DNA of 64,000 bases from Aggregatilinea lenta (lineage in GTDB: Bacteria; Chloroflexota; Anaerolineae; Aggregatilineales; Aggregatilineaceae). Each line of letters opens with the position of its first letter. Position 1 is the stretch's first letter. The stretch spans positions 1,407,506-1,471,505 of the forward strand of contig NZ_BFCB01000002.1 of NCBI RefSeq assembly GCF_003569045.1, read 5' to 3'. The translations under genes and the position numbers were made by a program. The notes under the pieces were generated by a model. The model worked only from the letters and a program-made list of their open reading frames with translations. It did no database searches and had not been told where the DNA came from. Shown here piece after piece: positions 1 through 64,000 of this stretch.

Positions 1-62
1 CCCAAAAACACATCCCCACCGGCAACCGCCCTGTCCCGTCTTGACCAACCACCAACGACTAA

Positions 63-902
63 GAGCGTGTTTGTTAAATAGCGCAAAGGAACGATAGAGT
101 TGAGGTATGGCCAAGAGACGACCCTACCCAACAGACCTAACGGACAAACAGTGGGCACTGGTGGAACCGCTGCTGCCCAAGGAAACGCGTGGCCGCAAGC
201 CGGTCCACCCCCGGCGCGAGATGCTCAATGCGTTGCTGTACCTGGTGCGCACCGGTTGCCAGTGGCGCATGCTGCCGCACGACTTGCCGCCGTGGGAGGC
301 AGTGTATGCCTTCTGGCGACGACTGGTGGCGCAGCGAGCACTCGAACGCATCAATGATGCGCTGCGCATCCAGATCCGGCTGCAGGAGGACCGAGAAGCC
401 GAGCCCAGCGTGGTGATTGTCGACAGCCAGTCGGTGCAGACGGCGGAAAAAAGGGGGTCTGCGGCCTGGACGGCCACAAACGACGCAAAGGCATCAAGCG
501 CCAAATCGCCGTCGATACCCAGGGAGGGCTGATGCGCGTGCTGGTGCATGCTGCCAATCAGCAGGATATCATCGGGGCGAAATGGCTCTTGATGCGCTTG
601 CCCTTCACGCATCGTCTGGCCTTGTTTCTCTTTGACAGCGGCTATGACAGCCCTGCTTTGATGCACTGGTGTGAGGATGTTTTTGGTGTTCGCACGGAAG
701 TCACCCATCGTAACACTCAGGGCGGTTTTAAGGTATTGCCCAAGCGCTGGGTTGTCGAACGTACTTTCGGCTGGCTCAATCGTTTCCGTCGTCTGAGCAA
801 GGATTACGAGCACGCCTCGGCCATCTCTGAGGGCTTCGTCTATCTCTCGATGATTCATTTGATGCTCCGTCGTCTTGCTCGTCCTATTTAACAAACACGC
901 TC
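63..902 (+). mobile_element. IS5-family insertion sequence, complete
   Basis: The element has 18-bp perfect terminal inverted repeats: GAGCGTGTTTGTTAAATA at 63-80 and its reverse complement at 885-902. They are flanked by a 3-bp direct repeat TAA (60-62 and 903-905), which fits the TNA-type target of several IS5-family subgroups. The element is about 840 bp and encodes one transposase split over two frames. The flanks rejoin into text resembling 59782-59818, so the element probably landed in an intergenic repeat-like sequence. Both ends are intact and the TSD is perfect, which suggests a recent insertion. Confidence 0.95.
107..891 (+). CDS. IS5-family DDE transposase, two frames joined by -1 frameshift
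   Basis: The first frame (107-532) carries the N-terminal helix-turn-helix region and the first catalytic Asp in VVIVDSQS. The second frame, which is open into the TAA at 889-891, carries the second Asp in LFDSGYDS and the Glu in WVVERTFGWLNRFRR. Joining them by -1 slippage at the A6G5 run (447-457) restores the family sequence EKRGVCGLDGHKRRKGIKRQ across the junction. Two-frame organisation with programmed frameshifting is known for IS427-like members of IS5, so I read this as programmed rather than as decay, though a sequencing or mutational indel in the homopolymer cannot be excluded. The stop codon lies inside the right inverted repeat. Confidence 0.85.
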
Positions 903-905
903 TAA

Positions 906-1379
906 GAACTAAGGACTGCTTTTCGCCTTTAAACAGACATCGCCCCCAGGAGTAAGGGGGCGATCCGTGCGATATGACGATTATTGGTGCTTTTCAAAAG
1001 CAAGCGTGTTATCCGGCCAACCTGTTACTGGGACGTTGGCCCCGGCCCCTCGAACCGGCGACAGGTCTCTGGCCGTTTCCGGTCAGGCCTCGGCAGATGG
1101 AACGTTCGCTACTGCGCACTCGCCGCTGGCTTAAGCGCCATAGGCTGCGCCGGTCACGGCCTGGAGGTCGTGGGCGCTCGGTGATTCAGTGAGCCGCAGT
1201 GATCTGCCGGATGCGGCGCGGTTCGTCACGTTGGTTCTTGCATTCAGGGTAGCACACCTTGATCGGCGTTGGCAACTGAATCGTGGGTTGTTAAGACGCC
1301 GGATATGAGTCGAAAAAAACGGGCGTCTCCCACCCCACTGACATGACGCGCGCAGGCCGGGAGACGAGTCAGCCAGGGG
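906..1379. other. 474-bp gene-free stretch with several stem-loops, possible unidentified RNA
   Basis: No convincing ORF is present. Stem-loops seen: 939-947 with 956-964 (9 bp, GC-rich, terminator-like but with a poor T-tract), 989-1001 (GCTTTT/AAAAGC), 1015-1021 with 1035-1041 (7 bp), 1020-1025 with 1061-1066 (6 bp, which overlaps the previous stem by two bases), and 1069-1074 with 1081-1086 (6 bp with a G-T pair). The density of nested pairing suggests a structured RNA. It does not match the RNase P, tmRNA or SRP signatures that I can recognise by eye. Confidence 0.35.
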
Positions 1380-1676
1380 CTAACGGTACTGCGCCGTGCG
1401 CTCACCCATCGAGTCGCTGGCGCCCTGCGTGCCGTCGTACACCTTGATATAGCTCAGGACCTGCCCGGCCCCGGCGCGCACGCATTCCAGATGCGCCTCG
1501 CGCGCCACCGCCCACGCCGCGTCGAACGGCCCCTCGATGGTCGTCTCCATCGGCCCGACCTCGTACTTCAGGCCGCTGTCCATAATCACCCGGATGGCGC
1601 GGTCTACCACGGCATACGCGTCGTCCACCAGCGGCACGACCTGAATCGCAATATTCACAGTACGGTTTTCGTCCAC
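1380..1676 (-). CDS. Thiamine-binding-like protein (MTH1187/YqgV family)
   Basis: A 98-residue single-domain protein with the family pattern NIAIQVVPLV, then VVDRAIRVIMDSGLKYEVGPMETTIEG. It is a small ferredoxin-like fold, known in this family to form tetramers that bind thiamine or related compounds. I chose the GTG start at 1676 because a strong GAGGAGG lies 7 nt upstream. The longer upstream reading runs into the adjacent MITE copy and has no family similarity. The start of the MITE (GAGCG at 1712) is only 35 bp upstream, so the promoter probably lies in or beyond the repeat. No thiamine operon is nearby. Family assignment is fairly confident; the ligand is not shown by the sequence. Confidence 0.75.
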   Translation of the reverse strand: MDENRTVNIAIQVVPLVDDAYAVVDRAIRVIMDSGLKYEVGPMETTIEGPFDAAWAVAREAHLECVRAGAGQVLSYIKVYDGTQGASDSMGERTAQYR

Positions 1677-1711
1677 GAGTATTCCTCCTCTACTGCATAC
1701 CCAGACTCCAA

Positions 1712-1834
1712 GAGCGTGTATGGAAAGCGGCTTTATACCCCCTCGCATGACTCACCGCAAGCGCCTTCCGCTGCCTTGCTCCCCTTCTCCCTGAGAGAGA
1801 AGGGGCCGGGGGATGAGGGTTTCCGTACCCACGC
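1712..1834. repeat. MITE-like repeat, copy 1
   Basis: A 123-bp copy of a family that begins GAGCGTGTATGGAAA and ends in an imperfect inverted copy (TTTCCGTACCCACGC here). The flanking trinucleotides are CAA (left) and TAA (right), one mismatch from a TNA duplication. The centre holds a GC-rich palindrome around CCCCTTCTCCC / GGGAGAAGGGG. The other copies are at 3164, 10218 and 18134. Confidence 0.85.
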
Positions 1835-1915
1835 TAAGCATGCGCCGGGCGCGCTGCAACCCCTGTACGCCGTGCGGCGGGTACAATCATAGTCACCCAA
1901 CCACGAGGAGGCACA

Positions 1916-2767
1916 ATGACCGATCCGGTTACGATTCACGATGGGCTGGCGATTTATGCCGTGGGGGACGGCGCGCCGGTGCTGCTGATGCCCTATCCCC
2001 ACAGTTTTACGCGCGTTCCGGCGGCGGAAGGCACGCTGTCGTCGATTTTGCAGACGATGGGCCGCCGGGTGATCAGCTTCGACCCACCCGGCGCGTACCG
2101 TTCCACGCGCCCAGCACGCAATGACCTGCCGGAGATGCTCGCCTGCGCGCAGGAGGCGCTCGACCTCAGCGGCGTGTCCGATCCGGTGGACGTAGTCGGC
2201 CACAGTATGAGTGCGCTGTGCAGCCTCGTGCTCGCGCTGGACCGGCCCGACCGCGTGCGGCGGCTGGCGCTGGTTGGCGGGCTGTCTGGCACGCCCGCGC
2301 TGCGGCGTTACAAAGCGATCCCGTACAGTTGGGGCCTGGGCGATCCGCGCTTCTGGCGCATGGCGACGCTCGGCCTGCGGATGCGGCGTGGCCGCGCGAC
2401 CCTGGCAGACCACAACCGTCTGCAATACCTCATCGCGCTCGCCTCGTACCGCGATCCCAGCCAGATCCCGCCCCTGCCCACCGGCGCGGACGCCGAACAC
2501 AAACCCGCACCGGTCCGGTCGCGCTGGGCGCGCACCAGCCGTCGCCTGGACTTCCGCACGCGCCTGGACGAGGTCCGCGCCCCGACCTGGATCGCCGTGG
2601 GCCGTTACGACCCGCAGACGCCGGTCGGGTGCAGCGTCGAGCTGGCGAAGGGTATCCCCGACGCGGCACTGGTGATCTTCGAGCGCAGCGGCCACGCGCC
2701 CTTCGTCGAGGAGCGCGAGCGCTTCAGTGCGGCGCTGAGCGCGTTCTGGGAACGGCCAGGGGACTGA
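1916..2767 (+). CDS. Alpha/beta hydrolase
   Basis: A 283-residue cytoplasmic hydrolase of the alpha/beta fold. The nucleophile elbow is GHSMS with Ser97, the acid is probably Asp232 in GRYDPQTP, and the His is His260 in SGHAPF, so a full Ser-Asp-His triad is present. The final segment SGHAPFVEE is typical of the esterase/proline-iminopeptidase/haloperoxidase-like branch. The start is supported by an upstream GAGGAGG. It is a single gene between a MITE copy and a small membrane protein gene, so no substrate can be inferred. There is a lid-like region at about residues 121-205. Confidence 0.85.
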   Translation: MTDPVTIHDGLAIYAVGDGAPVLLMPYPHSFTRVPAAEGTLSSILQTMGRRVISFDPPGAYRSTRPARNDLPEMLACAQEALDLSGVSDPVDVVGHSMSALCSLVLALDRPDRVRRLALVGGLSGTPALRRYKAIPYSWGLGDPRFWRMATLGLRMRRGRATLADHNRLQYLIALASYRDPSQIPPLPTGADAEHKPAPVRSRWARTSRRLDFRTRLDEVRAPTWIAVGRYDPQTPVGCSVELAKGIPDAALVIFERSGHAPFVEERERFSAALSAFWERPGD

Positions 2768-2838
2768 GCAGCGCAACTCCCGGCGCGGCTGCGCGTATAT
2801 GTCAGTGAAAGCAGCTATCTATGGGAGGTATAAACACC

Positions 2839-3018
2839 ATGGCACGTCAAAACACCGGCTCGCTGATTGGCCGTGCATTCATGATCGTCCTGGCTATCTT
2901 CATCGCGCTGGTCGCGGTGTCACTCGTGATCGCGCTGGTCAAGGTCCTGGCCGGGCTGCTGTTCGTCGTCGGCGTCATCGTCGGCGCGGCCTATATCTAC
3001 CGCAAACTGCGCGGCTGA
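2839..3018 (+). CDS. Small membrane protein, 59 residues
   Basis: The ATG at 2839 follows GGGAGG with good spacing. After a short basic N-terminus the protein is nearly all hydrophobic (about residues 14-54) and ends in a positively charged YRKLRG tail. It is probably one long or two tightly packed membrane segments. It resembles the next small membrane protein (3332-3625) only in style: both end in a GAA-type hydrophobic stretch followed by a tyrosine-containing charged tail. Function unknown. Confidence 0.6.
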   Translation: MARQNTGSLIGRAFMIVLAIFIALVAVSLVIALVKVLAGLLFVVGVIVGAAYIYRKLRG

Positions 3019-3049
3019 CCGGCGCATCCGGCTCACCGCACAACCCTTC

Positions 3050-3082
3050 AGGGGGCGCACGGTGTGACAGCGTGCGCCCCCT
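3050..3082 (+). terminator. GC-rich stem-loop after the small membrane gene
   Basis: A perfect 12-bp stem (3050-3061 with 3071-3082) with a 9-nt loop, 32 bp after the stop codon. There is no T-tract, so it may act as a weak terminator or an mRNA 3' end stabiliser. Confidence 0.5.
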
Positions 3083-3163
3083 GTCCGTATCCCTCACCTC
3101 GCGGGCCGTTCCGCCGGCGTTCCGCTTGGCATCGTGCCCCGGTTCAGTCCTATAATCTGCTTA

Positions 3164-3285
3164 GAGCGTGTATGGAAAGCGGCTTTACACCCCTTCGCGT
3201 TACCCACCGCAAGCGCCTTTCAGTGTCTTGCTCCCCTTATCCCTGAGGGAGAAGGGGCCGGGGATGAGGGTTTCCGTACACACTC
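3164..3285. repeat. MITE-like repeat, copy 2
   Basis: A 122-bp copy flanked by perfect TTA duplications (3161-3163 and 3286-3288). The ends are GAGCGTGTATGGAAA and TTTCCGTACACACTC. It lies just upstream of the 3332 gene and may affect its transcription. Confidence 0.9.
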
Positions 3286-3331
3286 TTAGTAAAGAGGGTA
3301 CTGACGGTAAAACCTGACACTGGAGCGTGGT

Positions 3332-3625
3332 ATGGCAACGACAACACGACAGCGTAAATCGAATCAACTCCTGACCGACTCGCCCATCGGCCAGATTCTG
3401 ATGATCGGCATCGGGATCGTCATGCTGCTGCGGCTGGCCTCGGTACTGCGGGCTTTGTCGGGCGTGGTCCTGGCGATTCTGGGCGTGTTCAACGCGCTTT
3501 TCGGCGTCGTCCTCAGCATCCTGGCGCTGCTCAAAGAAGCCTTCCCCCTGCCGATGTTCGCCGGGCTGGGGGCTGCGCTGGCCTACCTGTACAGCAAGGA
3601 CCGCAACGAACGCCTGAACGGTTAA
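3332..3625 (+). CDS. Small membrane protein, 97 residues
   Basis: A hydrophilic N-terminus (about 19 residues) is followed by hydrophobic segments at roughly 20-37, 42-65 and 73-87, and a charged tail SKDRNERLNG. There is no conserved motif that I recognise. It sits between MITE copy 2 and the end of the convergent ABC transporter operon, overlapping the last codons of that operon by 4 bp at 3622-3625. The family is unknown; membrane location is inferred from hydrophobicity alone. Confidence 0.6.
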   Translation: MATTTRQRKSNQLLTDSPIGQILMIGIGIVMLLRLASVLRALSGVVLAILGVFNALFGVVLSILALLKEAFPLPMFAGLGAALAYLYSKDRNERLNG

Positions 3626-4467
3626 CCGCTCGCCGAATCGCCGCGCCTGTCGCTGCTGCCTCGCAGCGAGTACAATGGGGTGAAGATGGGCGCATCCGTA
3701 TGCGGATCGCGCCCGATTACACCTTCCACCTGGAACACCTCACGCAGCATCGCGTCCGTCAGCACCGCATCGGGCGTGCCCGCCGCATAAATTTCGCCCT
3801 CATGAATCGCCACCAACCGGTGACTGAAGCGTGCCGCCTGGTTCAGGTCGTGCAGCACCATCGCGATACTCAGGCCGTCCTCGTCGTTGAGCTTGTGCAG
3901 CAGCGCCATCACTTCGAGCTGGTGGCTGATGTCGAGGAACGTCGTCGGCTCGTCCAGCAGCAGGATCTGCGGCTCCTGGGCCAGCGCCAGCGCGATCCAT
4001 GCCCGCTGACGCTCCCCGCCCGACAGCGTATTGAGACGCCTGTCGGCCAGCGTGTCAAGTCCCGCCGACTCCAACGCCCAATACACCACGTCGCGGTCGT
4101 GCAGGCTGGCGGCGCGCCACCACGCCTGCCGCGCGAAGCGCCCGCGCTGTACGAGGTCACGCACGGTCAGGTCGCCGGGCGCGCTCGGAGTCTGCGGCAA
4201 AATCGCCAGCTCCTGCGCGACTTTGCGCGTCGAGAGGCGGTGAATCGCGGCCCCGTTGAGGTAGACCACGCCGCCGCGTGGCCGCAGGATGCGCGCCAGC
4301 GCCCGCAGAATCGTGCTCTTGCCGGACCCGTTCGGCCCCACCAGCGTCACGATTTCGCCGCGCAGTACTTCCAGCTCCAGTCCCTGCACAACCGGATGGT
4401 CGCGCCGGTAGCCCAGTTCCAGCCCTTCCGCGCGCAGGATCGCCCCGCCGCTGTGCCCGTCTACCAT
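3622..4467 (-). CDS. FecE/FepC-type ABC transporter ATP-binding protein
   Basis: A 281-residue ATPase that powers import of a metal chelate (siderophore, haem or cobalamin class). Walker A is GPNGSGKST (44-52), the ABC signature is LSGGE (148-152), Walker B is ILLLDEP (168-174), and the switch His is His206 in VLHDLNQA. The sequence GSGKSTILRALARILRPRGG is characteristic of the FepC/BtuD/FhuC group. The ATG at 4467 overlaps the permease stop by 7 bp, so the two are translationally coupled. The C-terminal extension DPHTDAPIFTPL is typical of this subgroup. Confidence 0.9.
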   Translation of the reverse strand: MVDGHSGGAILRAEGLELGYRRDHPVVQGLELEVLRGEIVTLVGPNGSGKSTILRALARILRPRGGVVYLNGAAIHRLSTRKVAQELAILPQTPSAPGDLTVRDLVQRGRFARQAWWRAASLHDRDVVYWALESAGLDTLADRRLNTLSGGERQRAWIALALAQEPQILLLDEPTTFLDISHQLEVMALLHKLNDEDGLSIAMVLHDLNQAARFSHRLVAIHEGEIYAAGTPDAVLTDAMLREVFQVEGVIGRDPHTDAPIFTPLYSLRGSSDRRGDSASG

Positions 4468-5531
4468 TGCGACCGCCTCTCGCGCACCAGCCACAGGAAC
4501 AGCGGCCCGCCGATCACCGCCGTGATAATGCCCACCGGGAACTCGATCCCGCTCTGGCCCAGCAGCGCCGGAATCGAATAGCGTGCCGCCGTGTCCGCCG
4601 CGACCATCAGCGCCGCGCCCAACAGCGCGCTGGCCGGGATCAGGAAGCGGTAGTCGGAGCCGACCAGACGCCGCGCGAGGTAGGGTACCAGCAGCCCGAC
4701 GAACGCAACCAATCCCGCGACCGCCACCGAGCTGCCCGCCAGCACCGCCGCAACCGCCGCCATGAGGAAGCGCGTCCATTCGACGTGCAGCCCCAGCCCC
4801 TGCGCGATCTCGTCGCCGAGCGCCAGAACGTTGGCCCGCCCGGCCAGCAGCAGCGCCGCCACCAATCCGACCGCGCTGTAGGGCCAGATCAGGTCGAAGT
4901 CCGCCCAGGCAGCGGTATAAAGCCCGCCCACGAGCCACTGGAACACGGCCTGCGCGCCCACCGTCACGGTCATGGCGACCACCGTCGTCGTGAAAGCGTT
5001 CATGGTCGCGGTGACGGCCACACCCGCCAACGCCAGCCGCACCGTCGAGGCGCCCGACCGATCCCACGCCGCGCCGTACACCACCAGCGCGCCAATCAGC
5101 GATCCGGCAAACGCCGCGATGGGCACCACGCCGGGCGCGGCGTCCGTTTGCAGCAGCACAACCGCCGCCGCCAGTCCGCCGCCCGCCGACACGCCCAGCA
5201 CGTACGGATCGCCCAGCGGCGAGCGCACGACGCCTTGCAGCATCACACCCGCCACGGACAGGTTGAGTCCAACCAATGCGCCGACCAGGGCACGCGGCAG
5301 GCGCACCTCGCGCACGATGATCAGCACCGATTTTTTCAGGTCGGCGTCATCGCGCAGCGCCGCGATCACCTGATCGACCGGAATGCTCTGCGAGCCAACC
5401 GCCAGCGCATAGGTCAGCGCCGCCGCCAGCAGCACCGCGCAGCCCAGGATCGCAAGTATGCGGAACACCAGTCGCAGCCGGACTTGATCGGCCAGGAGCT
5501 GTGGAGCCGGGGAAACCGTGCGAACACCCAC
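4461..5531 (-). CDS. FecCD-family ABC transporter permease
   Basis: A 356-residue inner-membrane permease with roughly nine to ten hydrophobic segments. It shows the FecCD hallmarks RLPRALVGALVGLNLSVAG and GAVMLQG-like LQGVVRSPLGDPYVLGVSAG near residues 78-117, and the coupling-helix region AQGLGLHVEWTRF. It forms a homodimer with the ATPase at 3622-4467 and takes substrate from the binding protein at 5647-6615. A palindromic stem-loop lies between the binding protein gene and this gene, which may lower permease expression relative to the binding protein. Confidence 0.9.
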   Translation of the reverse strand: MGVRTVSPAPQLLADQVRLRLVFRILAILGCAVLLAAALTYALAVGSQSIPVDQVIAALRDDADLKKSVLIIVREVRLPRALVGALVGLNLSVAGVMLQGVVRSPLGDPYVLGVSAGGGLAAAVVLLQTDAAPGVVPIAAFAGSLIGALVVYGAAWDRSGASTVRLALAGVAVTATMNAFTTTVVAMTVTVGAQAVFQWLVGGLYTAAWADFDLIWPYSAVGLVAALLLAGRANVLALGDEIAQGLGLHVEWTRFLMAAVAAVLAGSSVAVAGLVAFVGLLVPYLARRLVGSDYRFLIPASALLGAALMVAADTAARYSIPALLGQSGIEFPVGIITAVIGGPLFLWLVRERRSQW

Positions 5532-5587
5532 TATCGTACCGCCTTGTGGAAACGCGAAAGCACGAGTCTACCACACAAAACAAAGCA

Positions 5588-5611
5588 CAGGGGTGTACGC
5601 GTACACCCCTG
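5588..5611. terminator. Perfect 24-bp palindrome between binding protein and permease genes
   Basis: Twelve-bp arms (CAGGGGTGTACG and its complement) with no loop bases. There is little T-tract on the minus strand. It is probably a partial terminator or 3' stabilising hairpin after the binding protein gene, giving differential expression inside the operon. Confidence 0.55.
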
Positions 5612-5646
5612 CCTGTTGACATTCAAGTTGCGGAGCGCGCGGCCCT

Positions 5647-6615
5647 CTACCCGGCGGACTCGGTCGCCACCGGCTCGCTCATCGCCGGTTCGGACATGCC
5701 GTACAGGATGCTGCGCAGCTGCATCAGCGCGTCGATGACGCGCGGTCCCGGCGATTCGAGGAACAGGCGGTTATCCAGCTCGATGACGCTGCCGTTCTGC
5801 GTGGCGGTCAGCGACGACCACACCGGGTCAGCCGCGATTTCTTCGGGGATCGGGGTCGCGCCCGGCGCGCCGCGTGTGATGGTCAGGATCACGTCCGGGT
5901 CGGCATCCAGAACCTGCTCGACGCTCAACTGCGCGAAGCCGGGGAATGGACCTGCGTCCGGCTGGTCGTCACCGATGATCGTGCCGCCCAGCATGGTCAC
6001 CATGCCGCCCAGGTAGGTCGAGGACTTGCCATAATTCGGCGTGGACAGCGTGCCCACGATAATCAGCACGCTCGGCCCATCGGCGGGCGCGGTGTCCTGC
6101 ACCAGCGTTAGCAGCGAGTCATAGGCGTGCGCCAGGTATTCGGCGGCGGTTTCGTGATAGGTCGCCTGCCCGACGAGGCGGATCGTCGCGGGCACGTCAG
6201 ACGGCGCCTGGATCAGAACGACGATGGTGGGCGCAATCGCTTCGAGCTGGTCCAGGATCTGCGCGTTGAGATCGGCGCTGGCGACGATCAGGTCCGGCTC
6301 CAGGGCAGCCAGTGCTTCAAGGTCCGGCTGGTAGCCTGTGCCAAATGTGGGCAGCGACGCCGCCGCCTCAGGAAAGTCGATGCCTTCGGTTGCGCCAACC
6401 GGTGTGATGCCGATCGCGTACAGCACCTCGGTAATCGATGCGCTCATGCCGACGACGCGCTGCGGCGCGCTTTCGATCGTGACCTGACGGCCCATAATGT
6501 CGGTGACGGTGCGCGGGCCGTCGCCCTGCGCGAGTGCTGCCGGGGCGCTGACGCCGAGCACCAGCGCCAGGGCCAGGACGCCAACCGCAAACCGGAGCAA
6601 AACCTGTGACTTCAT
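5647..6615 (-). CDS. Periplasmic/lipid-anchored ABC substrate-binding protein (metal chelate type)
   Basis: 322 residues with a signal peptide at 1-29 (hydrophobic core LLRFAVGVLALALVLGVSAPAALA, cut near ALAQG; no lipobox Cys). The mature protein has the class III binding-protein pattern: TVTDIMGRQVTIESAPQRVV, GMSASITEVLYAIG, then LEALAALEPDLIVAS and DADPDVILTITRG. It delivers an iron-chelate, haem or cobalamin-type ligand to the FecCD permease. A promoter and a divergent Fur-family gene upstream favour metal regulation. The ligand cannot be read from the sequence. Confidence 0.85.
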   Translation of the reverse strand: MKSQVLLRFAVGVLALALVLGVSAPAALAQGDGPRTVTDIMGRQVTIESAPQRVVGMSASITEVLYAIGITPVGATEGIDFPEAAASLPTFGTGYQPDLEALAALEPDLIVASADLNAQILDQLEAIAPTIVVLIQAPSDVPATIRLVGQATYHETAAEYLAHAYDSLLTLVQDTAPADGPSVLIIVGTLSTPNYGKSSTYLGGMVTMLGGTIIGDDQPDAGPFPGFAQLSVEQVLDADPDVILTITRGAPGATPIPEEIAADPVWSSLTATQNGSVIELDNRLFLESPGPRVIDALMQLRSILYGMSEPAMSEPVATESAG

Positions 6616-6666
6616 GTAGTAATCTCCTTGGTACGAAGGGTTCAGACAGCAAGCGTGACTTCTCAG

Positions 6667-6696
6667 ATTGTAAGGGCGCGTTTAGAAGATTGACAA
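6667..6696 (-). promoter_or_regulatory. Sigma-70-type promoter for the ABC importer operon
   Basis: On the minus strand, TTGTCA (6691-6696) and TACAAT (6667-6672) are separated by 18 bp. The AT-rich stretch immediately upstream (6700-6730) lies between this operon and the Fur-family gene and is a likely place for a Fur-type operator, although I could not find a clean palindrome. Confidence 0.55.
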
Positions 6697-6848
6697 CGTG
6701 AAATTCTGATCAAATCTGACTAATTCTTACTTTGGGCCTGGCGGAACGTTGAGAGGCGCCTGAGTCGACGGCCTGCGTGGTGCCCTGCCAAAATCTGGTG
6801 CGGTGTGGCATAATGGGACTATCGAACATCCAAGCGAACGAGGCCCGC

Positions 6849-7331
6849 ATGAGCGTTTCGCCCGACCGCCCGACCACCGACGACCTCGACGCGCGCATCG
6901 AGCGCGCCTTCGCCAGCGCCGGGCATCGCCTGACGGCGCAGCGCCAGATGCTGATCGACCTGCTTCGCGCTCACGGCGGCTTCCTGGACGCCGAGGAGTT
7001 GTTCGACCTCGCGCAGCTGCGCGGGCAAACGCTTAGCCTGGCGACCGTCTACCGGACGCTGGCGCTGTTCAAGCAGCTCGATCTGGTCGAGGGCCGCATC
7101 GTGGGCGAGGGCCACGACCGCGAGCAGTACCGTCTGCGCTCGCTGCGCCAGCACTATTCGCTGACCTGCCGCCGCTGCGGCGCGATCGTGCCCGTCGAGC
7201 CGGACATCGTGGATGACTTCCGCCGTCAGGTGACCGCCGAGCTGGGCGTCACCGTGCTGTCGGCGCACTCGTGCTTCGTCGGCTACTGCGCCGACTGCAC
7301 CGCCGCTCTCGCCGCCGGGGAAGACGCTTAG
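6849..7331 (+). CDS. Fur-family metalloregulator
   Basis: A 160-residue DNA-binding repressor. The N-terminal winged helix contains GHRLTAQRQMLIDLLRAHGG and the recognition-helix region LATVYRTLALFKQLDLV (about 64-80). The C-terminal dimerisation domain has two CXXC pairs, Cys107/Cys110 and Cys147/Cys150, which bind structural zinc in Fur-family proteins. Only one His (His102) precedes the first CXXC, unlike the HHDHLIC string of classical Fur, so the sensed metal (Fe, Zn or Mn) is open. I chose the ATG at 6849 over the upstream one at 6777 because the conserved domain starts soon after it. It is divergent from the ABC importer, which it probably controls. Confidence 0.85.
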   Translation: MSVSPDRPTTDDLDARIERAFASAGHRLTAQRQMLIDLLRAHGGFLDAEELFDLAQLRGQTLSLATVYRTLALFKQLDLVEGRIVGEGHDREQYRLRSLRQHYSLTCRRCGAIVPVEPDIVDDFRRQVTAELGVTVLSAHSCFVGYCADCTAALAAGEDA

Positions 7332-7858
7332 CGGGAATGGGATAAGCCCCCACTCTGGCCCTCTCCAATCAAGTTAGAGAGAGGGAGCAAGCCCAAATCG
7401 ATGGCTTTCGTAGGGGCAGGTTTGTAACCTGCCTTTGCCTTTTCTTTGCCTCCGCATCAAAAACCGGGCGGGCTGTAAACCCATAGCCATTAAGCTAAAT
7501 AGGGCAAACGTAACCTTTTCCCCCTGATGTCAAGACAACGCATAAGCATCGGTGACCGTAAGGGTAGAGCAAGCTCTACCCGCTTTTCTCTTAACGGGCG
7601 ATGCAAGCATCGCCCCTACGCAAAGCACGAGAGTCCATTTCCCCCTCGAAAGGGCTTAGCTTAATGTGGATGAGTTGTAAGCCCGCCCCTACAAAACCCG
7701 TTGTGACATGCTTGTCTCCCCTCTCCAACCCAGATTGGAAAGGGGCCGGGGGTGAGGTCGCGTTTTTCCCTTCGCACAAACACGCTGCCCTGTCCATGAT
7801 GGACGGGGCAGCGTTGAGTTCACCTGAGCGAACCGGAGAACCGGTCGGCGTCACCGGC
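7332..7858. repeat. 527-bp intergenic block of mixed short repeats
   Basis: No gene is seen. The block contains a degenerate CCCTCTCCAA-type unit (7346-7392), a GTAGGGGC hairpin (7410-7435), a palindrome with 9-bp arms (7562-7581), a GGGCGATGC/GCATCGCCCCTAC hairpin (7594-7620), a half unit CCGCCCCTAC (7682-7692), and a second CTCCCCTCTCC...GGGGCCGGGGGTGAGG unit (7714-7757). Related units occur in at least ten other intergenic regions of the window. Confidence 0.75.
7786..7818. terminator. Stem-loop between the convergent Fur and LIV-binding-protein genes
   Basis: Strong stem with arms ACGCTGCCCTGTCC and GGACGGGGCAGCGT around a short loop. It is followed on the minus strand by TGTTTGTG, so it probably terminates the 7859-10054 gene. 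Confidence 0.6.
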
Positions 7859-10054
7859 CTATTGGAACACCTTGTACGAGATCCACACGGTCTGGTCCTG
7901 GCGGTTCTCGACACGCGCCACAGCCTTGTTGCCTTCCGCCGTGATCACGCCGAACACCGTGCCCGGCTGGACCTGATTAGAGCCGATGCCGACGCTGTTG
8001 TTGATGGTCGAGTCATTGACGTCGTTCGGCGAGGCGGCCTCGTAGGTCACGCCTAGCACGCCCATACGCGCGCCGTTCTCCATCGCGATGTTGTAGCCGT
8101 CCCACGTGAAGTCCACCGTGCCGCCGTAGAGGTCAAACTGCGTCCCGGCGGCCAGCTGGATGTTCGTCTGCTCGGCCAGCGTCGCCGCGCTGGACTGGAC
8201 CGCCTGCGTGAACGAGTTATTCGTCTCGTTCGATTCGGCGACTTCGTTACTCTGGTCGGCGGTGACGATCATCTGCGCGGTGCCGGTGCCCACCACCGTG
8301 CTCGACAACTGGACCTGGCCGCTCTGGCCGCTCGCCAGCCCCTCGATGAAGCCGGTGATGTAGTTAGCCTGGTCGAAGGTCAGGCCCACCGCGAAACGTC
8401 CCGCCGCACCGCCGCCCGCATTACGCACGGTCACCGTCGCGGCAAACGGCTGGTTCGGGACTGGCTGCGCAGGGTTGAGCACGACGCTCTCCACCAGCAG
8501 ATCGGGCTGGCTTCCCAGCGCCGGAGGCGCTGTGACGGCAGGCGTCGGCGTGGCGGGCGACTGGAGGATCGGGATCGAGCCGAGGTCGCCGGTCACGTTG
8601 GCGAATTCGGCCTTGATCCAGCCGATGCCGCCCTGATAATTGATCACCAGCCAGCTATAGTCCGCGACCGCCCCCAGAATTTCGAGGATGTCGCCCTGTT
8701 GGACCTCGCCGATCTGGTCGAAGTTAAAGCCGGGGCCGGACCGCACGTTGAGCGCGGTGGTCGTCACGACCGCGTATGCACCCTCACCGATGGCCGGGTT
8801 CGGCGTGGTCACCGGGCTTGCGGGCGTCTCCACGATCGGGGCTTCTTCATCCAGCGCAACGAACTGCCCGTCGATGTACAGAGCGAGTACGTTGACGCCG
8901 CCCCACGGCCCTAGTTCGTACACCATCGCGGTGTGGATCAGGTCGCCGTTCTCGTAGGCGCTGGCGCTCAGCGTGCCCTGCACCAGCGACTGTGCTGCGC
9001 TCGCCGTCAGGCCAGCGAGGATCTCGTCTGGCTCGACGCCCTGGCTCACGATCGCAGCCCGCAGCAGCCACACGCCATCGTACAGCGCCACAGACAGCGG
9101 ACCCGGCACTTCGCCGAACGCGCTGACGTAGTCGCGCAGGAAGATTTGCGACGCGCCGCTCGTATACGAATAGGCCCAGGAGGTCACACCCAGCACGCCA
9201 TCCGCGATCTCGCCGGGCAGATCATCGCCGCGCGCGGCCTCGTCCGCCAACCGATAGGCGAATTGGCCGGTCCAGCCGCCGTCACGCATCTGGCGCAGCA
9301 AGCTCGCCGCGTATTGGGGCGGCCCCCACATCACGATTGCTTCGGGGTTGAGGTCGCCCAGGTCGATCACGGCGTCGTCCAGGCCAGCCCCGCTCGGAAT
9401 CTGGACCTGATCCGCCGGTTCCAGCTCCGCCTGGCCCAGCGCTGCCGCAAAGTTAACCAGCGGCTCGGTCGATTCGACGTCCGCCTGGACCAGCGCGATT
9501 TCGGTCAGGCCCAGTTGATCGACCATGTATGCTGCCAGCGCCTCGCTGTAAATTTCCTCTGGCGCGCGCAGGCGGAACACCTGGCCCTCCAGGTCGCCCG
9601 ACGTCAGCGCGTTTTCGGTGGCTGCCGTCAGGATCGGCAGGCGCGTATCGACCAGCTTCTCAACCGTAAGCTCGTCAAAGCTTGCGTTCGCGTTCGGGCC
9701 AAAGATCGCCACGACGTCTTGCTGTACCAGCTCTTCGATTGCTTCATCGAGCGCCGTCGAAGCCAGCACCTCCGGCGAGGGCATCACCAGCTCCAGCCGG
9801 TACGACGTGCCGTCCGGCGCCGTCACGCCTCCCGCCGAGTTGATCTGACTGATGGTAAGCCGTGCGCCGTTGGCTGCCTCGTCAGTCGCCTCGCCGAGAT
9901 AACCCACCCGCACCACGGCATCATCCTGCGCAGTGGGAGCAGCCAGTGCCAGCGGCGCAAACAGCGCGGCCACCAGCGCCACGACGACCGCCAGACCCAG
10001 CCCATACCACTGCCGGAATAAATATCTTCCCCTCTTTTGTATTTGGCGTTCCAT
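7859..10054 (-). CDS. Exported modular protein: LIV-type binding domain, SH3, CARDB, C-terminal domain
   Basis: 731 residues. A signal peptide or anchor lies at about 17-39. Next is a periplasmic binding domain of the leucine/isoleucine/valine type (about 46-400: VRVGYLGEATDEAANGARLTISQIN, then AIFGPNANASFDELTVEKLV). A bacterial SH3 domain follows (about 427-490: TTALNVRSGPGFNFDQIG), then a Pro/Thr linker, a CARDB-like adhesion domain (about 515-625: PDLLVESVVLNPAQPVPNQPF), and a C-terminal beta-rich domain (DLYGGTVDFTWDGYNIAMENG). No permease or ATPase gene is adjacent. A surface sensor or scavenger role is more likely than a plain transporter subunit. AGGAGG supports the start. Confidence 0.8.
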   Translation of the reverse strand: MERQIQKRGRYLFRQWYGLGLAVVVALVAALFAPLALAAPTAQDDAVVRVGYLGEATDEAANGARLTISQINSAGGVTAPDGTSYRLELVMPSPEVLASTALDEAIEELVQQDVVAIFGPNANASFDELTVEKLVDTRLPILTAATENALTSGDLEGQVFRLRAPEEIYSEALAAYMVDQLGLTEIALVQADVESTEPLVNFAAALGQAELEPADQVQIPSGAGLDDAVIDLGDLNPEAIVMWGPPQYAASLLRQMRDGGWTGQFAYRLADEAARGDDLPGEIADGVLGVTSWAYSYTSGASQIFLRDYVSAFGEVPGPLSVALYDGVWLLRAAIVSQGVEPDEILAGLTASAAQSLVQGTLSASAYENGDLIHTAMVYELGPWGGVNVLALYIDGQFVALDEEAPIVETPASPVTTPNPAIGEGAYAVVTTTALNVRSGPGFNFDQIGEVQQGDILEILGAVADYSWLVINYQGGIGWIKAEFANVTGDLGSIPILQSPATPTPAVTAPPALGSQPDLLVESVVLNPAQPVPNQPFAATVTVRNAGGGAAGRFAVGLTFDQANYITGFIEGLASGQSGQVQLSSTVVGTGTAQMIVTADQSNEVAESNETNNSFTQAVQSSAATLAEQTNIQLAAGTQFDLYGGTVDFTWDGYNIAMENGARMGVLGVTYEAASPNDVNDSTINNSVGIGSNQVQPGTVFGVITAEGNKAVARVENRQDQTVWISYKVFQ

Positions 10055-10539
10055 TCAGTCCTCCTGAAGGCTCTAGGTAGGCTCAACTCAGCGTGGCCCT
10101 AATTGTAGATGAAACCCCCACACGGTGCACGAGACGCGTGTCACACCTCGATTATATAAAACCTTCACCCGGATTGTACACCCGACCTTCGGCTAGCGCC
10201 TGCGTGGCGGTCCCTCAGAGCGTGTATGGAAAGCGGCCTTACACCCCTTCGCGTGACTCACCGCAAGCGCCTTCCGCTGGCTTGCTCCCCTTCTCCCTGG
10301 GGGAGAAGGGGCCGGGGGTTGAGGGTTTCCGTACACACTCTCAGCCGTCCCACTCCGAGCCGCCAAGCGTGTCAAAAAACCGTTACGGATTTCAGGAGTT
10401 TGCGCTTGTGGAATGGACTAATCGGTGCGAGAATGCGTTATACATGGGGGATGGGGGATAAAGCGAGATACCCAACCTGAAAGGGACTTCAGCTCTTGGC
10501 TGCTGCCACGTTCAGTTGGGGGCATGAGGAGACGAGTTC
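10055..10539. other. 485-bp intergenic region with MITE copy 3 and leader sequence
   Basis: Apart from the MITE (10218-10340), the left part (10085-10200) is AT-richer and should hold the promoter of the minus-strand 7859-10054 gene. The right part (10345-10539) is the leader of the BON-like gene. No further ORF is supported. Confidence 0.5.
10218..10340. repeat. MITE-like repeat, copy 3
   Basis: A 123-bp copy with perfect TCA duplications (10215-10217 and 10341-10343). The ends are GAGCGTGTATGGAAA and TTTCCGTACACACTC. The different TSD from the other copies shows an independent insertion. Confidence 0.9.
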
Positions 10540-10770
10540 ATGAAATACCAGCACCAAACCCTACATCACCTCATCGTGCGTGCACTTAAGCGGAACACGT
10601 TCACGGCCAACGAAGCCATACGGGTTATTGTGCGCGGCCAGAATGTGATCCTCCAGGGCACGGTCAGCGACCCGGATCTGATCCCCGAGGCCGTCGCCAC
10701 GGTCGAATCAGTCGCCTCTTTCCTGCACGTTTACAGCCAGTTGCGCGTCAGCAGCCCTGCGCCCGCCTGA
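10540..10770 (+). CDS. Small BON-like domain protein
   Basis: 76 residues. The segment AIRVIVRGQNVILQGTVSDPDLIPEAVATVESV resembles the BON fold (OsmY/nodulation), in which a beta hairpin ending in LxGxV is followed by a helix. No signal peptide is seen, so it is either cytoplasmic or a stand-alone domain partner. GAGGAG upstream supports the ATG. A strong terminator follows, so it is monocistronic. The assignment rests on a short motif and is moderate. Confidence 0.55.
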   Translation: MKYQHQTLHHLIVRALKRNTFTANEAIRVIVRGQNVILQGTVSDPDLIPEAVATVESVASFLHVYSQLRVSSPAPA

Positions 10771-10794
10771 ACCACCGATCACGCCGTTCAATAG

Positions 10795-10833
10795 AACAGA
10801 GGGCGGGCACACAACCGGCCCTCTGTTTTTTCG
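10795..10833 (+). terminator. Intrinsic terminator of the BON-like gene
   Basis: The stem ACAGAGGGC / GCCCTCTGT is followed by TTTTTT at 10828-10832. Confidence 0.85.
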
Positions 10834-10895
10834 CCTCGACACAACGCCGTCCACTTACCGGCGCTCGTGTTCTTGCCTTTGCTTTTCGCACTTGG

Positions 10896-11651
10896 CTAAT
10901 CGCTGCTGGGCGTCTCTTCGCCGCGCTTAAGTTCCGCCTGACGCTCGCCCTGCGCGCGCGACGCTTCGATCTGGTAGGCGACCACCATGACAAACATCAC
11001 GGCAATGATGGCGGTGATGTCGAAGTTGATGTCGCGCGAAACCAGTCCCTCCGCGCGGTCCGCTGCGTACTTGAAGGCCAGCGCCACCGCCGCGTTCTGT
11101 ACGATCTTGCCCGTGACCATCGGCAGCACGATCTTCTGCCACGGGTACTTGACCATCGCCAGCGGTACGATCACCGCCAGGTCGGGAATTGGCACCGCCG
11201 ACACGAACCACAACAGCAGCGGGATCACGCGGGGCCGCTTCGAGATGCTCTCGTGCGTCCAGCGGAACAGCGAACTTTTTTCGAGATCGTCCACGTGCGA
11301 GACGATAGTATGTGCGATGGCGTAGGACAGCGCTTCTCCCAGCCCGGAACCGATGCCGGTCGCCACGCCCAGCGCGATCACATCCAGCGGCGAGTCCATG
11401 TAGACGACCAGCGGCAGCATGGGCAGCGTGTAGGGCACGATGATCACCAGCGTGGTGTTCGACAGCAGGCCGATAACGAACATGCCCACCAGCCCGTATT
11501 CGGACAGGAAGTCCATGCCGTCGTTGACCTTGCCCTCGATCGGGTCGAACACGTTGCGCGCGCTCAGCCAGCCAAGCACGACCAGCACGGCCAGTGTGAT
11601 CAGGATGTATTTGATTTCAATCCGGCGGCGATGCAGCAGCTTAGCTAGCAA
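10896..11651 (-). CDS. DedA/VTT-like integral membrane protein
   Basis: About 251 residues with a TTG start at 11651, inferred from a GGAAG 8 nt upstream and from overlap with the end of the preceding gene; an upstream GTG is possible. Five to six hydrophobic segments are present. The block YGLVGMFVIGLLSNTTLVIIVP and then GIGSGLGEALSYAIA resembles the re-entrant loop and G-x-x-x-GE core of VTT-domain proteins, which act in membrane lipid handling. It overlaps the phospholipase D-family gene by 7 bp, so they are co-expressed, which fits a phospholipid role. The family call is by pattern only. Confidence 0.6.
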   Translation of the reverse strand: MLAKLLHRRRIEIKYILITLAVLVVLGWLSARNVFDPIEGKVNDGMDFLSEYGLVGMFVIGLLSNTTLVIIVPYTLPMLPLVVYMDSPLDVIALGVATGIGSGLGEALSYAIAHTIVSHVDDLEKSSLFRWTHESISKRPRVIPLLLWFVSAVPIPDLAVIVPLAMVKYPWQKIVLPMVTGKIVQNAAVALAFKYAADRAEGLVSRDINFDITAIIAVMFVMVVAYQIEASRAQGERQAELKRGEETPSSD

Positions 11652-12826
11652 TAGAGTGTCTTCCAATCCGGTCGATGCAGAAGGGTACGCGTCCACCACT
11701 TGAAGAAGCGGTATAGGATAGTATACGTAAAACGGCCCCAGACGGTTCGAGGCAGCGCCATCGGGGAAGCTGCCTCTAAATCCGCCGTCACGACGGCATT
11801 CAACTGCGCGATCAGGGCGGGGTCGCTGCTGAAGACGTTCAGCTCTTTTTGCGTCAGCCCTTCCAGCTCGATCATATTGAATGATCCGAAACTCGCCCAT
11901 CGATCATCAGCCACGATCAGCTTGGCGTGCGTCATGCCGCCGCTGCCCTCGTAGCCAAACACCGTCACGTTAGGGTGATCCAGGCGGTGCAGCAGCTTGC
12001 GGACCCAGATCCGGTACAGCAGCTTATTGCTGCGCGCGGGCAGGATGAGCGTCACGCGCACGCCGCGCTCGGCGGCGGCCCGCAGTGCGGTCTCGACGTG
12101 ATCGCCCAGCAGGTACGGCGACTCGATGACCAGCGTGTGCTGCGCGCGCCCGATCATGTCCAGCACTTCCTCGAAGATCGAGTAGCGCCCGGCGCACTGG
12201 TTGAGCACGAAGTCACCGTCGGGCACGCGTGCCGTCAACGGCACCGTCGCGCCGTCCCACGTCGAGCAAAAATCGCGTGCCAGAACCGCCGCCAGCGGCC
12301 CTTCGATACGCACCATGAAGTCGTGCCAGGCGTAGTTGTGGTCGGAGATGTTGATCCCGCCGACGTACGCGATCCGCTCGTCGAGCACCACCATCTTCTT
12401 GTGATTGCGGTACAGCATATACTGCTTGAAGCGGCCCGGCGGCGCGGTCCGCTTGACGCCGACGCCGTCCGCGCGCAGCCGGTCGAACAGGGCCAGCGTG
12501 TGCGATCGCTCGCGCTGCACGTCGCCCCGGCGGTGCACTAAAATTGGGTATACGTCGCTGAGGATCACGTCCGAGTAGCCATCCACCATCAGGCGCACGT
12601 CGAGCCTGGCAGCGGCTTTGGCGGCCAGCAGCGCCGAAAACGCCTCACCGCTGGCGTCGCCCTCGTAGGTCATGAACTGCGCGTACAGGCTGTGCTCACA
12701 GCGATCCAGGTCGGCACGCAGCGACGCCATGAACGCCGCCGCGCCCACCCGCACGTCGAATCTATTCTCGCCCTGCGGGGGGTCGTCCGCCGGGCGGGGG
12801 TTTACTGCTCTATCGGAAGTGGTCAC
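11645..12826 (-). CDS. Phospholipase D superfamily protein, cardiolipin-synthase-like
   Basis: 393 residues with two HKD motifs: HKKMVVLD in YRNHKKMVVLDERIAYVGG (about 142-149) and HAKLIVAD in THAKLIVADDRWASFGSFN. Both are complete (HxKxxxxD), so the enzyme should form the normal two-motif active site for phosphatidyl transfer or hydrolysis. There is no N-terminal membrane anchor, unlike ClsA, so it is closer to ClsB/YbhO-type proteins. The gene is the first of a two-gene unit with the DedA-like gene. Confidence 0.85.
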   Translation of the reverse strand: MTTSDRAVNPRPADDPPQGENRFDVRVGAAAFMASLRADLDRCEHSLYAQFMTYEGDASGEAFSALLAAKAAARLDVRLMVDGYSDVILSDVYPILVHRRGDVQRERSHTLALFDRLRADGVGVKRTAPPGRFKQYMLYRNHKKMVVLDERIAYVGGINISDHNYAWHDFMVRIEGPLAAVLARDFCSTWDGATVPLTARVPDGDFVLNQCAGRYSIFEEVLDMIGRAQHTLVIESPYLLGDHVETALRAAAERGVRVTLILPARSNKLLYRIWVRKLLHRLDHPNVTVFGYEGSGGMTHAKLIVADDRWASFGSFNMIELEGLTQKELNVFSSDPALIAQLNAVVTADLEAASPMALPRTVWGRFTYTILYRFFKWWTRTLLHRPDWKTLYC

Positions 12827-12952
12827 GCGTCAATCCTGTCGTGAAGGTACGGCGGTACGTCGCCGCCTAGGGTCTGTGAAAAAAGAGGAGGAAATTCTTG
12901 AGCGCGTTCACATGCCCTTGCAAATGTCGCCTGTTCGGGGCTTTCGCCCAAG

Positions 12953-13025
12953 CACCTCACCCCCTGGCCCCCTCTCCAATCGGATTGGAGAGGGGGAAGC
13001 GAGCATCAGCGAGCGGGGGTGAGGT
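12953..13025. repeat. Long inverted intergenic repeat (CACCTCACCCCCTGG type)
   Basis: A nested hairpin: CACCTCACCCCC at the left pairs with GGGGGTGAGGTG at the right, and inside CCCCCTCTCCAATC pairs with GATTGGAGAGGGGG. It belongs to the same family as units at 7714, 19381, 31500 and 35455. Confidence 0.8.
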
Positions 13026-13067
13026 GGATTAACACCCCGCCCTTGCCAATTCACAAGTCAACACACT

Positions 13068-13658
13068 CTACCGGGACACATTGGGATTATCCGCCACCCA
13101 CCAGCGCCAGGGCATGCTCAGCCACGGCTCGACGACGCTGCCCAGCCCAATACGCGGCCCGGTACGGACCTGCTCGTCCGGCACGGGTGGCCCCGCTTCG
13201 ATCCACAGGTCGCGCTTGCCGGTGAGATCCAGCCCGTTCTCCTCACCCGCAACGCCCAACGCCTGCGCCAGCCGCGCCGGGCCGCGCGTCCAATCGCGCG
13301 GCGGGCGACCGGGTCGATTGGCCGCCATGATCGACTGGCCCTCCTGCGGATCGATCGCGCGCAGCAGCACCGCCGCCGGGTGATCCTGCGGCTCGCACAC
13401 CACGTTCAGCAGCCAGTGCATGCCGTAGGTGAAATACACGTAAGCGTGCCCCGGCGCGCCGTACATGATCGTGTTGCGCGGCGTGCGGTGCTTGCGTCCG
13501 TGCGACGCCATATCGTCCAGGCCGGTATACGCTTCCGTCTCGACGATCAGGCCGCTGACGCGCTGGCCGTCGATCTCGCGCACGAGCAGCGCGCCGAGCA
13601 GAGCGCGCGCCACAGCCGTGGCCGGGCGATCGTAAAATTCGCGGGGTAGAACCGGCAT
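13068..13658 (-). CDS. 3-methyladenine DNA glycosylase (AAG/MPG family)
   Basis: 196 residues from the ATG at 13658; the ATG at 13667 abuts the ribosome site AAGG too closely. The enzyme removes alkylated purines from DNA in base excision repair. Family motifs: LARALLG near the N-terminus, the catalytic Glu in IVETEAYTG, DMASHGRKHRTPRNTIMYGAPGHAYVYFTYGMHWLLNVVC, and AVLLRAIDP. All are intact. It is convergent with nothing and lies directly downstream of purD on the same strand. Confidence 0.92.
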   Translation of the reverse strand: MPVLPREFYDRPATAVARALLGALLVREIDGQRVSGLIVETEAYTGLDDMASHGRKHRTPRNTIMYGAPGHAYVYFTYGMHWLLNVVCEPQDHPAAVLLRAIDPQEGQSIMAANRPGRPPRDWTRGPARLAQALGVAGEENGLDLTGKRDLWIEAGPPVPDEQVRTGPRIGLGSVVEPWLSMPWRWWVADNPNVSR

Positions 13659-13683
13659 CGTCGTCATCCTTATCAGCCGCGGC

Positions 13684-14961
13684 CTATTCCCACTGCGAGC
13701 GCAGCAGGCCGATGTCGCGCCGGTACTGCATCCCGTCGAACTCCACGCAGTCCACGCCGCGATAGGCGCGGTGTGCGGCGGCGGTCAGGTCCGGCCCGAC
13801 GGCGGTCATGTCGAGCACACGCCCGCCCGTCGTGATCAGCGCCCCGTTGTCGAGGCGCCGCGTCCCAGCGTGGAAGACCAGCACATCGTCCGGCACGTCG
13901 CAGCGCGTGGTGACCGCCAGCCCGGGATCGCTGTGCTCCGGGTAGCCCGCCGTCGCCAGGACGACCGACACCGCCGCACTGCGCGACCAGCGCACGTCGA
14001 GCGCGTCCAGCGTGCCATCGATGCATGCGTCGATCACGTCCAGCAGGTCCGTTTCCAGCAGGGGCAGTACCACCTGCGCGCCGGGATCGCCGAAGCGCGC
14101 GTTCAGTTCCAGCGCCTGGGGACCCTCCGCCGTCAGCACCACGTCCACGTACACCACGCCCGCAAAACAGCAGCCGTCAGTTTGCAGCCCATCCAGCGCG
14201 GGTTCGATGATCTCGCGGCTGATGCGCAGCGCCATCTCGCGCGAGACGGCGGGCGCAGGCGCGTGCGCCCCCATCCCGCCCGTGTTCGGGCCGATGCCGC
14301 GCTCGCGCAGGCGCTTGTACTCACGCAGAGGCGGCATCAGCTTCAGGGCGTGGCCGTCGGTGAAGGCCATCAGCGACAGCTCGTCGCCGTGCAGCCGCTC
14401 TTCCAGAATCACGCGGCGGCCCGCTTCGCCCAGCGCATCCCGTTCCAGTAGGGAGCGCAAAATGCCCTCGGCGTCCGTCTCGCCCTGGGGCAGAAAGACG
14501 CCTTTGCCGCGCGCCAGGCCGTCCGCCTTGATCACGATGCTGTCCACGGGATGTGTTAACAGAAATTCGCGCGCATCGTCGAGGTTGGTCACCACTTCGT
14601 AGCGTGGCGTGGGCACGCCATGGTCGATCATCAGGCGCTTGGCGAAGCTCTTGGAGGTCTCACTGAGCGCGGCCTGCCGCCGGGGGCCGAAAATGCGCAT
14701 GCCCGCCGCCGCGAACTGGTCCACCAGCCCGCGCGCCAGCGGCTCTTCCGGCCCGACGACGGTGAGATCGACCCGCGCGGACTCGGCAAACGCCATCAGG
14801 CCGACGATATCCGTCGCATCGACGTCCACGTTATGCGCGATCTGCGCGGTCCCGGCATTGCCCGGCGCAACACTGATCCGGCCAATACGCGGCGACTGGG
14901 CCAGCTTCCAGGCGAGCGCGTGTTCTCGCCCGCCGCCGCCCACCACGAGCACGTGGAGCAT
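13684..14961 (-). CDS. purD: Phosphoribosylamine-glycine ligase (GAR synthetase)
   Basis: 425 residues. It is the second step of de novo purine synthesis, joining 5-phosphoribosylamine and glycine with ATP. The N-terminal domain has VLVVGGGGREHALAWKL. The ATP-grasp domain has KADGLARGKGV, the GPNTGGMGAHAPAP loop, and ELNARFGDPGAQVVLPLLETDL. All are characteristic and complete. GGGGAG precedes the ATG. purC lies two genes upstream on the same strand, separated by a membrane glycosyltransferase gene. Confidence 0.97.
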   Translation of the reverse strand: MLHVLVVGGGGREHALAWKLAQSPRIGRISVAPGNAGTAQIAHNVDVDATDIVGLMAFAESARVDLTVVGPEEPLARGLVDQFAAAGMRIFGPRRQAALSETSKSFAKRLMIDHGVPTPRYEVVTNLDDAREFLLTHPVDSIVIKADGLARGKGVFLPQGETDAEGILRSLLERDALGEAGRRVILEERLHGDELSLMAFTDGHALKLMPPLREYKRLRERGIGPNTGGMGAHAPAPAVSREMALRISREIIEPALDGLQTDGCCFAGVVYVDVVLTAEGPQALELNARFGDPGAQVVLPLLETDLLDVIDACIDGTLDALDVRWSRSAAVSVVLATAGYPEHSDPGLAVTTRCDVPDDVLVFHAGTRRLDNGALITTGGRVLDMTAVGPDLTAAAHRAYRGVDCVEFDGMQYRRDIGLLRSQWE

Positions 14962-15000
14962 GCCGCTTCTCCCCTCGTTACGGTCCGGTGCGCGCCCCGT

Positions 15001-17094
15001 TTAGGAGCGCCATCGGTATAGAATATAAGCCGGTTCGTCCTGCGGGCCACCTCGCCACACTTCGTCCAGGTACGCTTGCGTGAATGTCTGCCACGCAGCC
15101 CAGTCGGCGGCGGTGTAGTCGTCGTTGCCGTCTTCTTCGTACACGCGCCCGGATTCAAACACGAGCAGCGCGTCCGCGCCGTCCGCCTGCCATGCCGCCG
15201 CGATTGCCGCCGGGTCGCCGTCCTCGACCGTGCGCCGCGCGTGGACCCACGCGTCCAGCGACGAATCGACGCGGCAGGTGATGCGCTCATCGTCGCAGTA
15301 CAGGCCGCGCGGCTCCCACAGGAACCACACCTCGGTGCCCGGCTCCAAATCGTTCACCTCGTCAAACGCGACCGGCGTCCAGCCGAGCACGTGCTCCAGG
15401 TACGCGCTGCGATACCCGCTCGCGCCCGAAAAATAGGCATGCAGCCCGCTCGTCACAAAGTCGCGCCCGGTGTTGATCAGCGCCAGCACGAACACCAGCG
15501 CGATCATGGCGCGCAGCACGAAGCCCAGGTCAAGCGGCTTGACCGGCAAGCGGCCCAGCCCATCCACCGCGATCCCGGCCAGCACCGCGACCCACGGCAG
15601 CATGAAAAACACCAGTCGCGTCTGGATGTTGTAAAACGAGCCGAACGCCGCGCTCACCATCCACGCCGCGACGGACACGCCGACCGCGATCAGCACGCGG
15701 CGCACCAGCGCGCGCGCCGCCACATCCAGGCGGCCCCAGACCACCAGCAGCAGCGGGACCAGGAACGCAAACAGCGGCCCGATATCCGCCTGGTACGTCG
15801 CGCCATTGTCCACGCCGAAGATCGTCGCGGTCAGCGGCAGAACCGGAACCTGCCACGCGCGCCCCGTCGGCACGAGGCCCGTACCGGGCGCAGCATACCA
15901 CTCCACGCGGAAGGCGTCCATCTCCGCCGACGGGAAAAACATCGGGTACACCGGGTTATGGTACCAGATCGCGTTGCGCGCCAGCCAGGGCAGCAGCACG
16001 ATCGCCGCGACCGCCGTATAAATCGCGCCGCGCCGGATCGCGGTGCGCCAGCCGTCGTCGCGGCTGATCCACAGGATCAGCACGCCGGCGCTGATCGCCG
16101 CCCAGATCGCGGTGTACTTGGTGCTCATGGCCCAGCCCGCCAGCGCGCCGAGCAGGATCAACGTGCGCGTGGCAGTCGATCTGCTCGCGCCGCCGGAGCG
16201 CGCGTCCACCACCGCGTCGACCCAGCGTTCCACCACGGCCAGCATCACGATCGCCAGCGCCATCAGCATCAGGTCTACGTACGCCTCGTAAAACTCCTGC
16301 CAGACGGTGTACGCCGCGACGAGCGTGCCCGCCGCCACCCAGCCCGCCGTACGTCCGGTTCGCCGCGCGGTGAAGGCCCCCGTCATCAGCAGCATCAGCG
16401 CCCCGATGGCCCAATGCAGCGGCGCACTGGCCGTCAGGCGTCCGGTGAGCGCCACCTGCCCCGTATACAGCGACTCGACCAACTGCGGAAAGCCGAGGAA
16501 GTGCACGTACGGCACGGCGTAAAAGCGCCCGTGCTCAACGTAGCGCTCCGGGCCGTAGAGGTGATAGGTCAGCGTGTCCCACTGCGTCGGCGGCAGCACG
16601 GACAGAATCAGCGCCATGCCCAGCAGCGCGCACACCGCCAGCGCGATGAAGCGCGGCCAGCCGCCCGGCGGCAGTCCGGCGCGCACGCAGCCCACCAAAT
16701 CGCGCAGCCAGCCGAGCAGATCGCGCGCGGTCAGCGCCAGCCCGGCCACCAGCAGCAGCGCGATCGCCAGCGGATGCAGCGTCACCAGCCCGACCGCGAA
16801 GATCGCCAGCGACAGCACCGCCAGCCCGACGATGCCCTGGGCAGCCACCAGCTCGCCCACACTCCAGCCCGCCAGATCGACCGCGCGCAGGGCGCGCCGC
16901 CCGATCGCGCCGCCCAGCGCGACGAACAGCCCCGCCGTCAGTAAATCGAGCACCACGCCGCCGAGCGCGCCTGCCAGCGGCGCGTCGAAGGGCTTGTGCA
17001 CCCAGTAGTACAGCCCCAGAACGAGCAGTGTCCAAAACAAAGCGCCTGTCGCGACCAGCACAGGTCTCGAATGGGAAGATCGCATCATTTTCAC
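15001..17094 (-). CDS. Multi-pass membrane glycosyltransferase (GT39/ArnT-like)
   Basis: 697 residues with about a dozen hydrophobic segments and a C-terminal soluble part (about 570-697). The loop LPPTQWDTLTYHLYGPERYVEHGR (about 166-190) carries the acidic residue and aromatic context seen in lipid-linked-sugar GT39/PMT-type enzymes. It probably transfers sugars outside the membrane; neither acceptor nor donor can be deduced. The GTG start at 17094 has no clear ribosome site; the ATG at 17088 is an alternative. It sits between purC and purD but has no purine role. Confidence 0.7.
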   Translation of the reverse strand: MKMMRSSHSRPVLVATGALFWTLLVLGLYYWVHKPFDAPLAGALGGVVLDLLTAGLFVALGGAIGRRALRAVDLAGWSVGELVAAQGIVGLAVLSLAIFAVGLVTLHPLAIALLLVAGLALTARDLLGWLRDLVGCVRAGLPPGGWPRFIALAVCALLGMALILSVLPPTQWDTLTYHLYGPERYVEHGRFYAVPYVHFLGFPQLVESLYTGQVALTGRLTASAPLHWAIGALMLLMTGAFTARRTGRTAGWVAAGTLVAAYTVWQEFYEAYVDLMLMALAIVMLAVVERWVDAVVDARSGGASRSTATRTLILLGALAGWAMSTKYTAIWAAISAGVLILWISRDDGWRTAIRRGAIYTAVAAIVLLPWLARNAIWYHNPVYPMFFPSAEMDAFRVEWYAAPGTGLVPTGRAWQVPVLPLTATIFGVDNGATYQADIGPLFAFLVPLLLVVWGRLDVAARALVRRVLIAVGVSVAAWMVSAAFGSFYNIQTRLVFFMLPWVAVLAGIAVDGLGRLPVKPLDLGFVLRAMIALVFVLALINTGRDFVTSGLHAYFSGASGYRSAYLEHVLGWTPVAFDEVNDLEPGTEVWFLWEPRGLYCDDERITCRVDSSLDAWVHARRTVEDGDPAAIAAAWQADGADALLVFESGRVYEEDGNDDYTAADWAAWQTFTQAYLDEVWRGGPQDEPAYILYRWRS

Positions 17095-17133
17095 CCGGTC
17101 AAAGGAAACAGAAACGCAGCCGGACGCGCCGCG

Positions 17134-18105
17134 CTAGCCGAGCACGTTCGCCGCATGCAGTGCCGCCCAGATCCGCCTTTGCGACGGATACGTCGCGGGT
17201 AGGAACGGCGTGCCGGTCAGCATCTCATACACGTCCTGGTAGTGGCGGCTGATGGTGACGATCAGGTCGTCGGGCAGCGGCGGAAGTTTGTCGCCGTCCC
17301 GGTAGCCCTGCGCCTGATACCACAGCCGCACGAATTCCTTGTCGAAGCTTTCCGGCTCCTGGCCCTCTTCGAACAGCTCGTCGTAGGTGTCGGAACGCCA
17401 CAGGCGGCTGCTGTCGGGCGTGTGCAGCTCGTCGATCAGCACCAGATCGCCATTGAGATCCAGCCCAAACTCGTACTTGCTGTCCACCAGGATCAGGTCG
17501 GAGAGGATGCACAACTGCTGGCCGCGCATGAACAGCTTGAGCGCCTTGTCTTGAATGCGCTCCCATAGGCTCTGCTCGGGGCCCAGCGCGACGATCTCCT
17601 CGTCGGTCAGCGGCTGCTCGTGCGTGCGGCCAAATTCCTTGGAGGTCGCCGTGACGATGGGCTGCGGCAGCTCCTGATTTTTGCGCATGCCGTCGGGGAA
17701 CGTCATACCGTATATCTCGCGCTCGCCCGCCTCATAGCGCATCCACAGGCTGGCCGGGGTCACGCCGGTGAGGAAGGCGCGCACCACGACCGCGATGGGC
17801 AGCGGGTGCGCCGTGAGCGCGATGGTGGTGTTGGGATCGACCACGTCGATCAGGTGGTTGGGCATGATGTTCGCCGTCTGCTCGAACCACCACAGCGTGA
17901 GCTGGTTTAGCACCTGGCCCTTGTAGGGCACCAGCCCCACCTGCTGGTTGAAGATGGTGAAGCGGTCGGTGCTGATCACCACCCGGCGACCATCCTGAAG
18001 CACAAAGTTGTCGCGCACCTGACCGCGCTCACCGGCCAGGCCCGGCAGATCGATGCTTTCCAGTGCCTGCGGGATGACCGGTCGGATTTGACCAGGTGTG
18101 AGCAT
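17134..18105 (-). CDS. purC: SAICAR synthetase
   Basis: 323 residues. It joins aspartate to CAIR in purine synthesis. Motifs: GERGQVRDNF (the family GKVRDxY loop), STDRFTIFNQ (family SDRxSxFD), VVVRAFLTG, then DLILVDSKYEFGLDLNGDLVLIDELHTPDSSRLW, and SFDKEFVRLW. It is longer than the 240-residue E. coli form and matches the longer 300-residue type. GAGGG precedes the ATG. MITE copy 4 lies 28 bp upstream of the start and so may overlap its promoter. Confidence 0.95.
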   Translation of the reverse strand: MLTPGQIRPVIPQALESIDLPGLAGERGQVRDNFVLQDGRRVVISTDRFTIFNQQVGLVPYKGQVLNQLTLWWFEQTANIMPNHLIDVVDPNTTIALTAHPLPIAVVVRAFLTGVTPASLWMRYEAGEREIYGMTFPDGMRKNQELPQPIVTATSKEFGRTHEQPLTDEEIVALGPEQSLWERIQDKALKLFMRGQQLCILSDLILVDSKYEFGLDLNGDLVLIDELHTPDSSRLWRSDTYDELFEEGQEPESFDKEFVRLWYQAQGYRDGDKLPPLPDDLIVTISRHYQDVYEMLTGTPFLPATYPSQRRIWAALHAANVLG

Positions 18106-18133
18106 GGACGTTTCCCTCTCATCATGAGCCTAA

Positions 18134-18256
18134 GATCGTGTATGGAAAGCGGCTTTACATCCCTTCGCGGTACTCACCGCCAGCGCCTTCCGCTGTCTTG
18201 CTCCCCTTCTCCCCCAGGGTGAAGGGGCCGGGGGATGAGGGTTTCCGTACACACGC
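18134..18256. repeat. MITE-like repeat, copy 4
   Basis: A 123-bp copy flanked by perfect TAA duplications (18131-18133 and 18257-18259). The left end is GATCGTGTATGGAAA (one change from the consensus). The right end is TTTCCGTACACACGC. Confidence 0.9.
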
Positions 18257-18282
18257 TAAGTGGTTTTTTTGCGAGTGTGAAG

Positions 18283-18304
18283 TAAGCCAGCTTTACGCTG
18301 GCTG
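18283..18304 (+). other. Short stem-loop between purC and the SDR gene
   Basis: The arms AAGCCAGC and GCTGGCTG-like flank TTTAC; an 8-bp stem. It is followed by TAATAATAATG rather than a T-tract, so its role is unclear. Confidence 0.4.
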
Positions 18305-18347
18305 TAATAATAATGCTGAAAGTGGTGGGGGGGAAATCCACCGGCAC

Positions 18348-18382
18348 GCGGCACAAAAAAGCGCACCCTTGGGGGCGCGCTG
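18348..18382 (-). terminator. Intrinsic terminator of the SDR gene
   Basis: On the minus strand, the stem AGCGCGCCC / GGGTGCGCT is followed by TTTTTT. It is placed about 30 bp after the SDR stop codon. Confidence 0.8.
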
Positions 18383-18411
18383 CTGGTACTGCGTCAAACC
18401 GCGATAGACGA

Positions 18412-19176
18412 TCAGACGGCGACGAGGCCACCATCCACCGGCATGGCGATGCCGGTCACGAACGAGGCCGCGTCGGAGCACAGCCACACGATGACTTCCG
18501 CAATTTCTTCTGGCTGGGCCGAGTGCCCAATCGGGTGCTGATCGGGTTGATTCTCGGCGGGAGGTTCAGCGGACGGTGCCAGGTTGAAGACCATCGGCGT
18601 CAGCACGCCGCCAGGGTTCACCGCGTTGATACGGATGCCCTGCCGGGCATATTCGGCGGCGGCGGTCTTGGTCATGCCCACCACTGCATGCTTGCTGCCG
18701 CTGTAGCCGACGATGCCGGGGATGCCGACCAGTCCGGCTGCCGAGGACGTGTTGACGATCGCCCCGCCCCCGCTTTTCAGCATGGCGGCGATCTCGTACT
18801 TCATGCCCAGGAACACGCCGCGCGCGTTCACGGCCATGATCCGGTCAAACAAATCCTCGTCGTACTCGGCGGTGGGCACGAAGTTGCCCAGGATACCCGC
18901 GTTATTCACCGCGTAGTCGAGCGTGCCATAGGTGTCGAGCGTGCGTGCGACCAGCGCCTGCACGTCGCCGGAGCTGGATACGTCGCAGCGCACGAACGTC
19001 GCCTCGCCGCCTGCGTCCGTGATGAGGCGCACGGTTGCTTCGCCGCCCGCCGTATCCACGTCACTCACCACGACCTTCACACCATGCCGGGCGAAAAGCT
19101 GAGCCGTCGACCGGCCAATCCCGGAGCCTGCGCCCGTCACGAGTGCAACCTTGCCCTCTAGACCCTTGAGTTCCAT
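18412..19176 (-). CDS. Short-chain dehydrogenase/reductase (classical SDR)
   Basis: 254 residues from the ATG at 19176, which follows AAAGGAG. It is an NAD(P)-dependent oxidoreductase. The cofactor motif is TGAGSGIG (14-21), NNAG is at 91-94, and the catalytic residues are Ser145, Tyr158 and Lys162 (YSGSK). The C-terminal PVDGGLVAV is typical. Asp39 at the end of beta-2 (VVVSDVDT) favours NAD over NADP, as known for SDRs. It is monocistronic with its own promoter and terminator. Substrate unknown. Confidence 0.9.
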   Translation of the reverse strand: MELKGLEGKVALVTGAGSGIGRSTAQLFARHGVKVVVSDVDTAGGEATVRLITDAGGEATFVRCDVSSSGDVQALVARTLDTYGTLDYAVNNAGILGNFVPTAEYDEDLFDRIMAVNARGVFLGMKYEIAAMLKSGGGAIVNTSSAAGLVGIPGIVGYSGSKHAVVGMTKTAAAEYARQGIRINAVNPGGVLTPMVFNLAPSAEPPAENQPDQHPIGHSAQPEEIAEVIVWLCSDAASFVTGIAMPVDGGLVAV

Positions 19177-19239
19177 GGTGCTGCTCCTTTCGTCGAGCGG
19201 GCGAGCCAACGATGTGTTTTGTGTCCCGCTCATAGTTAT

Positions 19240-19268
19240 ATTGTACTATTTTTCACAATCTATGGCAA
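19240..19268 (-). promoter_or_regulatory. Sigma-70 promoter of the SDR gene
   Basis: On the minus strand, TTGCCA (19263-19268) and TACAAT (19240-19245) are separated by 17 bp, in an AT-rich stretch about 65 bp before the ATG. Confidence 0.7.
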
Positions 19269-19333
19269 ATAGATTTAATGGTTTTCTTATAAATGCGCCG
19301 GGCGGGATGGAGGCAATCTGTAGAGGGAATTAA

Positions 19334-19425
19334 ATGGGCGGGTTAGATGCCCGCCCCTACAAACCTATGGATCGCTCGCTTGTCTCCCCTCTCCAACTTG
19401 ATTGGAGAGGGGCCGGGGGTGAGGT
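19334..19425. repeat. Two adjacent intergenic repeat units
   Basis: 19334-19360 is a GGGCGGG/CCCGCCCCTAC hairpin unit. 19381-19425 is a CTCCCCTCTCCAA...TTGGAGAGGGGCCGGGGGTGAGG unit. The rest of the 342-bp gap (19177-19518) holds the SDR promoter and no gene. Confidence 0.8.
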
Positions 19426-19518
19426 CTTCTCGCTACCGCCCCGCCCCTGGACTGTGCGCACTTACGGCCTGTTTTTGGGCTTATGACTCGCCGCTAACAG
19501 GTATCCGCTGCTCTCCCG

Positions 19519-20589
19519 CTACTTGTACTCGCCGGAACTGAACACGTGCACGTACGGCGTGCTGTAGCCGCCGTCCATGCTCCACTGGTACACCCAATGC
19601 GCGTCGGTGATGCTCATATTGACGCAGCCGTGGCTGTGGCGGTAGCCGAAGCCGTCGTGCCAGTAGGTGCCGTGCAGTGAGATTGCGTTGTCGAAGTACA
19701 TCACCCACGGCACGTTTTCGAGCGAATAGAAGTCGGTCTGGCCTTCCGCGCCGCTCATGTGGCCGTTGACCTGCCGCGCCCACACGGTAAACGTGCCCTC
19801 GTTGGTTTCCCAGTCGGGCAGCCCGGACGAAATCAGGGTCGTGTAGACGGGCGTATCGTCCTCATAAGCGACCAACACCTGCTCGAACAGGTCCACGGCG
19901 AACCAGCGCCCCTTGACCTGCGGCGGACGCTCGATGAACAGCACGCGGGCGAGCTGTGTCTGCTTGACCCACGTATCCGGCCCGATCAGGTACCACTCCC
20001 AGTCGTTGACGGTCGTGGTGGCGAAGATGTTCACGCGTGTATAGCGTTCCAAAATCGGGCGCGACTGATCGCCTTCCGCACCGGGCGCGGGGCTGGGATA
20101 GGTCGGCAGCAGCATCCATGCCATCGTGTAGGAGGGGGTGCCGTCGATGTACACGCCGGTAAAATCGCTGGGCCGCGCAATCGCGAGCTGGCTGGCGGGC
20201 ATCCACTGCCCGTCATTGATCTCGATCCAATCGCCCTGCGTATCGGTCACCGTGACGTAGTTGAAGCCCTCGTCAATCTGGCCGACCGCGTTACCGTCGG
20301 GCGCGTCGTAAATCGTGGCCGTGCCGCCGACGATCTTGCGGAACGCGAAGCGCAGCAGCTCGTCCTCGTCCACTGGCACCTGGCGCACGTTGGGCGCCGG
20401 GTGCAGCAGCATCTCGTCAAGCAGCATCTGATATTCGACACTCGGCAGCCCGGCGGTACAGCCGGGACCAAACGGGCTTTGCAGGCACGCGGCGCGGTCG
20501 GGTCCTGCTGCGCGCGCCCCGCTTGCAGGGGTCAAAGTGGATAGGACCAACAGCGCCAGAACGGCGATGATCAGGCTGCGACGGTGCAC
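19519..20589 (-). CDS. Exported L,D-transpeptidase (YkuD domain)
   Basis: 356 residues from the GTG at 20589, which follows GGGGAGGT; the longer upstream reading lacks a ribosome site. A signal peptide is at 1-27 (LIIAVLALLVLSTLTPASGARA). Middle part: a possible SH3-like pair (about 85-240). The C-terminal YkuD catalytic domain has SLHGTYWHDGFGYRHSHGCVNMS with the catalytic Cys in SHGCVN. It forms 3-3 cross-links in peptidoglycan or attaches proteins to it. The presence of such an enzyme indicates that this cell has peptidoglycan-like wall material. Confidence 0.9.
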   Translation of the reverse strand: MHRRSLIIAVLALLVLSTLTPASGARAAGPDRAACLQSPFGPGCTAGLPSVEYQMLLDEMLLHPAPNVRQVPVDEDELLRFAFRKIVGGTATIYDAPDGNAVGQIDEGFNYVTVTDTQGDWIEINDGQWMPASQLAIARPSDFTGVYIDGTPSYTMAWMLLPTYPSPAPGAEGDQSRPILERYTRVNIFATTTVNDWEWYLIGPDTWVKQTQLARVLFIERPPQVKGRWFAVDLFEQVLVAYEDDTPVYTTLISSGLPDWETNEGTFTVWARQVNGHMSGAEGQTDFYSLENVPWVMYFDNAISLHGTYWHDGFGYRHSHGCVNMSITDAHWVYQWSMDGGYSTPYVHVFSSGEYK

Positions 20590-20718
20590 CGGTGACCTCC
20601 CCAAACCTTCACGGACTGAGCTTACGTTACAAGCACTATCGTCCCGGTAATACGGAACCTGTACGCTATTGTAGCAAATTCCGGCGCGGTTCGGGCACAC
20701 GCCCCCGGATCGCTCACC

Positions 20719-21483
20719 CTACGCTTGGCTTACGTCAGGTTCCGGCCCGTGCTGCGCGGCCACCCGGTGCGCAAACAGCGCGACCCGCTGCCGGACCTCC
20801 GCGCACAGTGCGTCCATCGCGTCGTCGTAGCCGTCCGGCTCAAGGGCCATTTCTTCAGGATCGACCATCGACCAGTGCATGCTGTGGCGATAGACCAGCT
20901 CATCGGGCAGCCCCGGCTCGTGCACCCGGTCGCACACGGTGATCAGGTAATCGAAGGTCATCGCGGGTAGATCGGTGTATGCCTTGGCGCGCAGCCCGTC
21001 CGTCGCCACGCCACAGCGCGCCAGCGCGTTCAGCGTCTCGATAGACATCGATCCGGCGTCTATCCCGGCGCTGTAGGGCACCAGGGTGTGCGGCGCAATC
21101 ACGCGCACCATCGCCTCGGCGATCAGCGAGCGCGACGCGTTTTTGCGGCAGAGGAACAGCACCGACTTGGGCTCGCGCAGGGGCGGGCAGGGCCGGTCGA
21201 GTACCAATCCCTGCTGCTGCCACCAGTCGGACAGCGTCTGCGGCACGTCCAGGTTGGGGATGTAGTAGCGGCGGCGTGCATCCCCGATGCTCTGCCGCAC
21301 GGAAATCAGCCCGACATCGACCAGTACGCTGAGGTGGTGCGAAAGCAGATTCTGGCTGAGGCCAACCTGATTCATCAGTTCGGTATTCGTCTGGTCGCTG
21401 ATCAGCAGACACTCGAACAGGTGGAGGCGGTTGGGATCGGAAAGGGCTTTGAAAATGTCGACCAGACGTTCGTGGGATATCAT
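20719..21483 (-). CDS. ArsR repressor fused to arsenate-reductase/LMW phosphatase domain
   Basis: 254 residues. Residues 1-90 form an ArsR-type winged helix (FKALSDPNRLHLFECLL, then VGLSQNLLSHHLSVLVDVGLI). Residues 106-240 form a low-molecular-weight tyrosine phosphatase/arsenate reductase domain. Its P-loop is CRKNASRS (Cys112, Arg118) and its DP acid motif is in SMVDPEEM. The fusion joins arsenic sensing with a thiol-dependent reductase in one chain. No arsenite efflux gene is adjacent. The alternative is a phosphatase-type sensor unrelated to arsenic. Only Cys25 lies in the ArsR half, so the classical ELCVCDL metal site is absent. Confidence 0.85.
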   Translation of the reverse strand: MISHERLVDIFKALSDPNRLHLFECLLISDQTNTELMNQVGLSQNLLSHHLSVLVDVGLISVRQSIGDARRRYYIPNLDVPQTLSDWWQQQGLVLDRPCPPLREPKSVLFLCRKNASRSLIAEAMVRVIAPHTLVPYSAGIDAGSMSIETLNALARCGVATDGLRAKAYTDLPAMTFDYLITVCDRVHEPGLPDELVYRHSMHWSMVDPEEMALEPDGYDDAMDALCAEVRQRVALFAHRVAAQHGPEPDVSQA

Positions 21484-21786
21484 CGTTCAAGTCTCTTCAT
21501 TCGTGTGACATCAGTGCTTGCGACAAATCACCATCTCGCCGCGCTGCCCGGCGGGGCGGTGGCGGCCCTCCGCTCGTGGCGCACCGCCCGGCCCGGCGAC
21601 GCCCTGCGCATGCTGGCCTCCATTGTAACCCGTTCTCTACAATGTCCTTAGGCCAAAGGGCACCATTTTCCTCGCACGTTGACGGTGCCGGACGGTCAAC
21701 GCCGCGCCAGGACGCCGAAAACGCGCCGCATGCGCGTTTTCCCTACCATTCCAGACGAAGGCAGCACGACGTTCGACCCAGACGCG
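21484..21786. terminator. 303-bp gap with a bidirectional terminator
   Basis: The stem GAAAACGCG / CGCGTTTTC at 21717-21741 has T/A tails on both strands and probably ends the STAND gene (minus strand). The rest has no supported gene. Confidence 0.65.
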
Positions 21787-24700
21787 TTAGCCGACCGAGT
21801 GCGCGACCTGCTGGATCACCCACCGCAAGTTGGCGTTGTGGACCAGCTCTAGCGCGGTGGCGCAGGCGGACTCGGCCTGCTCCACGCGATCCGCTTCCTG
21901 TGCGTCGCGGGCGGCAATCAGCCACGCCAGCGCGCGGTTATCGGGCGGTCCGGCGTCGGGGCGCACGTCGTCGCGGTGCGCCAGGAGGATGTCGATCAGG
22001 GTGTCGATCGCGTCGGCGCTTTCGCGGGGCTGGCTCAGCCCGGCGTGGGACCGCGCGATCAGCGCATAGATAAATGCGAGGTCTTTCAGCTCGGCGTTGT
22101 CGCTCAGGTCGAGCAGCGCCAAGGACTGCTCGGCGGCTTGCAGCGTCGCACGGCGGCGTTCCAGCTCGTCCAGCGTATCGCGCAGATCCTCAGACGCGCG
22201 CCGGGCCATGTTCTCGTACAACGTCACGCGCTGGTAATACTCCGCGGCGCGTTCCAGCTCGCCCGCCGCACGGTACGTATCTGCGATGGATTGCAACGTC
22301 GCGCTGATGCGCTCGTCGCTGCGCGGGGCGTGCCCGTTTTCGATCTCCAGCGCCTCGTCGAGCGCCTTGAGCGCCTGGTCAACCTTCTGGCTCTCGCGAT
22401 AGAGCTTGCCCAGCGCGCGCAGCGTCTCCGCGTAGGCGACCGGCTGCAAGCGCCGGTCCATATACACCAGCACCTCGTGATGCCGCGCGATAGCCTGCGC
22501 CAGATCGCCGCGCGCCTCGTGCGCCTTTGCCAGCAGTTGCAGTGTCTGGACCAGCCGGGCGTTGGCCTGCTGCGGCTGGGCTTTTTCCGCCTCGAACGCA
22601 TTCCGCAGCGCATCGACCGCGTCGTCGTAACGTTCCTCGGCGTGCAGCACCTGCCCCAACGCGCGCCATGTCGCCGCCGTCTCGATCTTACCCTGGACGT
22701 GCAGCTTCAGCGCTTCGCGGTAGGCTTTTTCCGCTTCGGGATAATGCTCCTGGACGCGGTGCGCCTCGGCGATTGAGTAGTACGTCAGCGCGATTTGCAG
22801 CGGCGAATGGTCGGGCAGATCGCGCGAGAGTTCCAGCGCCTCGGCCCACATCGCGCGCGCCTCGTCGTAACGCTGCATGCGCGCGTAGGCGCGGCCCAGG
22901 TTGCGCAGCGTCGCCACGCGCTCGTCGGGGAATTGCTCGGCGGGCTGGTGTTCCAGCGCGGACTGATAACACTGCACGGACGGGCCGATACGCTCGGCCT
23001 CGCGGTGCACGTCGCCCAGCTCGCGCAGTACCGCGCCCAATTCGCGCTCGCTGCCGATCTGCTGCGTCAGCTCGAAGGTCTGCTCGTAAAGCTGGACAGC
23101 GCTCTGGTCGCCCATCGCGCCCGTCACGCGCGCCAGCAGGTGCAGCGTGTCGCGCATCTGGCGCGGGGACTCGACCTTTTCGAGGATGTTCAGCGCCCGG
23201 CGGTAGGCACGCGCGGCCTCCGAAAGCTGGCCCTGCGCCTCGTGCGTCTGGCCCAGGGAACACAACACGTCCGCCGTGTGCGTGGGATTCACGTTCTCGA
23301 CGCTGCGCAGCACTACCAGCGCGTCCTCGTACACGTCGATGGCCTCGGCGTAGCGATTCTGGCCGCCGAGCGTGTGCGCCAGCGTGGTCAGCACGCGCGC
23401 CGTCACGTCGGGGTGCGCCTCACGGTCGAGCAGATCCGCCGCCGCGTGCAGGCTCTCGATCGCCTCGCCCGGCCTGCCGAGCGCCAGCAGCACGTCGCCG
23501 ATGGCGTCCTGGATCAACCCGCGCCGGTGGGCGTCTGGCTCCGCGTCCAACGCCAGTCGCAGGTGCGCCAGCGCTTCGTCCCGCTCGTCCAGCCGCCGGT
23601 AGCCCTGCCCGGTGACCATCTGCGCCGCCGCATACGTCGCCGCGTCGGTCTTACGTACGGCCTCGTCCAGCAGCGGTTCAAGCGCCAGCACGGACTCCTC
23701 GACCTGATCGAGCGCCATGTACGCCTCGCCCAGGTCGCGCCGCGCAGCCCACGCCGCCGGGCTGTCCGGGAACCGGCTCTCCGCGACCTGCACCGCCTCC
23801 TGCGCCGCCGCCAACGCAAGGCTGGGGCGGCTGTCGGCCAGCAGCGAGCGCGCCGCCAGCCCCAGGATCAGCACGCGCAGCCCCTGGCGCGGGTCGAGCA
23901 GCGCTTCGTCGGCGCGGGATGCCAGAATCTGCGTCCACTCCTGCAGCGACTGCCCGGCGCGGATCGGGCGATCCATTGCCTGCTGCGTGCGAGCACGGAT
24001 CACCTGCGCAAAGCCGACCTGCTGTAGATCAGGCTCCGGCTGCTTCTCGAGCTGGTCGAGGATCTCCTGCGCGACGTCCATCGCGACCTGCAGACGGCCC
24101 TGCTCCACCAACCCGCGATGCAGCGCAAGCTGTGTGACGAAATAGCCAGTCGGGTCCTGCGCCGCGTTCTTGTGCGTCAGCGCGCGGCGATAGTTCGCCA
24201 CGGCGCGGTCGATGCTGCCCGCCATGCGGTATGTGTCGGCCAGATGGTGCAGCGCCGTGCCGATGCGGTCTTCGCTGCGCACGGTGATGCTCTGCGCGGC
24301 GTTGACCTCGCGCTCGAAGGCGTCCTGCGCGCCCGCGTAATCTTCCAGCCGCCACAGCGCCCGCCCCAACGTGCGGCAGGTGTCGGCGATGTCCTCTACG
24401 GCCTTCGTGCCCTCGAGCTGTTCCAGGGCCGCGCGGGCCGTGTCCGCCGCGTGCTGCGTATCCCCCGCGACGAAATAGACCGCCGCCAACAGGCGCAGCG
24501 TGCGCCCCAGGCCGAGCCGGTCCGGCTGGCTGCCCTGCCGGTGCAGCGCCAGGGCCTCTTCCAGCACACCGCACGCCGCCGTGTACTGTTCCCCGCTGGC
24601 GAGTGCCGCGCCCAGTCCGCGCAGGGATCGTGCGCGCGACGGATCGTCGGGCGCGCAGGTTTCGAGCGCCATCTCGTAGCCGCGAATGGCGTGGTCGCTG

Positions 24701-26727
24701 GAGCCTTCCAGGTGATAGATCTGGGCGCGCAAATGCCCCGTCGCGGGATCGTCTTCCTCCGCGATGGCAGCCAGAGCCTCAGCGTAATGCCCGGCCAGCA
24801 GCGACAACTCCGCGCGCAAATAGGGCGAGGCGTCCGGCGAGCAGTCGATCTCGTGCATCGCGTCGGCGTAATGGCCCTGCGCGCGCAGGATCATGGCGCG
24901 TTCGAGGTGCGCTTCCGCCGCCTCGTCGAGCACGGCCAGCGCGTCGTTGAGCCGCCCCATGTGCCGGTAGACGCGCGCGAGACAGCGCCGCAGCACGCTC
25001 ACCGATTCCTCCGCGCCCAGGTTGAATACCACTTCCGCCGCCTCGACCAGCAGCTTCTCCGCCTGCGCATAGCGCCCCATCGCGTCGTACAGCCGCCCCA
25101 GCGCCACCATCGTCTCGGCCACGGCGTGCGCGCTGTCGTGCTCGCGGCGCAATTCCAGCGCGCGCTGCAGCGTCTGCTCCGCGACTTCGTACGCGCCCTC
25201 GTCCGTTTGACGCAGGCCCTCCACGGTCAGCGCCGTCGCCTCGCCGCGCGCGCCGCCCATCACCGGAGCGTGCGCGGTCCCGGCCACCCCGGGCGTGTAT
25301 TCCTGCAAATAGGAGCGCAGCGCCTTGTCCAGCGGCGCGGATTTTTCCGGCAGGTTTTCGGAGATCGCCAGCGCGTAGCGCAGCGCGCTTTCGGCCCCGT
25401 ACAGCGCCAGCGGATCGCCCGCGTGATCTTTGGCATATTGCAGCGCCCAGGCGCGCATACGTTTGCCCGGCGCGCCGCTGTGCGGATCGGTGGCGGCGGC
25501 GCGGGCGTAGACGGTCGGGTGCATCACCGTGCGGGTGGGATCGTGGAAATCGGGCCGGGCGAAGCCGTACTGCGCCAGGGCGGTCAGGCCGCGCCGCGTC
25601 GCCAGGGGAGATCCGATGCGAGCCGCCGCGTGCAGCCCGTCGAACGGCGCGCCGTCCATCGGGAAGGCCGCGAATGCCTCGACCAGCGCGCGGTAGTCGC
25701 CCGGCAGCGCGCCCAGCGATATGTCGAGCACGGCGTTCAGCGCGACGAGGTGCGGCGGTACGGGTTCCGCGCCGTTCTCCTCCGCCTGCGCCTGGGCCGC
25801 CAGCGCGTCGTCGATTTCCAGCAGACTTTCCAGCTCATCCAGCGACAGGCCGTCCTGCTGCATCAGCAGCCCGGCCAGCCGGATCGTGTAGGGGAAGCCG
25901 CCCAACGCGCGCGCCACACGCAGCAGATCGCCGCGTATACGCCGCGTGTCATCGATGCCCGCGAAGTGCGCCAGCGCATCCACTGCCGCCGTCTCGTCCA
26001 ACGCGCGCAGCGTTACCACGCCGTCCGGATCGTCGGGCGGCGGCTCGTCGGGGTCGAGCAGCTCCGAAGCCGTCTCAAAGGCGACCAGCACATGCGGCGT
26101 CAGACGGTACAGTCCGCCCAGGTCGATCTCACCGCTCAGCGCGTTGTCCACCACCAGCAGCGTGTGGTCGTTGAACTGCGCCGCCAGCAGCTCGCGCCGG
26201 AACACCGGGTCCCGCTCGGCCAGCACGTGCGGCAGATTGAGCGCCAGCGCCAGCGTCTGGTCCAGCCGTGCCGGATCGTCAATCCACCAGATGCGGCGGA
26301 AGCGCTGGCGGGTGCGCTCGTGCATGGCGACCGCCGCCAAAAACGTCGTCTTGCCCACCCCCGGCTCGCCTTGCAGGATGATCGGATGGCCGGAGAGCAG
26401 CGGGCGCAGCACGCGATCCAGCTCGGCCTGCCGCCCGGCGAAAAACACCGGGCGCGGCGGCGGAGCCATCGACGCCCGCGTGGCCTCGGCCACGTCCGGC
26501 GCAGGACGCGGATACCAGCGCGGCGGCAGCGGCGGCAGCAGCCCTTCGGCGCTGAACTCCGGCGCTTCCAGCCGGAACGACGACGCGTCGAGCCGCACCT
26601 GATCCTGCTCGATGGGGATCGCCAGCAGGCTTTCCGTCAGGCGCAAAAATTCCTCGGCGCGGAAGCCTTCCAGCGCCGGGGTGAAATCGGGTAACGCAGT
26701 GAGTCGTTCGCGTGTCGTGTCTGCCAT
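21787..26727 (-). CDS. Giant STAND-type ATPase with TPR array, 1646 residues
   Basis: The N-terminal segment of about 90 residues is of unknown type. It is followed by FAGRQAELDRVLRPL (95-109), a P-loop GEPGVGKTT (120-128), Walker B LLVVDNA (180-186), a GxP-like ARALGGFPYTIRLAG, and a winged-helix-like stretch (about 330-430). These are the parts of an NB-ARC/STAND NTPase in the usual order. From about 480 to 1580 the chain is TPR-like helical repeats with the typical G-Y-A-x-A and LG-x-x-Y patterns. STAND proteins are ligand-triggered switches; the TPRs would be the sensor. I see no known effector domain. It lies 59 bp downstream of the zinc-ribbon gene on the same strand. Confidence 0.8.
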   Translation of the reverse strand: MADTTRERLTALPDFTPALEGFRAEEFLRLTESLLAIPIEQDQVRLDASSFRLEAPEFSAEGLLPPLPPRWYPRPAPDVAEATRASMAPPPRPVFFAGRQAELDRVLRPLLSGHPIILQGEPGVGKTTFLAAVAMHERTRQRFRRIWWIDDPARLDQTLALALNLPHVLAERDPVFRRELLAAQFNDHTLLVVDNALSGEIDLGGLYRLTPHVLVAFETASELLDPDEPPPDDPDGVVTLRALDETAAVDALAHFAGIDDTRRIRGDLLRVARALGGFPYTIRLAGLLMQQDGLSLDELESLLEIDDALAAQAQAEENGAEPVPPHLVALNAVLDISLGALPGDYRALVEAFAAFPMDGAPFDGLHAAARIGSPLATRRGLTALAQYGFARPDFHDPTRTVMHPTVYARAAATDPHSGAPGKRMRAWALQYAKDHAGDPLALYGAESALRYALAISENLPEKSAPLDKALRSYLQEYTPGVAGTAHAPVMGGARGEATALTVEGLRQTDEGAYEVAEQTLQRALELRREHDSAHAVAETMVALGRLYDAMGRYAQAEKLLVEAAEVVFNLGAEESVSVLRRCLARVYRHMGRLNDALAVLDEAAEAHLERAMILRAQGHYADAMHEIDCSPDASPYLRAELSLLAGHYAEALAAIAEEDDPATGHLRAQIYHLEGSSDHAIRGYEMALETCAPDDPSRARSLRGLGAALASGEQYTAACGVLEEALALHRQGSQPDRLGLGRTLRLLAAVYFVAGDTQHAADTARAALEQLEGTKAVEDIADTCRTLGRALWRLEDYAGAQDAFEREVNAAQSITVRSEDRIGTALHHLADTYRMAGSIDRAVANYRRALTHKNAAQDPTGYFVTQLALHRGLVEQGRLQVAMDVAQEILDQLEKQPEPDLQQVGFAQVIRARTQQAMDRPIRAGQSLQEWTQILASRADEALLDPRQGLRVLILGLAARSLLADSRPSLALAAAQEAVQVAESRFPDSPAAWAARRDLGEAYMALDQVEESVLALEPLLDEAVRKTDAATYAAAQMVTGQGYRRLDERDEALAHLRLALDAEPDAHRRGLIQDAIGDVLLALGRPGEAIESLHAAADLLDREAHPDVTARVLTTLAHTLGGQNRYAEAIDVYEDALVVLRSVENVNPTHTADVLCSLGQTHEAQGQLSEAARAYRRALNILEKVESPRQMRDTLHLLARVTGAMGDQSAVQLYEQTFELTQQIGSERELGAVLRELGDVHREAERIGPSVQCYQSALEHQPAEQFPDERVATLRNLGRAYARMQRYDEARAMWAEALELSRDLPDHSPLQIALTYYSIAEAHRVQEHYPEAEKAYREALKLHVQGKIETAATWRALGQVLHAEERYDDAVDALRNAFEAEKAQPQQANARLVQTLQLLAKAHEARGDLAQAIARHHEVLVYMDRRLQPVAYAETLRALGKLYRESQKVDQALKALDEALEIENGHAPRSDERISATLQSIADTYRAAGELERAAEYYQRVTLYENMARRASEDLRDTLDELERRRATLQAAEQSLALLDLSDNAELKDLAFIYALIARSHAGLSQPRESADAIDTLIDILLAHRDDVRPDAGPPDNRALAWLIAARDAQEADRVEQAESACATALELVHNANLRWVIQQVAHSVG

Positions 26728-26786
26728 AGCTGCGGATTGTAGTAATTGGCGAGGGGTTGCGCAACTGCGTCCTTATGTTGACCCGT

Positions 26787-28364
26787 TCACGCGCCCGTGC
26801 GGCGCGACGCCAGGGGCCGGATCACACCCTGCCGCCCACGCAGCGGCTCGATCGGCAGGTCGCGCACGCCCATGTGGTCGCGCCGCCCCGCCACGATCGC
26901 GTCCGGCTGCCCGAAGGTCGCGGAGATCACCGCCTCGCCCGTCTGCCCATTGACCGCCGCCGGGCGATGCTGGCCGCTGTCCAGCGTGAGCGTAACCATC
27001 CACACCGGCAGCAGCACCAGCCGGTAGTTCAGCCCCTGGATGTCTACCCGCGCCACCTGCCACAGCAGCGTGTCGGGCGGGTTATACGCGGTGCGATCGG
27101 AGCGCGCCAGCGCCACATCCGGCACGCGGCGGCCCTGCGCGTGGAGCCGCGCGGCATATTTCACGTAGGCGCGCGCCGTGATCGACGCCTGGATCGCGTC
27201 CACGCTGTAGATCTGCGCGGGCCACAGCGCCAGCGCACGCGGATCGTAGCGGCACAGGTCGCCCAGGTCAAACGGCATCAGTTCGTCGAGCACGGCCTGG
27301 TGCGGCTGCGTCACGCCGCACACCAGCGCGTCGTGGACCGGGTAGACACCCGTCGCGATCCACTCGTCGGTGCGTGTGTCCGGCGGCAGGCTGACCGACG
27401 CCAGCCCCTCGAAGCCCCAGAATGGCAGGTACACGCCCTGCACTTCGCCGCGCACCACCTGCGCCCGCTGGTCGGGCGAGAGCCGCGCGTGCACTGCGCG
27501 TGCCGCCTCGGTCCGGTCCACGCTGAAGGGCAGCAGCGCGTCCGGCTCCTCGAACGACCCGACCGCATCGCGCACCAGGACGTGCGCGCTGTCGCAGAAG
27601 CGGCACTGGGTCGAGAGCGTCGTGCCCGCCAGCGTGAGCTGCGCGCCGCAGTTCTGGCACACCAGCACCCGCTCGCCGATCTTCCACTCGCGCGAAAAGC
27701 CGAATCGACGTTGAAGCAGCGCGTTGTCCAGCCGGTCGTAGCCGCCGCGATAAGCGCGCGCCAGGGGCTTGCCGGGCGTATGGCCGCAGTGCCCGCACAC
27801 CAGCGCGCCCGCCGCGACACTATAGGCCAGCGCCCCGCCGCAGATCGGGCATGCCTCCGCCTCCGACTCGGCGGTGACTGCCTCGTCCACGTCTACCTCC
27901 GGCAGTGGCGCGGCATCCTGCGCCGGGATCACGCCTTCCAGCACGCCCTTGTCGCGCCATGCGTACTCGTGATAGGGCTGGGCGTCGAGCGCGCGGTCCA
28001 GGTAGATCAGCCGCTCGCCGCGATCAGGCGTCGCCAGCGACATCAGGTACCACAGATCCGCCTGATCGCCGTATTCGCGCAAGGCCGTGCGCAGCACATA
28101 GCCCGCCGAGAGCAGATCGCCCGCGCGGATGCTGTCCCACGCGCTGTCGAGCGTGCGTCGCAGCTCCAACGGCATGCCGATCTGGTGTATGGGCGGCTCG
28201 TACGTGCCGTTAGCGGCGATCTGCGCGCGCTGTTGGGCAGCCAGCGCCTGCGCGCCCGCGTCGTCGTGGTCCACGCCGCAGAACTGGCACCACAGCCCCG
28301 GCCCGTCGGGGTTGGGCAGCAGCCGCGCGCCGCAGGCCGGGCACACAGGGGTCAAGTCACTCAT
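26787..28364 (-). CDS. Triple zinc-ribbon protein of unknown function
   Basis: 525 residues. Three CXXC pairs-of-pairs: CPACG/CQFCG (8-30), CPICG/CGHCG (about 171-193), and CQNCG/CRFC (about 235-258). Between the first two is a helical region like a half TPR (LLSAGYVLRTALREYGDQADLWYLMSLA). The C-terminal half (about 290-500) is beta-rich with no motif I recognise. No signal peptide or membrane segment. It overlaps the end of the GrpB-like gene by 8 bp and precedes the STAND gene, so all three are probably one operon. It may bind nucleic acid or act as an adaptor; that is inference. Confidence 0.7.
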   Translation of the reverse strand: MSDLTPVCPACGARLLPNPDGPGLWCQFCGVDHDDAGAQALAAQQRAQIAANGTYEPPIHQIGMPLELRRTLDSAWDSIRAGDLLSAGYVLRTALREYGDQADLWYLMSLATPDRGERLIYLDRALDAQPYHEYAWRDKGVLEGVIPAQDAAPLPEVDVDEAVTAESEAEACPICGGALAYSVAAGALVCGHCGHTPGKPLARAYRGGYDRLDNALLQRRFGFSREWKIGERVLVCQNCGAQLTLAGTTLSTQCRFCDSAHVLVRDAVGSFEEPDALLPFSVDRTEAARAVHARLSPDQRAQVVRGEVQGVYLPFWGFEGLASVSLPPDTRTDEWIATGVYPVHDALVCGVTQPHQAVLDELMPFDLGDLCRYDPRALALWPAQIYSVDAIQASITARAYVKYAARLHAQGRRVPDVALARSDRTAYNPPDTLLWQVARVDIQGLNYRLVLLPVWMVTLTLDSGQHRPAAVNGQTGEAVISATFGQPDAIVAGRRDHMGVRDLPIEPLRGRQGVIRPLASRRTGA

Positions 28365-28875
28365 GGCGATCCTCGTTTTCTGCGCGCGCCAGCACGCCCG
28401 TCACAAAATCCGCCTTGCCGTCCACGTACGCCTCGCGCTGCTCGCGGAAGCGCGCCGCGAGCGCGTCCTTCAGCGCGGCGTAGTCGCGTGCCGTGCCGGG
28501 ATCGGCGCGCAGAATGTCGCGGAAGCGCACGTGCCGCACGTGCTCCACGCCGCCGTAGACCACGATATGCAGGTGATGGCTGCGCGGCGTGCCTTTGCGG
28601 AAGAACAGCCGCACGTCATCGTCGTCATGCGGGCGGTGCACGTAACCGAGCGAGGCCAGCCGCGCCGCAAATTCGTCCACGCGATTGAGCCGGTCTACTC
28701 CGATCAGGATGTCGATGACCGGCTTGGCGCGCAGCCCCGGCACCGCCGTACTGCCGATGTGATCGATCGTGCGGGCCAGCTCGCCCAGTGCCGCCGCGAT
28801 CTGCGCCCGTTCCCGCTCGAAGTGCAGCGGCCACGCCGGATCGTAGTCCACGACGATGATCGGTTCTTCAGCCAC
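28357..28875 (-). CDS. GrpB-family (UPF0157) nucleotidyltransferase-fold protein
   Basis: 172 residues from the GTG at 28875, which follows GGAGG at 8 nt; an in-frame ATG at 28914 is less well placed. Family features: VVDYDPAWPLHFERER, then HIGSTAVPGLRAKPVIDILIGV, a GS...D pattern of the nucleotidyltransferase superfamily, and HHLHIVVYGG. The biochemical role of GrpB proteins is not established. It heads a probable operon with the zinc-ribbon and STAND genes. Confidence 0.85.
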   Translation of the reverse strand: MAEEPIIVVDYDPAWPLHFERERAQIAAALGELARTIDHIGSTAVPGLRAKPVIDILIGVDRLNRVDEFAARLASLGYVHRPHDDDDVRLFFRKGTPRSHHLHIVVYGGVEHVRHVRFRDILRADPGTARDYAALKDALAARFREQREAYVDGKADFVTGVLARAENEDRHE

Positions 28876-29079
28876 CTGTCTGTCCTCCAGTCGCTCGTTC
28901 ACGCCGCGTTCCACCCTAGTTTACTCTGACTCGCCGCGCCGCGTTATCCCGGTTGTTAAGGGGCCGCACGGCCTGCGTCCCTGGCTAAACTGATCCGTGC
29001 GGCTGCCCAGACACTGATCGCCCCGGCAGAACGTGTTATACTTTGCGCCAAGCGTTCAGCCGCAGCCTTTGAGGAATTT

Positions 29080-30099
29080 ATGACCTTTCAAAATCTGGAC
29101 CATGCCCGCATCATCCGCGCGGTTGTGATCATTTTCCTGGCAGGAACCATCTCGATGGTTTTGACCTCCTGTGCAGCTATGGTCCCCTGGCTTCCAGAAA
29201 TGTGGAGCCGCGTCAACGAAAACGTCAATCCTGATACGGCGACTCAGGAAGAGCTGCAGTCGGAGCTGCAAACAGAGGTTTCGTCCGTCCTCGATGAGAA
29301 CCTGACGGCGATGGGCACGCTGCAGTTCGTCCTTCAGGGATTGCTCATGAGTGCCGTGACGTTCTTCGTGACGAGGCGCACCACCGCCCGCGCTGCGACG
29401 AGCGCCGAACAGGTCAGCAGCTATGGACTGGCGATCGGTCTGGGTGCGGCTTTCAGCTATGGTGTGTTGTGCGTCATGGTGATCGGTGCCGCCGCGCTGT
29501 GGCTGCGGCTGCTCTTCTTCGTGGCGCTGATCTTCGCCGGAATGTTCGGCGGGCAGGCCGCCGCGCCGCTGGTGGGCACCTTCCCGCAGCAGCCGCCGCC
29601 CAAACGGCCCCGGTCGCTCTTTGAGCCTGCCGGGCAGGGCATGCTCACCCGCCCCGCCGCGACGCCGCAGAGCGTGGCCCCGGCGGGTCCGCGTGCGGAA
29701 GTCTATTACAACATGGGCGTCACGGCAGCAATGGGCGGGCGCCGCGAGGAAGCGCACCAGCACTTCACACACGTGGTACAGATGCAGCCGCGCAACGTCG
29801 CCGCGTGGCTTCAACTGGCGAATCTGGCCGACACACCCATCCAGGCGTGGAATTACGTGCAGCAGGCGCGCGCCATCGAGCCAAACAATCCGCAGGTCAA
29901 AGAGGCGGTGAGCATCATCTGGCCGCAGGTACAAAACAGCGCCACCGGCACGCCCAGCGCCCAACCGCCCTATCCCGGCGGCGCGAGCGACGAGACCAAC
30001 ATTCCGCAGATCCAGATGCCGACCATCACGCCGCCGGAACCACCCGGCGCCGTCACGCCCCCGGACGATCACCAGCCGGACGACCAGCACCCGGTCTAG
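29080..30099 (+). CDS. Membrane protein with TPR-like domain
   Basis: 339 residues. Hydrophobic segments at about 10-35, 80-98, 114-140 and 143-160 are followed by a cytoplasmic or exposed domain with EVYYNMGVTAAMGGRREEAHQHFTHVVQMQPRN (about 205-240), a TPR pair. The C-terminus is Pro-rich. GAGGAA precedes the ATG. The M23 peptidase gene starts only 8 bp after its stop, so they are co-transcribed. It may organise an envelope complex; no catalytic motif is seen. Confidence 0.65.
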   Translation: MTFQNLDHARIIRAVVIIFLAGTISMVLTSCAAMVPWLPEMWSRVNENVNPDTATQEELQSELQTEVSSVLDENLTAMGTLQFVLQGLLMSAVTFFVTRRTTARAATSAEQVSSYGLAIGLGAAFSYGVLCVMVIGAAALWLRLLFFVALIFAGMFGGQAAAPLVGTFPQQPPPKRPRSLFEPAGQGMLTRPAATPQSVAPAGPRAEVYYNMGVTAAMGGRREEAHQHFTHVVQMQPRNVAAWLQLANLADTPIQAWNYVQQARAIEPNNPQVKEAVSIIWPQVQNSATGTPSAQPPYPGGASDETNIPQIQMPTITPPEPPGAVTPPDDHQPDDQHPV

Positions 30100-30107
30100 C
30101 GCCTGCG

Positions 30108-31418
30108 ATGCCGCGCCTGCTGCGTGCTGCCCTGCCGATCCTCCTGGTTGCGGCGCTGCTGCCGCCAGGCGCACGACGCGTCGACACCGCCGTGCACGAC
30201 ACGGTGCTGATCACGCCGGAGACGCAGGGGCGCATCCCGCTGCCGGACACAGGCTTTGCGCTCGAAGTCGGCTACGGCTCCGTGAGCGGCCCCACGCAGT
30301 TCACCGTGGCGAATTTCGGCGGCACGATCGACGTCACCGCGACCACGACCCAGGGCGTACGCGTGACGCGCTTCGAGCTGCCGCTCCTGCTGCTGATCCC
30401 CGTCGGTGGCACATCGCTGCGCCTCGAATCGGGCGAAGGGCGCGCCATCCCCGCTGCGGCGAATGCCGCAGGTGATGCGCTGGCCGTCCTGCTCGGTTGG
30501 CCGCAGGTGCTGCGCTGGGGCGCGGCTGCACCGGACGAGGGCAGTCTGCGCTGGATTGTGGCCTTCGACGCACACGGACTCTACGCGCAGCGCGAGGGCA
30601 ACGTCTCGCCGGAGGACGTGCTCTACCTCGGCCCGCTGGAACACTACACGCCCGACCTCATCGAGCACGACGCCGCGCTGGAAGCCCTGCCCTACACCGC
30701 GCTGCCCAGCGGCGCATCGAGCAGCCATTACCGCGACCGCTTTTTGCCCGAAGTCCGCAGCAATTCCGGGGCGTACCGCGTGCTCGGCTGGACCGGCGCC
30801 GACCGCCTGCCGGGTTTGGCCCGTGCGCTGCGCGCCACGATTCCCCATGATCCCGACCTGCCAGTGCCCGGCGCAGCCAACGCCCCGCTGCCGCTGATCC
30901 TACCCTTCGATTGCGGCGCGGATTGGGTCGTGTCGTGGGGCTACCACGCTTCGTCGCCGCAGAATCGCTTTGCAGTGGACTTTGCCGCCGGACTCACGCA
31001 AGGTACAGCAGGCCAGCCCGTCTACGCCGCCCACGCGGGCACGGTGTTCCTCAAACGCTATGGCGCGGACGATCCGCTAATCGATCTCGGCTTCGCGGCG
31101 CGCATCGTCGCGGCGGACGGCGTGACCAGCTCCGTCTACGGCCACCTGGACCCGGCGGGCACGCTCGCGCGCTGGTCCCTGGCGGCGGACGACCTGCCGC
31201 CGTTCGAGTGGGTCGAGGCCGGGACCGCCGCGCAAGGCCAGCGGATCGGCGTGGCGGGCAGCGCGGGCTATGCCACCGGGGCGCACATTCATTTCGCGCT
31301 GTGGGCATGGGATCAAAGCCTGTACCAGCCGGTCCCGCTGGGGCCGCTGACCGAGTTCACGCGCGGGCTGCGCCTTCCCGCCGCCGCGCGCCGCGACTGC
31401 GACCTGTATAGTCGCTGA
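30108..31418 (+). CDS. Exported M23-family metallopeptidase
   Basis: 436 residues. A signal peptide lies at about 1-22 (LLRAALPILLVAALLPPGARR). The C-terminal LytM-type domain (about 285-420) has FAVDFAAG for the first zinc ligand region, SSVYGHLDP and AHIHFAL for the HxH site. M23 enzymes cut peptidoglycan cross-bridges. The first ligand is NRFAVDF rather than the usual H-x-G-x-D, so the first His is replaced and activity is uncertain. The N-terminal half is beta-rich and unassigned. Confidence 0.75.
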   Translation: MPRLLRAALPILLVAALLPPGARRVDTAVHDTVLITPETQGRIPLPDTGFALEVGYGSVSGPTQFTVANFGGTIDVTATTTQGVRVTRFELPLLLLIPVGGTSLRLESGEGRAIPAAANAAGDALAVLLGWPQVLRWGAAAPDEGSLRWIVAFDAHGLYAQREGNVSPEDVLYLGPLEHYTPDLIEHDAALEALPYTALPSGASSSHYRDRFLPEVRSNSGAYRVLGWTGADRLPGLARALRATIPHDPDLPVPGAANAPLPLILPFDCGADWVVSWGYHASSPQNRFAVDFAAGLTQGTAGQPVYAAHAGTVFLKRYGADDPLIDLGFAARIVAADGVTSSVYGHLDPAGTLARWSLAADDLPPFEWVEAGTAAQGQRIGVAGSAGYATGAHIHFALWAWDQSLYQPVPLGPLTEFTRGLRLPAAARRDCDLYSR

Positions 31419-31499
31419 TCCCTCTTGCTTGCTGGGCGCAGGCGAAGTACAACTGAGTGACATGGCAATGATGCAGGGCTGGCGCTGCGGATCGGGCCT

Positions 31500-31543
31500 T
31501 TCTCCCCTCTCCAACTTGATTGGACAGGGGCCGGGGGTGAGGT
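31500..31543. repeat. CTCCCCTCTCCAA / GGGGCCGGGGGTGAGG unit
   Basis: Nearly identical to the unit at 19381-19425, with a GACAGG change in the right arm. Confidence 0.8.
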
Positions 31544-31645
31544 TTCTTCGCTGATCCGCGTCACACTGCCGCTGTCGAAAATGCGCCATCCGCGCTCGTA
31601 AATTTTTTGTGCCCTTTGTGCCTGTTCATCACATAAGGAATCATT

Positions 31646-32617
31646 ATGGCGACCCTGTACGATCTTCCTCTGGACGAGCTTCAAGTCTACGCGCCCCCGC
31701 GCGAAGAACCGCACGATTTCGACCTGTTCTGGCAGAATACCCTCGCCACCGCCCGCGAGTTTCCGCTGGATGCGCGTTTCGATCCGGTGGATGTGGGCCT
31801 CAACACCCTGGACGCGTTCGACGTGACGTATGCGGGCTACGGCGGGCAGCCGATCAAAGGCTGGCTGCTGCTGCCCCACCATCGGAGCGGGCCGCTGCCG
31901 TGCGTGGTCGAGTTCATCGGCTACGGCGGCGGGCGCGGCTTCGCGATTGACTGGCTGCTGTGGAGCAGCGCGGGATACGCGCACTTCATCATGGACACGC
32001 GCGGCCAGGGCAGCGCGTGGCGGCCCGGTGACACGCCCGACATCCCCGACGGCGCGAACCCGTCCTACCCCGGTTTCATGACGCAGGGCATCCTCGACCC
32101 GAAGACGTACTACTACCGCCGCGTGTTCACCGACGCCGTGCGCGCGGTCGAGGCGGCTCGTGCCCACCCCGCCGTGGACGCGTCGCGTATTGCGGCGAAG
32201 GGCGGCAGCCAGGGCGGCGGCATCACGCTCGCCGTCAGCGGCCTCGTGCCCGATCTGGCCGGGGCCATGCCGGACGTGCCGTTCCTGTGCCACTTCCGCC
32301 GCGCGACGACGATCAGTGACCGGATGCCGTACCTGGAGATCGCCACGTACTGCAAGGTTCACCGCGACAAGATCGGCACGGTCTTTAACACGCTGTCGTA
32401 CTTCGACGGCATGAACTTCGCCACGCGCGCTCAGGCTCCAGCGCTGTTTTCGGTCGGCCTGATGGACGAAATCTGCCCGCCCTCGACCGTCTACGCCGCG
32501 TACAACCATTACGCCGGGACGAAAGACATCCGCATCTGGCCGTTCAACAACCACGAGGGCGGCGAGACGTATCAGGCGATGGAGCAGATCGCGTTCCTGC
32601 GCGATCTGTGGGGCTGA
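31646..32617 (+). CDS. Acetyl xylan esterase / cephalosporin-C deacetylase family hydrolase
   Basis: 323 residues, the normal family length. The triad is Ser188 in GGSQGGG, Asp274 in [11 protein letters not shown] and His303 in NNHEGG. Other family marks: RGQGSAW (the oxyanion-side RGQG loop) and [15 protein letters not shown]. It removes acetyl groups from xylo-oligosaccharides or related small esters. No signal peptide, so it acts on imported oligosaccharides. It stands alone among unrelated genes. Confidence 0.93.
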
Positions 32618-32647
32618 TAACGGGCCAACAACCGAAACGCTGTTCTT

Positions 32648-32673
32648 GTAGGGGCGTATTGCGATACGCCCCT
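32648..32673. repeat. GTAGGGGC hairpin unit
   Basis: GTAGGGGCGTAT / ATACGCCCCTG with a short loop. It lies 30 bp after the esterase gene and may serve as its 3' hairpin. Confidence 0.75.
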
Positions 32674-32774
32674 GTGGTTTTCCCCCCCGCTCTACCCCGC
32701 CCGGTCTGTCGCGGATGTCTGGCCTCGGCGGCGACACTAGCCCTATAATCTCCTCAAAAGGACTCCACGACTTT

Positions 32775-34250
32775 ATGACACCCAACAATGCACCCAAAGA
32801 TCGGCTCATTCTCGTCACCGGGGCAACCGGCTACATTGGCGGACGCCTCATCCCGCAGCTGCTCGAAGCGGGCTACAGGGTGCGCGCCCTGGTTCGCAAC
32901 GCTTCCCGTCTCCAGGGGAGACCCTGGGTGTCAGAGGTTGAGGTCGTGACCGGCGACATCCTTGACCTGGACACGTTGTCTCCCGCAATGGCGGACGTTG
33001 AGGTTGCTTATTACCTGATTCACAGCATGCGCGGCAATGACGATTTCCAACAGCGCGACTTAACCGCCGCGCGCAATTTTGGAGACGCCGCACACGCGGC
33101 GCAGGTGAAGCGAATCATCTATCTCGGCGGATTGGGCGATCCAGAGAGTGATCTATCGAAACATCTCCGGTCGCGGCAGCTTACGGGTGAAGCCTTGCGG
33201 GAATCCAAGATCCCCGTCACCGAGTTCCGTGCAGGGGTGATCGTGGGGTCGGGTAGCATCTCGTTTGAGATGATCCGGTACCTCACCGAACGCGTGCCAA
33301 TCATGATCTGCCCGCAATGGGTCTACACGCGCATCCAACCCATTGGCATCGCAGACACACTCAAGTACCTGGTCGCGGCGCTTACAACTCCTGAAAGCGC
33401 GGGGCAGGTCATCGAGATCGGCGGCAGGGATGTCATTACGTATCGGATGATGATGTTGGGGTATGCCCGCGCCAGGGGACTACGCAGAGTGATGATCCCG
33501 GTTCCCCTCCTGACGCCGCGCTTGTCGTCTTACTGGGTCCATTGGATCACGCCCATTCCAAGTGACATAGCGCGCCCTTTGATCGAAGGGCTACGCAATG
33601 AAGTCATCGTGCGTGACCGGCGCGCGCAGGAGCTGTTTCCGTCCATTCAGCCGCTGGGCTATGAAACGGTCGTCGGCAACGCATTATGGCACCTGCAGGC
33701 AAGCGAGGTCGAAACCAGTTGGAGCGATGCTTTGGTCAGCAGCATGCCAAACCGCGCGCCAACTATCATGACAACACACGAAGGCATGCTGCTAGAGCAG
33801 CGGCAGCGGCTGGTGCACGCCTCGCCAGAGACCACGCTCCGCGCCGTATTCAGGCTTGGCGGCGCACGGGGGTGGCCTAGTCTCAACTGGGCATGGCGGA
33901 TTCGTGGAATGCTGGATCGACTGGTGGGAGGCGTCGGCTTCCGTCGCGGGCGGCGCCATGCCGACGATCTGCGAATCGGCGACGCTCTCGATTTTTGGCG
34001 TGTTGAAGCGATCGAGCCAAATCTGCTGCGTTTGCGCGCCGAGATGAAAGTCCCCGGTCTCGCCTGGCTTCAGTTCAAAGTGGAGCCGGTGGATAACGGA
34101 AACACCAACCTGATCCAGACGGCGTACTTCGCCCCCAAAGGTCTCTTTGGGTTTCTCTATTGGTACACCTTGTACCCCATCCACGGGCTGATTTTCTCGC
34201 GGCTGATACACGAGCTTGCCCGACGAGCGGAACAGATGGCCAAACGCTGA
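32775..34250 (+). CDS. NAD(P)-binding SDR (NmrA-like) fused to DUF2867
   Basis: 491 residues. The N-terminal Rossmann domain has ILVTGATGYIGGRLIPQLLEAGYRVRALVRN (12-42), an atypical SDR with a GxxGxxG site. The C-terminal part (about 345-485) has LEQRQRLVHASPETTLRAVFRLGG and the LxYWYTLYPIH ending of DUF2867. This two-part protein is common in bacteria but its reaction is unknown. I chose the ATG at 32775 because the Rossmann strand begins at once; an ATG 60 bp upstream is in frame. TATAAT at 32742-32747 may be its -10 box. Confidence 0.85.
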   Translation: MTPNNAPKDRLILVTGATGYIGGRLIPQLLEAGYRVRALVRNASRLQGRPWVSEVEVVTGDILDLDTLSPAMADVEVAYYLIHSMRGNDDFQQRDLTAARNFGDAAHAAQVKRIIYLGGLGDPESDLSKHLRSRQLTGEALRESKIPVTEFRAGVIVGSGSISFEMIRYLTERVPIMICPQWVYTRIQPIGIADTLKYLVAALTTPESAGQVIEIGGRDVITYRMMMLGYARARGLRRVMIPVPLLTPRLSSYWVHWITPIPSDIARPLIEGLRNEVIVRDRRAQELFPSIQPLGYETVVGNALWHLQASEVETSWSDALVSSMPNRAPTIMTTHEGMLLEQRQRLVHASPETTLRAVFRLGGARGWPSLNWAWRIRGMLDRLVGGVGFRRGRRHADDLRIGDALDFWRVEAIEPNLLRLRAEMKVPGLAWLQFKVEPVDNGNTNLIQTAYFAPKGLFGFLYWYTLYPIHGLIFSRLIHELARRAEQMAKR

Positions 34251-34411
34251 GCAGCACGGCGCAAGTCCGTTGGCCATCGCCTGACCATAAAATTCCACCA
34301 ACCTGCCGCGTGACGGTTGGCGCGCCAACGCCTACCACCTCTCACCTGACCGGCGGCCCGCGCTCGCGTATACTGAAGCCACTACCCGCTTCGCCCCCGC
34401 CGGAGGACGCC

Positions 34412-35341
34412 ATGCTGCGCAAGTTTGCCCTGTTCCTGACCGCCTCACTCGCCGGATTATGGCTGGTCGGTGAGCGAGGCGCGCTGCTGCGCCCCTCGAC
34501 GCGGCGCTGGATGCGCGAGGCGGGCGGCTGGCGTGCGCTGCTCAGCCCGACGTGGTGGCACGGCTACATTTACGCCCGCTGGACCAACCAATACCTGCTC
34601 TGGGCGGTCAAATTCGTGCTGCCGCGCACGCACACCACGCCCGATCATCCGCTCTGGGCCGACACCTACCACGCCAAGATCCTCACCACCGATGCGGCCA
34701 AAGCGCTGGTCAGCATCAACCAGGACATCCCGCGCTGCGACCTGGAGCAGCTCATCCCGTTTTCCGCCGCGCGCGAGATCGTGCTCAGCGGGCCGCCGGA
34801 TATCGCCGTGTACGAGTGCCCCTGCCGCCACGCACGCCCCAACCCCTGCCAGCCAACACAGGTGTGCATGGTCATGGGCCAGCCGTTCGTGGACTTCATT
34901 CTGGAGCACAACCCGGATAGCAGCCGCAGGCTGACACAGGCCGAGGCGCTCGACCTGCTGCAAGCCGAGCACGAACGTGGCCACATGCACGCGGCCTACT
35001 TCAAGGACGCGACGCTGAACCGTTTCTATACGATTTGCAACTGCTGTAAGTGCTGCTGCGCGGGCATCGAGGCGATGGTCAAACACGGTGTGCCGATGGT
35101 GATCTCATCGGGATACGTCGCCCAGGTGGACGAGATGGCCTGCACGGCCTGCGGCATGTGCGAGGACGTGTGTCCGTTCGAGGCAATTGAAGTCGAGGAC
35201 GTGTCGACGGTGGCGTGGGAAAAGTGCATGGGCTGCGGGATCTGCGCCGGGCAGTGCGCCTCGGACGCGATCACACTGGTGCTCGACGCGCGCAAGGGCC
35301 AACCGCTCGACGTGCACGCCCTGATCGCCGCCTCCGCCTGA
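34412..35341 (+). CDS. Cysteine-rich 2x[4Fe-4S] ferredoxin-type protein
   Basis: 309 residues. A hydrophobic N-terminus (1-20). A Cys cluster follows at 136, 138, 146 and 152 (CPCRHARPNPCQPTQVC), then Cys219, 221, 222, 224, 225 and 226 (CNCCKCCC). A bacterial ferredoxin domain has Cys254/257/260/264 and Cys282/285/288/292, two complete [4Fe-4S] sites. GGAGG precedes the ATG. It is probably an electron-transfer protein with extra metal sites. I know of similar uncharacterised proteins that carry the CNCCKCCC-type string next to ferredoxin domains, but no function. No partner dehydrogenase is adjacent. Confidence 0.8.
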   Translation: MLRKFALFLTASLAGLWLVGERGALLRPSTRRWMREAGGWRALLSPTWWHGYIYARWTNQYLLWAVKFVLPRTHTTPDHPLWADTYHAKILTTDAAKALVSINQDIPRCDLEQLIPFSAAREIVLSGPPDIAVYECPCRHARPNPCQPTQVCMVMGQPFVDFILEHNPDSSRRLTQAEALDLLQAEHERGHMHAAYFKDATLNRFYTICNCCKCCCAGIEAMVKHGVPMVISSGYVAQVDEMACTACGMCEDVCPFEAIEVEDVSTVAWEKCMGCGICAGQCASDAITLVLDARKGQPLDVHALIAASA

Positions 35342-35405
35342 GCGCAGCGCGCTCACTACTCCAAAACGGGCGGGTTCGATGTCCCCTGAAATGCGGATAA
35401 GAAAT

Positions 35406-35499
35406 ACGGGCGGGGTTGAACCCCGCCCCACACAATCTGCCGCTCACTCGCCTGTCTCCCCTCTCCAGCGACGACTGGAGAGGGGCCGGGGGTGAGGTC
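35406..35499. repeat. GGGCGGGGTT hairpin followed by CTCCCCTCTCC unit
   Basis: 35406-35430 is a GGGCGGGG/CCCCGCCC hairpin. 35455-35497 is a CTCCCCTCTCCAG...CTGGAGAGGGGCCGGGGGTGAGG unit. Together they fill the gap between the convergent ferredoxin and FKBP genes. Confidence 0.8.
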
Positions 35500-35550
35500 T
35501 GTTTTTGCATCCCGCTAACGGCTAACCGCTAACCGCTGCATTTCCCGTCC

Positions 35551-35979
35551 CTAAACGATCTCGACCAGCTCCACGTCGAAGATCAGGTTCTTACCTGCCA
35601 GCGGATGGTTCGCGTCGAGCGTCACCTGCTCATCGCCCACTTCGCTGACCGTGACCAACATGGTTTGGCCGTCCGGCTGGCGCAGTTGCAACCGCTGCCC
35701 GACGTTTGGCTCGATATTCTCCGGGAATTGGCCCCGGTCGACCGCCAGCAGCATATCGTCCCGATACGGGCCGTAAGCGCGCTCGACGTCGATCTCGATG
35801 GTCTTTGACGCACCGGGATTCATGCCCACGACGCCTTCTTCAAAGCCGGGGATCACCTGGCCTTCGCCCAGGGTGAATTCCAGCGGCTCGCGCTCCAGCG
35901 ACGAATCGAAGACGGTCCCATCCTCCAAACGCCCGGTGTAGTGCACGCGCACGGTATCGCTCGATTTTGCCTCTGCCAT
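35551..35979 (-). CDS. FKBP-type peptidyl-prolyl isomerase (SlyD-like)
   Basis: 142 residues from the ATG at 35979, which follows GAGGAGG. It catalyses cis-trans isomerisation at proline. The FKBP frame VRVHYTGRLEDGTVFDSS, FTLGEGQVIPGFEEGVVGMNPGASKTIEI is interrupted by an insert-in-flap domain (about 75-125), which ends in VTLDANHPLAGKNLIFDVELVEI, diagnostic of the SlyD group. The His-rich C-terminal tail of E. coli SlyD is absent. Cytoplasmic. Confidence 0.93.
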   Translation of the reverse strand: MAEAKSSDTVRVHYTGRLEDGTVFDSSLEREPLEFTLGEGQVIPGFEEGVVGMNPGASKTIEIDVERAYGPYRDDMLLAVDRGQFPENIEPNVGQRLQLRQPDGQTMLVTVSEVGDEQVTLDANHPLAGKNLIFDVELVEIV

Positions 35980-36274
35980 GATATCCTCCTCTTTATTCGT
36001 AACCGATCGGGGCAGTTGGGCAGCGCCACAAATAGAAACGTCCGGTGTATCCATCCACCAGACGCTGTGTTCACCTGGCGCAAACCCGTCCATGTGTCCG
36101 GGCTTTCCATCCTATCCCCAATATCTACCCTCTACTATCGCACATTTTCCGCGTCGCTCCCACTTCTGGCTTCCCCCGCAAACAGTGGTCGCCACGCGGC
36201 GAATTGGCTACACTCAGCGCAGTTTTGGATGGAGCGTTATTGACTGCGACCTGACTGTTAGGAGATCGTGGACG

Positions 36275-37006
36275 ATGAAGAATTCCCGCGCCTTTTGGTT
36301 TCTCAGCGTGATCGTCGTGCTCGCGCTGGCCCTGGCCGCGTGCGGCGGCGATGACGACGACACAGACACCGGCACGCCCCCCAGCGACACCCCGGCAGCC
36401 AGCGTCGCCACCGAAGCGGCTTCCGGCGGGCTGGACCTCAACGTCGGGCCGGACCTCAACCCCGGCGGCAGCGACCTGAACGCGGCCACCAACAACGGGA
36501 CGCTTCTGCCCGGCTGCAGCGATCCCGACACCACCGACTGCCCCGCCCCGATCCAGATGCAGATGGATGGCAGTATCTCCGCCGGCGGCATCACGGTCGC
36601 GTTCCCTGTGCGCTACTTCAACGCGCTGACTGCCGACGAAAACCCCGAAGGCGTGCCGATCCAGATCGAGCCGAACGACACCTATGCTTTCGAGAACGGA
36701 GCGGTGTTCCAGCTCTACTTCGCCGAATCGGCAGAACAGGCCACCTCAGAGCTGACCGATCCGGTCAGTGCGCCGTGGACCGCCCAGGGATTGGGCGACG
36801 GCGTGATCGCCGTGGAAAGGGACGAGGAGCAGGACCCGCCCGTATCGACCATTATCGGCGCGTTCCCAACCGGCGACGAGCGGACCGTGGTGCTCAAGCT
36901 GACGGTGGACGGGCAGTACGGGTGGGATCTGTTCACGCGCGTGTACGAGGCCATGCTCAACACGCTCACCGTGACGTCTGCCGAGGCCACCCTGCCCGCA
37001 AGCTAA
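36275..37006 (+). CDS. Lipoprotein of unknown function
   Basis: 243 residues. A signal peptide with lipobox LALAAC (Cys23), then a low-complexity Asp/Thr/Gly linker (about 26-75), then a globular domain (about 88-240: SISAGGITVAFPVRYFNAL through ERTVVLKLTVDGQYGWDLFTRVYEAMLNTLTV). The C-terminal part resembles surface domains that predict error or damage-type stress proteins only in length; I recognise no family. AGGAG lies upstream of the ATG. It is convergent with the two-component genes. Confidence 0.7.
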   Translation: MKNSRAFWFLSVIVVLALALAACGGDDDDTDTGTPPSDTPAASVATEAASGGLDLNVGPDLNPGGSDLNAATNNGTLLPGCSDPDTTDCPAPIQMQMDGSISAGGITVAFPVRYFNALTADENPEGVPIQIEPNDTYAFENGAVFQLYFAESAEQATSELTDPVSAPWTAQGLGDGVIAVERDEEQDPPVSTIIGAFPTGDERTVVLKLTVDGQYGWDLFTRVYEAMLNTLTVTSAEATLPAS

Positions 37007-37134
37007 GTTAGGGATTAGGGACTGGGGAATAGGGATCAGGGAGTGAGGGAAGCCTCACGGGTCATGCATGTTCCCCTTCCCTCCGCTTGCGATACTGTTG
37101 GCGAACGCGACACGATGGTGTTTCGTAGGGGCGG

Positions 37135-37178
37135 GTTTCTAACCCGCCCGGTAGGGGCAGTTCATGAACTGCCCCTAC
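37135..37178. repeat. Two tandem GTAGGGGC hairpin units with different cores
   Basis: 37135-37149 is GTAGGGGCGGGTTTCTAACC-type. 37151-37178 is a perfect 28-bp palindrome, GTAGGGGCAGTTCA and its complement. Two units side by side with different cores show that the core varies while the GTAGGGGC ends are kept. Confidence 0.85.
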
Positions 37179-37185
37179 AAACAGA

Positions 37186-37214
37186 AACGGGAGGCTCAAC
37201 GCCTCCCGTTTTTT
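37186..37214. terminator. Bidirectional intrinsic terminator
   Basis: The stem CGGGAGGC / GCCTCCCG with a TCAAC loop is followed by TTTTTT on the plus strand and by TTTCTGTTTG on the minus strand. It lies between convergent genes. Confidence 0.8.
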
Positions 37215-37216
37215 CG

Positions 37217-37714
37217 TTATCCCCGGTACGGGCGCAGCCCGTACTGGTCGATGATGAGCTGGTCGTGCGTGTCTGGCCCGCCGGGCGGCGTGGCCTTCAG
37301 GCGCTTGAACAGCTCCATGAACCCGTGCGGCTTCACCAGGAACACGTCGCAGCCCAGCGCAAACGCCTGCTCCATCAGCGAGCGCTCGTCGTGCATCGTC
37401 GCCATGCACAGCATCGCGTCCGGGAACAACGCGCGCAGCTTGGCCAGCAGCGACACGCCGCTCATGTCCGGCAGGCGATGGTCGATCACGATCAGGGCGA
37501 GGTTTTCCGTCGTCACGGCCAGATCCAGGGCTTCCTGGCCGGTGGACGCGCCTTTGACGTTCAGTTTGGCTTGCTGGAGCAAACGCACGCAGAAGTCACA
37601 GTTGGCTGGCTCGTCGTCGATGACCAGCGCAGACAGGACAGCGGGAGAAGTGGAAGGTTGGGGGGCAGGCGGTGTGGGCGGCGATGCTGGGCGGATAGGA
37701 TCACCCTCGCTCAT
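37217..37714 (-). CDS. Receiver-only response regulator
   Basis: 165 residues. A Pro-rich N-terminal 25 residues, then one receiver domain: acidic pair Asp33/Asp34, phospho-acceptor Asp78 in LIVIDHRLPDMSG, Thr in CMATMHD, and Lys in FLVKPHG. No output domain. It overlaps the upstream receiver gene by 4 bp and is last in the kinase operon. It probably receives phosphate from the 38383-39906 kinase and acts by protein contact. Confidence 0.88.
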   Translation of the reverse strand: MSEGDPIRPASPPTPPAPQPSTSPAVLSALVIDDEPANCDFCVRLLQQAKLNVKGASTGQEALDLAVTTENLALIVIDHRLPDMSGVSLLAKLRALFPDAMLCMATMHDERSLMEQAFALGCDVFLVKPHGFMELFKRLKATPPGGPDTHDQLIIDQYGLRPYRG

Positions 37715-38349
37715 GAAATCGTCGCTCCCGGAGGCGATACTGCCTCCTGACCCGGCCCCGCCGTGTCTGCGGTGACGCCGGACGCGGACGTGGACGCTGT
37801 GCCGTTCGAGGACGCCGGGACAGCCGCCATAACCGGCTGCGGAACCGCTTCAGGCTGTGCCGGTGCTGGCTGAACCGCAGCCGTTGGCTCCGGCGCGACA
37901 CGGTTCGTTTCCGCCGCCGCAGACGCCGGTGCCGGTGCGGATGTTTCCTTTGCGGTGGACGCTGCGGGCGCGTCAGTGACGTTCGCGCGCTCCTCAGCGT
38001 AATGATCGAGCAGCGCGATCAGGTCCAGGATGACCAGCGGCTTGGGTAAATACTGATCGCAGCCCGACGCCATGATGCGCTCGCGGTCGCCCATCATCGC
38101 ATAGGCGGTCACCGCCACCACCGGGCGCATGTCGCCCCGGTCGCGCAGGATCTTGACCACGTCCAGGCCGTTCATGGTCCCGGCCAGCTCGATGTCGAGC
38201 AGCACGAGGTCGATCTCAGGGTCACCCGCCAGCACGTCGAGCGCGCCTTCGCCGTCCTCGCGGAAGGTGACGGCGTGCTGGCGGCCCCGCATCACCCGTC
38301 CGACGAGTGCCTGGTTCATTTCGTTGTCTTCGACATAAAGTACGCGCAT
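37711..38349 (-). CDS. Receiver-domain protein with long Ala/Pro-rich tail
   Basis: 212 residues. The receiver domain (1-120) starts MRVLYVEDNE; phospho-acceptor Asp52 in VLLDIELAG, Thr in VAVTAYAM and Lys in YLPKPL are present. It resembles the DivK-type single receivers that follow hybrid kinases. The tail (about 125-212) is Ala/Pro/Thr-rich and likely disordered. It lies 33 bp after the kinase gene. Confidence 0.88.
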   Translation of the reverse strand: MRVLYVEDNEMNQALVGRVMRGRQHAVTFREDGEGALDVLAGDPEIDLVLLDIELAGTMNGLDVVKILRDRGDMRPVVAVTAYAMMGDRERIMASGCDQYLPKPLVILDLIALLDHYAEERANVTDAPAASTAKETSAPAPASAAAETNRVAPEPTAAVQPAPAQPEAVPQPVMAAVPASSNGTASTSASGVTADTAGPGQEAVSPPGATIS

Positions 38350-38382
38350 GGTTGCAGCTCTTACGGTTGTGTACGGGCACGC

Positions 38383-39906
38383 CTAGCGTGCGGCATCTAT
38401 CGTAGCGGGAACGGCCTGCGGCGACTCGACAAAAACGGCCTCGTCCGGGGCATAGACCGGCAGCGCGATGTAGAACGTGCTGCCCTTGCCCAGGCGGCTC
38501 TCGAACCAGATCCGCCCGTTCATCAGGCGCAGCAGCTGCTGCGAGATCGCCAGCCCCAGGCCCGCGCCCTGGCGGCCCCGCTTACGTCCAGCCGTGCCCT
38601 GACGGAACTCCTCGAAGATCGTCGTCCGGTCCGCGTCGGCGATGCCGATGCCCGTGTCTTCCACGGCGAAGACGACTTCCTGCCCTTCGCGCGTGATGCG
38701 CAGGGTGATCTGGCCTTTTTCGGTGAACTTGGCCGCATTGGAGTAGAGGTTGAGCAGCACTTGCCGGATGCGCAGCGGATCGGCCAGCACCATCGGCAGC
38801 GGATCGGGCAGCTGGCGTGAGAGCTTGATCGATTGGCCCTTGTCGCCCACCAGTCCGACCGCCGTGGCCAGCACGGCCTTGACCACCGGGGCCAGCTCGA
38901 CGGGCTGGATGTCCAGGTCGAGCTTGCCCGCGTCCACCTTGGACAGGTCGAGGATGTCGTTAATAATGGTCAGCAGATGTTTACCGCTGTTGAGCACCTG
39001 GGACATGTCTTCGCGGTACTGCGCAGGCAGCTCCACTTGATCGTACATGTCGGGGAAGTCGAGCATGGTCTGGCTGAAGCCGATGATGGCGTTCAGCGGC
39101 GTGCGCAGCTCGTGGCTCATGTTCGCCAGGAACTGGCCTCGGAAGTTCTTCGCGTCCTCGGCAGTCTGGCGCGCCTGTTCCAACGCGTGGTTGGTTTCCT
39201 GAAGCTGTTGGGTCAGCGCGCGCTGGCGCAGCAGGCTTTTTTCGAGCGCTTCACGGCTTTCGAACAGCGCCATCGTCGTTTGGCGCTCTTTGCGGTAGCT
39301 TTCCAGTGCCCACTCCGCCACCGCGTACAGCTCGCCGCTGACCTGGGCCGACAGGCCGGTCGCCATCGCGGTCAGCACCAGCGCGAAGACCGTCGTGCCC
39401 TCAACATGAAATGCGCCGTTCGCAAAAACGGGCGACAGCAGCGCCGTGCCGACGATCACCAGGAACATCAGCAGCGTGCTGCGCGCCGGGAGCAGCAGAC
39501 CCACGATGAAAATCAGCAGCGGGAACACGAAGGGTGCGTAGCGAATCCCGAACGAATTATCGCCGCCCAGCACCAGCCCGACCGCGCCCGCGATGCCCAG
39601 CGAAAACGCCCACACGGCGAGCAGATAGGCATTGTGGCGCAGCAAAAATCCGGTCAGCGCGCAGCCCACGCCGACGGTGATCACCGGGCCGATGATCGTC
39701 ATGATCCACTCGGCATCTCCGCCAGTCAGCACCACCGGAGACCAGCCCAGCGCCAGCGTGCAGATGAGCGTCACTTTCCAGACGATGGACAGGCGCTCGA
39801 ACCGCACTTCTTCGGCAAAGTTGATTCCCTCAGGAGTCCGGGAGGGGACAGCCGACGGAGAAATGTAGTTTTCGTCGCTGATAAAGGGTGCCTGAGATAG
39901 TGTCAT
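38383..39906 (-). CDS. Membrane sensor histidine kinase
   Basis: 507 residues. Six or so hydrophobic segments (about 42-190), a coiled coil (about 195-255), and a HisKA domain with the phospho-acceptor His265 in NMSHELRTPLNAIIG. The HATPase domain has the N box NLYSNAAKFTEKG, the G1 box VEDTGIGIADAD, and the G2 box GAGLGLAISQQLLRLMNGRI. No extracellular loop of useful size, so it probably senses a membrane signal. It heads an operon with two receiver-only proteins. Confidence 0.92.
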   Translation of the reverse strand: MTLSQAPFISDENYISPSAVPSRTPEGINFAEEVRFERLSIVWKVTLICTLALGWSPVVLTGGDAEWIMTIIGPVITVGVGCALTGFLLRHNAYLLAVWAFSLGIAGAVGLVLGGDNSFGIRYAPFVFPLLIFIVGLLLPARSTLLMFLVIVGTALLSPVFANGAFHVEGTTVFALVLTAMATGLSAQVSGELYAVAEWALESYRKERQTTMALFESREALEKSLLRQRALTQQLQETNHALEQARQTAEDAKNFRGQFLANMSHELRTPLNAIIGFSQTMLDFPDMYDQVELPAQYREDMSQVLNSGKHLLTIINDILDLSKVDAGKLDLDIQPVELAPVVKAVLATAVGLVGDKGQSIKLSRQLPDPLPMVLADPLRIRQVLLNLYSNAAKFTEKGQITLRITREGQEVVFAVEDTGIGIADADRTTIFEEFRQGTAGRKRGRQGAGLGLAISQQLLRLMNGRIWFESRLGKGSTFYIALPVYAPDEAVFVESPQAVPATIDAAR

Positions 39907-40046
39907 CGCATCACTCGGGTCATAATCACAATCTATTCTTTATTCAGTATACACCATAGTTTAACGATATTATTTCAGACGTGTGCTACCAGACGGGGGA
40001 ATTCACCATAAATTCACAAACATTCATTGACCCAATCGCGACGCGC

Positions 40047-40079
40047 AAAAATCCCCCGGCACGCACGGCACCGGGGGAG
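40047..40079 (-). terminator. Intrinsic terminator of the aminotransferase gene
   Basis: On the minus strand, the GC-rich stem CTCCCCCGGTGCCG / CGTGCCGGGGGA is followed by TTTTT. Confidence 0.8.
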
Positions 40080-40098
40080 CGAATGCCCGTGAAGCGAA

Positions 40099-41415
40099 TC
40101 AGCCTTTGGACGGCAGCGCCTGAAGCCCGGCGTGGAAGCGGTCCAGCGCGCCCTGCGTGATCGCCGGTGGCAGCGCGTAGGAGAAGCGTACCCAATCGTT
40201 ACCTTCGTCGCTGAAGGCCGCGCCCGGCACGACCGCGACGCCGAATTCCCCCGCGAGGTGTTCCAGCAGGTCGAAGCTGTCGGTCATGCCCGCGCCGCGC
40301 ATGGCGTCGCCCACGTAGATGAAGGCGTAGTAGCCGCCGTCGCCCATGATGTACTTATAGCCGTTGTCGTCCAGGAACTTGCGCACGACGCCCCGGCTGG
40401 CGTTGGTCGGCCCGATGATCGGGGCGGCGGCTTCGCGGTAGCCCTGCTCGTAAGCGGCCATCGCCACGGCCTGCCCGTGGAAGTGCGGAATCACGCCATG
40501 CGACGCGCGGCTGTTGATGTAGCTGATGACCTTCTTACCGGCCAGCAGGTGCGCGTTGCGGATATTCGAGCCACCCAACGACTTGGTCAGCCCGTCCATC
40601 ACCATGATCCGGTCGCGCTCTTCCGGCGTGAACGCGCCCAGAACCTCGTTCAGATCCACCATTTCGCCCTCGGTGACGGCGCGGTAAATCCAGTCGTAGA
40701 ACACGTACGGAATGCCCAGCTCCAGCGCCTTCTTACCCAGCTTGATCTGTTCCTGGGCGGTCAGCGTGTGGCCGGTCGGGTTGTCCGGCGAGGTGATGAC
40801 GATGCCCGCGATGCGGCGGCCACCGCTGCGCTCGCAGAAGGCAACCGATTCGGCGATCGAGTCCTCGGTGTAGCGCCACGCCGACTCTTCATCGCCGGGA
40901 GCCAGCAGCACGTTCGCGCCGATGGCGTAGGGACCCCAGTTGTAGCTGATCCACGGCACGCGCGAGACGACGACCGCGTCGCCGATCCGGCCCGTGCCCA
41001 GGTTGATCATGGCGTCGTAGGCTTTTTGCAGCGCGTCACGCCCGCCGACTGCCGCCAGCACGTTGGCCGGACCCCAGCCCAGCGCCGGGTCGAGCTGCCA
41101 GTAGCTGTCGAGCACGCAGCGCCGGAAATCGTCCGTGCCGTACGGTGAGTCATAGCCGGTGCCGTGCGCCTTCTGCAGCTCGTGCGCACGGTCCAGCAGG
41201 GCGCCGGGCACGCCCGGCAGCGATGCGCCGCCGTCGCCCTGTGACGCGTCGAACACGACCGCATCCGCCCCATGCTTGTCCTTATAGGCTTTGAGCGACT
41301 TCTTGATCAGGAACATACGCGAAGGCGGGATCTCGTACAGCGATCCGGGATAGGGATTCACCGGGACAAGGTTTTCTTCCGGCACCGCAAAGCGTGGAAC
41401 GTCAAAGGCAGCCAT
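40099..41415 (-). CDS. PLP-dependent aminotransferase, class I/II fold
   Basis: 438 residues. The PLP lysine is Lys278 in DGLTKSLGGSN. The SPDNPTG motif has Asn212, and Asp241/Tyr244 lie in FYDWIYRA. It transfers an amino group between an amino acid and a 2-oxo acid. There is no clear N-terminal signature for aspartate or alanine specificity; the sequence GLTKSLGGSNIRNAHLL is unlike the usual SKxxxxxGxRxG string, so substrate specificity is open. GAGGATT precedes the ATG. Monocistronic with its own terminator. Confidence 0.88.
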   Translation of the reverse strand: MAAFDVPRFAVPEENLVPVNPYPGSLYEIPPSRMFLIKKSLKAYKDKHGADAVVFDASQGDGGASLPGVPGALLDRAHELQKAHGTGYDSPYGTDDFRRCVLDSYWQLDPALGWGPANVLAAVGGRDALQKAYDAMINLGTGRIGDAVVVSRVPWISYNWGPYAIGANVLLAPGDEESAWRYTEDSIAESVAFCERSGGRRIAGIVITSPDNPTGHTLTAQEQIKLGKKALELGIPYVFYDWIYRAVTEGEMVDLNEVLGAFTPEERDRIMVMDGLTKSLGGSNIRNAHLLAGKKVISYINSRASHGVIPHFHGQAVAMAAYEQGYREAAAPIIGPTNASRGVVRKFLDDNGYKYIMGDGGYYAFIYVGDAMRGAGMTDSFDLLEHLAGEFGVAVVPGAAFSDEGNDWVRFSYALPPAITQGALDRFHAGLQALPSKG

Positions 41416-41645
41416 AAGTAATCCTCAGGGGCTAAGGAAGCACGCGGGCAATCTGAGATGCGGTAAGGCGGCAAATTCGGGCTGTGAAGGGCGTGTCAAA
41501 GACTGGCCGCCCGGTTATGCATTCAGTGGAAGGTAATCATAGCGCGGAAAAGTGGATTCCGAAATTGGACACAGGGACCAAACGCGTTTGGCAGACGCCC
41601 CTTCAAACGCAGTGCGCGGTCGAACAGGGCCGCGCGTATTGTGCC

Positions 41646-42059
41646 TCATGCACGAGATCGCCGCTCCGCCGATGCCTGATCGCCCAGCAGATCGGCCAGC
41701 GAAACGGCCTCGCCGTCCGCTTTCAGGTCGGCCAGCAGCTCGCGTTTGAGCGCCTGCCGCTCGTCGTCGTCGAGCAGTTGCGTCAGCAGCGCGGCGCGTA
41801 CGTCCGCGCCCTGCTCCGGCTCGCGCTTGGACTTAACGCCCAATCGAGCCGCCTGCCGCTCGCGGTAGGTGTCGCTTTCGTAAACCCACACCATCGCCGT
41901 GGCAACGAGTGCCGCCAGCGCCGCGATGATGACCACGCCCAGCACGTAGACATTGAACTGCTGAGCCATGCCGGCCCCAAAGCCGGACAGGCCCACCGCG
42001 ATGGCGAACGCGCCCCAAATGATGGCAATCGCCTGAACGCGCTTGTCCCAGTTATCCAT
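41646..42059 (-). CDS. Small membrane protein, 137 residues
   Basis: From the ATG at 42059, which follows AGGAG. Two hydrophobic segments (about 9-31 and 36-60) are followed by a charged helical cytoplasmic tail (about 65-137, DDDERQALKRELLADLKADGE). Family not recognised. It lies 28 bp downstream of the PAP2 gene on the same strand and so is likely in that operon. Confidence 0.65.
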   Translation of the reverse strand: MDNWDKRVQAIAIIWGAFAIAVGLSGFGAGMAQQFNVYVLGVVIIAALAALVATAMVWVYESDTYRERQAARLGVKSKREPEQGADVRAALLTQLLDDDERQALKRELLADLKADGEAVSLADLLGDQASAERRSRA

Positions 42060-42087
42060 AACGGTGCTCCTCGTGCAACGATGGCTG

Positions 42088-42858
42088 CTATTCGGGTGCG
42101 ATCGTGGACATGGTGCGGCGCGTGCGCAGACGGCGCGCCAGTGGGCCAAACGACATCTCAAGCGGCACGGCTTCGTCGCCCAGCCGGAAGGTCGCGCGCT
42201 CGCCGAGCGCCAGCCCGGCATAATACGCACCGACGGCGACCGCGTAGCCCGCGATCAGGTCTGGCGAGTGGTGCTGGCGGGTGAGCAGCGCGGATACCGT
42301 CACCAGCGCACCCATGATGGTCCAGGTGATGAACGAGCGCGAATTAGGCCGGAAGCGGATCATGAAGCACATGATGATAATGGCATAAAACACGTGCTGG
42401 CTCGGCGCGGCGTTGTGCGTGCTGAAGTCGTTGTCGGCGTCGTACAGGTGGCGCAGAAGCTGCGAGAAGATATCGTTCCCCGCCACATCCGTCGCGTGCG
42501 GCTTGACCACGTAGGTCGGCACGGCCATATACAGCACGTAGCTGAACAGCGCGGCGACGATCATCGCCAGGATGAACTGGCGGTAGAGCTTGATCGGCAT
42601 GCGATACGCGGCCCACAGTGGAACCAGCGCCGTGCACACGAAGCCGATCGCGTAGGGGATCAGCCAGATCCCCTGCGGCGTCAGGTGGTTGTCCACCGCC
42701 GCGATCTTCAGTTCCCACCCGTCGGTGGGTGCGCGCAGCGTACTGTTGAGGCCGTTCGTCACAAAGAACAGGCTCTCGACCGCTAACAAAACGAGAAACA
42801 ACGCGAGTCGATTCTGAAGCAGCCGATCTCTGAGCGGCCTGATAGCCGGTTGATTCAC
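42088..42858 (-). CDS. PAP2-superfamily membrane protein
   Basis: 256 residues from the GTG at 42858, which follows GGGGAGG. Six hydrophobic segments. The PAP2 core is present as AAPSQHVFYAIII (the PSxH motif) and RQHHSPDLIAGY (the SRxxxxxHxxxD motif in the form TRQHHSPD). Family enzymes remove phosphate from lipid phosphates or transfer headgroups in inositol-phosphoceramide synthase-like proteins. The N-terminal KxxxxxxRP motif of lipid phosphatases is not clear. It lies 25 bp after the TIR-TPR gene. Confidence 0.8.
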   Translation of the reverse strand: MNQPAIRPLRDRLLQNRLALFLVLLAVESLFFVTNGLNSTLRAPTDGWELKIAAVDNHLTPQGIWLIPYAIGFVCTALVPLWAAYRMPIKLYRQFILAMIVAALFSYVLYMAVPTYVVKPHATDVAGNDIFSQLLRHLYDADNDFSTHNAAPSQHVFYAIIIMCFMIRFRPNSRSFITWTIMGALVTVSALLTRQHHSPDLIAGYAVAVGAYYAGLALGERATFRLGDEAVPLEMSFGPLARRLRTRRTMSTIAPE

Positions 42859-42883
42859 TGTGTCCTCCCCTACTGCAAAAAAC

Positions 42884-44281
42884 TCAGCTTGCCCGCGCGG
42901 CCAGCAGCTCACGCAGCGCGGCCAGGGTGTCGTCGGGGCAAATCGTCAGGTATGCGGCGGCCTCGTCGGGCGATCCCCAGGCCGCGTCCAGATCGACGGC
43001 ACGGGCGAAGTCTGCCAGTGCCTCGGCGCGTTTGCCGCGCCGGAAGTTCGCCAGCGCGCGCAGCGCGTAGCCCCCGTGAAAATCGGGTTCCAGCCCGATG
43101 ACCGTCGAGGCGTCCAGTACAGCGTGGGCATAATCCCCTGCACACAGCCGGATCTCGCTGCGTCCCGCGTACGCCAGGGCCTGTTCCGGATCGAGCGCGA
43201 TCACCCGGTCGTAATCCGCCAGAGCCTCGTCGATGCGGCCCAGGTTGGCATGAATGTTGGCCCGATTGCCGTAAGCATTGGCATAATTCGGGTTCAGCGC
43301 CACCGCCCGGCCATAGTCCGCGATGGCGGCGTCGTAGTCGTCCAGCGCAGCGTAGGCCAGGCCCCGGTTGTTGTAAAACGCCGGGACGTGATCGTGGATC
43401 GCCAGCGCGCGTGTGTAGTGATCGATCGCCAGCCGGTAGCGCTTTAGCGACACCAGCACACCCGCCCAGTTATACAGCGCGTTGGCGTAGGCCGGGTCGA
43501 GCATCAGCGCTTCGTCGAAGTCCGCCAGTGCCAGGGCGTGCTGCTGCAGCCCACTATAAGTAACACCGCGATTGTTATAAAGCAGCGGAATATCCGGCCC
43601 CAACTGCTGCGCCCGGTCGAAATCGGCCAGGGCGTCCAGGTAACGATCCTGCATAAACAGCACCATGCCCCGGTGGATGTAACCCTCCGGGCGGTCCGGC
43701 GCCAGCGCGATCGCCTGAGTGTAGACGTCGCGCGCAATGCTGAAATTACCCGCATTGTACTGTTGGTTGCCGTACTTCCACGCCGCCGCCGCTGCGACCG
43801 GGTCCGGCTCGACGGGCGCGCTGTCCGGCTCCGCGGCGGGCAACAACCCCGGTGCGGCGACGGGATTGGCGGGCGCAGTCACCGGCAGCACGGCCACCAG
43901 CCGCGCCAGCGCTGCGTCATAGTCCGCCCCGGCGATCATCACCCAGTTCGGGCCGTGCAGCCGCAGCGGGATCTTCTCGGTCGGCAGCTTTTCCAGGATG
44001 ACCGGGATCACCGTCTTGCCGACGTTCAGCGCGTAGTTCCATTCGGCGTGTACGATCTTCGAGTCGACGGATGGCTGCGATACCAGCACCAGCACGTGGC
44101 TGACGGCGTTCAGACCGCGCTGGATCTCGTCGTCCCACGTCGCGCCCGGCGGAATGTCGTACTGGTCCAGCCACGGACGGACGCCCGCCGCCGACAGGTC
44201 CTTGTAGAGCTGCTCCGCGATGTCCGCATTCTTGCGCGAATAGCTGATAAACGTCGTGGCGGTGCGTTCAGTTTCGGGCAT
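42884..44281 (-). CDS. TIR domain fused to TPR array
   Basis: 465 residues from the ATG at 44281; an in-frame ATG 36 bp upstream is possible. The TIR domain (about 6-130) has TTFISYSRKNADIAEQLY, the BB-loop WLDQYDIPPGATW, and a candidate NADase glutamate Glu80 in HAEWNYAL. A Pro/Ala linker (about 140-165) is followed by about eight TPRs (170-445) with GYIHRGMVLFMQDRYLDALADF-like repeats. Bacterial TIR domains are often NAD-cleaving effectors or scaffold parts. No Thoeris partner (ThsA) is nearby. Soluble. Confidence 0.9.
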   Translation of the reverse strand: MPETERTATTFISYSRKNADIAEQLYKDLSAAGVRPWLDQYDIPPGATWDDEIQRGLNAVSHVLVLVSQPSVDSKIVHAEWNYALNVGKTVIPVILEKLPTEKIPLRLHGPNWVMIAGADYDAALARLVAVLPVTAPANPVAAPGLLPAAEPDSAPVEPDPVAAAAAWKYGNQQYNAGNFSIARDVYTQAIALAPDRPEGYIHRGMVLFMQDRYLDALADFDRAQQLGPDIPLLYNNRGVTYSGLQQHALALADFDEALMLDPAYANALYNWAGVLVSLKRYRLAIDHYTRALAIHDHVPAFYNNRGLAYAALDDYDAAIADYGRAVALNPNYANAYGNRANIHANLGRIDEALADYDRVIALDPEQALAYAGRSEIRLCAGDYAHAVLDASTVIGLEPDFHGGYALRALANFRRGKRAEALADFARAVDLDAAWGSPDEAAAYLTICPDDTLAALRELLAARAS

Positions 44282-44403
44282 GGGTCCGCCTATAGGGTGT
44301 GCTGGTCTGTGCAACACCCATTAGTGTATACGATAAACCGGGCAAAAGGTGTCGGATAGAACGTAAATATGCGGACCAGCGGATGCCACGCGCGGGCCTG
44401 CGC

Positions 44404-45510
44404 TCACGCCTCGAAGCGCACGTCGTAGGTCTTCGCGCCCGGATCGATGAAGCGTACCAGCCGCTCGCCCTCATCCGCCAGCGCGTCTCGGTCGGCCTTG
44501 TTCAGCGGTGCAAACGGCGCGATCACCAGCGAGGCCGCGCCCTTCGACTTCTCGACACGCCATACGCCGCCCACCACCCCGACCACCAGGATCGTGGCCG
44601 CCACGCGCAGCGCAGGCAGGTAGACGCGCTTGCGGTGCTCGTCCGCGACCACGCGCGTGCGGTCCTTGTGCGCGAGCAGCAGGTTATCGAACTCCGGTAA
44701 GAAGCGCGGCGGCGCGGGCGCATCCCCACCCGGCAGCGGCTGGTCGGGCAGATCGAGCAGCTCGCGGCGCCGCTCGTCGCGCAGCATGCGCAGCTCCGGC
44801 TTCATCGCGTCGATAGCCTCCTTCGCGCCGGGCAGCCCCGACCACGTCTGGAAGTCCGCCACCGTCGCCGGGCCAAACGCCGCGAGGTAGCGCCGCACCA
44901 GCAGCGGCACGTCGATCGCCTTCGGAACCGGCTGGCCGAGCCAGTCGTCCGCCAGGGTCCACTGCGGATTTCCCGGATAGCACCACGTCTTGTCGACCGG
45001 GACCTGGACCAGCGGCAGCGTCGTGCGCACGGCATAACGCATCGGCCCAATCTCCGCGTCCGGGTGAAGCTCGGTCAGCATGGCGCTGATGTCCGCGAAG
45101 GTGCGCGGCGCTTCGGCAATAAAGGCCCGCGCTGCCTCGATCAGACGCTCGAAGTCGATGTCCGCGCTGTGATCGCGCACGACCTTCACGGACGAAAACG
45201 CCTTGTCGAGCGCGGGCTGGATCGAGCCGCGCAGCGCCAGGTAATCCTCAGCGGTGACGAGGTGCAGCGTCGCGCGCATCAGCGTGACCTTGACCACCGA
45301 TCGCGCCGTGATCGGGCCTGCCAGGTCGTCACGCTCAAAGCCCTCCAGCCGCGTCCACAGCCCGACGAAGGGCGGCATCGCCTGCTGCGCCTGCAAGCCC
45401 ACCAGCCGCTCGATCGCCGCCGGGACGGGCAGCGCGGCGCGTTCTAGAAGCATCTGGCGGGCCAGCGTCGCACGGTTCAGATCGCGCAGGGTCAACGGGG
45501 CGTCTGCCAT
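44404..45510 (-). CDS. Winged-helix DNA-binding domain protein (HTH_42/AlkX-YcaQ-type superfamily)
   Basis: 368 residues. Features of the family: N-terminal TLRDLNRATLARQMLL, the QxQ motif in RLVGLQAQQAMPPFVGLWTRL, and the later FDNLLLAHKDRTR and LVVGVVGGVWRV segments. Some members are DNA glycosylases that act on interstrand cross-links (the YcaQ/AlkX group, with a QxQ or QxD catalytic motif); others are unstudied. QAQ here matches the QxQ form. AAAGGA precedes the ATG. It is divergent from the PD-(D/E)XK-like gene at 45659. Confidence 0.7.
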   Translation of the reverse strand: MADAPLTLRDLNRATLARQMLLERAALPVPAAIERLVGLQAQQAMPPFVGLWTRLEGFERDDLAGPITARSVVKVTLMRATLHLVTAEDYLALRGSIQPALDKAFSSVKVVRDHSADIDFERLIEAARAFIAEAPRTFADISAMLTELHPDAEIGPMRYAVRTTLPLVQVPVDKTWCYPGNPQWTLADDWLGQPVPKAIDVPLLVRRYLAAFGPATVADFQTWSGLPGAKEAIDAMKPELRMLRDERRRELLDLPDQPLPGGDAPAPPRFLPEFDNLLLAHKDRTRVVADEHRKRVYLPALRVAATILVVGVVGGVWRVEKSKGAASLVIAPFAPLNKADRDALADEGERLVRFIDPGAKTYDVRFEA

Positions 45511-45658
45511 GACGGATCTGTCCTTTCTCAGCGGGGAACACGGGTCGTTTTCGCCTGGATGCGGGGCATTAGCCCTCCGGCGACCATCCTTGTTATCTTA
45601 TACGTGGACCTGTTTTAAGCCAACCCGCTGCCGCGCAGATGCACAAGGTGATGCAGAA

Positions 45659-46357
45659 ATGGCCGCGCTCGACGACCTGCTCGACTCGATCTTTCATGGC
45701 ATCAAGCCCACGTTCTATCCTGAGTTTGAGGCGTGGGTCCGGGGATCGCGCCGCTATCGGGCCTTTGCCGCCAGCTATCACAGCAAGATCCGCGCGAAGC
45801 TGAAGAACGCGCGCGACGAGAGTGGCGTGCAGGACGTGCGCGCCGAGCTGGAAACCGCCGCGCTGCTGCTGCACGAAGGCCGCTTCACGCTCGAATACGA
45901 AAAATACGCCTCCACCAAACAGCGTGGGCCGGACTTCACCGTCACGTACAAGACGCACACGCCCTTCAACGTCGAGGTCCGGCGCATTCGCAGCATCGAG
46001 CTGGACGACGAAGATCCCGACGCGCGCACCGGCAAGCTGGTGGCGGTGCTGTGCGACAAAGTGGGGCAGATGCCGCCGGGCATCGTTAACCTGCTGTGGC
46101 TGACCGCCGACCGCGAGGTGTCCGAAGCCGACCTGACCAACGCGACGAACACGCTGCTGCACATGGCGGAGCGCAAGGACGAGGCATTCTTCACGCGGCG
46201 GCGCTTTGCGAGCGTGGCGGATTTTCTGAAGCAGTATCACCGGTTGAGCGGAATCGTGCTGCGCCAGTCCGATGGCAGCGCGATCTGGTTGAACCCGCTG
46301 GCCCGGCACAAAATGCCGCCCGACATCGTGACGGCCTTGGGGCGTCTGGGGGCCTGA
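45659..46357 (+). CDS. PD-(D/E)XK-like protein, unknown function
   Basis: 232 residues. The core ETAALLLHEGRFTLEYEKY, then GPDFTV (Asp92), then FNVEVRRI (Glu106 and Arg108) matches the helix-then-beta-hairpin layout of PD-(D/E)XK nucleases, with Glu65 as the possible upstream acid and Arg in place of the usual Lys. A helical C-terminus follows. The replacement may mean loss of activity or a variant site. AAGGTG lies upstream of the ATG. I know no close family. It is divergent from the winged-helix gene, and the promoters would share 45511-45658. Confidence 0.55.
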   Translation: MAALDDLLDSIFHGIKPTFYPEFEAWVRGSRRYRAFAASYHSKIRAKLKNARDESGVQDVRAELETAALLLHEGRFTLEYEKYASTKQRGPDFTVTYKTHTPFNVEVRRIRSIELDDEDPDARTGKLVAVLCDKVGQMPPGIVNLLWLTADREVSEADLTNATNTLLHMAERKDEAFFTRRRFASVADFLKQYHRLSGIVLRQSDGSAIWLNPLARHKMPPDIVTALGRLGA

Positions 46358-46528
46358 CGGCCCTGCCGAACGCCCGCCCAGGCCGCACGAGAGCCGCCAA
46401 CCGCCCTTGGGTGGCTGTTGGTGCGCCCGCCGGAGTGAGGTACAGTCAGGTCGATTTTGCAACCTCCCGCGCGCCGCCCCTTGGCGTGCAGCGCGATATA
46501 ACTTGTGGCTGATAAAGGAATCTAGACG

Positions 46529-47542
46529 ATGCGGCAAACACTCATTCGTCTCAGTCTGGTGTTGGCGACCGGCGTGCTGGCCATCGCGGTCCCGCGCGCC
46601 CGCGCCCAGGAAGACACCCCCGCTCCGGCGCTGCTGGCGGCGGTGAACATCATCGTGCCGGAGCTGTACCGGACCAGCGCGGGCGAGGACGAACCGGCGC
46701 GCATCCCAGCGCCGACCGTGCTGGCCGAAGGCGACCGCCTGATTACCGATACGTCCGGCGTCGCGCTGATCACGTGGATCAACAACGGCACAGAGACGGT
46801 CGTCGGCAATGACACGACGATCACCGTCACCCGGCTTGAGGGCATCGACAACACCGACGCGAGTATCGAGATCGACCTGACCACCGGGCATCTGGTCGCC
46901 GGGATGCCAGGATCGGGCGGCGCGGTGGCGTGGCAGCTCACGACACCCGCGCTCACGGTTACGTTGTTGGACGGACGCTTTGATATAACCGTAGATAGAG
47001 ATGGCTCGACGTTGATTATCGTCACGGCGGGCCAGGTCCAGGTGCGCGGCGCAGGCGGCGAAGACGTGACGCTCTCCGCCAACCAGTACCTGCACGCCAG
47101 ACCGGACGGGATCGATGAGCCGCAGCAGATCAGCCAGGACGGCATATCGGTGTCGATGGAAGGCGTCTGCACCGCAACTGCCGCGACCAACGTCAACGTC
47201 CGTATCGCGCCCAGCGAAGAAAGCCGCCGCCTGGGTGGCGTTAAAGCGGGCGAAGTGCTGTGGGTCCGTGCGGCGACCGAAGGCGACCTGTGGCTGAACA
47301 TCTATTACACCCCAGGCGAAACGGGCATTCGCTCGGCCTTCGGGTGGATTTACGGCCCGGCAGCGCTGCTGGACGAGGACGACTGCGGCAGCGTTCTGCG
47401 TCCGCCCCTGGACGCGGTGCTGTTTGACGGGCCGGGCATCATCCAGGCGTCGAGCGGCAGTGCGGGCGATGCCTCAGGCAGTCCTGTAGCGACCGGCGAA
47501 GCGCCCGACCCCGTGCCCGCCGCGACGGAGTCCAGCGGCTGA
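46529..47542 (+). CDS. Exported FecR-like/SH3 domain protein
   Basis: 337 residues. Signal peptide 1-26. A FecR-like domain (about 60-200: LAEGDRLITDTSGVALITW, GRFDITVDRDGSTLIIVTAGQVQV), then a bacterial SH3-like domain (about 212-290: TATAATNVNVRIAPSEESRRLGG). The Ser/Pro-rich C-terminus is probably disordered. FecR-like domains in such proteins are thought to be beta-helical surface modules; no sigma factor gene is adjacent. AAAGGA precedes the ATG. Confidence 0.75.
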   Translation: MRQTLIRLSLVLATGVLAIAVPRARAQEDTPAPALLAAVNIIVPELYRTSAGEDEPARIPAPTVLAEGDRLITDTSGVALITWINNGTETVVGNDTTITVTRLEGIDNTDASIEIDLTTGHLVAGMPGSGGAVAWQLTTPALTVTLLDGRFDITVDRDGSTLIIVTAGQVQVRGAGGEDVTLSANQYLHARPDGIDEPQQISQDGISVSMEGVCTATAATNVNVRIAPSEESRRLGGVKAGEVLWVRAATEGDLWLNIYYTPGETGIRSAFGWIYGPAALLDEDDCGSVLRPPLDAVLFDGPGIIQASSGSAGDASGSPVATGEAPDPVPAATESSG

Positions 47543-47642
47543 TCGCCTGCATGTGCCGGGTAGTTTTCTCTGACGGGCCGGGCATTTCCGGCTCGTTTTG
47601 GGTATGAGCGCGCTTTCAACCGGAGGACTGAAAGGACGTGTT

Positions 47643-48506
47643 ATGGCAATTACTCTAAACACCGACGAGATCAGAGGCTGGATTCGGGAAGCGAGCGCCA
47701 TTTCCACGCGTTACTTTGGCAACGTGTATGCGGAATGGAAAGCCACCGCCGATCCGGTGACCATCGCCGACCGCGAAACGGAACAATTCATCAAAGGCAA
47801 GATCCGGGCGCGCTACCCCGACCACGGCATTATCGGAGAAGAATACGGTGGCGACGAGGTCGATCGCGACTACCTGTGGACGGTCGATCCTATCGATGGC
47901 ACGCGCGTCTACGTCGAGGGGCTGCCGACGTGGAGCATCACCATCGCGCTGCTGCACAAGGGCACGCCGATCTTCGGGCTGGTATATATGCCCATGATCG
48001 ACGACTGGACCTATACTGAGGGCAACCGCGTCATGAACAACGACATGGACATCACCAACCGCCTCATGAAGCGCTGGCAGCTCGATTCCTACGTGCTGGC
48101 CCGCTCGGACGCACACGCGTGGTGGGACATCCATTTCACACGCGTGATGGCCTTCGGCAGCACCGCCGTGCACCTGGCCTATACCGCCAAAGGCGCGGCG
48201 TTGGCGGCTGTGATGCACGAGGCGTACGTCTGGGACGTGGCGGCGGGCGCGGCGATCCTGTCCAAGCAGGGCGGCGGCCTGTATTACCAGGACGGCACGC
48301 CCGTCGATTTCAGCCTGCTCGACCTGACTGACCGCATCCACGGCCTGTATTTTGGCTGCCACCCCGACGTGGCGCGGCGGCTCGGCCCGCTGATGATCCT
48401 GCGCGATAAGCCGGTCGTGCACCCGGTCTGGGACGTATCCTCATCCGACAAGCCCGAATTCCCCGAAGCGGGCCAGCCCGAACCGCATGAAAGCGCCGGA
48501 GCGTAG
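47643..48506 (+). CDS. Inositol monophosphatase family enzyme
   Basis: 287 residues. Metal ligands: Glu in GEEYGG and WTVDPIDGTRVYVEGLPTW (the DPIDGT motif), and the C-terminal WDVAAGAAI. It is a magnesium-dependent phosphatase of the IMPase/HisN/CysQ group; the substrate could be inositol phosphate, histidinol phosphate or PAP. I chose the ATG at 47643; an ATG at 47598 is in frame but precedes the family domain. The chain after about 260 is Pro/Glu-rich and not part of the fold. Confidence 0.92.
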   Translation: MAITLNTDEIRGWIREASAISTRYFGNVYAEWKATADPVTIADRETEQFIKGKIRARYPDHGIIGEEYGGDEVDRDYLWTVDPIDGTRVYVEGLPTWSITIALLHKGTPIFGLVYMPMIDDWTYTEGNRVMNNDMDITNRLMKRWQLDSYVLARSDAHAWWDIHFTRVMAFGSTAVHLAYTAKGAALAAVMHEAYVWDVAAGAAILSKQGGGLYYQDGTPVDFSLLDLTDRIHGLYFGCHPDVARRLGPLMILRDKPVVHPVWDVSSSDKPEFPEAGQPEPHESAGA

Positions 48507-48523
48507 GCGCGGGTGACGTAGAA

Positions 48524-48650
48524 ACCTCACGCCCAGCCCTCTCCAATCTGGGTAGGAGAGGCGAGAAAAACGCGATCCGTAGGGGCGGGGGCTTGCTCCG
48601 CCCGTTTCCCTTCCGTCGCGCACGCGGAGGGAAGAGGCCAGGGGATGGGG
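48524..48650. repeat. Three adjacent repeat fragments
   Basis: 48524-48563 is a degenerate CCTCTCC unit. 48579-48604 is a GTAGGGGCGGGGGCTTGC hairpin unit. 48605-48650 is a CCCTTCC...GGAAGAGGCCAGGGGATGGGGG unit like that at 63398. Confidence 0.75.
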
Positions 48651-48689
48651 GCCATTCGCGGATCGCATAGAAAAACTCAAGTTGGATGC

Positions 48690-48720
48690 AAAAAAGGGCA
48701 GGTCGCCATGACCCGCCCTT
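48690..48720 (-). terminator. Intrinsic terminator of the glycosyltransferase operon
   Basis: On the minus strand, the stem AAGGGCGGGTCA / TGACC(T)GCCCTT-like is followed by TTTTTT. Confidence 0.8.
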
Positions 48721-48750
48721 CCTCGATCTTCCCTCAGCGCGCGACTGCCG

Positions 48751-50313
48751 CTAGCAGTTGTCGCCCCACCACACGCGCCACAACGAGACGTCCCACAGCG
48801 GGTTGCGAATGCGCACGCGGTCGTACTGGCCGATTTGCTCCGAGCACAACCCGTCGACCCGGTTCAGGAACGGCTGGTAGCCCGCCATCGCGACGTAAGC
48901 GCTGTTCCCCGGCGGCAGGCTTTGCAGCGCAGGTTCCAGGTCCTTAAGCGGCTGGCTGTAATCCAGGCAGGTGGCCGCATCGTCAGCGTAGAAGTACATC
49001 AGGTGGCACAGCCACCACGTCGCGTAGAATGGCTTGGGGTGCGGCTCGATAGCGTTCAGCGCGGCGGCGGCATCCCGTACGGCGTCGTCCGCGATCAGGT
49101 AGCCGCTCTGGTACTCGGTCCAGTTCGTGCCGGAAAAGTCCAGATCGTCCGGGTTGGTCAGGTCTGCGCGCGCGAACGGCGCCGCGAAGGTGACCAGCCA
49201 CGCCACGATGCCAACCGCCAATGCCACCCGTATCACCCAGCGCAGCGGGCGCGGACCGAGCGTGGACAGACTGGCGACCGTCCCGCCAAACATGATCACG
49301 GCGGGCACGCCGAGCGGCATGATATAGCGCAGCGTGCTCAGGCGCGCGCCAACCAGCGTCAGCGCGAAGATGAGCAGGAACCAGCTCACCATGAACAGCC
49401 CGCTGCGGAAGAGGCGGCGGTTCCAAAAAGCGACAGCGATCTGGTAGCAGGCCGCAACAGCCAGCGCCACCAGCAGGGCGCGCGTCGTCACCTGCTCGAT
49501 CAGCGGCAGCGTCTCCTCAAAGTACTCGACCGGGGAGACGGGTTCGTCGGCGGAGGAACGCACGTTGAACGAGTCGACCAGCAGGAACGGGTTGTCGCTG
49601 TTGCGCGCCAGATAGGCGGGGATGGCGAGCGGTGCCCAGATCAGGCCGACCACCAGCGCCGCGACGATCAGCGGCGGCGCGTAGCGCTTCACGAAGCCGG
49701 TGATCTGCTGTCCCAGGTCCGCGCGATGCCAGGGCGTATAGATCAGGGCGGCGAGTCCGGGCAGCAGCGGCATCAGGCCCATCGTCAACTTGCCGAGTGT
49801 CGCCATCGCCAGCAGCACACCCAGTTCCACGCCGTGCCGGGTATCGGGGCGCTTGACGAAGACGAGGCTGCGCCACGCGATGATCGCCGCCAGCCCCGCG
49901 ACGAGCGGATCGGCCATCGCCATACGCTCGTAGAACAACGCCAGCGGCAGCACGGCGTACAGGCCAAGCGCGATCACGCCCGCCGTGTGTTTGTACAGCA
50001 GGCGGCCCAACAGGTAGATCGTCGAGCCGGTAATCAACGCATAGATCGCCATACCCAGGCGCGACGCCGCCAGCGCGGTCTCCGGCCCGGTTTCGAACAG
50101 TCCCAGCCAGTAGTAGAGCAACAGCTTGCCGTGCGAAATCCGGCCCGGATTCTGATCGAAGGTCCAGACGACGCCCGCCCGCTTGATGTGGAAGCCTTCA
50201 TCCACGTATGGGTTCTGAACCAGAATGTTATGCGTGCGCAGGAAAAACATGACCAGCAGCAGGCCGATCACCGGCGCAAGCTGCTGGATGCGCTGCCGTT
50301 GAGGTGTGCTCAT
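48751..50313 (-). CDS. Multi-pass membrane glycosyltransferase (GT39-like)
   Basis: 520 residues from the ATG at 50313. About eleven hydrophobic segments. The first outer loop has NPYVDEGFHIKRAG (about 34-47), the acidic-pair motif typical of this GT-C fold, and a C-terminal soluble portion. It probably adds a sugar from a lipid-linked donor to a surface molecule. It lies 7 bp after the CBS-like gene and is co-transcribed with it. It has the same fold as the 15001-17094 protein but low similarity. Confidence 0.8.
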   Translation of the reverse strand: MSTPQRQRIQQLAPVIGLLLVMFFLRTHNILVQNPYVDEGFHIKRAGVVWTFDQNPGRISHGKLLLYYWLGLFETGPETALAASRLGMAIYALITGSTIYLLGRLLYKHTAGVIALGLYAVLPLALFYERMAMADPLVAGLAAIIAWRSLVFVKRPDTRHGVELGVLLAMATLGKLTMGLMPLLPGLAALIYTPWHRADLGQQITGFVKRYAPPLIVAALVVGLIWAPLAIPAYLARNSDNPFLLVDSFNVRSSADEPVSPVEYFEETLPLIEQVTTRALLVALAVAACYQIAVAFWNRRLFRSGLFMVSWFLLIFALTLVGARLSTLRYIMPLGVPAVIMFGGTVASLSTLGPRPLRWVIRVALAVGIVAWLVTFAAPFARADLTNPDDLDFSGTNWTEYQSGYLIADDAVRDAAAALNAIEPHPKPFYATWWLCHLMYFYADDAATCLDYSQPLKDLEPALQSLPPGNSAYVAMAGYQPFLNRVDGLCSEQIGQYDRVRIRNPLWDVSLWRVWWGDNC

Positions 50314-50320
50314 AGGGCAA

Positions 50321-50884
50321 TCACGTCTCGGATGGCGTGGCGTCAGGGGCAGCCGGATCGGCGGTCGAGGCCGTGCCGGATGGCGGCGCGGGTGGGGTCC
50401 CGGCCTGTTCATAAGTGGACAGCATATCGAGCAAATGCTTATCCGTAAACGTGAAGGTACGCTGGCTGCCGGTCAAGATCCCTCTTAATTGTGAACCATT
50501 AAGAACAATTAAGATCTGACCCGGTGCATTTCGTACCTGCTGCATCGCCTGGGCGGCGCTCAAGTCGTTTTGATCGACCGTATCCGGCACGTACGCGCCC
50601 ACAAATGGATGGGACCAGTCGTCCGGGTTGTCGTACCCGCACGGCAGGTCGCCCAATTCCGTATCCATTCCGACCTTATAGTCGGGCTGCGTCAGCAGGT
50701 CACGCAGCGCTTCAAACCGCAGCACGTTATAGTGCTGGTCCCCGTAATCGATGACCAGCCACCACCATTCATAGGCGTTCGGCGTGTTGCGCCACGCGCG
50801 GAGCGCGTCCAGCACAGTATCGGACGCGCTGCATACAAGGTAGGCATTCTCCGGCTTGTCTATTTCGACATCCGAAATTGGCAT
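50321..50884 (-). CDS. Protein with possible CBS-like repeats
   Basis: 187 residues from the ATG at 50884, which follows GGGAGAG. Two sections have CBS-like patterns: SDTVLDALRAWRNTPNAYEWWWLVID (about 20-45) and LSAAQAMQQVRNAPGQILIVLNGSQLRGILTG (about 105-140). The C-terminus is Pro/Ala-rich. CBS pairs usually bind adenosyl ligands; this is inference from pattern. It is the first gene in the operon with the glycosyltransferase. Confidence 0.5.
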   Translation of the reverse strand: MPISDVEIDKPENAYLVCSASDTVLDALRAWRNTPNAYEWWWLVIDYGDQHYNVLRFEALRDLLTQPDYKVGMDTELGDLPCGYDNPDDWSHPFVGAYVPDTVDQNDLSAAQAMQQVRNAPGQILIVLNGSQLRGILTGSQRTFTFTDKHLLDMLSTYEQAGTPPAPPSGTASTADPAAPDATPSET

Positions 50885-51038
50885 AACGTGCTCTCCCAAG
50901 GGCTTGCGCTGGTATCACCTGCTATCGTAGCGCGCCCTACGAAAAAATCCCAACAACGTTTAAAATCTATTCGTGAAAAACGTAATGAACAATTCAGAAA
51001 GATGATATAAAGAATTTGTGAAGGTTATGTAAGGGCTG

Positions 51039-51067
51039 TTGTTTTTAATGCTTTTACATGCTAAGAT
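51039..51067 (+). promoter_or_regulatory. Promoter of the Flp pilin gene
   Basis: TTGTTT (51039-51044) and TAAGAT (51062-51067) are separated by 17 bp in an AT-rich region, about 57 bp upstream of the ATG. Confidence 0.5.
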
Positions 51068-51124
51068 GAGTTCATCCACAAACAAGTGGTTCATCCATCA
51101 ATTCATTCTACAGGAGTAATCATC

Positions 51125-51271
51125 ATGTTGTATTTCCCGCGTGAAGAAGGTCAAGGCCTGGTAGAGTACGCACTCATTCTGGTCCTGGTCGCCGTCGTCG
51201 TGATCGTTATCCTCGTCCTGCTTGGCCCGGTCATCGGTAACGTCTTCTCGGAAATCATCAGCGGTCTGTAA
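51125..51271 (+). CDS. Flp/type IVb pilin
   Basis: 48 residues. The prepilin cleavage context EEGQGLVEYALIL shows the Gly-x-Glu pattern of Flp pilins (mature end near Gln or Gly, Glu5 and Tyr6), followed by one hydrophobic helix and a short polar tail. The short leader MLYFPREEG is normal for this class. GGAG precedes the ATG and a strong terminator follows, so it is monocistronic. No tad secretion gene lies in the window. Confidence 0.85.
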   Translation: MLYFPREEGQGLVEYALILVLVAVVVIVILVLLGPVIGNVFSEIISGL

Positions 51272-51314
51272 ACCAAAGCGTTCGCTCTACTCGACCGACT
51301 CTAGACTAGCATGG

Positions 51315-51346
51315 AGACCCTGCCCAGCGCAGGGTCTTTTTTTTGC
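51315..51346 (+). terminator. Intrinsic terminator of the Flp pilin gene
   Basis: The stem AGACCCTGC / GCAGGGTCT with a CCAGC loop is followed by eight T. Confidence 0.92.
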
Positions 51347-51473
51347 CTGCTGCTCGGACGCCGGAACGGCTGGCCGGACCACAGCTTGATCGTAGGGCGG
51401 AAGCGTGGAGAATACGGTACACTCGGCGCGCGCAAGGGGGAAAATATGACGCGAGCTGTGAAGGAGTAATGGG

Positions 51474-52328
51474 ATGTTGGTCTTTAACCGCATCAAGTGG
51501 CTGGTCGTGCTGGCCGGTGTAATGGTCATCGCGGCGAGTGGCTGTGGGGCGCTGCCCGGCAGCACGGAAGTCAGCGACTTGGAAACGCGAAATGCTCAAC
51601 TGCAAGGCACCATCGACGGCTTAGGCACCCCGGCGGCAACCATCGCCGCCCTGGCGATGACCGCCGATCGCGGCATGATGATGCAGGCTGAGCTGTCGAA
51701 CGTGCAGGGCACTGCCCTGGCGGCGCAGGCTACCCTCACCGTGCAGCAGTATGGCGGCAGCGGCAGCTCCAACGTCGCCGTACCGCAAACCACCCCCATC
51801 GACGGCAATACGGCACCCATGACCCCGGCTACCCCGGACGCGGGCGGCGCCAGCACCGGCAGCCTCAGCACCAACGGCACGGAGTTTTACGAGACGACAA
51901 TCGCCGACGCGCGCGACGCGTACGACTGCCCGCTGAACTCCACGACTGTGTTCGACGTCAGCGACCCCGTGGTCTATGCCATCGTGCACGTGCGCAACCT
52001 CCAGGCCGGATCGACGATCAGCGCACGGTGGTTCGCCAACGGCGCGCTCTATGACGAAAGCAGCTGCTGGACGCCGACCGAAAACTGGGATGACGTGTGC
52101 GCCTACTGCGACCTCAGCCCCAAAGACGTGACGTTCGAGACGGGCAGTTGGTCGGTGGAAATGCTGCTGGACAACGAGCGGCTGTCGCAGGCGACGTTTC
52201 AGGTGGTTGATAACTCCGGCGCGACGGGCGACACCACCGGGGAAACGATGGACGACACGACCGACGGCACGGGCGATACCACTGGCGGTGACACCAGCGG
52301 CGACACGTCGGGCGGCCTGACCAACTAA
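51474..52328 (+). CDS. Lipoprotein of unknown function
   Basis: 284 residues. Lipobox AASGC (Cys24) after a hydrophobic signal. A short coiled-coil-like segment (SDLETRNAQLQGTI) and a Ser/Thr/Pro/Gly linker are followed by a globular domain (about 140-245: EFYETTIADARDAYDCPLNSTTVFDVSDPVVYAIVHVRNLQAGSTISARWF). Four Cys in this domain may form disulfides. A Thr/Gly/Asp-rich tail ends the chain. AAGGAG precedes the ATG. Family not recognised. Confidence 0.7.
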   Translation: MLVFNRIKWLVVLAGVMVIAASGCGALPGSTEVSDLETRNAQLQGTIDGLGTPAATIAALAMTADRGMMMQAELSNVQGTALAAQATLTVQQYGGSGSSNVAVPQTTPIDGNTAPMTPATPDAGGASTGSLSTNGTEFYETTIADARDAYDCPLNSTTVFDVSDPVVYAIVHVRNLQAGSTISARWFANGALYDESSCWTPTENWDDVCAYCDLSPKDVTFETGSWSVEMLLDNERLSQATFQVVDNSGATGDTTGETMDDTTDGTGDTTGGDTSGDTSGGLTN

Positions 52329-52363
52329 ACGCCACCGAGACTCTAAATACATACAATGCGAAG

Positions 52364-52388
52364 GGCGAGCGCAAAAGCTCGTCTTTTT
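52364..52388 (+). terminator. Intrinsic terminator of the lipoprotein gene
   Basis: The stem GGCGAGC / GCTCGTC with a GCAAAA loop is followed by TTTTTG. Confidence 0.7.
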
Positions 52389-52600
52389 GTTGGGCGTGCA
52401 GCCAAATTTAGCTGTTGATTCATGAAAGGGACTTATACCCCGCAACTTGCTGCGAGACTGTAGAAGGTTTTGAGACTGGTACCCCGTAGTAAGCTACGGG
52501 GAGACTTCATTTGAGGCCGGTTAATTGACCTCGCTTCTCGTCCCCTGGCTCTTTCTCCCCACTCCAACCTCAATTGGAGCGCGGGTGCAGGAGGTGAGGT
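52389..52600. repeat. Remainder of a 374-bp gap, with one CCCC-CTCCAA repeat unit
   Basis: 52553-52600 is a degraded CTCCCCACTCCAA...TTGGAGCGCGGG...GAGGTGAGG unit. The palindrome GTACCCCGTA/TACGGGGA-like at 52478-52502 is a separate short hairpin. No gene is seen. Confidence 0.6.
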
Positions 52601-52616
52601 CGTCTTGCCCACTTGC

Positions 52617-52664
52617 TTGCCATTCGGCGCAAATTTCCCATATAATTAAATATACGTTTAATTA
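52617..52664 (+). promoter_or_regulatory. Promoter and TetR operator upstream of the acyl-CoA dehydrogenase operon
   Basis: TTGCCA (52617-52622) and TATAAT (52641-52646) are separated by 18 bp. A perfect inverted repeat, TAATTAAA-N6-TTTAATTA (52643-52664), overlaps the -10 box. This is a likely binding site for the TetR protein encoded 39 bp downstream, giving autorepression. Confidence 0.7.
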
Positions 52665-52702
52665 ATAGATGAAACTTTCGACGCGATTTTGAGGATTACA
52701 GC

Positions 52703-53308
52703 ATGGCCCGCAAACCTGCCGACCAGACCGTGCACGTGGACGAGATCCTGCATGCCGCGGCGAGTATCTTTCACCGCAAGGGCTACCAGGGCGCGACGAT
52801 GGCCGACATCGCCGCCGAGGTCAGCCTGACAGCAGGCAGCCTCTACCACTATTTCCCCAGCAAAGAAGACCTGCTCATGGCCGTGCTCGACGCCGGGCTG
52901 AGCCAGATCACCGGCGAGGTGCAGGCCGTGCTCGACAGCAGCGCGCCCCCGGCGGATAAGCTGCGCGACATCATCACCATTCACATCCTGAGCGAAATCA
53001 ACAACATTCACATCGCTACGGCGGTCATCTTCGAAAGCCGTGCATTGTTGGAAGTCCCCGGCGTGCGCGAGCAGTACATCCGCCAGCGCGACACACTCGA
53101 ACGCCTCTACCGCGACGTGATCGAGGCGGGCATCGCGGCGGGCGACTTCCGTGCGGTGGACGTAGGCATCTTCGTGAAGACGCTGTTCGGCGCGCTGAAC
53201 TGGGTCAACGTGTGGTACCGCGAAGGCGGGCGGCTGTCCGGTGCCGAGATCGCCGGAGAGATCGCGGAGACGTTCCTGCGCGCGCTGGCCCCGGCGGGCG
53301 AGCAGTAG
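52703..53308 (+). CDS. TetR/AcrR-family transcriptional regulator
   Basis: 201 residues. The N-terminal HTH has ILHAAASIFHRKGYQGATMADIAAEVSLTAGSLYHYFPSKEDLL (about 15-58). The C-terminal domain resembles regulators of fatty-acid or steroid breakdown (KstR/FadR-type), as expected from its neighbours. It precedes a hypothetical gene by 13 bp and two acyl-CoA dehydrogenase genes. The ligand is probably an acyl-CoA; this is inference. A palindromic operator lies upstream. Confidence 0.92.
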   Translation: MARKPADQTVHVDEILHAAASIFHRKGYQGATMADIAAEVSLTAGSLYHYFPSKEDLLMAVLDAGLSQITGEVQAVLDSSAPPADKLRDIITIHILSEINNIHIATAVIFESRALLEVPGVREQYIRQRDTLERLYRDVIEAGIAAGDFRAVDVGIFVKTLFGALNWVNVWYREGGRLSGAEIAGEIAETFLRALAPAGEQ

Positions 53309-53321
53309 GAGATCGCGTGAC

Positions 53322-53918
53322 ATGGCCGAGGATGTCCCGCCCTACCCGCGTTTCCTGACCCATTACTACGAGGCCGCACGCGGACCGTTCAGAAGCCTGT
53401 CGGCGCTGGACCCGGACGCGGCGGAAGATGTATTGGACGCGATCCGGCACGCAGGTGGCGTCTTCGCCAGCCGCCGCGCACCCGACTATCTGGCGATTCG
53501 CCGCGAGCTGGAGCAGACGATCCGCCGCCTGTTCGTGGAACAGGGCGGGCAGCCGCGCCGCGCAACGCCGCATTACATGATCGTCGGCGCGTGCCCGTGG
53601 GTAACGGCGTGGTATGCGCAGGGCTGCGTGTTGTGCGCCCCGCTGGAGGCGTTCGATCCGGCGGCGGTCAGCCTGACCTACGGCGACTCCTTCCCCGCGA
53701 TGCGCTACGGCGACGGCAAGCCGTACCGGGGCAAGGTGTATCGCCTGGACGACCTGCCAGACCTGATCGCGCGGTATGGCCTTCCGCAGGACTGGAACGC
53801 GGACGGACAGCACGGCCCGGACCGTTATATCGAGGCCCAGGTATGGGACGACGAGCCGCTGCGCGCGCTCGGATGGTTGCCGGGGTCTCCGCGCAACAGG
53901 GTTGCGTGGGGTAATTAG
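53322..53918 (+). CDS. Hypothetical protein in the acyl-CoA dehydrogenase operon
   Basis: 198 residues. Not recognised. No signal peptide or membrane segment. Notable features: PHYMIVGACPWVTAWYAQGCVLCAPLEAF (about 83-111) with two Cys and many aromatics, and VSLTYGDSFPAMRYGDGKPYRGKVYRLDDLPDLIARYG. GTAGGAG lies before the ATG. Its place between the TetR gene and the dehydrogenases suggests a role in the same acyl-CoA pathway. Confidence 0.75.
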   Translation: MAEDVPPYPRFLTHYYEAARGPFRSLSALDPDAAEDVLDAIRHAGGVFASRRAPDYLAIRRELEQTIRRLFVEQGGQPRRATPHYMIVGACPWVTAWYAQGCVLCAPLEAFDPAAVSLTYGDSFPAMRYGDGKPYRGKVYRLDDLPDLIARYGLPQDWNADGQHGPDRYIEAQVWDDEPLRALGWLPGSPRNRVAWGN

Positions 53919-53939
53919 CAGGCGAAGGAGAGGATCACC

Positions 53940-55040
53940 ATGATCAGTTTCACCCCCACTGACGAACAAACGATGCTGATCGACACAATCCGCCGCTACA
54001 GCGCCAACGACGTGCGTCCCGTGGCGCACGAGGCGGACGAATGCGGCGATCTGCCGGACGTGCTGCTGCGTACCGGCTGGGAGATCGGCATCCTGCCGGG
54101 CAGCATCCCCGAATCGATGGGCGGGTTCGGCGAGGAGGCCAGTGCCGTCACCGGAGTGCTGGCCTACGAGGAGCTGGCCTACGGCGATCTGGCGCTGGCG
54201 CTGCGGCTGATGTCGCCCGCGTTGGCTGCGATCCCGCTGGTGCTGGACGGCACGGACGAACAGCGCGATCACCTGCTGCCGCTGTTCCTGGACGAGACGC
54301 CGCCACGTGTTACCGCTGCGATCGTCGAGCCGGGCATGTTCTTCAGTCCCGGCAGGCCCCGCACGACCGCCGCGCGCCAGAATGGGCACTACGTCTTGAA
54401 CGGGGCGAAGGCCGCCGTACCGCTGGCCGAGGGCGCGGAGTGGCTGCTGGTTTACGCCTGGAACGACGGTGAGAATCGCGTGGATGCCTTCATCGTCCAG
54501 GGCGACGCGGAAGGCGTGCAGGTCGGCGCGCGCGACAAGCTGATGGGCGTGCGCGCCCTGCCCACCTACCCCGTGACACTGAACGGTGTATGCGTCGGCG
54601 CGGACTGCCGCCTGGGCGGCGAGGCGGGCATCCAGTTCTCGCGGCTGATGGCGCGCAGCCAGGTCGCCCTGGCCGCGATGGCGGTCGGCGTGATGCGCGC
54701 CGCCCTGGATTACGCGATCGACTACGCCAAGGAACGCGAGCAGTTCGGCGCGGCGATTGCCACCAAGCAGGCGATCGCGTTCATGCTGGCCGAATGCGCC
54801 ATCGAGGTGGATGCGACCCGGCTGATGGTCTGGGAAGCCGCATGGAAGCTCGACCAGGGACAGGACGCCAGCAAGGAAGCCTATCTGGCGAAGCGCTACG
54901 CGGACAAAGCGGCATTGATGGTCGCCGACAGCGCCGTGCAGACGCTGGGCGGGCACGGCTACATCCGCGAGCACCCGGTCGAGCGCTGGCTGCGTAACGC
55001 GCGCGGCTTCGCCTCGTTCGACGGCCTGGCGATGGTTTAA
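53940..55040 (+). CDS. Acyl-CoA dehydrogenase-like subunit lacking the catalytic glutamate
   Basis: 366 residues. The ACAD fold is clear: FTPTDEQTMLIDTIRRYSANDVRP at the start, RSQVALAAMAVGVMRAALDYAIDYAKEREQFG in the C-terminal bundle, and TLGGHGYIREHPVERWLRNAR near the end. The family EP-AGSD flavin motif is degraded to AIVEPGMFFSPG. The catalytic Glu of the IYEGT motif is replaced by Asp361 in FASFDGLAMV, where the chain stops. It is likely a partner subunit for the next gene, as in heteromeric ACADs of actinobacteria. The ATG is at 53940. Confidence 0.85.
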   Translation: MISFTPTDEQTMLIDTIRRYSANDVRPVAHEADECGDLPDVLLRTGWEIGILPGSIPESMGGFGEEASAVTGVLAYEELAYGDLALALRLMSPALAAIPLVLDGTDEQRDHLLPLFLDETPPRVTAAIVEPGMFFSPGRPRTTAARQNGHYVLNGAKAAVPLAEGAEWLLVYAWNDGENRVDAFIVQGDAEGVQVGARDKLMGVRALPTYPVTLNGVCVGADCRLGGEAGIQFSRLMARSQVALAAMAVGVMRAALDYAIDYAKEREQFGAAIATKQAIAFMLAECAIEVDATRLMVWEAAWKLDQGQDASKEAYLAKRYADKAALMVADSAVQTLGGHGYIREHPVERWLRNARGFASFDGLAMV

Positions 55041-55072
55041 GTGTGGGCGAGACGAAAGAGGGAGCGAGGACG

Positions 55073-56341
55073 ATGACGATCAGCTTTGAACTGCCCGAAC
55101 GGATCGCCCAGGAACTGCCGATGATCGAGGCCGTGGCGGAAAACATCATGCGCCCCGAGTCGCGCGCCCTGGACGAGCGGGAGCACGAACGGCCCAACAC
55201 GTTTATCAACATGATGTGGCCTGTAGTGCGCGACCAGCAGAAACGCGCGCTGGACAAGCTCGCCGCCCGCGCCGAAGGCGGCGAGGCGCAGAAGCGAAGT
55301 GGGCCAGGAATCAACAACCTGCGCATGACGCTCACCGTCGAGATGCTCAGTTGGGGCGACGTGGGCCAATACCTGTGCCTGCCGATGTCGCTGCTGGCGG
55401 GCGCGGCCATCGAGGCGGTCGGCACACCGGAACAAAAAGAGCGCTTCTTGCGGCGCTTTGCCGAGGGCGACGATCCGGTGTGGGGCGCGATGGCGATGAC
55501 CGAGCCGGGCGCAGGGTCGGACACGTCCGCGATCCGCACCACCGCGACGCTCGATCCCGGCACGAACGAGTGGGTGCTCAACGGCGAGAAGATCTTCTGC
55601 ACCAACGGCAAGCTGGCCCTGGACGAGTCGAACGGGATCGTGGTGGTGTGGGCCACCGTGGACCGCTCCGCCGGGCGTGCGGGCATGAAGCCGTTCGTGG
55701 TGGAAGCAGGCACGCCGGGTGTCACGGTGGAAAAAGTCGAGATCAAGCACGGCATCCGCGCCAGCGACACCGCCAGCATCGTGCTCAAGGACGCGCGCAT
55801 CCCCTACGACAACATCCTGGGGTCGGCAGAGGTCGTGCGGCCCGACAAGCGCAGCACGCAGGGCTTCAAGGGCGCGATGGCGACCTTCGACGCCAGCCGC
55901 CCCTTGATCGCCGCGAGCGCGATCGGCGTGGGGCGCGCCGCGCTGGAGTTCGTCAAGGCGGAATTGGCCGAGGCGGGCATCGAGATCCCGTATAACACGC
56001 CCTACCACGAGTTGAGCGCGATCCAGGCGGACGTGCTCGAAATGGAGATGCAGCTCAAGGCGGCGTGGCTGCTGACGCTGCGCGCGGCCAGCCTGCTCGA
56101 TCATGGCGAGCGCAACAGCCTGGAAGCGTCGATGGCGAAGACGAAGGCGGGCAAGGCCGTGACGTGGATCACGCAGAAGGCCGTCGAGATCCTGGGGCCG
56201 ATGGGCTACAGCCGCGAGTGGCTGGTCGAGAAGTGGATGCGCGACGCGAAGATCAACGACATCTACGAGGGCACGGGCCAGATCAACACGCTGATCGTCG
56301 CACGCCGCATCCTGGGCTACAGCAGCAAGGAATTGCGGTAG
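55073..56341 (+). CDS. Acyl-CoA dehydrogenase, catalytic subunit
   Basis: 422 residues. It oxidises an acyl-CoA to the enoyl-CoA using FAD. Motifs: AMTEPGAGSDTSAIRT (flavin/substrate loop), WVLNGEKIFCTNG, GRAALEFVKAEL, and the catalytic Glu399 in INDIYEGTGQI. All are intact. It starts at the ATG at 55073, 32 bp after the partner gene. An in-frame ATG 30 bp upstream is weaker. The substrate could be a fatty, branched-chain or steroid side-chain CoA ester. Confidence 0.92.
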   Translation: MTISFELPERIAQELPMIEAVAENIMRPESRALDEREHERPNTFINMMWPVVRDQQKRALDKLAARAEGGEAQKRSGPGINNLRMTLTVEMLSWGDVGQYLCLPMSLLAGAAIEAVGTPEQKERFLRRFAEGDDPVWGAMAMTEPGAGSDTSAIRTTATLDPGTNEWVLNGEKIFCTNGKLALDESNGIVVVWATVDRSAGRAGMKPFVVEAGTPGVTVEKVEIKHGIRASDTASIVLKDARIPYDNILGSAEVVRPDKRSTQGFKGAMATFDASRPLIAASAIGVGRAALEFVKAELAEAGIEIPYNTPYHELSAIQADVLEMEMQLKAAWLLTLRAASLLDHGERNSLEASMAKTKAGKAVTWITQKAVEILGPMGYSREWLVEKWMRDAKINDIYEGTGQINTLIVARRILGYSSKELR

Positions 56342-56388
56342 AGCGCCGCGCCAGACCTTGTTTCAATCGGGAAATAAACGCACAATCC

Positions 56389-56466
56389 GTAGGGGCGGGG
56401 CTTGCTCCGCCCGTTTTTGGTCCGCTCCCAACAACTCGATCGGGGCGTATCGCAATACGCCTCTAC
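56389..56466. repeat. Two GTAGGGGC-type hairpin units
   Basis: 56389-56413 is GTAGGGGCGGGGCTTGCTCC-type. 56441-56466 is CGGGGCGTATCGCAATACGCCTCTAC. Both are intergenic after the dehydrogenase operon. Confidence 0.8.
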
Positions 56467-56593
56467 ACAAACCAAACGCCTCCCGTCGGCGACTCGTCCC
56501 TATCCACGCCCCATGCCTACCAACAACTGGAAACTACCCCTAAAAAGGGATTTTATCCCGGTTCTACCTCCAACTAATTTTATGATTACTTAC

Positions 56594-57262
56594 TTAGGAT
56601 TCAGAACCTATGGCAGTTTCATACTGTCGCTCTGCTCCGTTCTTGAAACGAATTATGAAGCTGCTACCGTCAGGGGAAAAAGCGATACCCTGTACGGGTT
56701 CAAGTTCCAAAATGTAGAATTGTTGTTGCCCTGTATTCATGTTGCAAGCGCGCACAATCGTGGTGTCTACCAAGCCCGATCCAGTTTCTGAGAAAAGAAG
56801 TAACGTATGGTTGGGAGAAAAAACGGGATTGTCGATAGCTCCGTGAACAGCGTTGATCGATACTATTGGACTATCATCCTGAGCGTCATAAATGGTCAAG
56901 TTTGACCGTGCCAAACCCTCTACTTTCGTTGTCAGTTTCGTTTGGTTGCTTACGACACCATTATCGGATTGAAAGCAATCGACATTGAGATTCGGATATT
57001 CATGTTTAAAAACGCTGATTAATAGCCACCACCCTAAAAAAACAGCAATTCCTCCTAACCCAACAAGTAGAAAACAAAAAGTACACAGCTGTCTTGGGGA
57101 CCTCATTTTCTTCTCCTGCAAACTTTGAATTAAGCCGCCCTGTTTCTTCTTGGCTGTTGTCATGTGTAGCTGGAGAGCACTGCTCAGGTTGTAAGCAAAT
57201 TCAGCGAGAGACGTGCTTCGGTTGCTTTGCGTTGCTATAAAATCCTCCATCCAACGGCTCAT
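56594..57262 (-). CDS. AT-rich orphan: membrane-anchored protein with beta-propeller-like tail
   Basis: 222 residues from the ATG at 57262; reading continues upstream without a stop to about 57334 but has only TTG as a possible start. The N-terminal helical part (MEDFIATQSNRSTSLAEFAYNLSSALQ) is followed by one membrane segment (about 62-84) and then DNPVFSPNHTLLLFSETG and GIAFSPDGSSFIIRFKNG, the SPDG signatures of WD40/TolB-like blades. Base composition is clearly AT-richer than the neighbours, and the 5' end looks incomplete. It may be a recently acquired gene or a fragment of one. Function unknown. Confidence 0.55.
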   Translation of the reverse strand: MSRWMEDFIATQSNRSTSLAEFAYNLSSALQLHMTTAKKKQGGLIQSLQEKKMRSPRQLCTFCFLLVGLGGIAVFLGWWLLISVFKHEYPNLNVDCFQSDNGVVSNQTKLTTKVEGLARSNLTIYDAQDDSPIVSINAVHGAIDNPVFSPNHTLLLFSETGSGLVDTTIVRACNMNTGQQQFYILELEPVQGIAFSPDGSSFIIRFKNGAERQYETAIGSES

Positions 57263-57301
57263 GTACTCACCGTTGACGGTGTAAGCGCCAGAGACTAACA
57301 A

Positions 57302-57540
57302 ACCTGCATCAAGTAAGATCTTTGGACCACTTTCTAAAAACTACTTCTATCGACTGTGCATCTTTTCATGATCAGCGCCATCTAAAGAAATGGTTGAGCT
57401 TCACGGCAACCCGTGGTTCAGGAGGACGTAAAGTGGCCGACATCAAAACCTCGTGCTTGCACCCAGCGCGCGGACCGATCAAACCCCCGGCGGAGCAGCC
57501 GGATTCTGCGGAACAACCTTTTGCTGAGGAGGAGAATCAA
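57302..57540. other. AT-rich leader region upstream of the peroxiredoxin gene
   Basis: 239 bp. The left half (57302-57400) shares the AT-rich composition of the orphan gene. The right half leads to a GAGGAGGAG ribosome site at 57529-57537. An in-frame extension of the peroxiredoxin to 57322 is open but has no family sequence. Confidence 0.4.
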
Positions 57541-58152
57541 ATGATCGCTCGTGTAGGCAAGCCTGCCCCCGATTTTGAAGCCAACGCGTATCACCAGGGC
57601 AGCTTCAAGACGTTGAAACTTTCCGACTATGCCGGGCATTGGGTCGTGCTGTGCTTCTACCCCGGCGACTTCACCTTCGTGTGCCCGACCGAGATCACGG
57701 CGGTCGCCAGCCGCTACGACGAGCTGCAAGACCTGGACGTCCAGGTGCTGTCGGTCAGCACGGACAGCCACTTCAGCCACAAGATCTGGCAGGACGAAGA
57801 ATTGAGCAAGATGGTTCCCGGCGGCGTGCCGTTCCCCATGCTCGCGGACTCCGGTGGCCGGATCGGCAGCGTCTTCGGCGTATACGACGACGAGGCCGGT
57901 GTGGATATCCGTGGCCGCTTCATCATCGACCCGGACGGCGTGATCCAGGCGATGGAAGTCATGACGCCGAGCGTGGGCCGCAACGTCAACGAGCTGATCC
58001 GCCAGATCAAGGGCTTCCAGTACACGCGCGCGACGGGTGAAGTTCTGCCCGCCGGATGGCAGCCCGGCCAGCCGACGCTCAAGCCCGGCATCGACCTCGC
58101 GGGCAAGGTCTGGCAAGTCTGGACACCGGAGCAGTTCCTCCAAAAGGCGTAA
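57541..58152 (+). CDS. Peroxiredoxin of the AhpC/Prx1 type, without the usual resolving cysteine
   Basis: 203 residues from the ATG at 57541, which follows GAGGAGG. It reduces peroxides through Cys48 in DFTFVCPTE. The Prx1 frame is clear (PDFEANAY, WVVLCFYPGDFTFVCPTEI, GRFIIDPDGVIQAM, SVGRNVNELIRQIKGFQ). The resolving-Cys motif that normally reads GEVCPAGW is GEVLPAGW with Leu169. Only Cys38 and Cys48 occur in the chain. It may act as a 1-Cys enzyme or use another reductant. No ahpF or thioredoxin gene is adjacent. Confidence 0.92.
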   Translation: MIARVGKPAPDFEANAYHQGSFKTLKLSDYAGHWVVLCFYPGDFTFVCPTEITAVASRYDELQDLDVQVLSVSTDSHFSHKIWQDEELSKMVPGGVPFPMLADSGGRIGSVFGVYDDEAGVDIRGRFIIDPDGVIQAMEVMTPSVGRNVNELIRQIKGFQYTRATGEVLPAGWQPGQPTLKPGIDLAGKVWQVWTPEQFLQKA

Positions 58153-58183
58153 CGCCCGCCACTCACTACCATAGCATCGCTGC

Positions 58184-58235
58184 TCACCTCGCCCCCACCA
58201 CCGCCACCATCCGGCCAGGGGCGAGGTGATTTTTA
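58184..58235 (+). terminator. Intrinsic terminator of the peroxiredoxin gene
   Basis: The stem TCACCTCGCCCC / GGGGCGAGGTGA (12 bp) is followed by TTTTT at 58231-58234. Confidence 0.85.
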
Positions 58236-58290
58236 TGTTTTTCGCCGGGGCGGATCTGTGACCTGCCCGACCCTTGCTTTTCCCTGATCC

Positions 58291-58608
58291 CTATTCCCCG
58301 GTCCCTGTTCCCTGCTCTCCCGCAAACAGCCGCGCGAAGCCCGGATAGGCCACCAGCGGGATCACCTCGAACGCGATCAGCCCGGCCTGCACCAGCGGCA
58401 GCGTGCCCAGCACGGCGCGCGCCTCGTCCGCGTCCGCGCATTCCAGCACCAGCACCGCCTCGTGCCGGTCCGTGCGGAAATACAACTCGCGGATCACGCC
58501 CTCCTGATGCAGCGCCCAGGCCCGCGCCGCCTCCGCCTTACTAAGCGGTGCGGTGAATGCCTCGCCCGGCACGCCGGGAATCTCATGCTCAATCGCCAGA
58601 ATTTTCAT
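58291..58608 (-). CDS. Small YciI/muconolactone-isomerase-like protein
   Basis: 105 residues from the ATG at 58608, which follows GGGAGGG. The pattern MKILAIEHEI, a central helix (SKAEAARAWALHQEGVI), RELYFRTDRHEAVLVLECADADEARAVLGTLPLV is that of a ferredoxin-like dimeric alpha/beta-barrel of the muconolactone isomerase/YCII group. No catalytic residue can be fixed. It is divergent from the methyltransferase leader. The biological role is open. Confidence 0.6.
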   Translation of the reverse strand: MKILAIEHEIPGVPGEAFTAPLSKAEAARAWALHQEGVIRELYFRTDRHEAVLVLECADADEARAVLGTLPLVQAGLIAFEVIPLVAYPGFARLFAGEQGTGTGE

Positions 58609-58640
58609 GCGGCCCTCCCTCATAGGTATCCCAAAATCGA

Positions 58641-58669
58641 TTGACGCTCCCGATTTTACATGCTACGAT
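58641..58669 (+). promoter_or_regulatory. Sigma-70 promoter of the methyltransferase transcript
   Basis: TTGACG (58641-58646) and TACGAT (58664-58669) have a 17-bp spacer. It is one of the best promoter matches in the window. Transcription would start near 58676, giving a leader of about 228 nt. Confidence 0.7.
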
Positions 58670-58709
58670 GGGTCCGGTACTTCGTTCATAGACCCAAAGG
58701 ATCATCCTC

Positions 58710-58745
58710 GTGGGCATCACTGACAGCATGCGCTTGCGGCAGTAA
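58710..58745 (+). CDS. Candidate 11-codon leader peptide
   Basis: GTG start with AAAGGA (58696-58701) 8 nt upstream; the product would be MGITDSMRLRQ, ending in TAA at 58743-58745, three bases before the left arm of the long hairpin. The size and position match leader peptides of attenuators. It has no run of a single amino acid, so which ribosome stall would matter is not evident. It could also be chance. Confidence 0.4.
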   Translation: MGITDSMRLRQ

Positions 58746-58747
58746 CC

Positions 58748-58813
58748 CGCTAAAACGCGCAGGCATTCCCCAGCGTTTTTTCCACCATCATCCAACTGGT
58801 GCGCGTTTTAGCG
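58748..58813 (+). promoter_or_regulatory. Candidate attenuator: two mutually exclusive hairpins
   Basis: Long form: a perfect 14-bp stem, 58748-58761 with 58800-58813, loop 38 nt. Short form: 58752-58758 (AAAACGC) with 58773-58779 (GCGTTTT), which ends in a run of six T (58776-58781) like a weak terminator. The two use the same left arm, so only one can form at a time. Confidence 0.5.
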
Positions 58814-58904
58814 TCGTCGCGTCGGCTCCCTTTCGCGTCGCACGAACGCCTTGCCGCATCCCGGTCCGCCCGGCCCGGCAGGTGGGTATGATGAGGAAAG
58901 TCCA

Positions 58905-59687
58905 ATGGCACAACATCACAAACGCGATCCGTCCGGCTGGGACGCCCTGGCCCGCTGGTACGATGGTTGGGTTGGCGCGCACGGCAGCGAGCACCACCGC
59001 CGCCTGGCGATCCCGGCCACGCTCGATCTCCTGGATCTCGCCCCCGACGATCACCTGCTCGACATCGGTGCCGGGCAGGGTGTCTTCGCGCCGTACGTGC
59101 TGCGTACCGGCGCGCGTTATACGGGCGTCGAGATCAGCCCGCGCCTGCTGTCGCTCGCCCAACAGCGCGGCCTGTCCCATGCGCGTTTCGTGCGTGGCGA
59201 CGCGCGGCGGCTGGCGGACATCCCCGCGCTGGAAGCGGCCAGCTTCGACGCGGCGGCGTTCCTGCTCAGCATTCAGGACATGAACCCGCTGGAGGCGGTG
59301 CTGCGCTCGGCGGCGTGGGCGCTGCGGGACGGCGGGCGGTTGGTGATCCTGATGACGCATCCGTGCTTCCGCGTGCCGCGCCAGAGCGGATGGGGCCACG
59401 ACGAGGCGCGCAACCTGCAATTCCGCCGCGTGGATAGCTACCTGAGCACGCTCGAAGTGCCCATGAAAGCCTATGGCAAGCAGCGCGCCGGAACCACGAT
59501 CAGCTTCCACCGCCCGCTCAGCCGCTACATCAACGCGCTGGCGGCGTGCGGCCTGCTGATCGACGCGCTGGAAGAGATCACGACCTATGAGTCCGGCAAC
59601 AGCAAGGCCGAGCGCCGCGCCAACGCGGAATTCCCGCTGTTCGTCGGCCTGCGCGCCCGCAAATTCATGCCGGGCGAGTCGCCGTAA
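58905..59687 (+). CDS. SAM-dependent class I methyltransferase
   Basis: 260 residues from the ATG at 58905, which follows GAGGAAAG. Motif I is LLDIGAGQGVFAPYV (about 47-61), the acidic end of beta-2 is Glu in GVEISPRLL, motif II/III region is RFVRGDARRLADI and SFDAAAFLLSIQDM. The C-terminal substrate region has HPCFRVPRQSGWG and FHRPLSRYINAL. It acts on a small molecule or possibly a quinone-like compound; the substrate is unknown. Its leader looks regulated. Confidence 0.88.
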   Translation: MAQHHKRDPSGWDALARWYDGWVGAHGSEHHRRLAIPATLDLLDLAPDDHLLDIGAGQGVFAPYVLRTGARYTGVEISPRLLSLAQQRGLSHARFVRGDARRLADIPALEAASFDAAAFLLSIQDMNPLEAVLRSAAWALRDGGRLVILMTHPCFRVPRQSGWGHDEARNLQFRRVDSYLSTLEVPMKAYGKQRAGTTISFHRPLSRYINALAACGLLIDALEEITTYESGNSKAERRANAEFPLFVGLRARKFMPGESP

Positions 59688-59725
59688 CACATCCACTGTA
59701 GCGCGGAAGGCGGAAGGTGATGTGC

Positions 59726-59751
59726 GTAGGGGTAGGGCTTGCTTCCGCCCG
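59726..59751. repeat. GTAGGGG hairpin unit and IS-target-like sequence
   Basis: A degraded GTAGGGGTAGGGC...CGCCC unit. The sequence just after it (59782-59818) closely resembles the reconstructed target of the IS at 60-930 (AACTAACGACTAA and AACTGTCTTTTCGCC). Confidence 0.65.
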
Positions 59752-59799
59752 TTTTTTGCTTTTTGCCTTTGCTCTTGACTGACAACTTCAAACTAACGA

Positions 59800-60471
59800 C
59801 TAAAAACTGTCTTTTCGCCCGCACCAGCGGATGCCCTGCACCAGCAGCGTGCGGTAATGCGGATCGTCCCACGCGCGCGGATCGTCGCCGCCCTGCAGGC
59901 AGAACACGCGGCTCTCGCGGTGCAGGCGCGTCCAGGCGAGCGTCCGCATGCTGCGCGGGTGATCGGTCGTCAGCAGAATGTGATTGTCTCCGGCGGCATC
60001 GGGCATCAGGTACGTTTCGTCGGTCATCGTCCAGTCGTCGGGCAGACCGGCGCAGATCGGGTGCTCGGCGTCCGCGACGTGGTACGGGACCGGCTGGCCG
60101 TGCGTATAATCCGTCAGCGTCCGGTCGGCCATACCCACCACCGCATCCCACACGTCCCAACCGGGAAACGCCAGCAAACTGTGGTGCAGCACGACGATGC
60201 CCTGCGCCCGCGATCCCAGCGAGTCCAACACCGAGCGGACCGTGTCCCGCCGCCCCGGCGCGAGTCCCAGCTCGTCGGGATTCAGCTCGCCTTTCAGATG
60301 CGTGTAAAACACCAGCACAGCATACGCCTGCCGGACTTCCGGCGGCGACGCGACGAAGTCCGCCAGGTGCTGCACGTAGGCGTCCACACCCGGCAGCGCC
60401 CGGCACATCCGGTAAAAGGCAGGCACGTCGAGGTGATGCCCACCGGTGATCACAGCCGTTTTTAGCGCCAT
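59800..60471 (-). CDS. ThuA-like protein (trehalose-utilisation type, glutamine-amidotransferase-like fold)
   Basis: 223 residues. The ThuA pattern is visible: AVITGGHHLDVPAFYRMC at the start, then GIVVLHHSLLAFPGWDVW (family HxxxxxWP-like), DYTHGQPVPYHVADAEHPICAGLPDDWTMTDETYLM, and a C-terminal AWTRLHRESRVFCLQGGDDPRAWDDPHYRTLLVQGIRW. These are family marks of the class I amidotransferase-like ThuA group, which acts in sugar (trehalose or its keto form) metabolism. GAGGGG precedes the ATG. No sugar ABC transporter is nearby. Confidence 0.88.
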   Translation of the reverse strand: MALKTAVITGGHHLDVPAFYRMCRALPGVDAYVQHLADFVASPPEVRQAYAVLVFYTHLKGELNPDELGLAPGRRDTVRSVLDSLGSRAQGIVVLHHSLLAFPGWDVWDAVVGMADRTLTDYTHGQPVPYHVADAEHPICAGLPDDWTMTDETYLMPDAAGDNHILLTTDHPRSMRTLAWTRLHRESRVFCLQGGDDPRAWDDPHYRTLLVQGIRWCGRKDSF

Positions 60472-60637
60472 GCAGCCCCTCGCTTGTGTGGAAAAAAATC
60501 ACTTTGAGCACGCTCACTATAGCACGACCGCCTGCGAACCGGACGATTCCGGTTCGGGACGCCGAAGCGGGCGGTTGCCGCTATAATCAGGGGCAGACTC
60601 GCCACCGCTGACCCCGTCGCCCTAAAAGGAAGGTCCC

Positions 60638-61168
60638 GTGTCCGTGCGCTCGCTGTTCCGCCTCCCCACCCATCCCGACCGCCGCTGGTGGACCCGCACG
60701 CTGCTGATCGACGCCGGGATCGTGCTGGTCGTGCTGGGCGCGATTCAGCTCGTGCCGATCAAGCGCGACAATCCGCCTGTGGTGCGCGAGCCAAATTGGG
60801 ACAGCACCGATACGCGCGATCTGGTCGTGCAGGCGTGTTACGACTGCCACAGCAGCGAAACGGAGTGGCCGTGGTATGCGCACGTCGCGCCCGTCTCGTG
60901 GGTGCTGCGCTACGACGTGACGGAAGGCCGCGAAGCGCTGGACTTCTCCGACTGGGATCGCCAACTGGCGATGGAGCCGGACCCCGACGAGCCGTTCGCG
61001 CCGGACCCGCTCGACCAGCGCATTGAAGACGAGATCCGCTCCGGCAGCATGCCGCCCACCACCTACCGCCTGCTCCACGAGGAAGCGCGTCTTACCGACG
61101 CCGAAAAAGATGCGCTGATCGAGGGCCTGCGCCAGACCATCGCGCAGAGTTCGGAAGCGGGCGAATAG
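60638..61168 (+). CDS. Haem-binding domain protein (single CxxCH)
   Basis: 176 residues. GTG start at 60638 after AAGGAAGG. One membrane anchor (about 20-41), then the haem motif CYDCH (about 67-71) in VVQACYDCHSSETEWPWYAHVAPVSWVLRYDVTEGREALDFSDW, which is the typical context of the haem-binding domain found in exported c-type proteins. The C-terminal helix SMPPTTYRLLHEEARLTDAEKDALIEGL is also typical. It is probably an electron-transfer or sensor protein on the outside of the membrane. Maturation genes are not in the window. Confidence 0.9.
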   Translation: MSVRSLFRLPTHPDRRWWTRTLLIDAGIVLVVLGAIQLVPIKRDNPPVVREPNWDSTDTRDLVVQACYDCHSSETEWPWYAHVAPVSWVLRYDVTEGREALDFSDWDRQLAMEPDPDEPFAPDPLDQRIEDEIRSGSMPPTTYRLLHEEARLTDAEKDALIEGLRQTIAQSSEAGE

Positions 61169-61331
61169 CAGGCCGCGTCACATCCCCGGCAAACTATACC
61201 GCCTCGATCTGAACCTGCACAGACCTGTTTGTTAGGCAACGGCTGACTAACGGTTGAAACAACCCGGCAAATTGCCTCTTATTCGTGCTTCAGGTACTAT
61301 TAAATGGATCTCGGTCACAAGGAGCGTAACG

Positions 61332-61898
61332 ATGTCATTTCATGACCTGCTCGCCGATGCGCAGCAGCACCCCGACGGGGCGGATTATCACTCGTTGCGG
61401 ATGGCATACGCACGCTCGCCGGAGTACGCCCCCTACACGCACGACCTCGAGGGTGTGGAGCGCCTGCGCGACGCGCTGCAAAGCGGCGATCTTGAAGCAG
61501 CACTGCTGGCGGTGGGCCGCCTGCTCGCGTTCAACTACCTTGACATCGAGGCGCACATGGCGGCGGACTACGTCTACACCATGCAGGGTGACACGGAACG
61601 CTCCGCCTATCACCGCACCTTCGCGCGCGGACTGATCGACGCCATTAAAGACACCGGCGATGGGCGCAGCCCGGCCACGGCGTACATCGTGCTGAACATC
61701 CCCGAGGAATATACCTTTATGCGCCTGACCGGCTTCACGCACGGCAAGCAAAGCATCGTGGTGCACGAGGGTGAGGAGTTCGACGCGTTCGACGTGGAAG
61801 ACCCCGAAGGCCACACCAGCCAGATCTTCTTCAACATCGAGCTGCCCCGCCGGTGGTTCGACGCCAACATGCCCGACCCGCACAATTCGGGCGGCTGA
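61332..61898 (+). CDS. DUF4919-like protein
   Basis: 188 residues from the ATG at 61332, which follows AAGGAG. The segment PATAYIVLNIPEEYTFMRLTGF and the preceding helical part (LEAALLAVGRLLAFNYLDIEAHMAADYVYTMQGDTERSAYHRTFARGLIDAI) match my memory of the DUF4919 layout: helical repeat plus small beta domain. Function unknown. No signal peptide is seen. Monocistronic with a terminator shared with the cupin gene. Confidence 0.6.
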   Translation: MSFHDLLADAQQHPDGADYHSLRMAYARSPEYAPYTHDLEGVERLRDALQSGDLEAALLAVGRLLAFNYLDIEAHMAADYVYTMQGDTERSAYHRTFARGLIDAIKDTGDGRSPATAYIVLNIPEEYTFMRLTGFTHGKQSIVVHEGEEFDAFDVEDPEGHTSQIFFNIELPRRWFDANMPDPHNSGG

Positions 61899-61936
61899 CA
61901 ATTCCGTTCCCAGGTGCACCGCTAATCCAAAAACAA

Positions 61937-61969
61937 AAAAGCGGTCCCCATTCAGCGAGGGCCGCTTGT
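61937..61969. terminator. Bidirectional terminator between the DUF4919-like and cupin genes
   Basis: The stem AAGCGGTCC / GGGCCGCTT is followed on the minus strand by TTTTTTGTTTTT; on the plus strand the tail is TGTGTCTGG. Confidence 0.75.
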
Positions 61970-61995
61970 GTCTGGCCGCGTGTTCCGGTACGGCG

Positions 61996-62433
61996 CTACG
62001 ACATCTGCGCCGAGGGCACGGGGATCATGGCGGTGTCCACGACGTTGGTGCCGTCGGGCATCCACCGGTCCTCGAACGTCGCCACGTTGTTCGGGTCGGA
62101 GAAGAAGCCCAGCACCTTGACCACATCGTTCCCGACGTTGCGCACATTGTGCAGGACCATACGTGGCACGATCGCCATTTCGCCCTGCGTCAGCCGGATC
62201 TGCTCGTCCCCGACCACGGCCTCGACCGTGCCCTGCAGGATCAGCCAGGTTTCCTCGGCGCTGTCGGTGTGCGCGCCAAGCTGGTGGCTCGGATCGAGTT
62301 CGAAGTACACGGCGGCGGAGTCTTCGGTGCCCAGTGCCCCGAAGAACGGGAAGGTCGCGCGGCAGCGCATATCAGGCGTGTTCTCGGCATACAGCGAACG
62401 CAGTTGGAGGTCGTTGAGATTGATGGTGAGCAT
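61996..62433 (-). CDS. Single-domain cupin protein
   Basis: 145 residues from the ATG at 62433, which follows AGAGGAC. Cupin motif 1 is QLGAHTDSAEETWLILQGTVEAVVG (about 55-79) with His and Glu ligands, and motif 2 is MAIVPRMVLHNVRNVG with a His. It probably binds one metal and a small ligand. It is paired with a TetR gene downstream of which it does not lie; the two are on the same strand, 188 bp apart. Role unknown. Confidence 0.88.
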   Translation of the reverse strand: MLTINLNDLQLRSLYAENTPDMRCRATFPFFGALGTEDSAAVYFELDPSHQLGAHTDSAEETWLILQGTVEAVVGDEQIRLTQGEMAIVPRMVLHNVRNVGNDVVKVLGFFSDPNNVATFEDRWMPDGTNVVDTAMIPVPSAQMS

Positions 62434-62621
62434 GATGTGTCCTCTTTTGTCATCTTTGGTTTCAACGGTGTCCATGAGGCATTTCGATCCGAGCGAGCAC
62501 CCGCCTCACAGTGACCGGGAGCGGAGATCCACTCCTTGCCGGTTGCTCGTCGCGCATGAACCGCAGGGCCTGCCCGGTGCGCGCTTACCGCGCAGGTCGT
62601 CGCGTGAACCGCCTGGTGTGG

Positions 62622-63224
62622 TTAATCAGGGTCCGGCAGGTCGATCTTTAGCCTCGCGGCCAGCGTGATCGTCACCTGCTCCACGGCCTGCTCGACGCTC
62701 AACTGCCCCTGGAGGCGCAGCGCCCGGTAGGTCAGCGGCCCCATCAGGCCCCGTACGAACCCGGTGGCAGCGTCGTCGGGACCAGAGGGATCCGGCCACA
62801 TCTTCAGGATGACGCCCGCCAGCATGTTACAGGTTGCCTCATAGCCGCGTAGGGTCGCCTGGAAAATCTGCGACTCGGCTTCGAGCGTGTAGCCCGTCCA
62901 GGATTGGCCGAATGTGAACTCGTGCAGCCCGAAGACGTGCTCCACCACCGCCCGCAGCCGCTTGCCGGGGGGGTCGATTGTCTCGAACGACTCCGGCGTC
63001 CGCACGTCGAGCATTTCGCTCATGCGGTGGGTGCACGCCCCGAACAGGGCTTCCCGCGTGGGGAAGTACTTGTTCACGGTCGGCAGTGAGACGCCTGCTT
63101 CTTCGGCTACGGCGGCGAGTGTCGTGATTCCCAGGCCGTGCAGCTTGACCGCCGCGTCCACGATAGCGTTCCGTGTTTGCGTGGCGCTTTCGGCCCGGCG
63201 GCGAGATTGATAGGTGCGTGGCAT
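62622..63224 (-). CDS. TetR/AcrR-family transcriptional regulator
   Basis: 200 residues from the ATG at 63224, preferred because transcription would begin near 63251, too close to the upstream ATG at 63248. HTH: AIVDAAVKLHGLGITTLAAVAEEAGVSLPTVNKYFPTREALF (about 20-60). The C-terminal domain is of the TetR_C type with LRAVVEHVFGLHEF and TLEAESQIFQATLRGYEATCN. A palindrome overlaps its promoter, which implies autorepression. It may control the cupin gene. Confidence 0.9.
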   Translation of the reverse strand: MPRTYQSRRRAESATQTRNAIVDAAVKLHGLGITTLAAVAEEAGVSLPTVNKYFPTREALFGACTHRMSEMLDVRTPESFETIDPPGKRLRAVVEHVFGLHEFTFGQSWTGYTLEAESQIFQATLRGYEATCNMLAGVILKMWPDPSGPDDAATGFVRGLMGPLTYRALRLQGQLSVEQAVEQVTITLAARLKIDLPDPD

Positions 63225-63257
63225 GTTCCGTGTGACCCTTTCGAACATTCCGATACA

Positions 63258-63286
63258 ACCATATTATATTTAATATAGCCTGTCAA
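63258..63286 (-). promoter_or_regulatory. Promoter of the TetR gene with overlapping palindrome
   Basis: On the minus strand, TTGACA (63281-63286) and TATGGT (63258-63263) are 17 bp apart. The inverted repeat ATATTA-N4-TAATAT (63261-63276) lies between and over them, and is a likely TetR operator. Confidence 0.65.
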
Positions 63287-63360
63287 TACAAGTCACGCCG
63301 TTTTTGCAGGTTTTTTGCCCTTCCCCGTATCGCTTGAATGCCCAGCGTATCCGCTTTTTA

Positions 63361-63446
63361 TGGGGCGGGCCTGGAAACCCGCCCCTGCCTTTACATTTTC
63401 CCCTTCCCTCCGCTTGCGTGGGGGAAGGGGCCAGGGGATGGGGGGC
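63361..63446. repeat. Hairpin unit plus CCCTTCC/GGAAGGGGCCAGGGG unit
   Basis: 63361-63387 is a GGGGCGGGC...GCCCGCCCCTG-type hairpin. 63400-63446 is CCCCTTCCCTCCGC...GGGGGAAGGGGCCAGGGGATGGGG, related to the unit at 48605-48650 and to a fragment at 37069-37090. Confidence 0.75.
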
Positions 63447-63453
63447 CTCCGCC

Positions 63454-64000
63454 TCACCCCGCCCGCCGCATGGTATTCGTCTCGCGTACGCGAGAGAGCG
63501 TCGCCGTCTCGCGCAGCGTCTTCAGCCCGATCTCGGCGGTGGCGCGAATCCCGGCGAACGGCGTCTCCCGCTCCGTGATCAGCAGCGCCGACCGTCCGCG
63601 TGTGGTGAAGTTCCACATCCACTGCACCAGCACCAGCACCCGATTTTCGAGGTCCATCTGGTACATGAGGTGGATCACCATCCACAGGTTCCACGCCAGC
63701 CACCCGGCCAGCCGGAAGCGCCCGATCTCAGCCACCGCCTTGCCCCGCCCGATGGTGGCCACGCTGCCCGGATCGCGGTAGCGGAAGGATGGCAGGTCGT
63801 CGCCCTGCACCCGGCGGTGGATCAGATCCCCCATGTAGCGTCCCTGCTGGATCGCCACCTGGGCCACGCCCGGCAGCGGCGTTCCGGTCTGGTGCGCGTA
63901 GCTCGCCATGTCCCCGATCACGTGGATTTCAGGGTGCCCGGGCACCGACAGATCCGGCTCCACGGGGATCCGGCCGCCGCGATCGGTAGTCGCGCCGGTT
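63454..64000 (-). CDS. NADH dehydrogenase-like (NDH-2 type) flavoprotein, C-terminal part, cut by the window end
   Basis: About 181 residues visible; the start lies beyond 64000. Visible parts: HPEIHVIGDMASYAHQTGTPLPGVAQVAIQQGRYMGDLIHR (the second FAD-binding motif, GD plus PPxAQxAxQQG), then FRYRDPGSVATIGRGKAVAEIGRFRLAGWLAWNLWMVIHLMYQMDLENRVLVLVQWMWNF, the membrane-binding end typical of NDH-2. The first Rossmann motifs are not in view. It transfers electrons from NADH to quinone at the membrane surface. Gene symbol not assigned because the N-terminus is missing. Confidence 0.88.
   Translation of the reverse strand, partial: TGATTDRGGRIPVEPDLSVPGHPEIHVIGDMASYAHQTGTPLPGVAQVAIQQGRYMGDLIHRRVQGDDLPSFRYRDPGSVATIGRGKAVAEIGRFRLAGWLAWNLWMVIHLMYQMDLENRVLVLVQWMWNFTTRGRSALLITERETPFAGIRATAEIGLKTLRETATLSRVRETNTMRRAG

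Follow-up and report, generated by a model that had tools for sequence, protein, structure and literature searches.

The question raised by this locus is what the short repeats in a 64-kb stretch of the Aggregatilinea lenta genome are (the whole stretch that was analysed is called the window here) and by which means they have spread. The earlier note had described four copies of 122–123 bp, with the flanking duplications TTA, TCA and TAA and one CAA/TAA pair, and had interpreted them as non-autonomous elements of the IS5 type with a TNA duplication. All four copies were found at the coordinates below, where the same flanks were read, and they could be aligned end to end over their full length, with columns that, counting the flanks, were on average 86% identical. 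The repeat is called MITE A in the following.

1712..1834, + strand: MITE A copy 1, 123 bp, flanks CAA/TAA
3164..3285, + strand: MITE A copy 2, 122 bp, duplication TTA
10218..10340, + strand: MITE A copy 3, 123 bp, duplication TCA, fold z -3.8 as RNA
18134..18256, + strand: MITE A copy 4, 123 bp, duplication TAA

A genome-wide count gave 46 full-length copies of MITE A in the 6.2-Mb genome, together with three shorter relatives of 79–80 bp, in a 5-contig assembly with a reported contamination of 4.66%; 40 of 111 candidates were scored in the search with the 123-bp sequence, and the searches with GAGCGTGTNTGGAAA and with the pattern of the inner core covered the whole genome. A perfect 3-bp duplication flanks 28 of the 46 copies and is absent from 18, and in 27 of the 28 it has the TNA form (TAA 10, TTA 8, TCA 5, TGA 4). 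When the pairing of the flanks was shuffled in 20,000 trials, the mean number of matches was 7.8 and the maximum was 18, compared with the 28 observed. Copies that resembled the consensus more closely had a duplication more often (Mann-Whitney p 0.015), and 16 of the 19 copies that were at least 90% like the consensus had one, which indicates that the loss of the duplication goes with divergence. The consensus, 122–123 bp without a transposase gene, has a left end that is almost always GAGCGTGTATGGAAA and a right end that, read inwards, is mostly GAGTGTGTACGGAAA; these consensus ends agree at 13 of 15 positions, and the consistent difference between left and right ruled out one homogeneous pair of ends. 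A chance origin of the repeats is excluded because GAGCGTGTNTGGAAA, at no more than one mismatch, matched the genome 51 times compared with three times for the reversed pattern, and the core pattern was found at 81 sites compared with one for its reversed version.

The copies are clustered, with 20 pairs no more than 10 kb apart as opposed to 4.0 at random, and two copies at 34.9 kb of contig C2 stand head to tail with one TAA in common. A 1.7-Mb region of contig C3 (1.21–2.90 Mb), in which about 12 copies would be expected, has no full-length MITE A, and other types of the inner motif described below (TM) are present there. Searching positions 1–20000 of the window against Rfam gave no match. 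Judged from the letters, the copy number, the ends and the duplications are those of a transposed element, and they support the earlier interpretation of a non-autonomous IS5-type element with a TNA duplication. As in the MITEs of the IS5 family that we liken to it, presumably those of the IS1031/IS427-like groups, MITE A is short and geneless, has imperfect inverted ends starting with GAGCGTGT, is flanked by 3-bp TNA duplications and occurs in tens of copies. Unlike them, it carries a TM/BoxC motif that is common to MITEs with other ends, and its cognate IS was not found among the PF13340 and PF01609 matches of the genome.

A candidate for the source of the transposase lies in the window itself, and the earlier note had claimed for it ends similar to those of the repeats and a TAA duplication. 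The ends proved to be perfect and the duplication was confirmed:

63..902, + strand: IS5-family IS, ends GAGCGTGTTTGTTAAAT, TAA duplications at 60-62 and 903-905
107-532: IS ORF, PF13340, NF033580 transpos_IS5_3
532-891: IS ORF, PF01609

The same genome contains two relatives of this IS with similar ends, one a twin (C2:1648969) and the other a cousin (C3:2204209). All three have GAGCGTGT in common with MITE A and are like it in 12 of the first 15 bases, the three differences falling within positions 9-13. The IS of the window and its twin are near-identical, which suggests recent activity, and their transposase is split at an A6G stretch, a frameshift-type arrangement. A broken IS5-type transposase in G010, a genome of the same family, has an end (GAGCGTGTACGGAAAG, locus L176) with a TTA flank and 14 of 15 bases like MITE A, a match that concerns a single end of a broken copy, and an IS with GCAAA-type ends was found in genome G005 (L184). 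No IS with the A-type (GGAAA) ends was present among the PF13340 and PF01609 matches of the own genome, and the best 30 loci that were read from 154 genomes of the order included no intact GGAAA-type IS, only the broken L176 and L230. The IS5-type reading of the earlier note therefore stands, whereas the partnership with the IS at 63–902 that it implied is weaker, with 12 of 15 end bases alike compared with 14 of 15 for L176. To judge by the ends, this IS is a relative of the MITE and probably not its parent. The cognate IS was probably lost from the lineage or went undetected in the genome, and a resident transposase may act on MITE A in trans.

Inside the MITE there is a hairpin that the earlier note had overlooked. 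In its layout, CCCCTTCTCCC-loop-GGGAGAAGGGG-CC-GGGGGATGAGGG, a pyrimidine tract is followed by the purine tract complementary to it and then by a mirror purine tract in which one base is T. Class II motifs have a pyrimidine tract, a complementary purine tract and a mirrored one with either A or T opposite A, and the core is, as far as its letters tell, the intrastrand-triplex motif of this class that is also known as BoxC, PIT element or TM. A detector of this order (Y-R-R) found three of the four MITE A cores, and it reported eight motifs in the window compared with none in shuffled windows. The TMs of the window are the following:

1781..1819, + strand: TM core of copy 1, Y-R hairpin plus GGGGGATGAGGG
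3235..3270, + strand: TM core of copy 2, found by the Y-R-R detector
10289..10325, + strand: TM core of copy 3, found by the Y-R-R detector
18203..18241, + strand: TM core of copy 4, stem imperfect, GGGTGAAGGGG; under the detector threshold
12955..12995, - strand: TM outside MITE A, of the type flanking the genome's DUF559 gene (GGAGAGGGGGCCAGGGGGTGAGG)
7718..7757, + strand: TM outside MITE A, with another palindrome before it (CCCGCCCCTAC type)
19386..19424, + strand: TM outside MITE A, with the same second palindrome as at 7718..7757 before it
35458..35497, + strand: TM outside MITE A, with a similar second palindrome before it
63402..63444, + strand: TM of type E, GGGGAAGGGGCCAGGGGATGGGGG

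Several TMs are immediately preceded by a member of this second palindrome family, GTAGGGGCGGGTT...AACCCGCCCCTAC (window 7600-7757, 19300-19424 and 35370-35497; loci L211-L219), and palindrome and TM look as if they were parts of mosaic elements.

Among the copies of MITE A, the stems of the core and the third strand are conserved at 92–94% and the ends at 94 and 90%, compared with 84% for the spacer (p 2e-5). The changes in the stem comprised four double changes and 31 broken pairs; a claim of covariation was dropped because the double changes were too few, and with so few compensatory changes selection on the structure as such is not proven. Triplex folding in vitro was shown for the E. coli motif (PMC4666352), and Holder et al. 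(2015, PMC4666352) counted TM 23 times in E. coli MG1655 and reported it from over 260 genomes, with inverted pairs that belong to a type A (TTA) and a type B (CCG). The core of MITE A has the same Y-R-R order and the CCG junction of type B, the E. coli motif seen in our analysis has the TTA of type A, and the relatives carry paired inverted copies. In E. coli, TM was reported to be unassociated with transposons, phages and plasmids, and no gene for mobility was seen near it (PMC4666352), whereas here it lies inside MITEs that have TNA duplications and also next to DUF559 genes. As far as a limited search of the open-access literature goes, MITE A would be the first TM described as riding in a transposed element.

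The same core is found between different ends. When the 123-bp query was matched to 18 related genomes, the matches listed, often tens of copies, were confined essentially to its inner 40–50 bases and left out the ends. The earlier note had held an occurrence of the sequence without its ends, at fixed syntenic positions of distant species, against a MITE; the first half of this, the occurrence without the ends, was found for the inner hairpin, which is a known motif in its own right. In genus g6 (L125, L132, L133) the core forms a two-hairpin unit, CCCCTCACCCC...GGGGATGAGGG, between GAGCGTGTATGGAAA-type ends, and in genomes G002-G004 and G023 it lies between quite different ends. The 81 core sites of the own genome fall into MITE A and the types B to E. 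The MITEs of type B have the ends GAGCGTGTCTGCAAA / TTTGCGGACACACTC and, in several copies, TNA duplications, those of type C have the ends GAGGGTGTTGAAAAA / TTATTAAACACC, and the outer ends of types D and E resemble GAGCCTGTTATGAACTT and GTGCATAACACGC; IS5-type elements with GAGCGTGTTATGCACTTT ends are also present in the order. MITEs A and B have their layout and core in common, and in B both ends are changed together (GCAAA / TTTGC), which would be expected if each type follows its own transposase. Since the core is present in MITEs with several IS5-like ends and beside DUF559 genes across phyla, its sequence contexts mark it as an independent module.

A single DUF559 gene is present in the own genome, and the best matches of its protein make Chloroflexota the likely phylum of the genome. 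Standalone DUF559 genes (PF04480) in this genome and its relatives lie mostly between TM palindromes. An alignment of DUF559 proteins was scanned over 85,000 species genomes and the 80 best-scoring loci were taken, which came from Chloroflexota, Cyanobacteriota, Bacteroidota, Pseudomonadota and others; the groups were assigned from record titles and the counts ignore relatedness. With a detector that was set when the motif was already known and that takes no account of the particular letters apart from G-richness, a Y-R-R motif was found no more than 150 bp from the gene at 62 of the 80 loci, and it was present on both sides of the gene at 40. Its density within these 150 bp was 4.93/kb; beyond 1 kb it fell to 0.06/kb, and transposase loci had 0.025/kb. 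Similarly, the word GGGTGAGG/CCTCACCC reached 2.37/kb within 150 bp of the gene compared with 0.05-0.10/kb beyond 1 kb, and the density of its reversed and scrambled versions was flat. A TM within 300 bp was found at 30 of the 32 loci of Chloroflexota, 16 of 20 in Cyanobacteriota, 8 of 17 in Bacteroidota/Chlorobiota, 3 of 4 in the proteobacteria (wide sense) and SAR324, and 6 of 7 in the others. Among 41 relatives, the co-occurrence of the core and DUF559 was weak (11 shared, odds ratio 4.7, p 0.03, relatedness uncorrected), and the matches to DUF559 in plasmid records were few (38 records) and partial, none of them covering 80% of the query, so that no conclusion is drawn from them. As a correlation, the link between TM and DUF559 is strong, and it may reflect an old association by hitch-hiking.

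Profile comparison of the DUF559 alignment gave matches to 3hrl (E 1e-30), an endonuclease-like entry, and to the homing endonuclease entry 3r3p (E 2e-4), a 'mobile intron protein' that we take to be I-Bth0305I, of the EDxHD type. This likeness lies in the profile, and cutting by DUF559 is putative; unlike 3r3p, the DUF559 loci have no visible intron or intein context and are flanked by TM palindromes. DUF559 may cut or spread TM. DUF559 domains are also found inside very long reading frames, methylase-like and oxidoreductase-like (L135, L137, L139-L141, L147, L148, L154-L158), where some of them adjoin peptides (PSPTRGEG is an example) that resemble a TM in translation; these domains are possible in-frame insertions.

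An independent check is provided by E. coli K-12, in which ycjD is a DUF559 gene and a perfect TM lies 182 bp downstream of it; the chance expectation of a TM so close to ycjD is about 0.004 (23 TMs in 4.64 Mb). The ycjD region is present in about 3,330 of 5,426 E. coli genomes. Its gain or loss could not be read as a clean empty site, as the strains without ycjD (two read, sapF-fabI) carry efflux genes and a TetR gene beside fabI. Upstream of ycjD (L340, about 2755-2805) there is a palindrome, CACCTCATTCTGACA...TGTCAGAATGAGGTG, with ends that resemble TM ends, and the 3' end of the gene contains a decayed CCCTCTCCC hairpin. In Hymenobacter, a block of 588 or 619 bp with DUF559, which extends from CCTCACCC to GGGTGAGG, precedes metF in two genomes and is absent from two others, and this comparison shows a gain or a loss of the block, in either direction. 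Another palindrome pair, GTAGCGCGAAGC...GCTTCGCGCTAC, occupies this place in a Hymenobacter without the block (L345), so the site before metF may be a landing place for repeats.

Taking the observed ends, duplications, copy number, core modularity and DUF559 linkage together, we consider it highly probable that the 123-bp repeats are an IS5-type MITE, moved in trans by an IS5-family transposase, that carries an independent class II TM module. A transposase of the PF13340/DDE type, probably from a GGAAA-type IS, would act in trans on GAGCGTGTATGGAAA / TTTCCGTACACACTC, and insertion at TNA targets would duplicate three bases; this identity of the transposase that moved MITE A is a presumed one. 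The core may have come to lie between the ends when a TM element was inserted into a MITE or when a TM was captured between two IS ends, and it may have been retained because it helps the element or because it is replenished. An alternative origin, in which MITE A is an internal-deletion derivative of an IS5 element, the resident IS (63–902 and its twin) is both source and mover and the hairpin is incidental, has in its favour the GAGCGTGT and the TNA duplications common to the two and the presence of the resident IS in two near-identical copies plus a cousin. We regard it as unlikely: the end bases 9, 12 and 13 weaken the resident IS as the parent, the two have no visible sequence in common beyond the ends, and the interior of MITE A is a motif that also occurs in other MITEs and beside DUF559 genes.

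It is quite improbable that the hairpin arose independently in each MITE type through selection (e.g., for a block of replication or transcription), without common descent. G-rich hairpins could indeed serve any small element, and the few compensatory changes leave little to argue from the structure, but the cores match in their letters, including the second loop and the third strand (GGGGCCGGGGGATGAGGG), at 81 sites compared with one for the reversed pattern, and very similar letters recur beside DUF559 genes in other phyla. The core itself would be the mover if the DUF559 nuclease spread TM palindromes alone and the IS5-like ends were a frequent target or neighbour, as might be suspected from the TMs at 62 of 80 DUF559 loci across phyla, the match to a homing endonuclease entry and the DUF559 gene of the own genome. 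However, the duplications of MITE A lie exactly outside the IS5-like ends and not outside the core, and ends and core keep a fixed spacing in the 46 copies; we hold such a movement to be very improbable.

Beside the reading of MITE A as an IS5-type MITE with a TM module, a broader proposal seems to us somewhat probable, namely that a DUF559 gene between inverted TM-bearing ends (CCTCACCC...GGGTGAGG) is one widespread module, that its geneless derivatives are the dispersed TMs of bacteria, and that IS5-type MITEs pick up TMs and spread them further. By analogy, this arrangement resembles the REP/RAYT 'REPtron' (PMC2817692, PMC8266576) in having a nuclease-like gene between inverted palindromes and many geneless palindrome pairs in the genome. 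It differs in that the gene is DUF559 (Vsr-like) and not a tyrosine HUH transposase (TnpA-REP), and in that the TM palindrome has a mirror-repeat third strand in place of the GTAG/CGTC tag; no GTAG or CGTC at a fixed place was seen when the core sequences were read by eye.

BoxC/TM has been known since the 1990s from hundreds of genomes and has been tied to genome instability, and the route by which it spreads was open. One route would be its carriage inside IS5-type MITEs, with the target duplications as the mark of insertion. The other would be its linkage to DUF559, a nuclease family of unknown function that is found in many phyla and includes ycjD of E. coli K-12. If the proposed module is real, it would resemble the REP/RAYT system but use another enzyme and a palindrome of the triplex type.

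Follow-up and report, generated by a model that had tools for sequence, protein, structure and literature searches.

In the window, by which we mean the whole 64-kb stretch of Aggregatilinea lenta DNA analysed here, a class I SAM-dependent methyltransferase gene is preceded by an 11-codon leader ORF whose peptide contains MRLR, the drug-dependent arrest site of ErmDL. Since this arrest motif stands ahead of the gene and is kept across distant relatives, as R-x-R or R-x-W, the methyltransferase gene is probably switched on by macrolide-type drugs. Drug-arrest leaders before methyltransferases are already known (erm, tlrB); what is new is the family under control, its occurrence in more than one class, and the natural R-x-W leaders. 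A literature search of open-licence papers turned up no published leader of this type, either for this methyltransferase family or in Chloroflexota; a paper on erm upstream regions counts Chloroflexota among its erm genes (PMC11264731). Arrest leaders mark genes that are induced in response to ribosome-blocking antibiotics. The present one marks a methyltransferase family outside every named resistance family in the libraries searched, and it offers a direct test for a new kind of macrolide-class resistance.

Leader ORF and its conservation

The region 58624-58904 lies between a divergent minus-strand gene (58294-58623), whose product is muconolactone isomerase-like in a profile search, and the methyltransferase gene (Table 1). 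The promoter-like site is the single match in 3 kb, where 0.5 ± 0.7 were expected, and the 14 orthologous leaders of the order have promoter-like sites 47-74 nt upstream of the leader start, each being the best match in a 100-nt range and weak when taken alone. Downstream of the muconolactone isomerase-like gene, positions 58270-58318 form an intergenic pyrimidine-rich stretch with repeated TCCCTG/GTCCCTG-like units. The original prediction had described the promoter, the GTG ORF with its Shine-Dalgarno sequence, a 14-bp stem, and a 7-bp hairpin, all of which are present where it placed them. It was also right that the peptide lacks an amino-acid run, but MRLR went unrecognised; its account of the signal, left blank there, is improved by the conserved R-x-[R/W], a macrolide-dependent arrest motif.

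Table 1. Positions of the leader, hairpin, pairing, and gene features in the window
Feature	Position	Strand	Basis or remark
Sigma-70-like promoter TTGACG-17-TACGAT	58641..58669	+	Promoter scan
5' half of predicted long-range helix (leader ribosome-binding region)	58694..58711	+	Folding prediction
Shine-Dalgarno AAAGGA of leader ORF	58696..58701	+	8 nt upstream of GTG start
Leader ORF, GTG start, 11 codons, MGITDSMRLRQ and stop	58710..58745	+	Motif conserved in orthologues
Arg-Leu-Arg codons CGC TTG CGG, predicted drug-dependent arrest site	58731..58739	+	Analogy with ErmDL and tlrB; conserved as R-x-R or R-x-W
Left arm of perfect 14-bp stop-proximal stem	58748..58761	+	Hairpin at this place in 14/14 order leaders
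7-bp alternative hairpin, earlier read as terminator, not supported	58752..58779	+	Arms 58752-58758/58773-58779
Right arm of 14-bp stem	58800..58813	+	Conserved in G107 and G140
3' half of predicted helix, over methyltransferase Shine-Dalgarno GAGGA (58893-58897) and start codon	58891..58908	+	Folding prediction
Class I SAM-dependent methyltransferase, 260 aa	58905..59687	+	Pfam Methyltransf_11 E 2.8e-14; AlphaFold model, fold search

Protein searches with the methyltransferase gave hits in 23 of 154 genomes of the order and 11 of 396 genomes drawn from the class (E ≤ 1e-50), and in 17 of 400 genomes drawn from the phylum (E ≤ 1e-45); these sets overlap, and each contains the genome of the window itself. 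A scan of named genomes yielded 19 methyltransferase loci, many of which are the same records as in the other searches, and its six weak loci (L059-L064) were excluded. The 45 loci taken comprise the 23 of the order, L053, L056, and L058, and the 19 of L065-L083; 42 were tested after the duplicates L068 and L075 and the upstream-truncated L066 had been dropped. The upstream regions of seven distant relatives (L036-L042; 31-35% identity), inspected by eye and uncounted in the test, contained no comparable leader. Searches of plasmids (E limit 1e-20) and viral contigs found no methyltransferase relative, and thus there is no sign of mobility.

Within the order, a leader starting approximately 160-210 nt upstream of the methyltransferase gene is present at 14 of the 23 loci. 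Eight of these peptides carry R-x-R (MGITDSMRLRQ, MCGSIRLRL, MGMITRLRSGRFIR, MTYDIMRLRNHH, MATYYIRLRNLV, MGICITGTRIRSRASTEA, MWYVVWMMVRLR, and MPVMIRMRSAAA) and six carry R-x-W (MTTQILRLWIPRIRA, MVCMIRIWVSQTSAS, MCVVIRIWIPQQK, MCGMIRTIRIWIPQLPVS, MFVFITRMIRIWTSASQ, and MCVVIRIWIPQL). Nine more leaders are found outside the order, in other Chloroflexota, including those of Thermosporothrix (MGIVLYRLRVR), Ktedonospora (MGITRNRIKR...), G751 (MGVVCIRLWIRA), G369 (MATFIRRLRIAR), and Chloroflexi bacterium 54-19 (L058). Where a leader has several R-x-[R/W] sequences, the first was taken as the motif. Outside the motif the peptides are hardly alike, near relatives excepted, and the Arg codons vary (CGC, CGT, CGG, CGA, AGG, and AGA are all used), indicating that the residues are conserved and not the DNA. 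The predicted P site falls at residues 6-13 across the leaders; this position and the retention of R-x-R or R-x-W would, by analogy with characterised arrest peptides, fit a sensor of an exit-tunnel drug. No leader is visible at 19 of the 42 loci, including nine of the 23 in the order; at no fewer than five of these nine (at least L026, L027, L029, L031, and L034), another gene lies closely upstream as judged by eye. In the leaderless L027, L029, and L034, the methyltransferase gene often lies close behind one encoding a protein with a similar QQLYxxxL-like C terminus, an arrangement suggestive of an operon.

The conservation of the small ORF was assessed with a fixed rule (start codon, 4-nt Shine-Dalgarno match, 7-35 residues, and R-x-[R/W] in the first 14 residues, at most 400 nt upstream), in which the motif itself had been chosen after the first leaders had been read. 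This rule was passed by 20 of the 42 loci, compared with 3.4 ± 1.7 (maximum 10) in 500 dinucleotide-shuffle sets, by two of the 42 loci on the reverse strand, and by 157 of 2000 random 400-nt stretches of the window. The comparison of orthologous upstream regions, which the original prediction had proposed as its check, thus speaks for a conserved ORF. Ten of the 14 order leaders are among those passing; L020, L021, L023, and L025 fail the Shine-Dalgarno rule and were chosen by eye. Among the loci that pass, L072-L074 are near copies of one another, and the pass of L082 is probably due to chance. In an unguided count, R-x-R was the commonest of 400 residue pairs, with 16 loci versus 8 for the next. 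On a quick maximum-likelihood methyltransferase tree, the labels none, R-x-R, and R-x-W require eight changes, and R-x-W alone requires three, at least two of which are forced by well supported (starred) branches. As reconstructed from these sequences, R-x-R and R-x-W interchange on the tree.

Stop-proximal hairpin and long-range pairing

The 14-bp stem, whose left arm begins two bases past the leader stop codon, is the window's form of a hairpin that recurs just past the leader stop in the order. No other perfect inverted repeat in the 64 kb has arms of at least 14 separated by 3-60, and 100 shuffles contained 0.03 on average and at most 1. In all 14 order leaders, the sequence following the leader stop has a more stable fold than its shuffles (z -1.4 to -5.1, mean -2.76); the z values are -0.26 for the stretch ahead of the gene and -0.33 for the post-stop sequence at seven loci outside the order. 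The stem is nearly unchanged in G107 and G140, the latter having one A-U to G-U replacement, and more distant relatives of the order have arms of other sequence with a hairpin at the same place. Regarding the compensatory changes that the original prediction had expected, the position of the hairpin is kept, but no change on both sides of the stem is present among the window, G107, and G140. Its description of the leader as attenuator-like gains support from the recurrence of the small ORF and the stop-proximal hairpin in orthologues. Most order leaders have a run of C in the loop of this hairpin. L024 and L030 (G062 and G071) have a possible pseudoknot just past the leader stop, with GCTGAAG, TCCCC, and CTTCAGC followed by GGGGA/AGGGA. 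An Rfam search gave no match up to E 1.

Folding of the window predicts that UCCUC of the leader (58705-58709) pairs with GAGGA of the methyltransferase Shine-Dalgarno sequence, with flanking helices CCA/UGG and GGAU/GUCC. In G062 and G071, leader codons past RIW are predicted to pair with GAGGAAUCC of the methyltransferase gene. Across the 14 order loci, not all of which are independent, the unpaired value of the start region is 0.35 with the real leader versus 0.47 with shuffled leaders (KS p 3e-4). Cognate pairs of leader and start bind better than swapped ones (p 0.004 and 0.011 in two runs), but this signal is p 0.05 without near relatives, and approximately the same value (0.05) comes from a control region lying upstream of the leader. 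At seven loci outside the order there is no leader signal (p 0.88 to 0.99); two other regions there give p 0.02, indicating that the cognate-pairing test is noisy. On average, the seven leaders tested outside the order have neither the stop-proximal hairpin nor the pairing. Folding suggests that the ribosome-binding region of the leader pairs with that of the methyltransferase gene. With a mask over the ribosome footprint alone, G062, G071, and G127 have an opened start region, and the value for the window is 0.27 both with and without the mask. Because the window stays closed under this mask and the cognate pairing is marginal without near relatives, we give translation as the likeliest output on the basis of folding and do not claim the switch itself.

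Identity of the methyltransferase

Pfam Methyltransf_11 and its relatives match the methyltransferase, and all of its NCBIfam matches, Erm included, lie under their cut-offs. An Erm identity was rejected, as no PF00398 (RrnaAD) match was obtained at E 0.001 and NF000499 scored 18.9 bits versus a cut-off of 212. The genome itself has one full-length RrnaAD match (E 1.2e-58), which we take to be KsgA, and three short ones; with the single full match so assigned, there is no sign of Erm in the genome. RlmA and TlrB have an N-terminal cysteine zinc site. An RlmA identity was also rejected, since no N-terminal cysteine cluster is present in 14 aligned proteins, and neither the 15 NCBIfam matches obtained with the window protein nor the best 25 of 60 families for the alignment include an RlmA entry. 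The sole PADLOC match, to the methyltransferase part of mad2 (residues 33-198, E 1.5e-21), probably reflects a shared domain only.

The AlphaFold model has a mean pLDDT of 76, with most of residues 156-201 poorly predicted. In Foldseek and VIA-align searches, many class I enzymes have similar scores (3bkw, RebM, TleD, MitM, and UbiG, but also Trm112-dependent enzymes such as Bud23); the fold therefore does not reveal the substrate. The nearest folds are generic class I enzymes, many of which act on small molecules. No RlmA or Erm chain is among the matches listed, which proves nothing. Judging from its leader, the methyltransferase may be an undescribed resistance gene, and we infer that the enzyme would protect the ribosome or modify the drug. 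Tentatively, it could belong to an undescribed Chloroflexota family of drug-inducible resistance enzymes that methylate an exit-tunnel drug or a new 23S rRNA site, with natural leaders using R-x-W as an arrest code alternative to R-x-R; we regard this broader proposal as possible but rather doubtful.

Proposed mechanism and known arrest systems

We propose, with fair but far from full confidence, that the leader is a ribosome-arrest attenuator in which a drug-stalled leader ribosome frees the methyltransferase start for translation. The 11-codon leader, at the 5' end of the methyltransferase mRNA, would be translated. In the absence of drug, its ribosome-binding region would be paired with the methyltransferase Shine-Dalgarno sequence and start codon, keeping the gene closed. 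A macrolide-type drug in the exit tunnel would stall the ribosome on MRLR, the P site being occupied by Leu9 and the A site by Arg10. A ribosome held there would keep the long-range helix from closing while the hairpin past the stop still forms, and the methyltransferase would be translated.

The same arrest leader could also act through mRNA stabilisation or Rho-dependent termination instead of opening the start region, which we consider unlikely though worth keeping in view. Published accounts tie erm expression to mRNA stability independent of stalling (PMC5118997) and describe coupling of translation repression to Rho in toiL (PMC12121999), and the closed state of the window start under the footprint mask agrees with such an output; against it, closure of the start region is leader-specific in the order. 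A further alternative is transcription attenuation, in which the 7-bp hairpin and its run of six T would end transcription near 58781, where the original prediction had suggested a test for early termination, unless the 14-bp stem forms. The 7-bp hairpin does exist and shares an arm with the 14-bp stem, but four of the six T (58776-58779) lie inside its stem and are followed merely by TT and CC; it has a 14-nt loop and is weak, at -5.6 kcal/mol, where the 14-bp stem reaches -21 kcal/mol. No intrinsic terminator was detected at the window leader in two scans, and the T run and 7-bp hairpin are missing from the two closest relatives, G107 and G140, although both keep the 14-bp stem. Early termination in the window is thus improbable. 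Such an output may exist in the wider family, since in G369 (L065), from another family of the class, a clear intrinsic terminator (9-bp stem with T5) separates the RRLR leader from the methyltransferase gene, lying approximately 60 to 35 nt upstream of the start of that gene. An antiterminator could form there by pairing of AGAAAGGAACC with an upstream GGTTCCTTTTT, and this relative may therefore use transcription attenuation.

Sensing of arginine or charged Arg-tRNA, as in leaders of amino-acid biosynthesis, would account for Arg being the conserved residue. However, the leaders mostly have just two or three Arg codons, the second Arg of the motif is replaced by Trp in 7 of the 23 leaders, and the regulated gene is a methyltransferase and no arginine gene, making this explanation very improbable. 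We find it scarcely credible that the stem is a DNA element (a regulator site, transposon end, or repeat) and the ORF a product of chance. The palindrome is perfect and its arms start 52 bp apart, but hairpins of other sequence recur past the leader stop in orthologues and the ORF motif is conserved. Moreover, the 14-bp arm has no other exact copy in the 6.2-Mb genome and is therefore not a mobile palindromic repeat, the origin that the original prediction had named as its refutation.

The ribosome-arrest attenuator resembles leaders of the ErmDL, tlrB, and hflXr type in that a short ORF with a ribosome-binding site precedes the gene and a conserved R/K-x-R/K lies in the first dozen codons (RLR in the window; R-x-R or R-x-W in the 20 of 42 loci). 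The closest known system is the tylosin-induced Bacillus subtilis tlrB (yxjB, RlmAII), which is controlled by the RYR leader MIIQFIRYR (PMC6851288). As tlrB also places an R-x-R leader ahead of a class I methyltransferase, and erm leaders are similar, the original statement that no such leader had been described before a class I methyltransferase does not hold. Both systems have a helix closing the methyltransferase start and the leader's own start, here predicted by folding. Unlike the window, tlrB has an intrinsic terminator and a NusG pause, its RYR is at the extreme C terminus, and its enzyme is RlmAII, to which the window methyltransferase has no match; the tlrB leader is not arrested by erythromycin (PMC6851288).

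In Listeria hflXr / rli80, a short RLR ORF likewise controls a non-erm gene, but there the output is transcription attenuation and the product a ribosome-splitting factor (PMC6310831). The E. coli toiL uORF, on which a drug-stalled ribosome opens a downstream start as proposed here, differs in sensing at least five drug classes, in the involvement of Rho, and in its toxin-antitoxin genes (PMC12121999). The arrest site of ErmDL is RLR, with Leu7 occupying the P site (PMC8298421); the window shares its MRLR, and the same P-site Leu and A-site Arg are predicted there. The ErmDL leader regulates an Erm, whereas the window methyltransferase has no RrnaAD match and scores far under the Erm cut-off. 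Arg8 to Trp relieves ErmDL arrest with telithromycin, and the motif matters less with erythromycin (PMC8298421). Motifs of erythromycin-dependent arrest were identified by inverse toeprinting as +X(+), XP(X), +X(W), and XP(W) (PMC6238534), and the naturally occurring exchanges of R-x-R and R-x-W put this published list of arrest motifs to the test outside E. coli.
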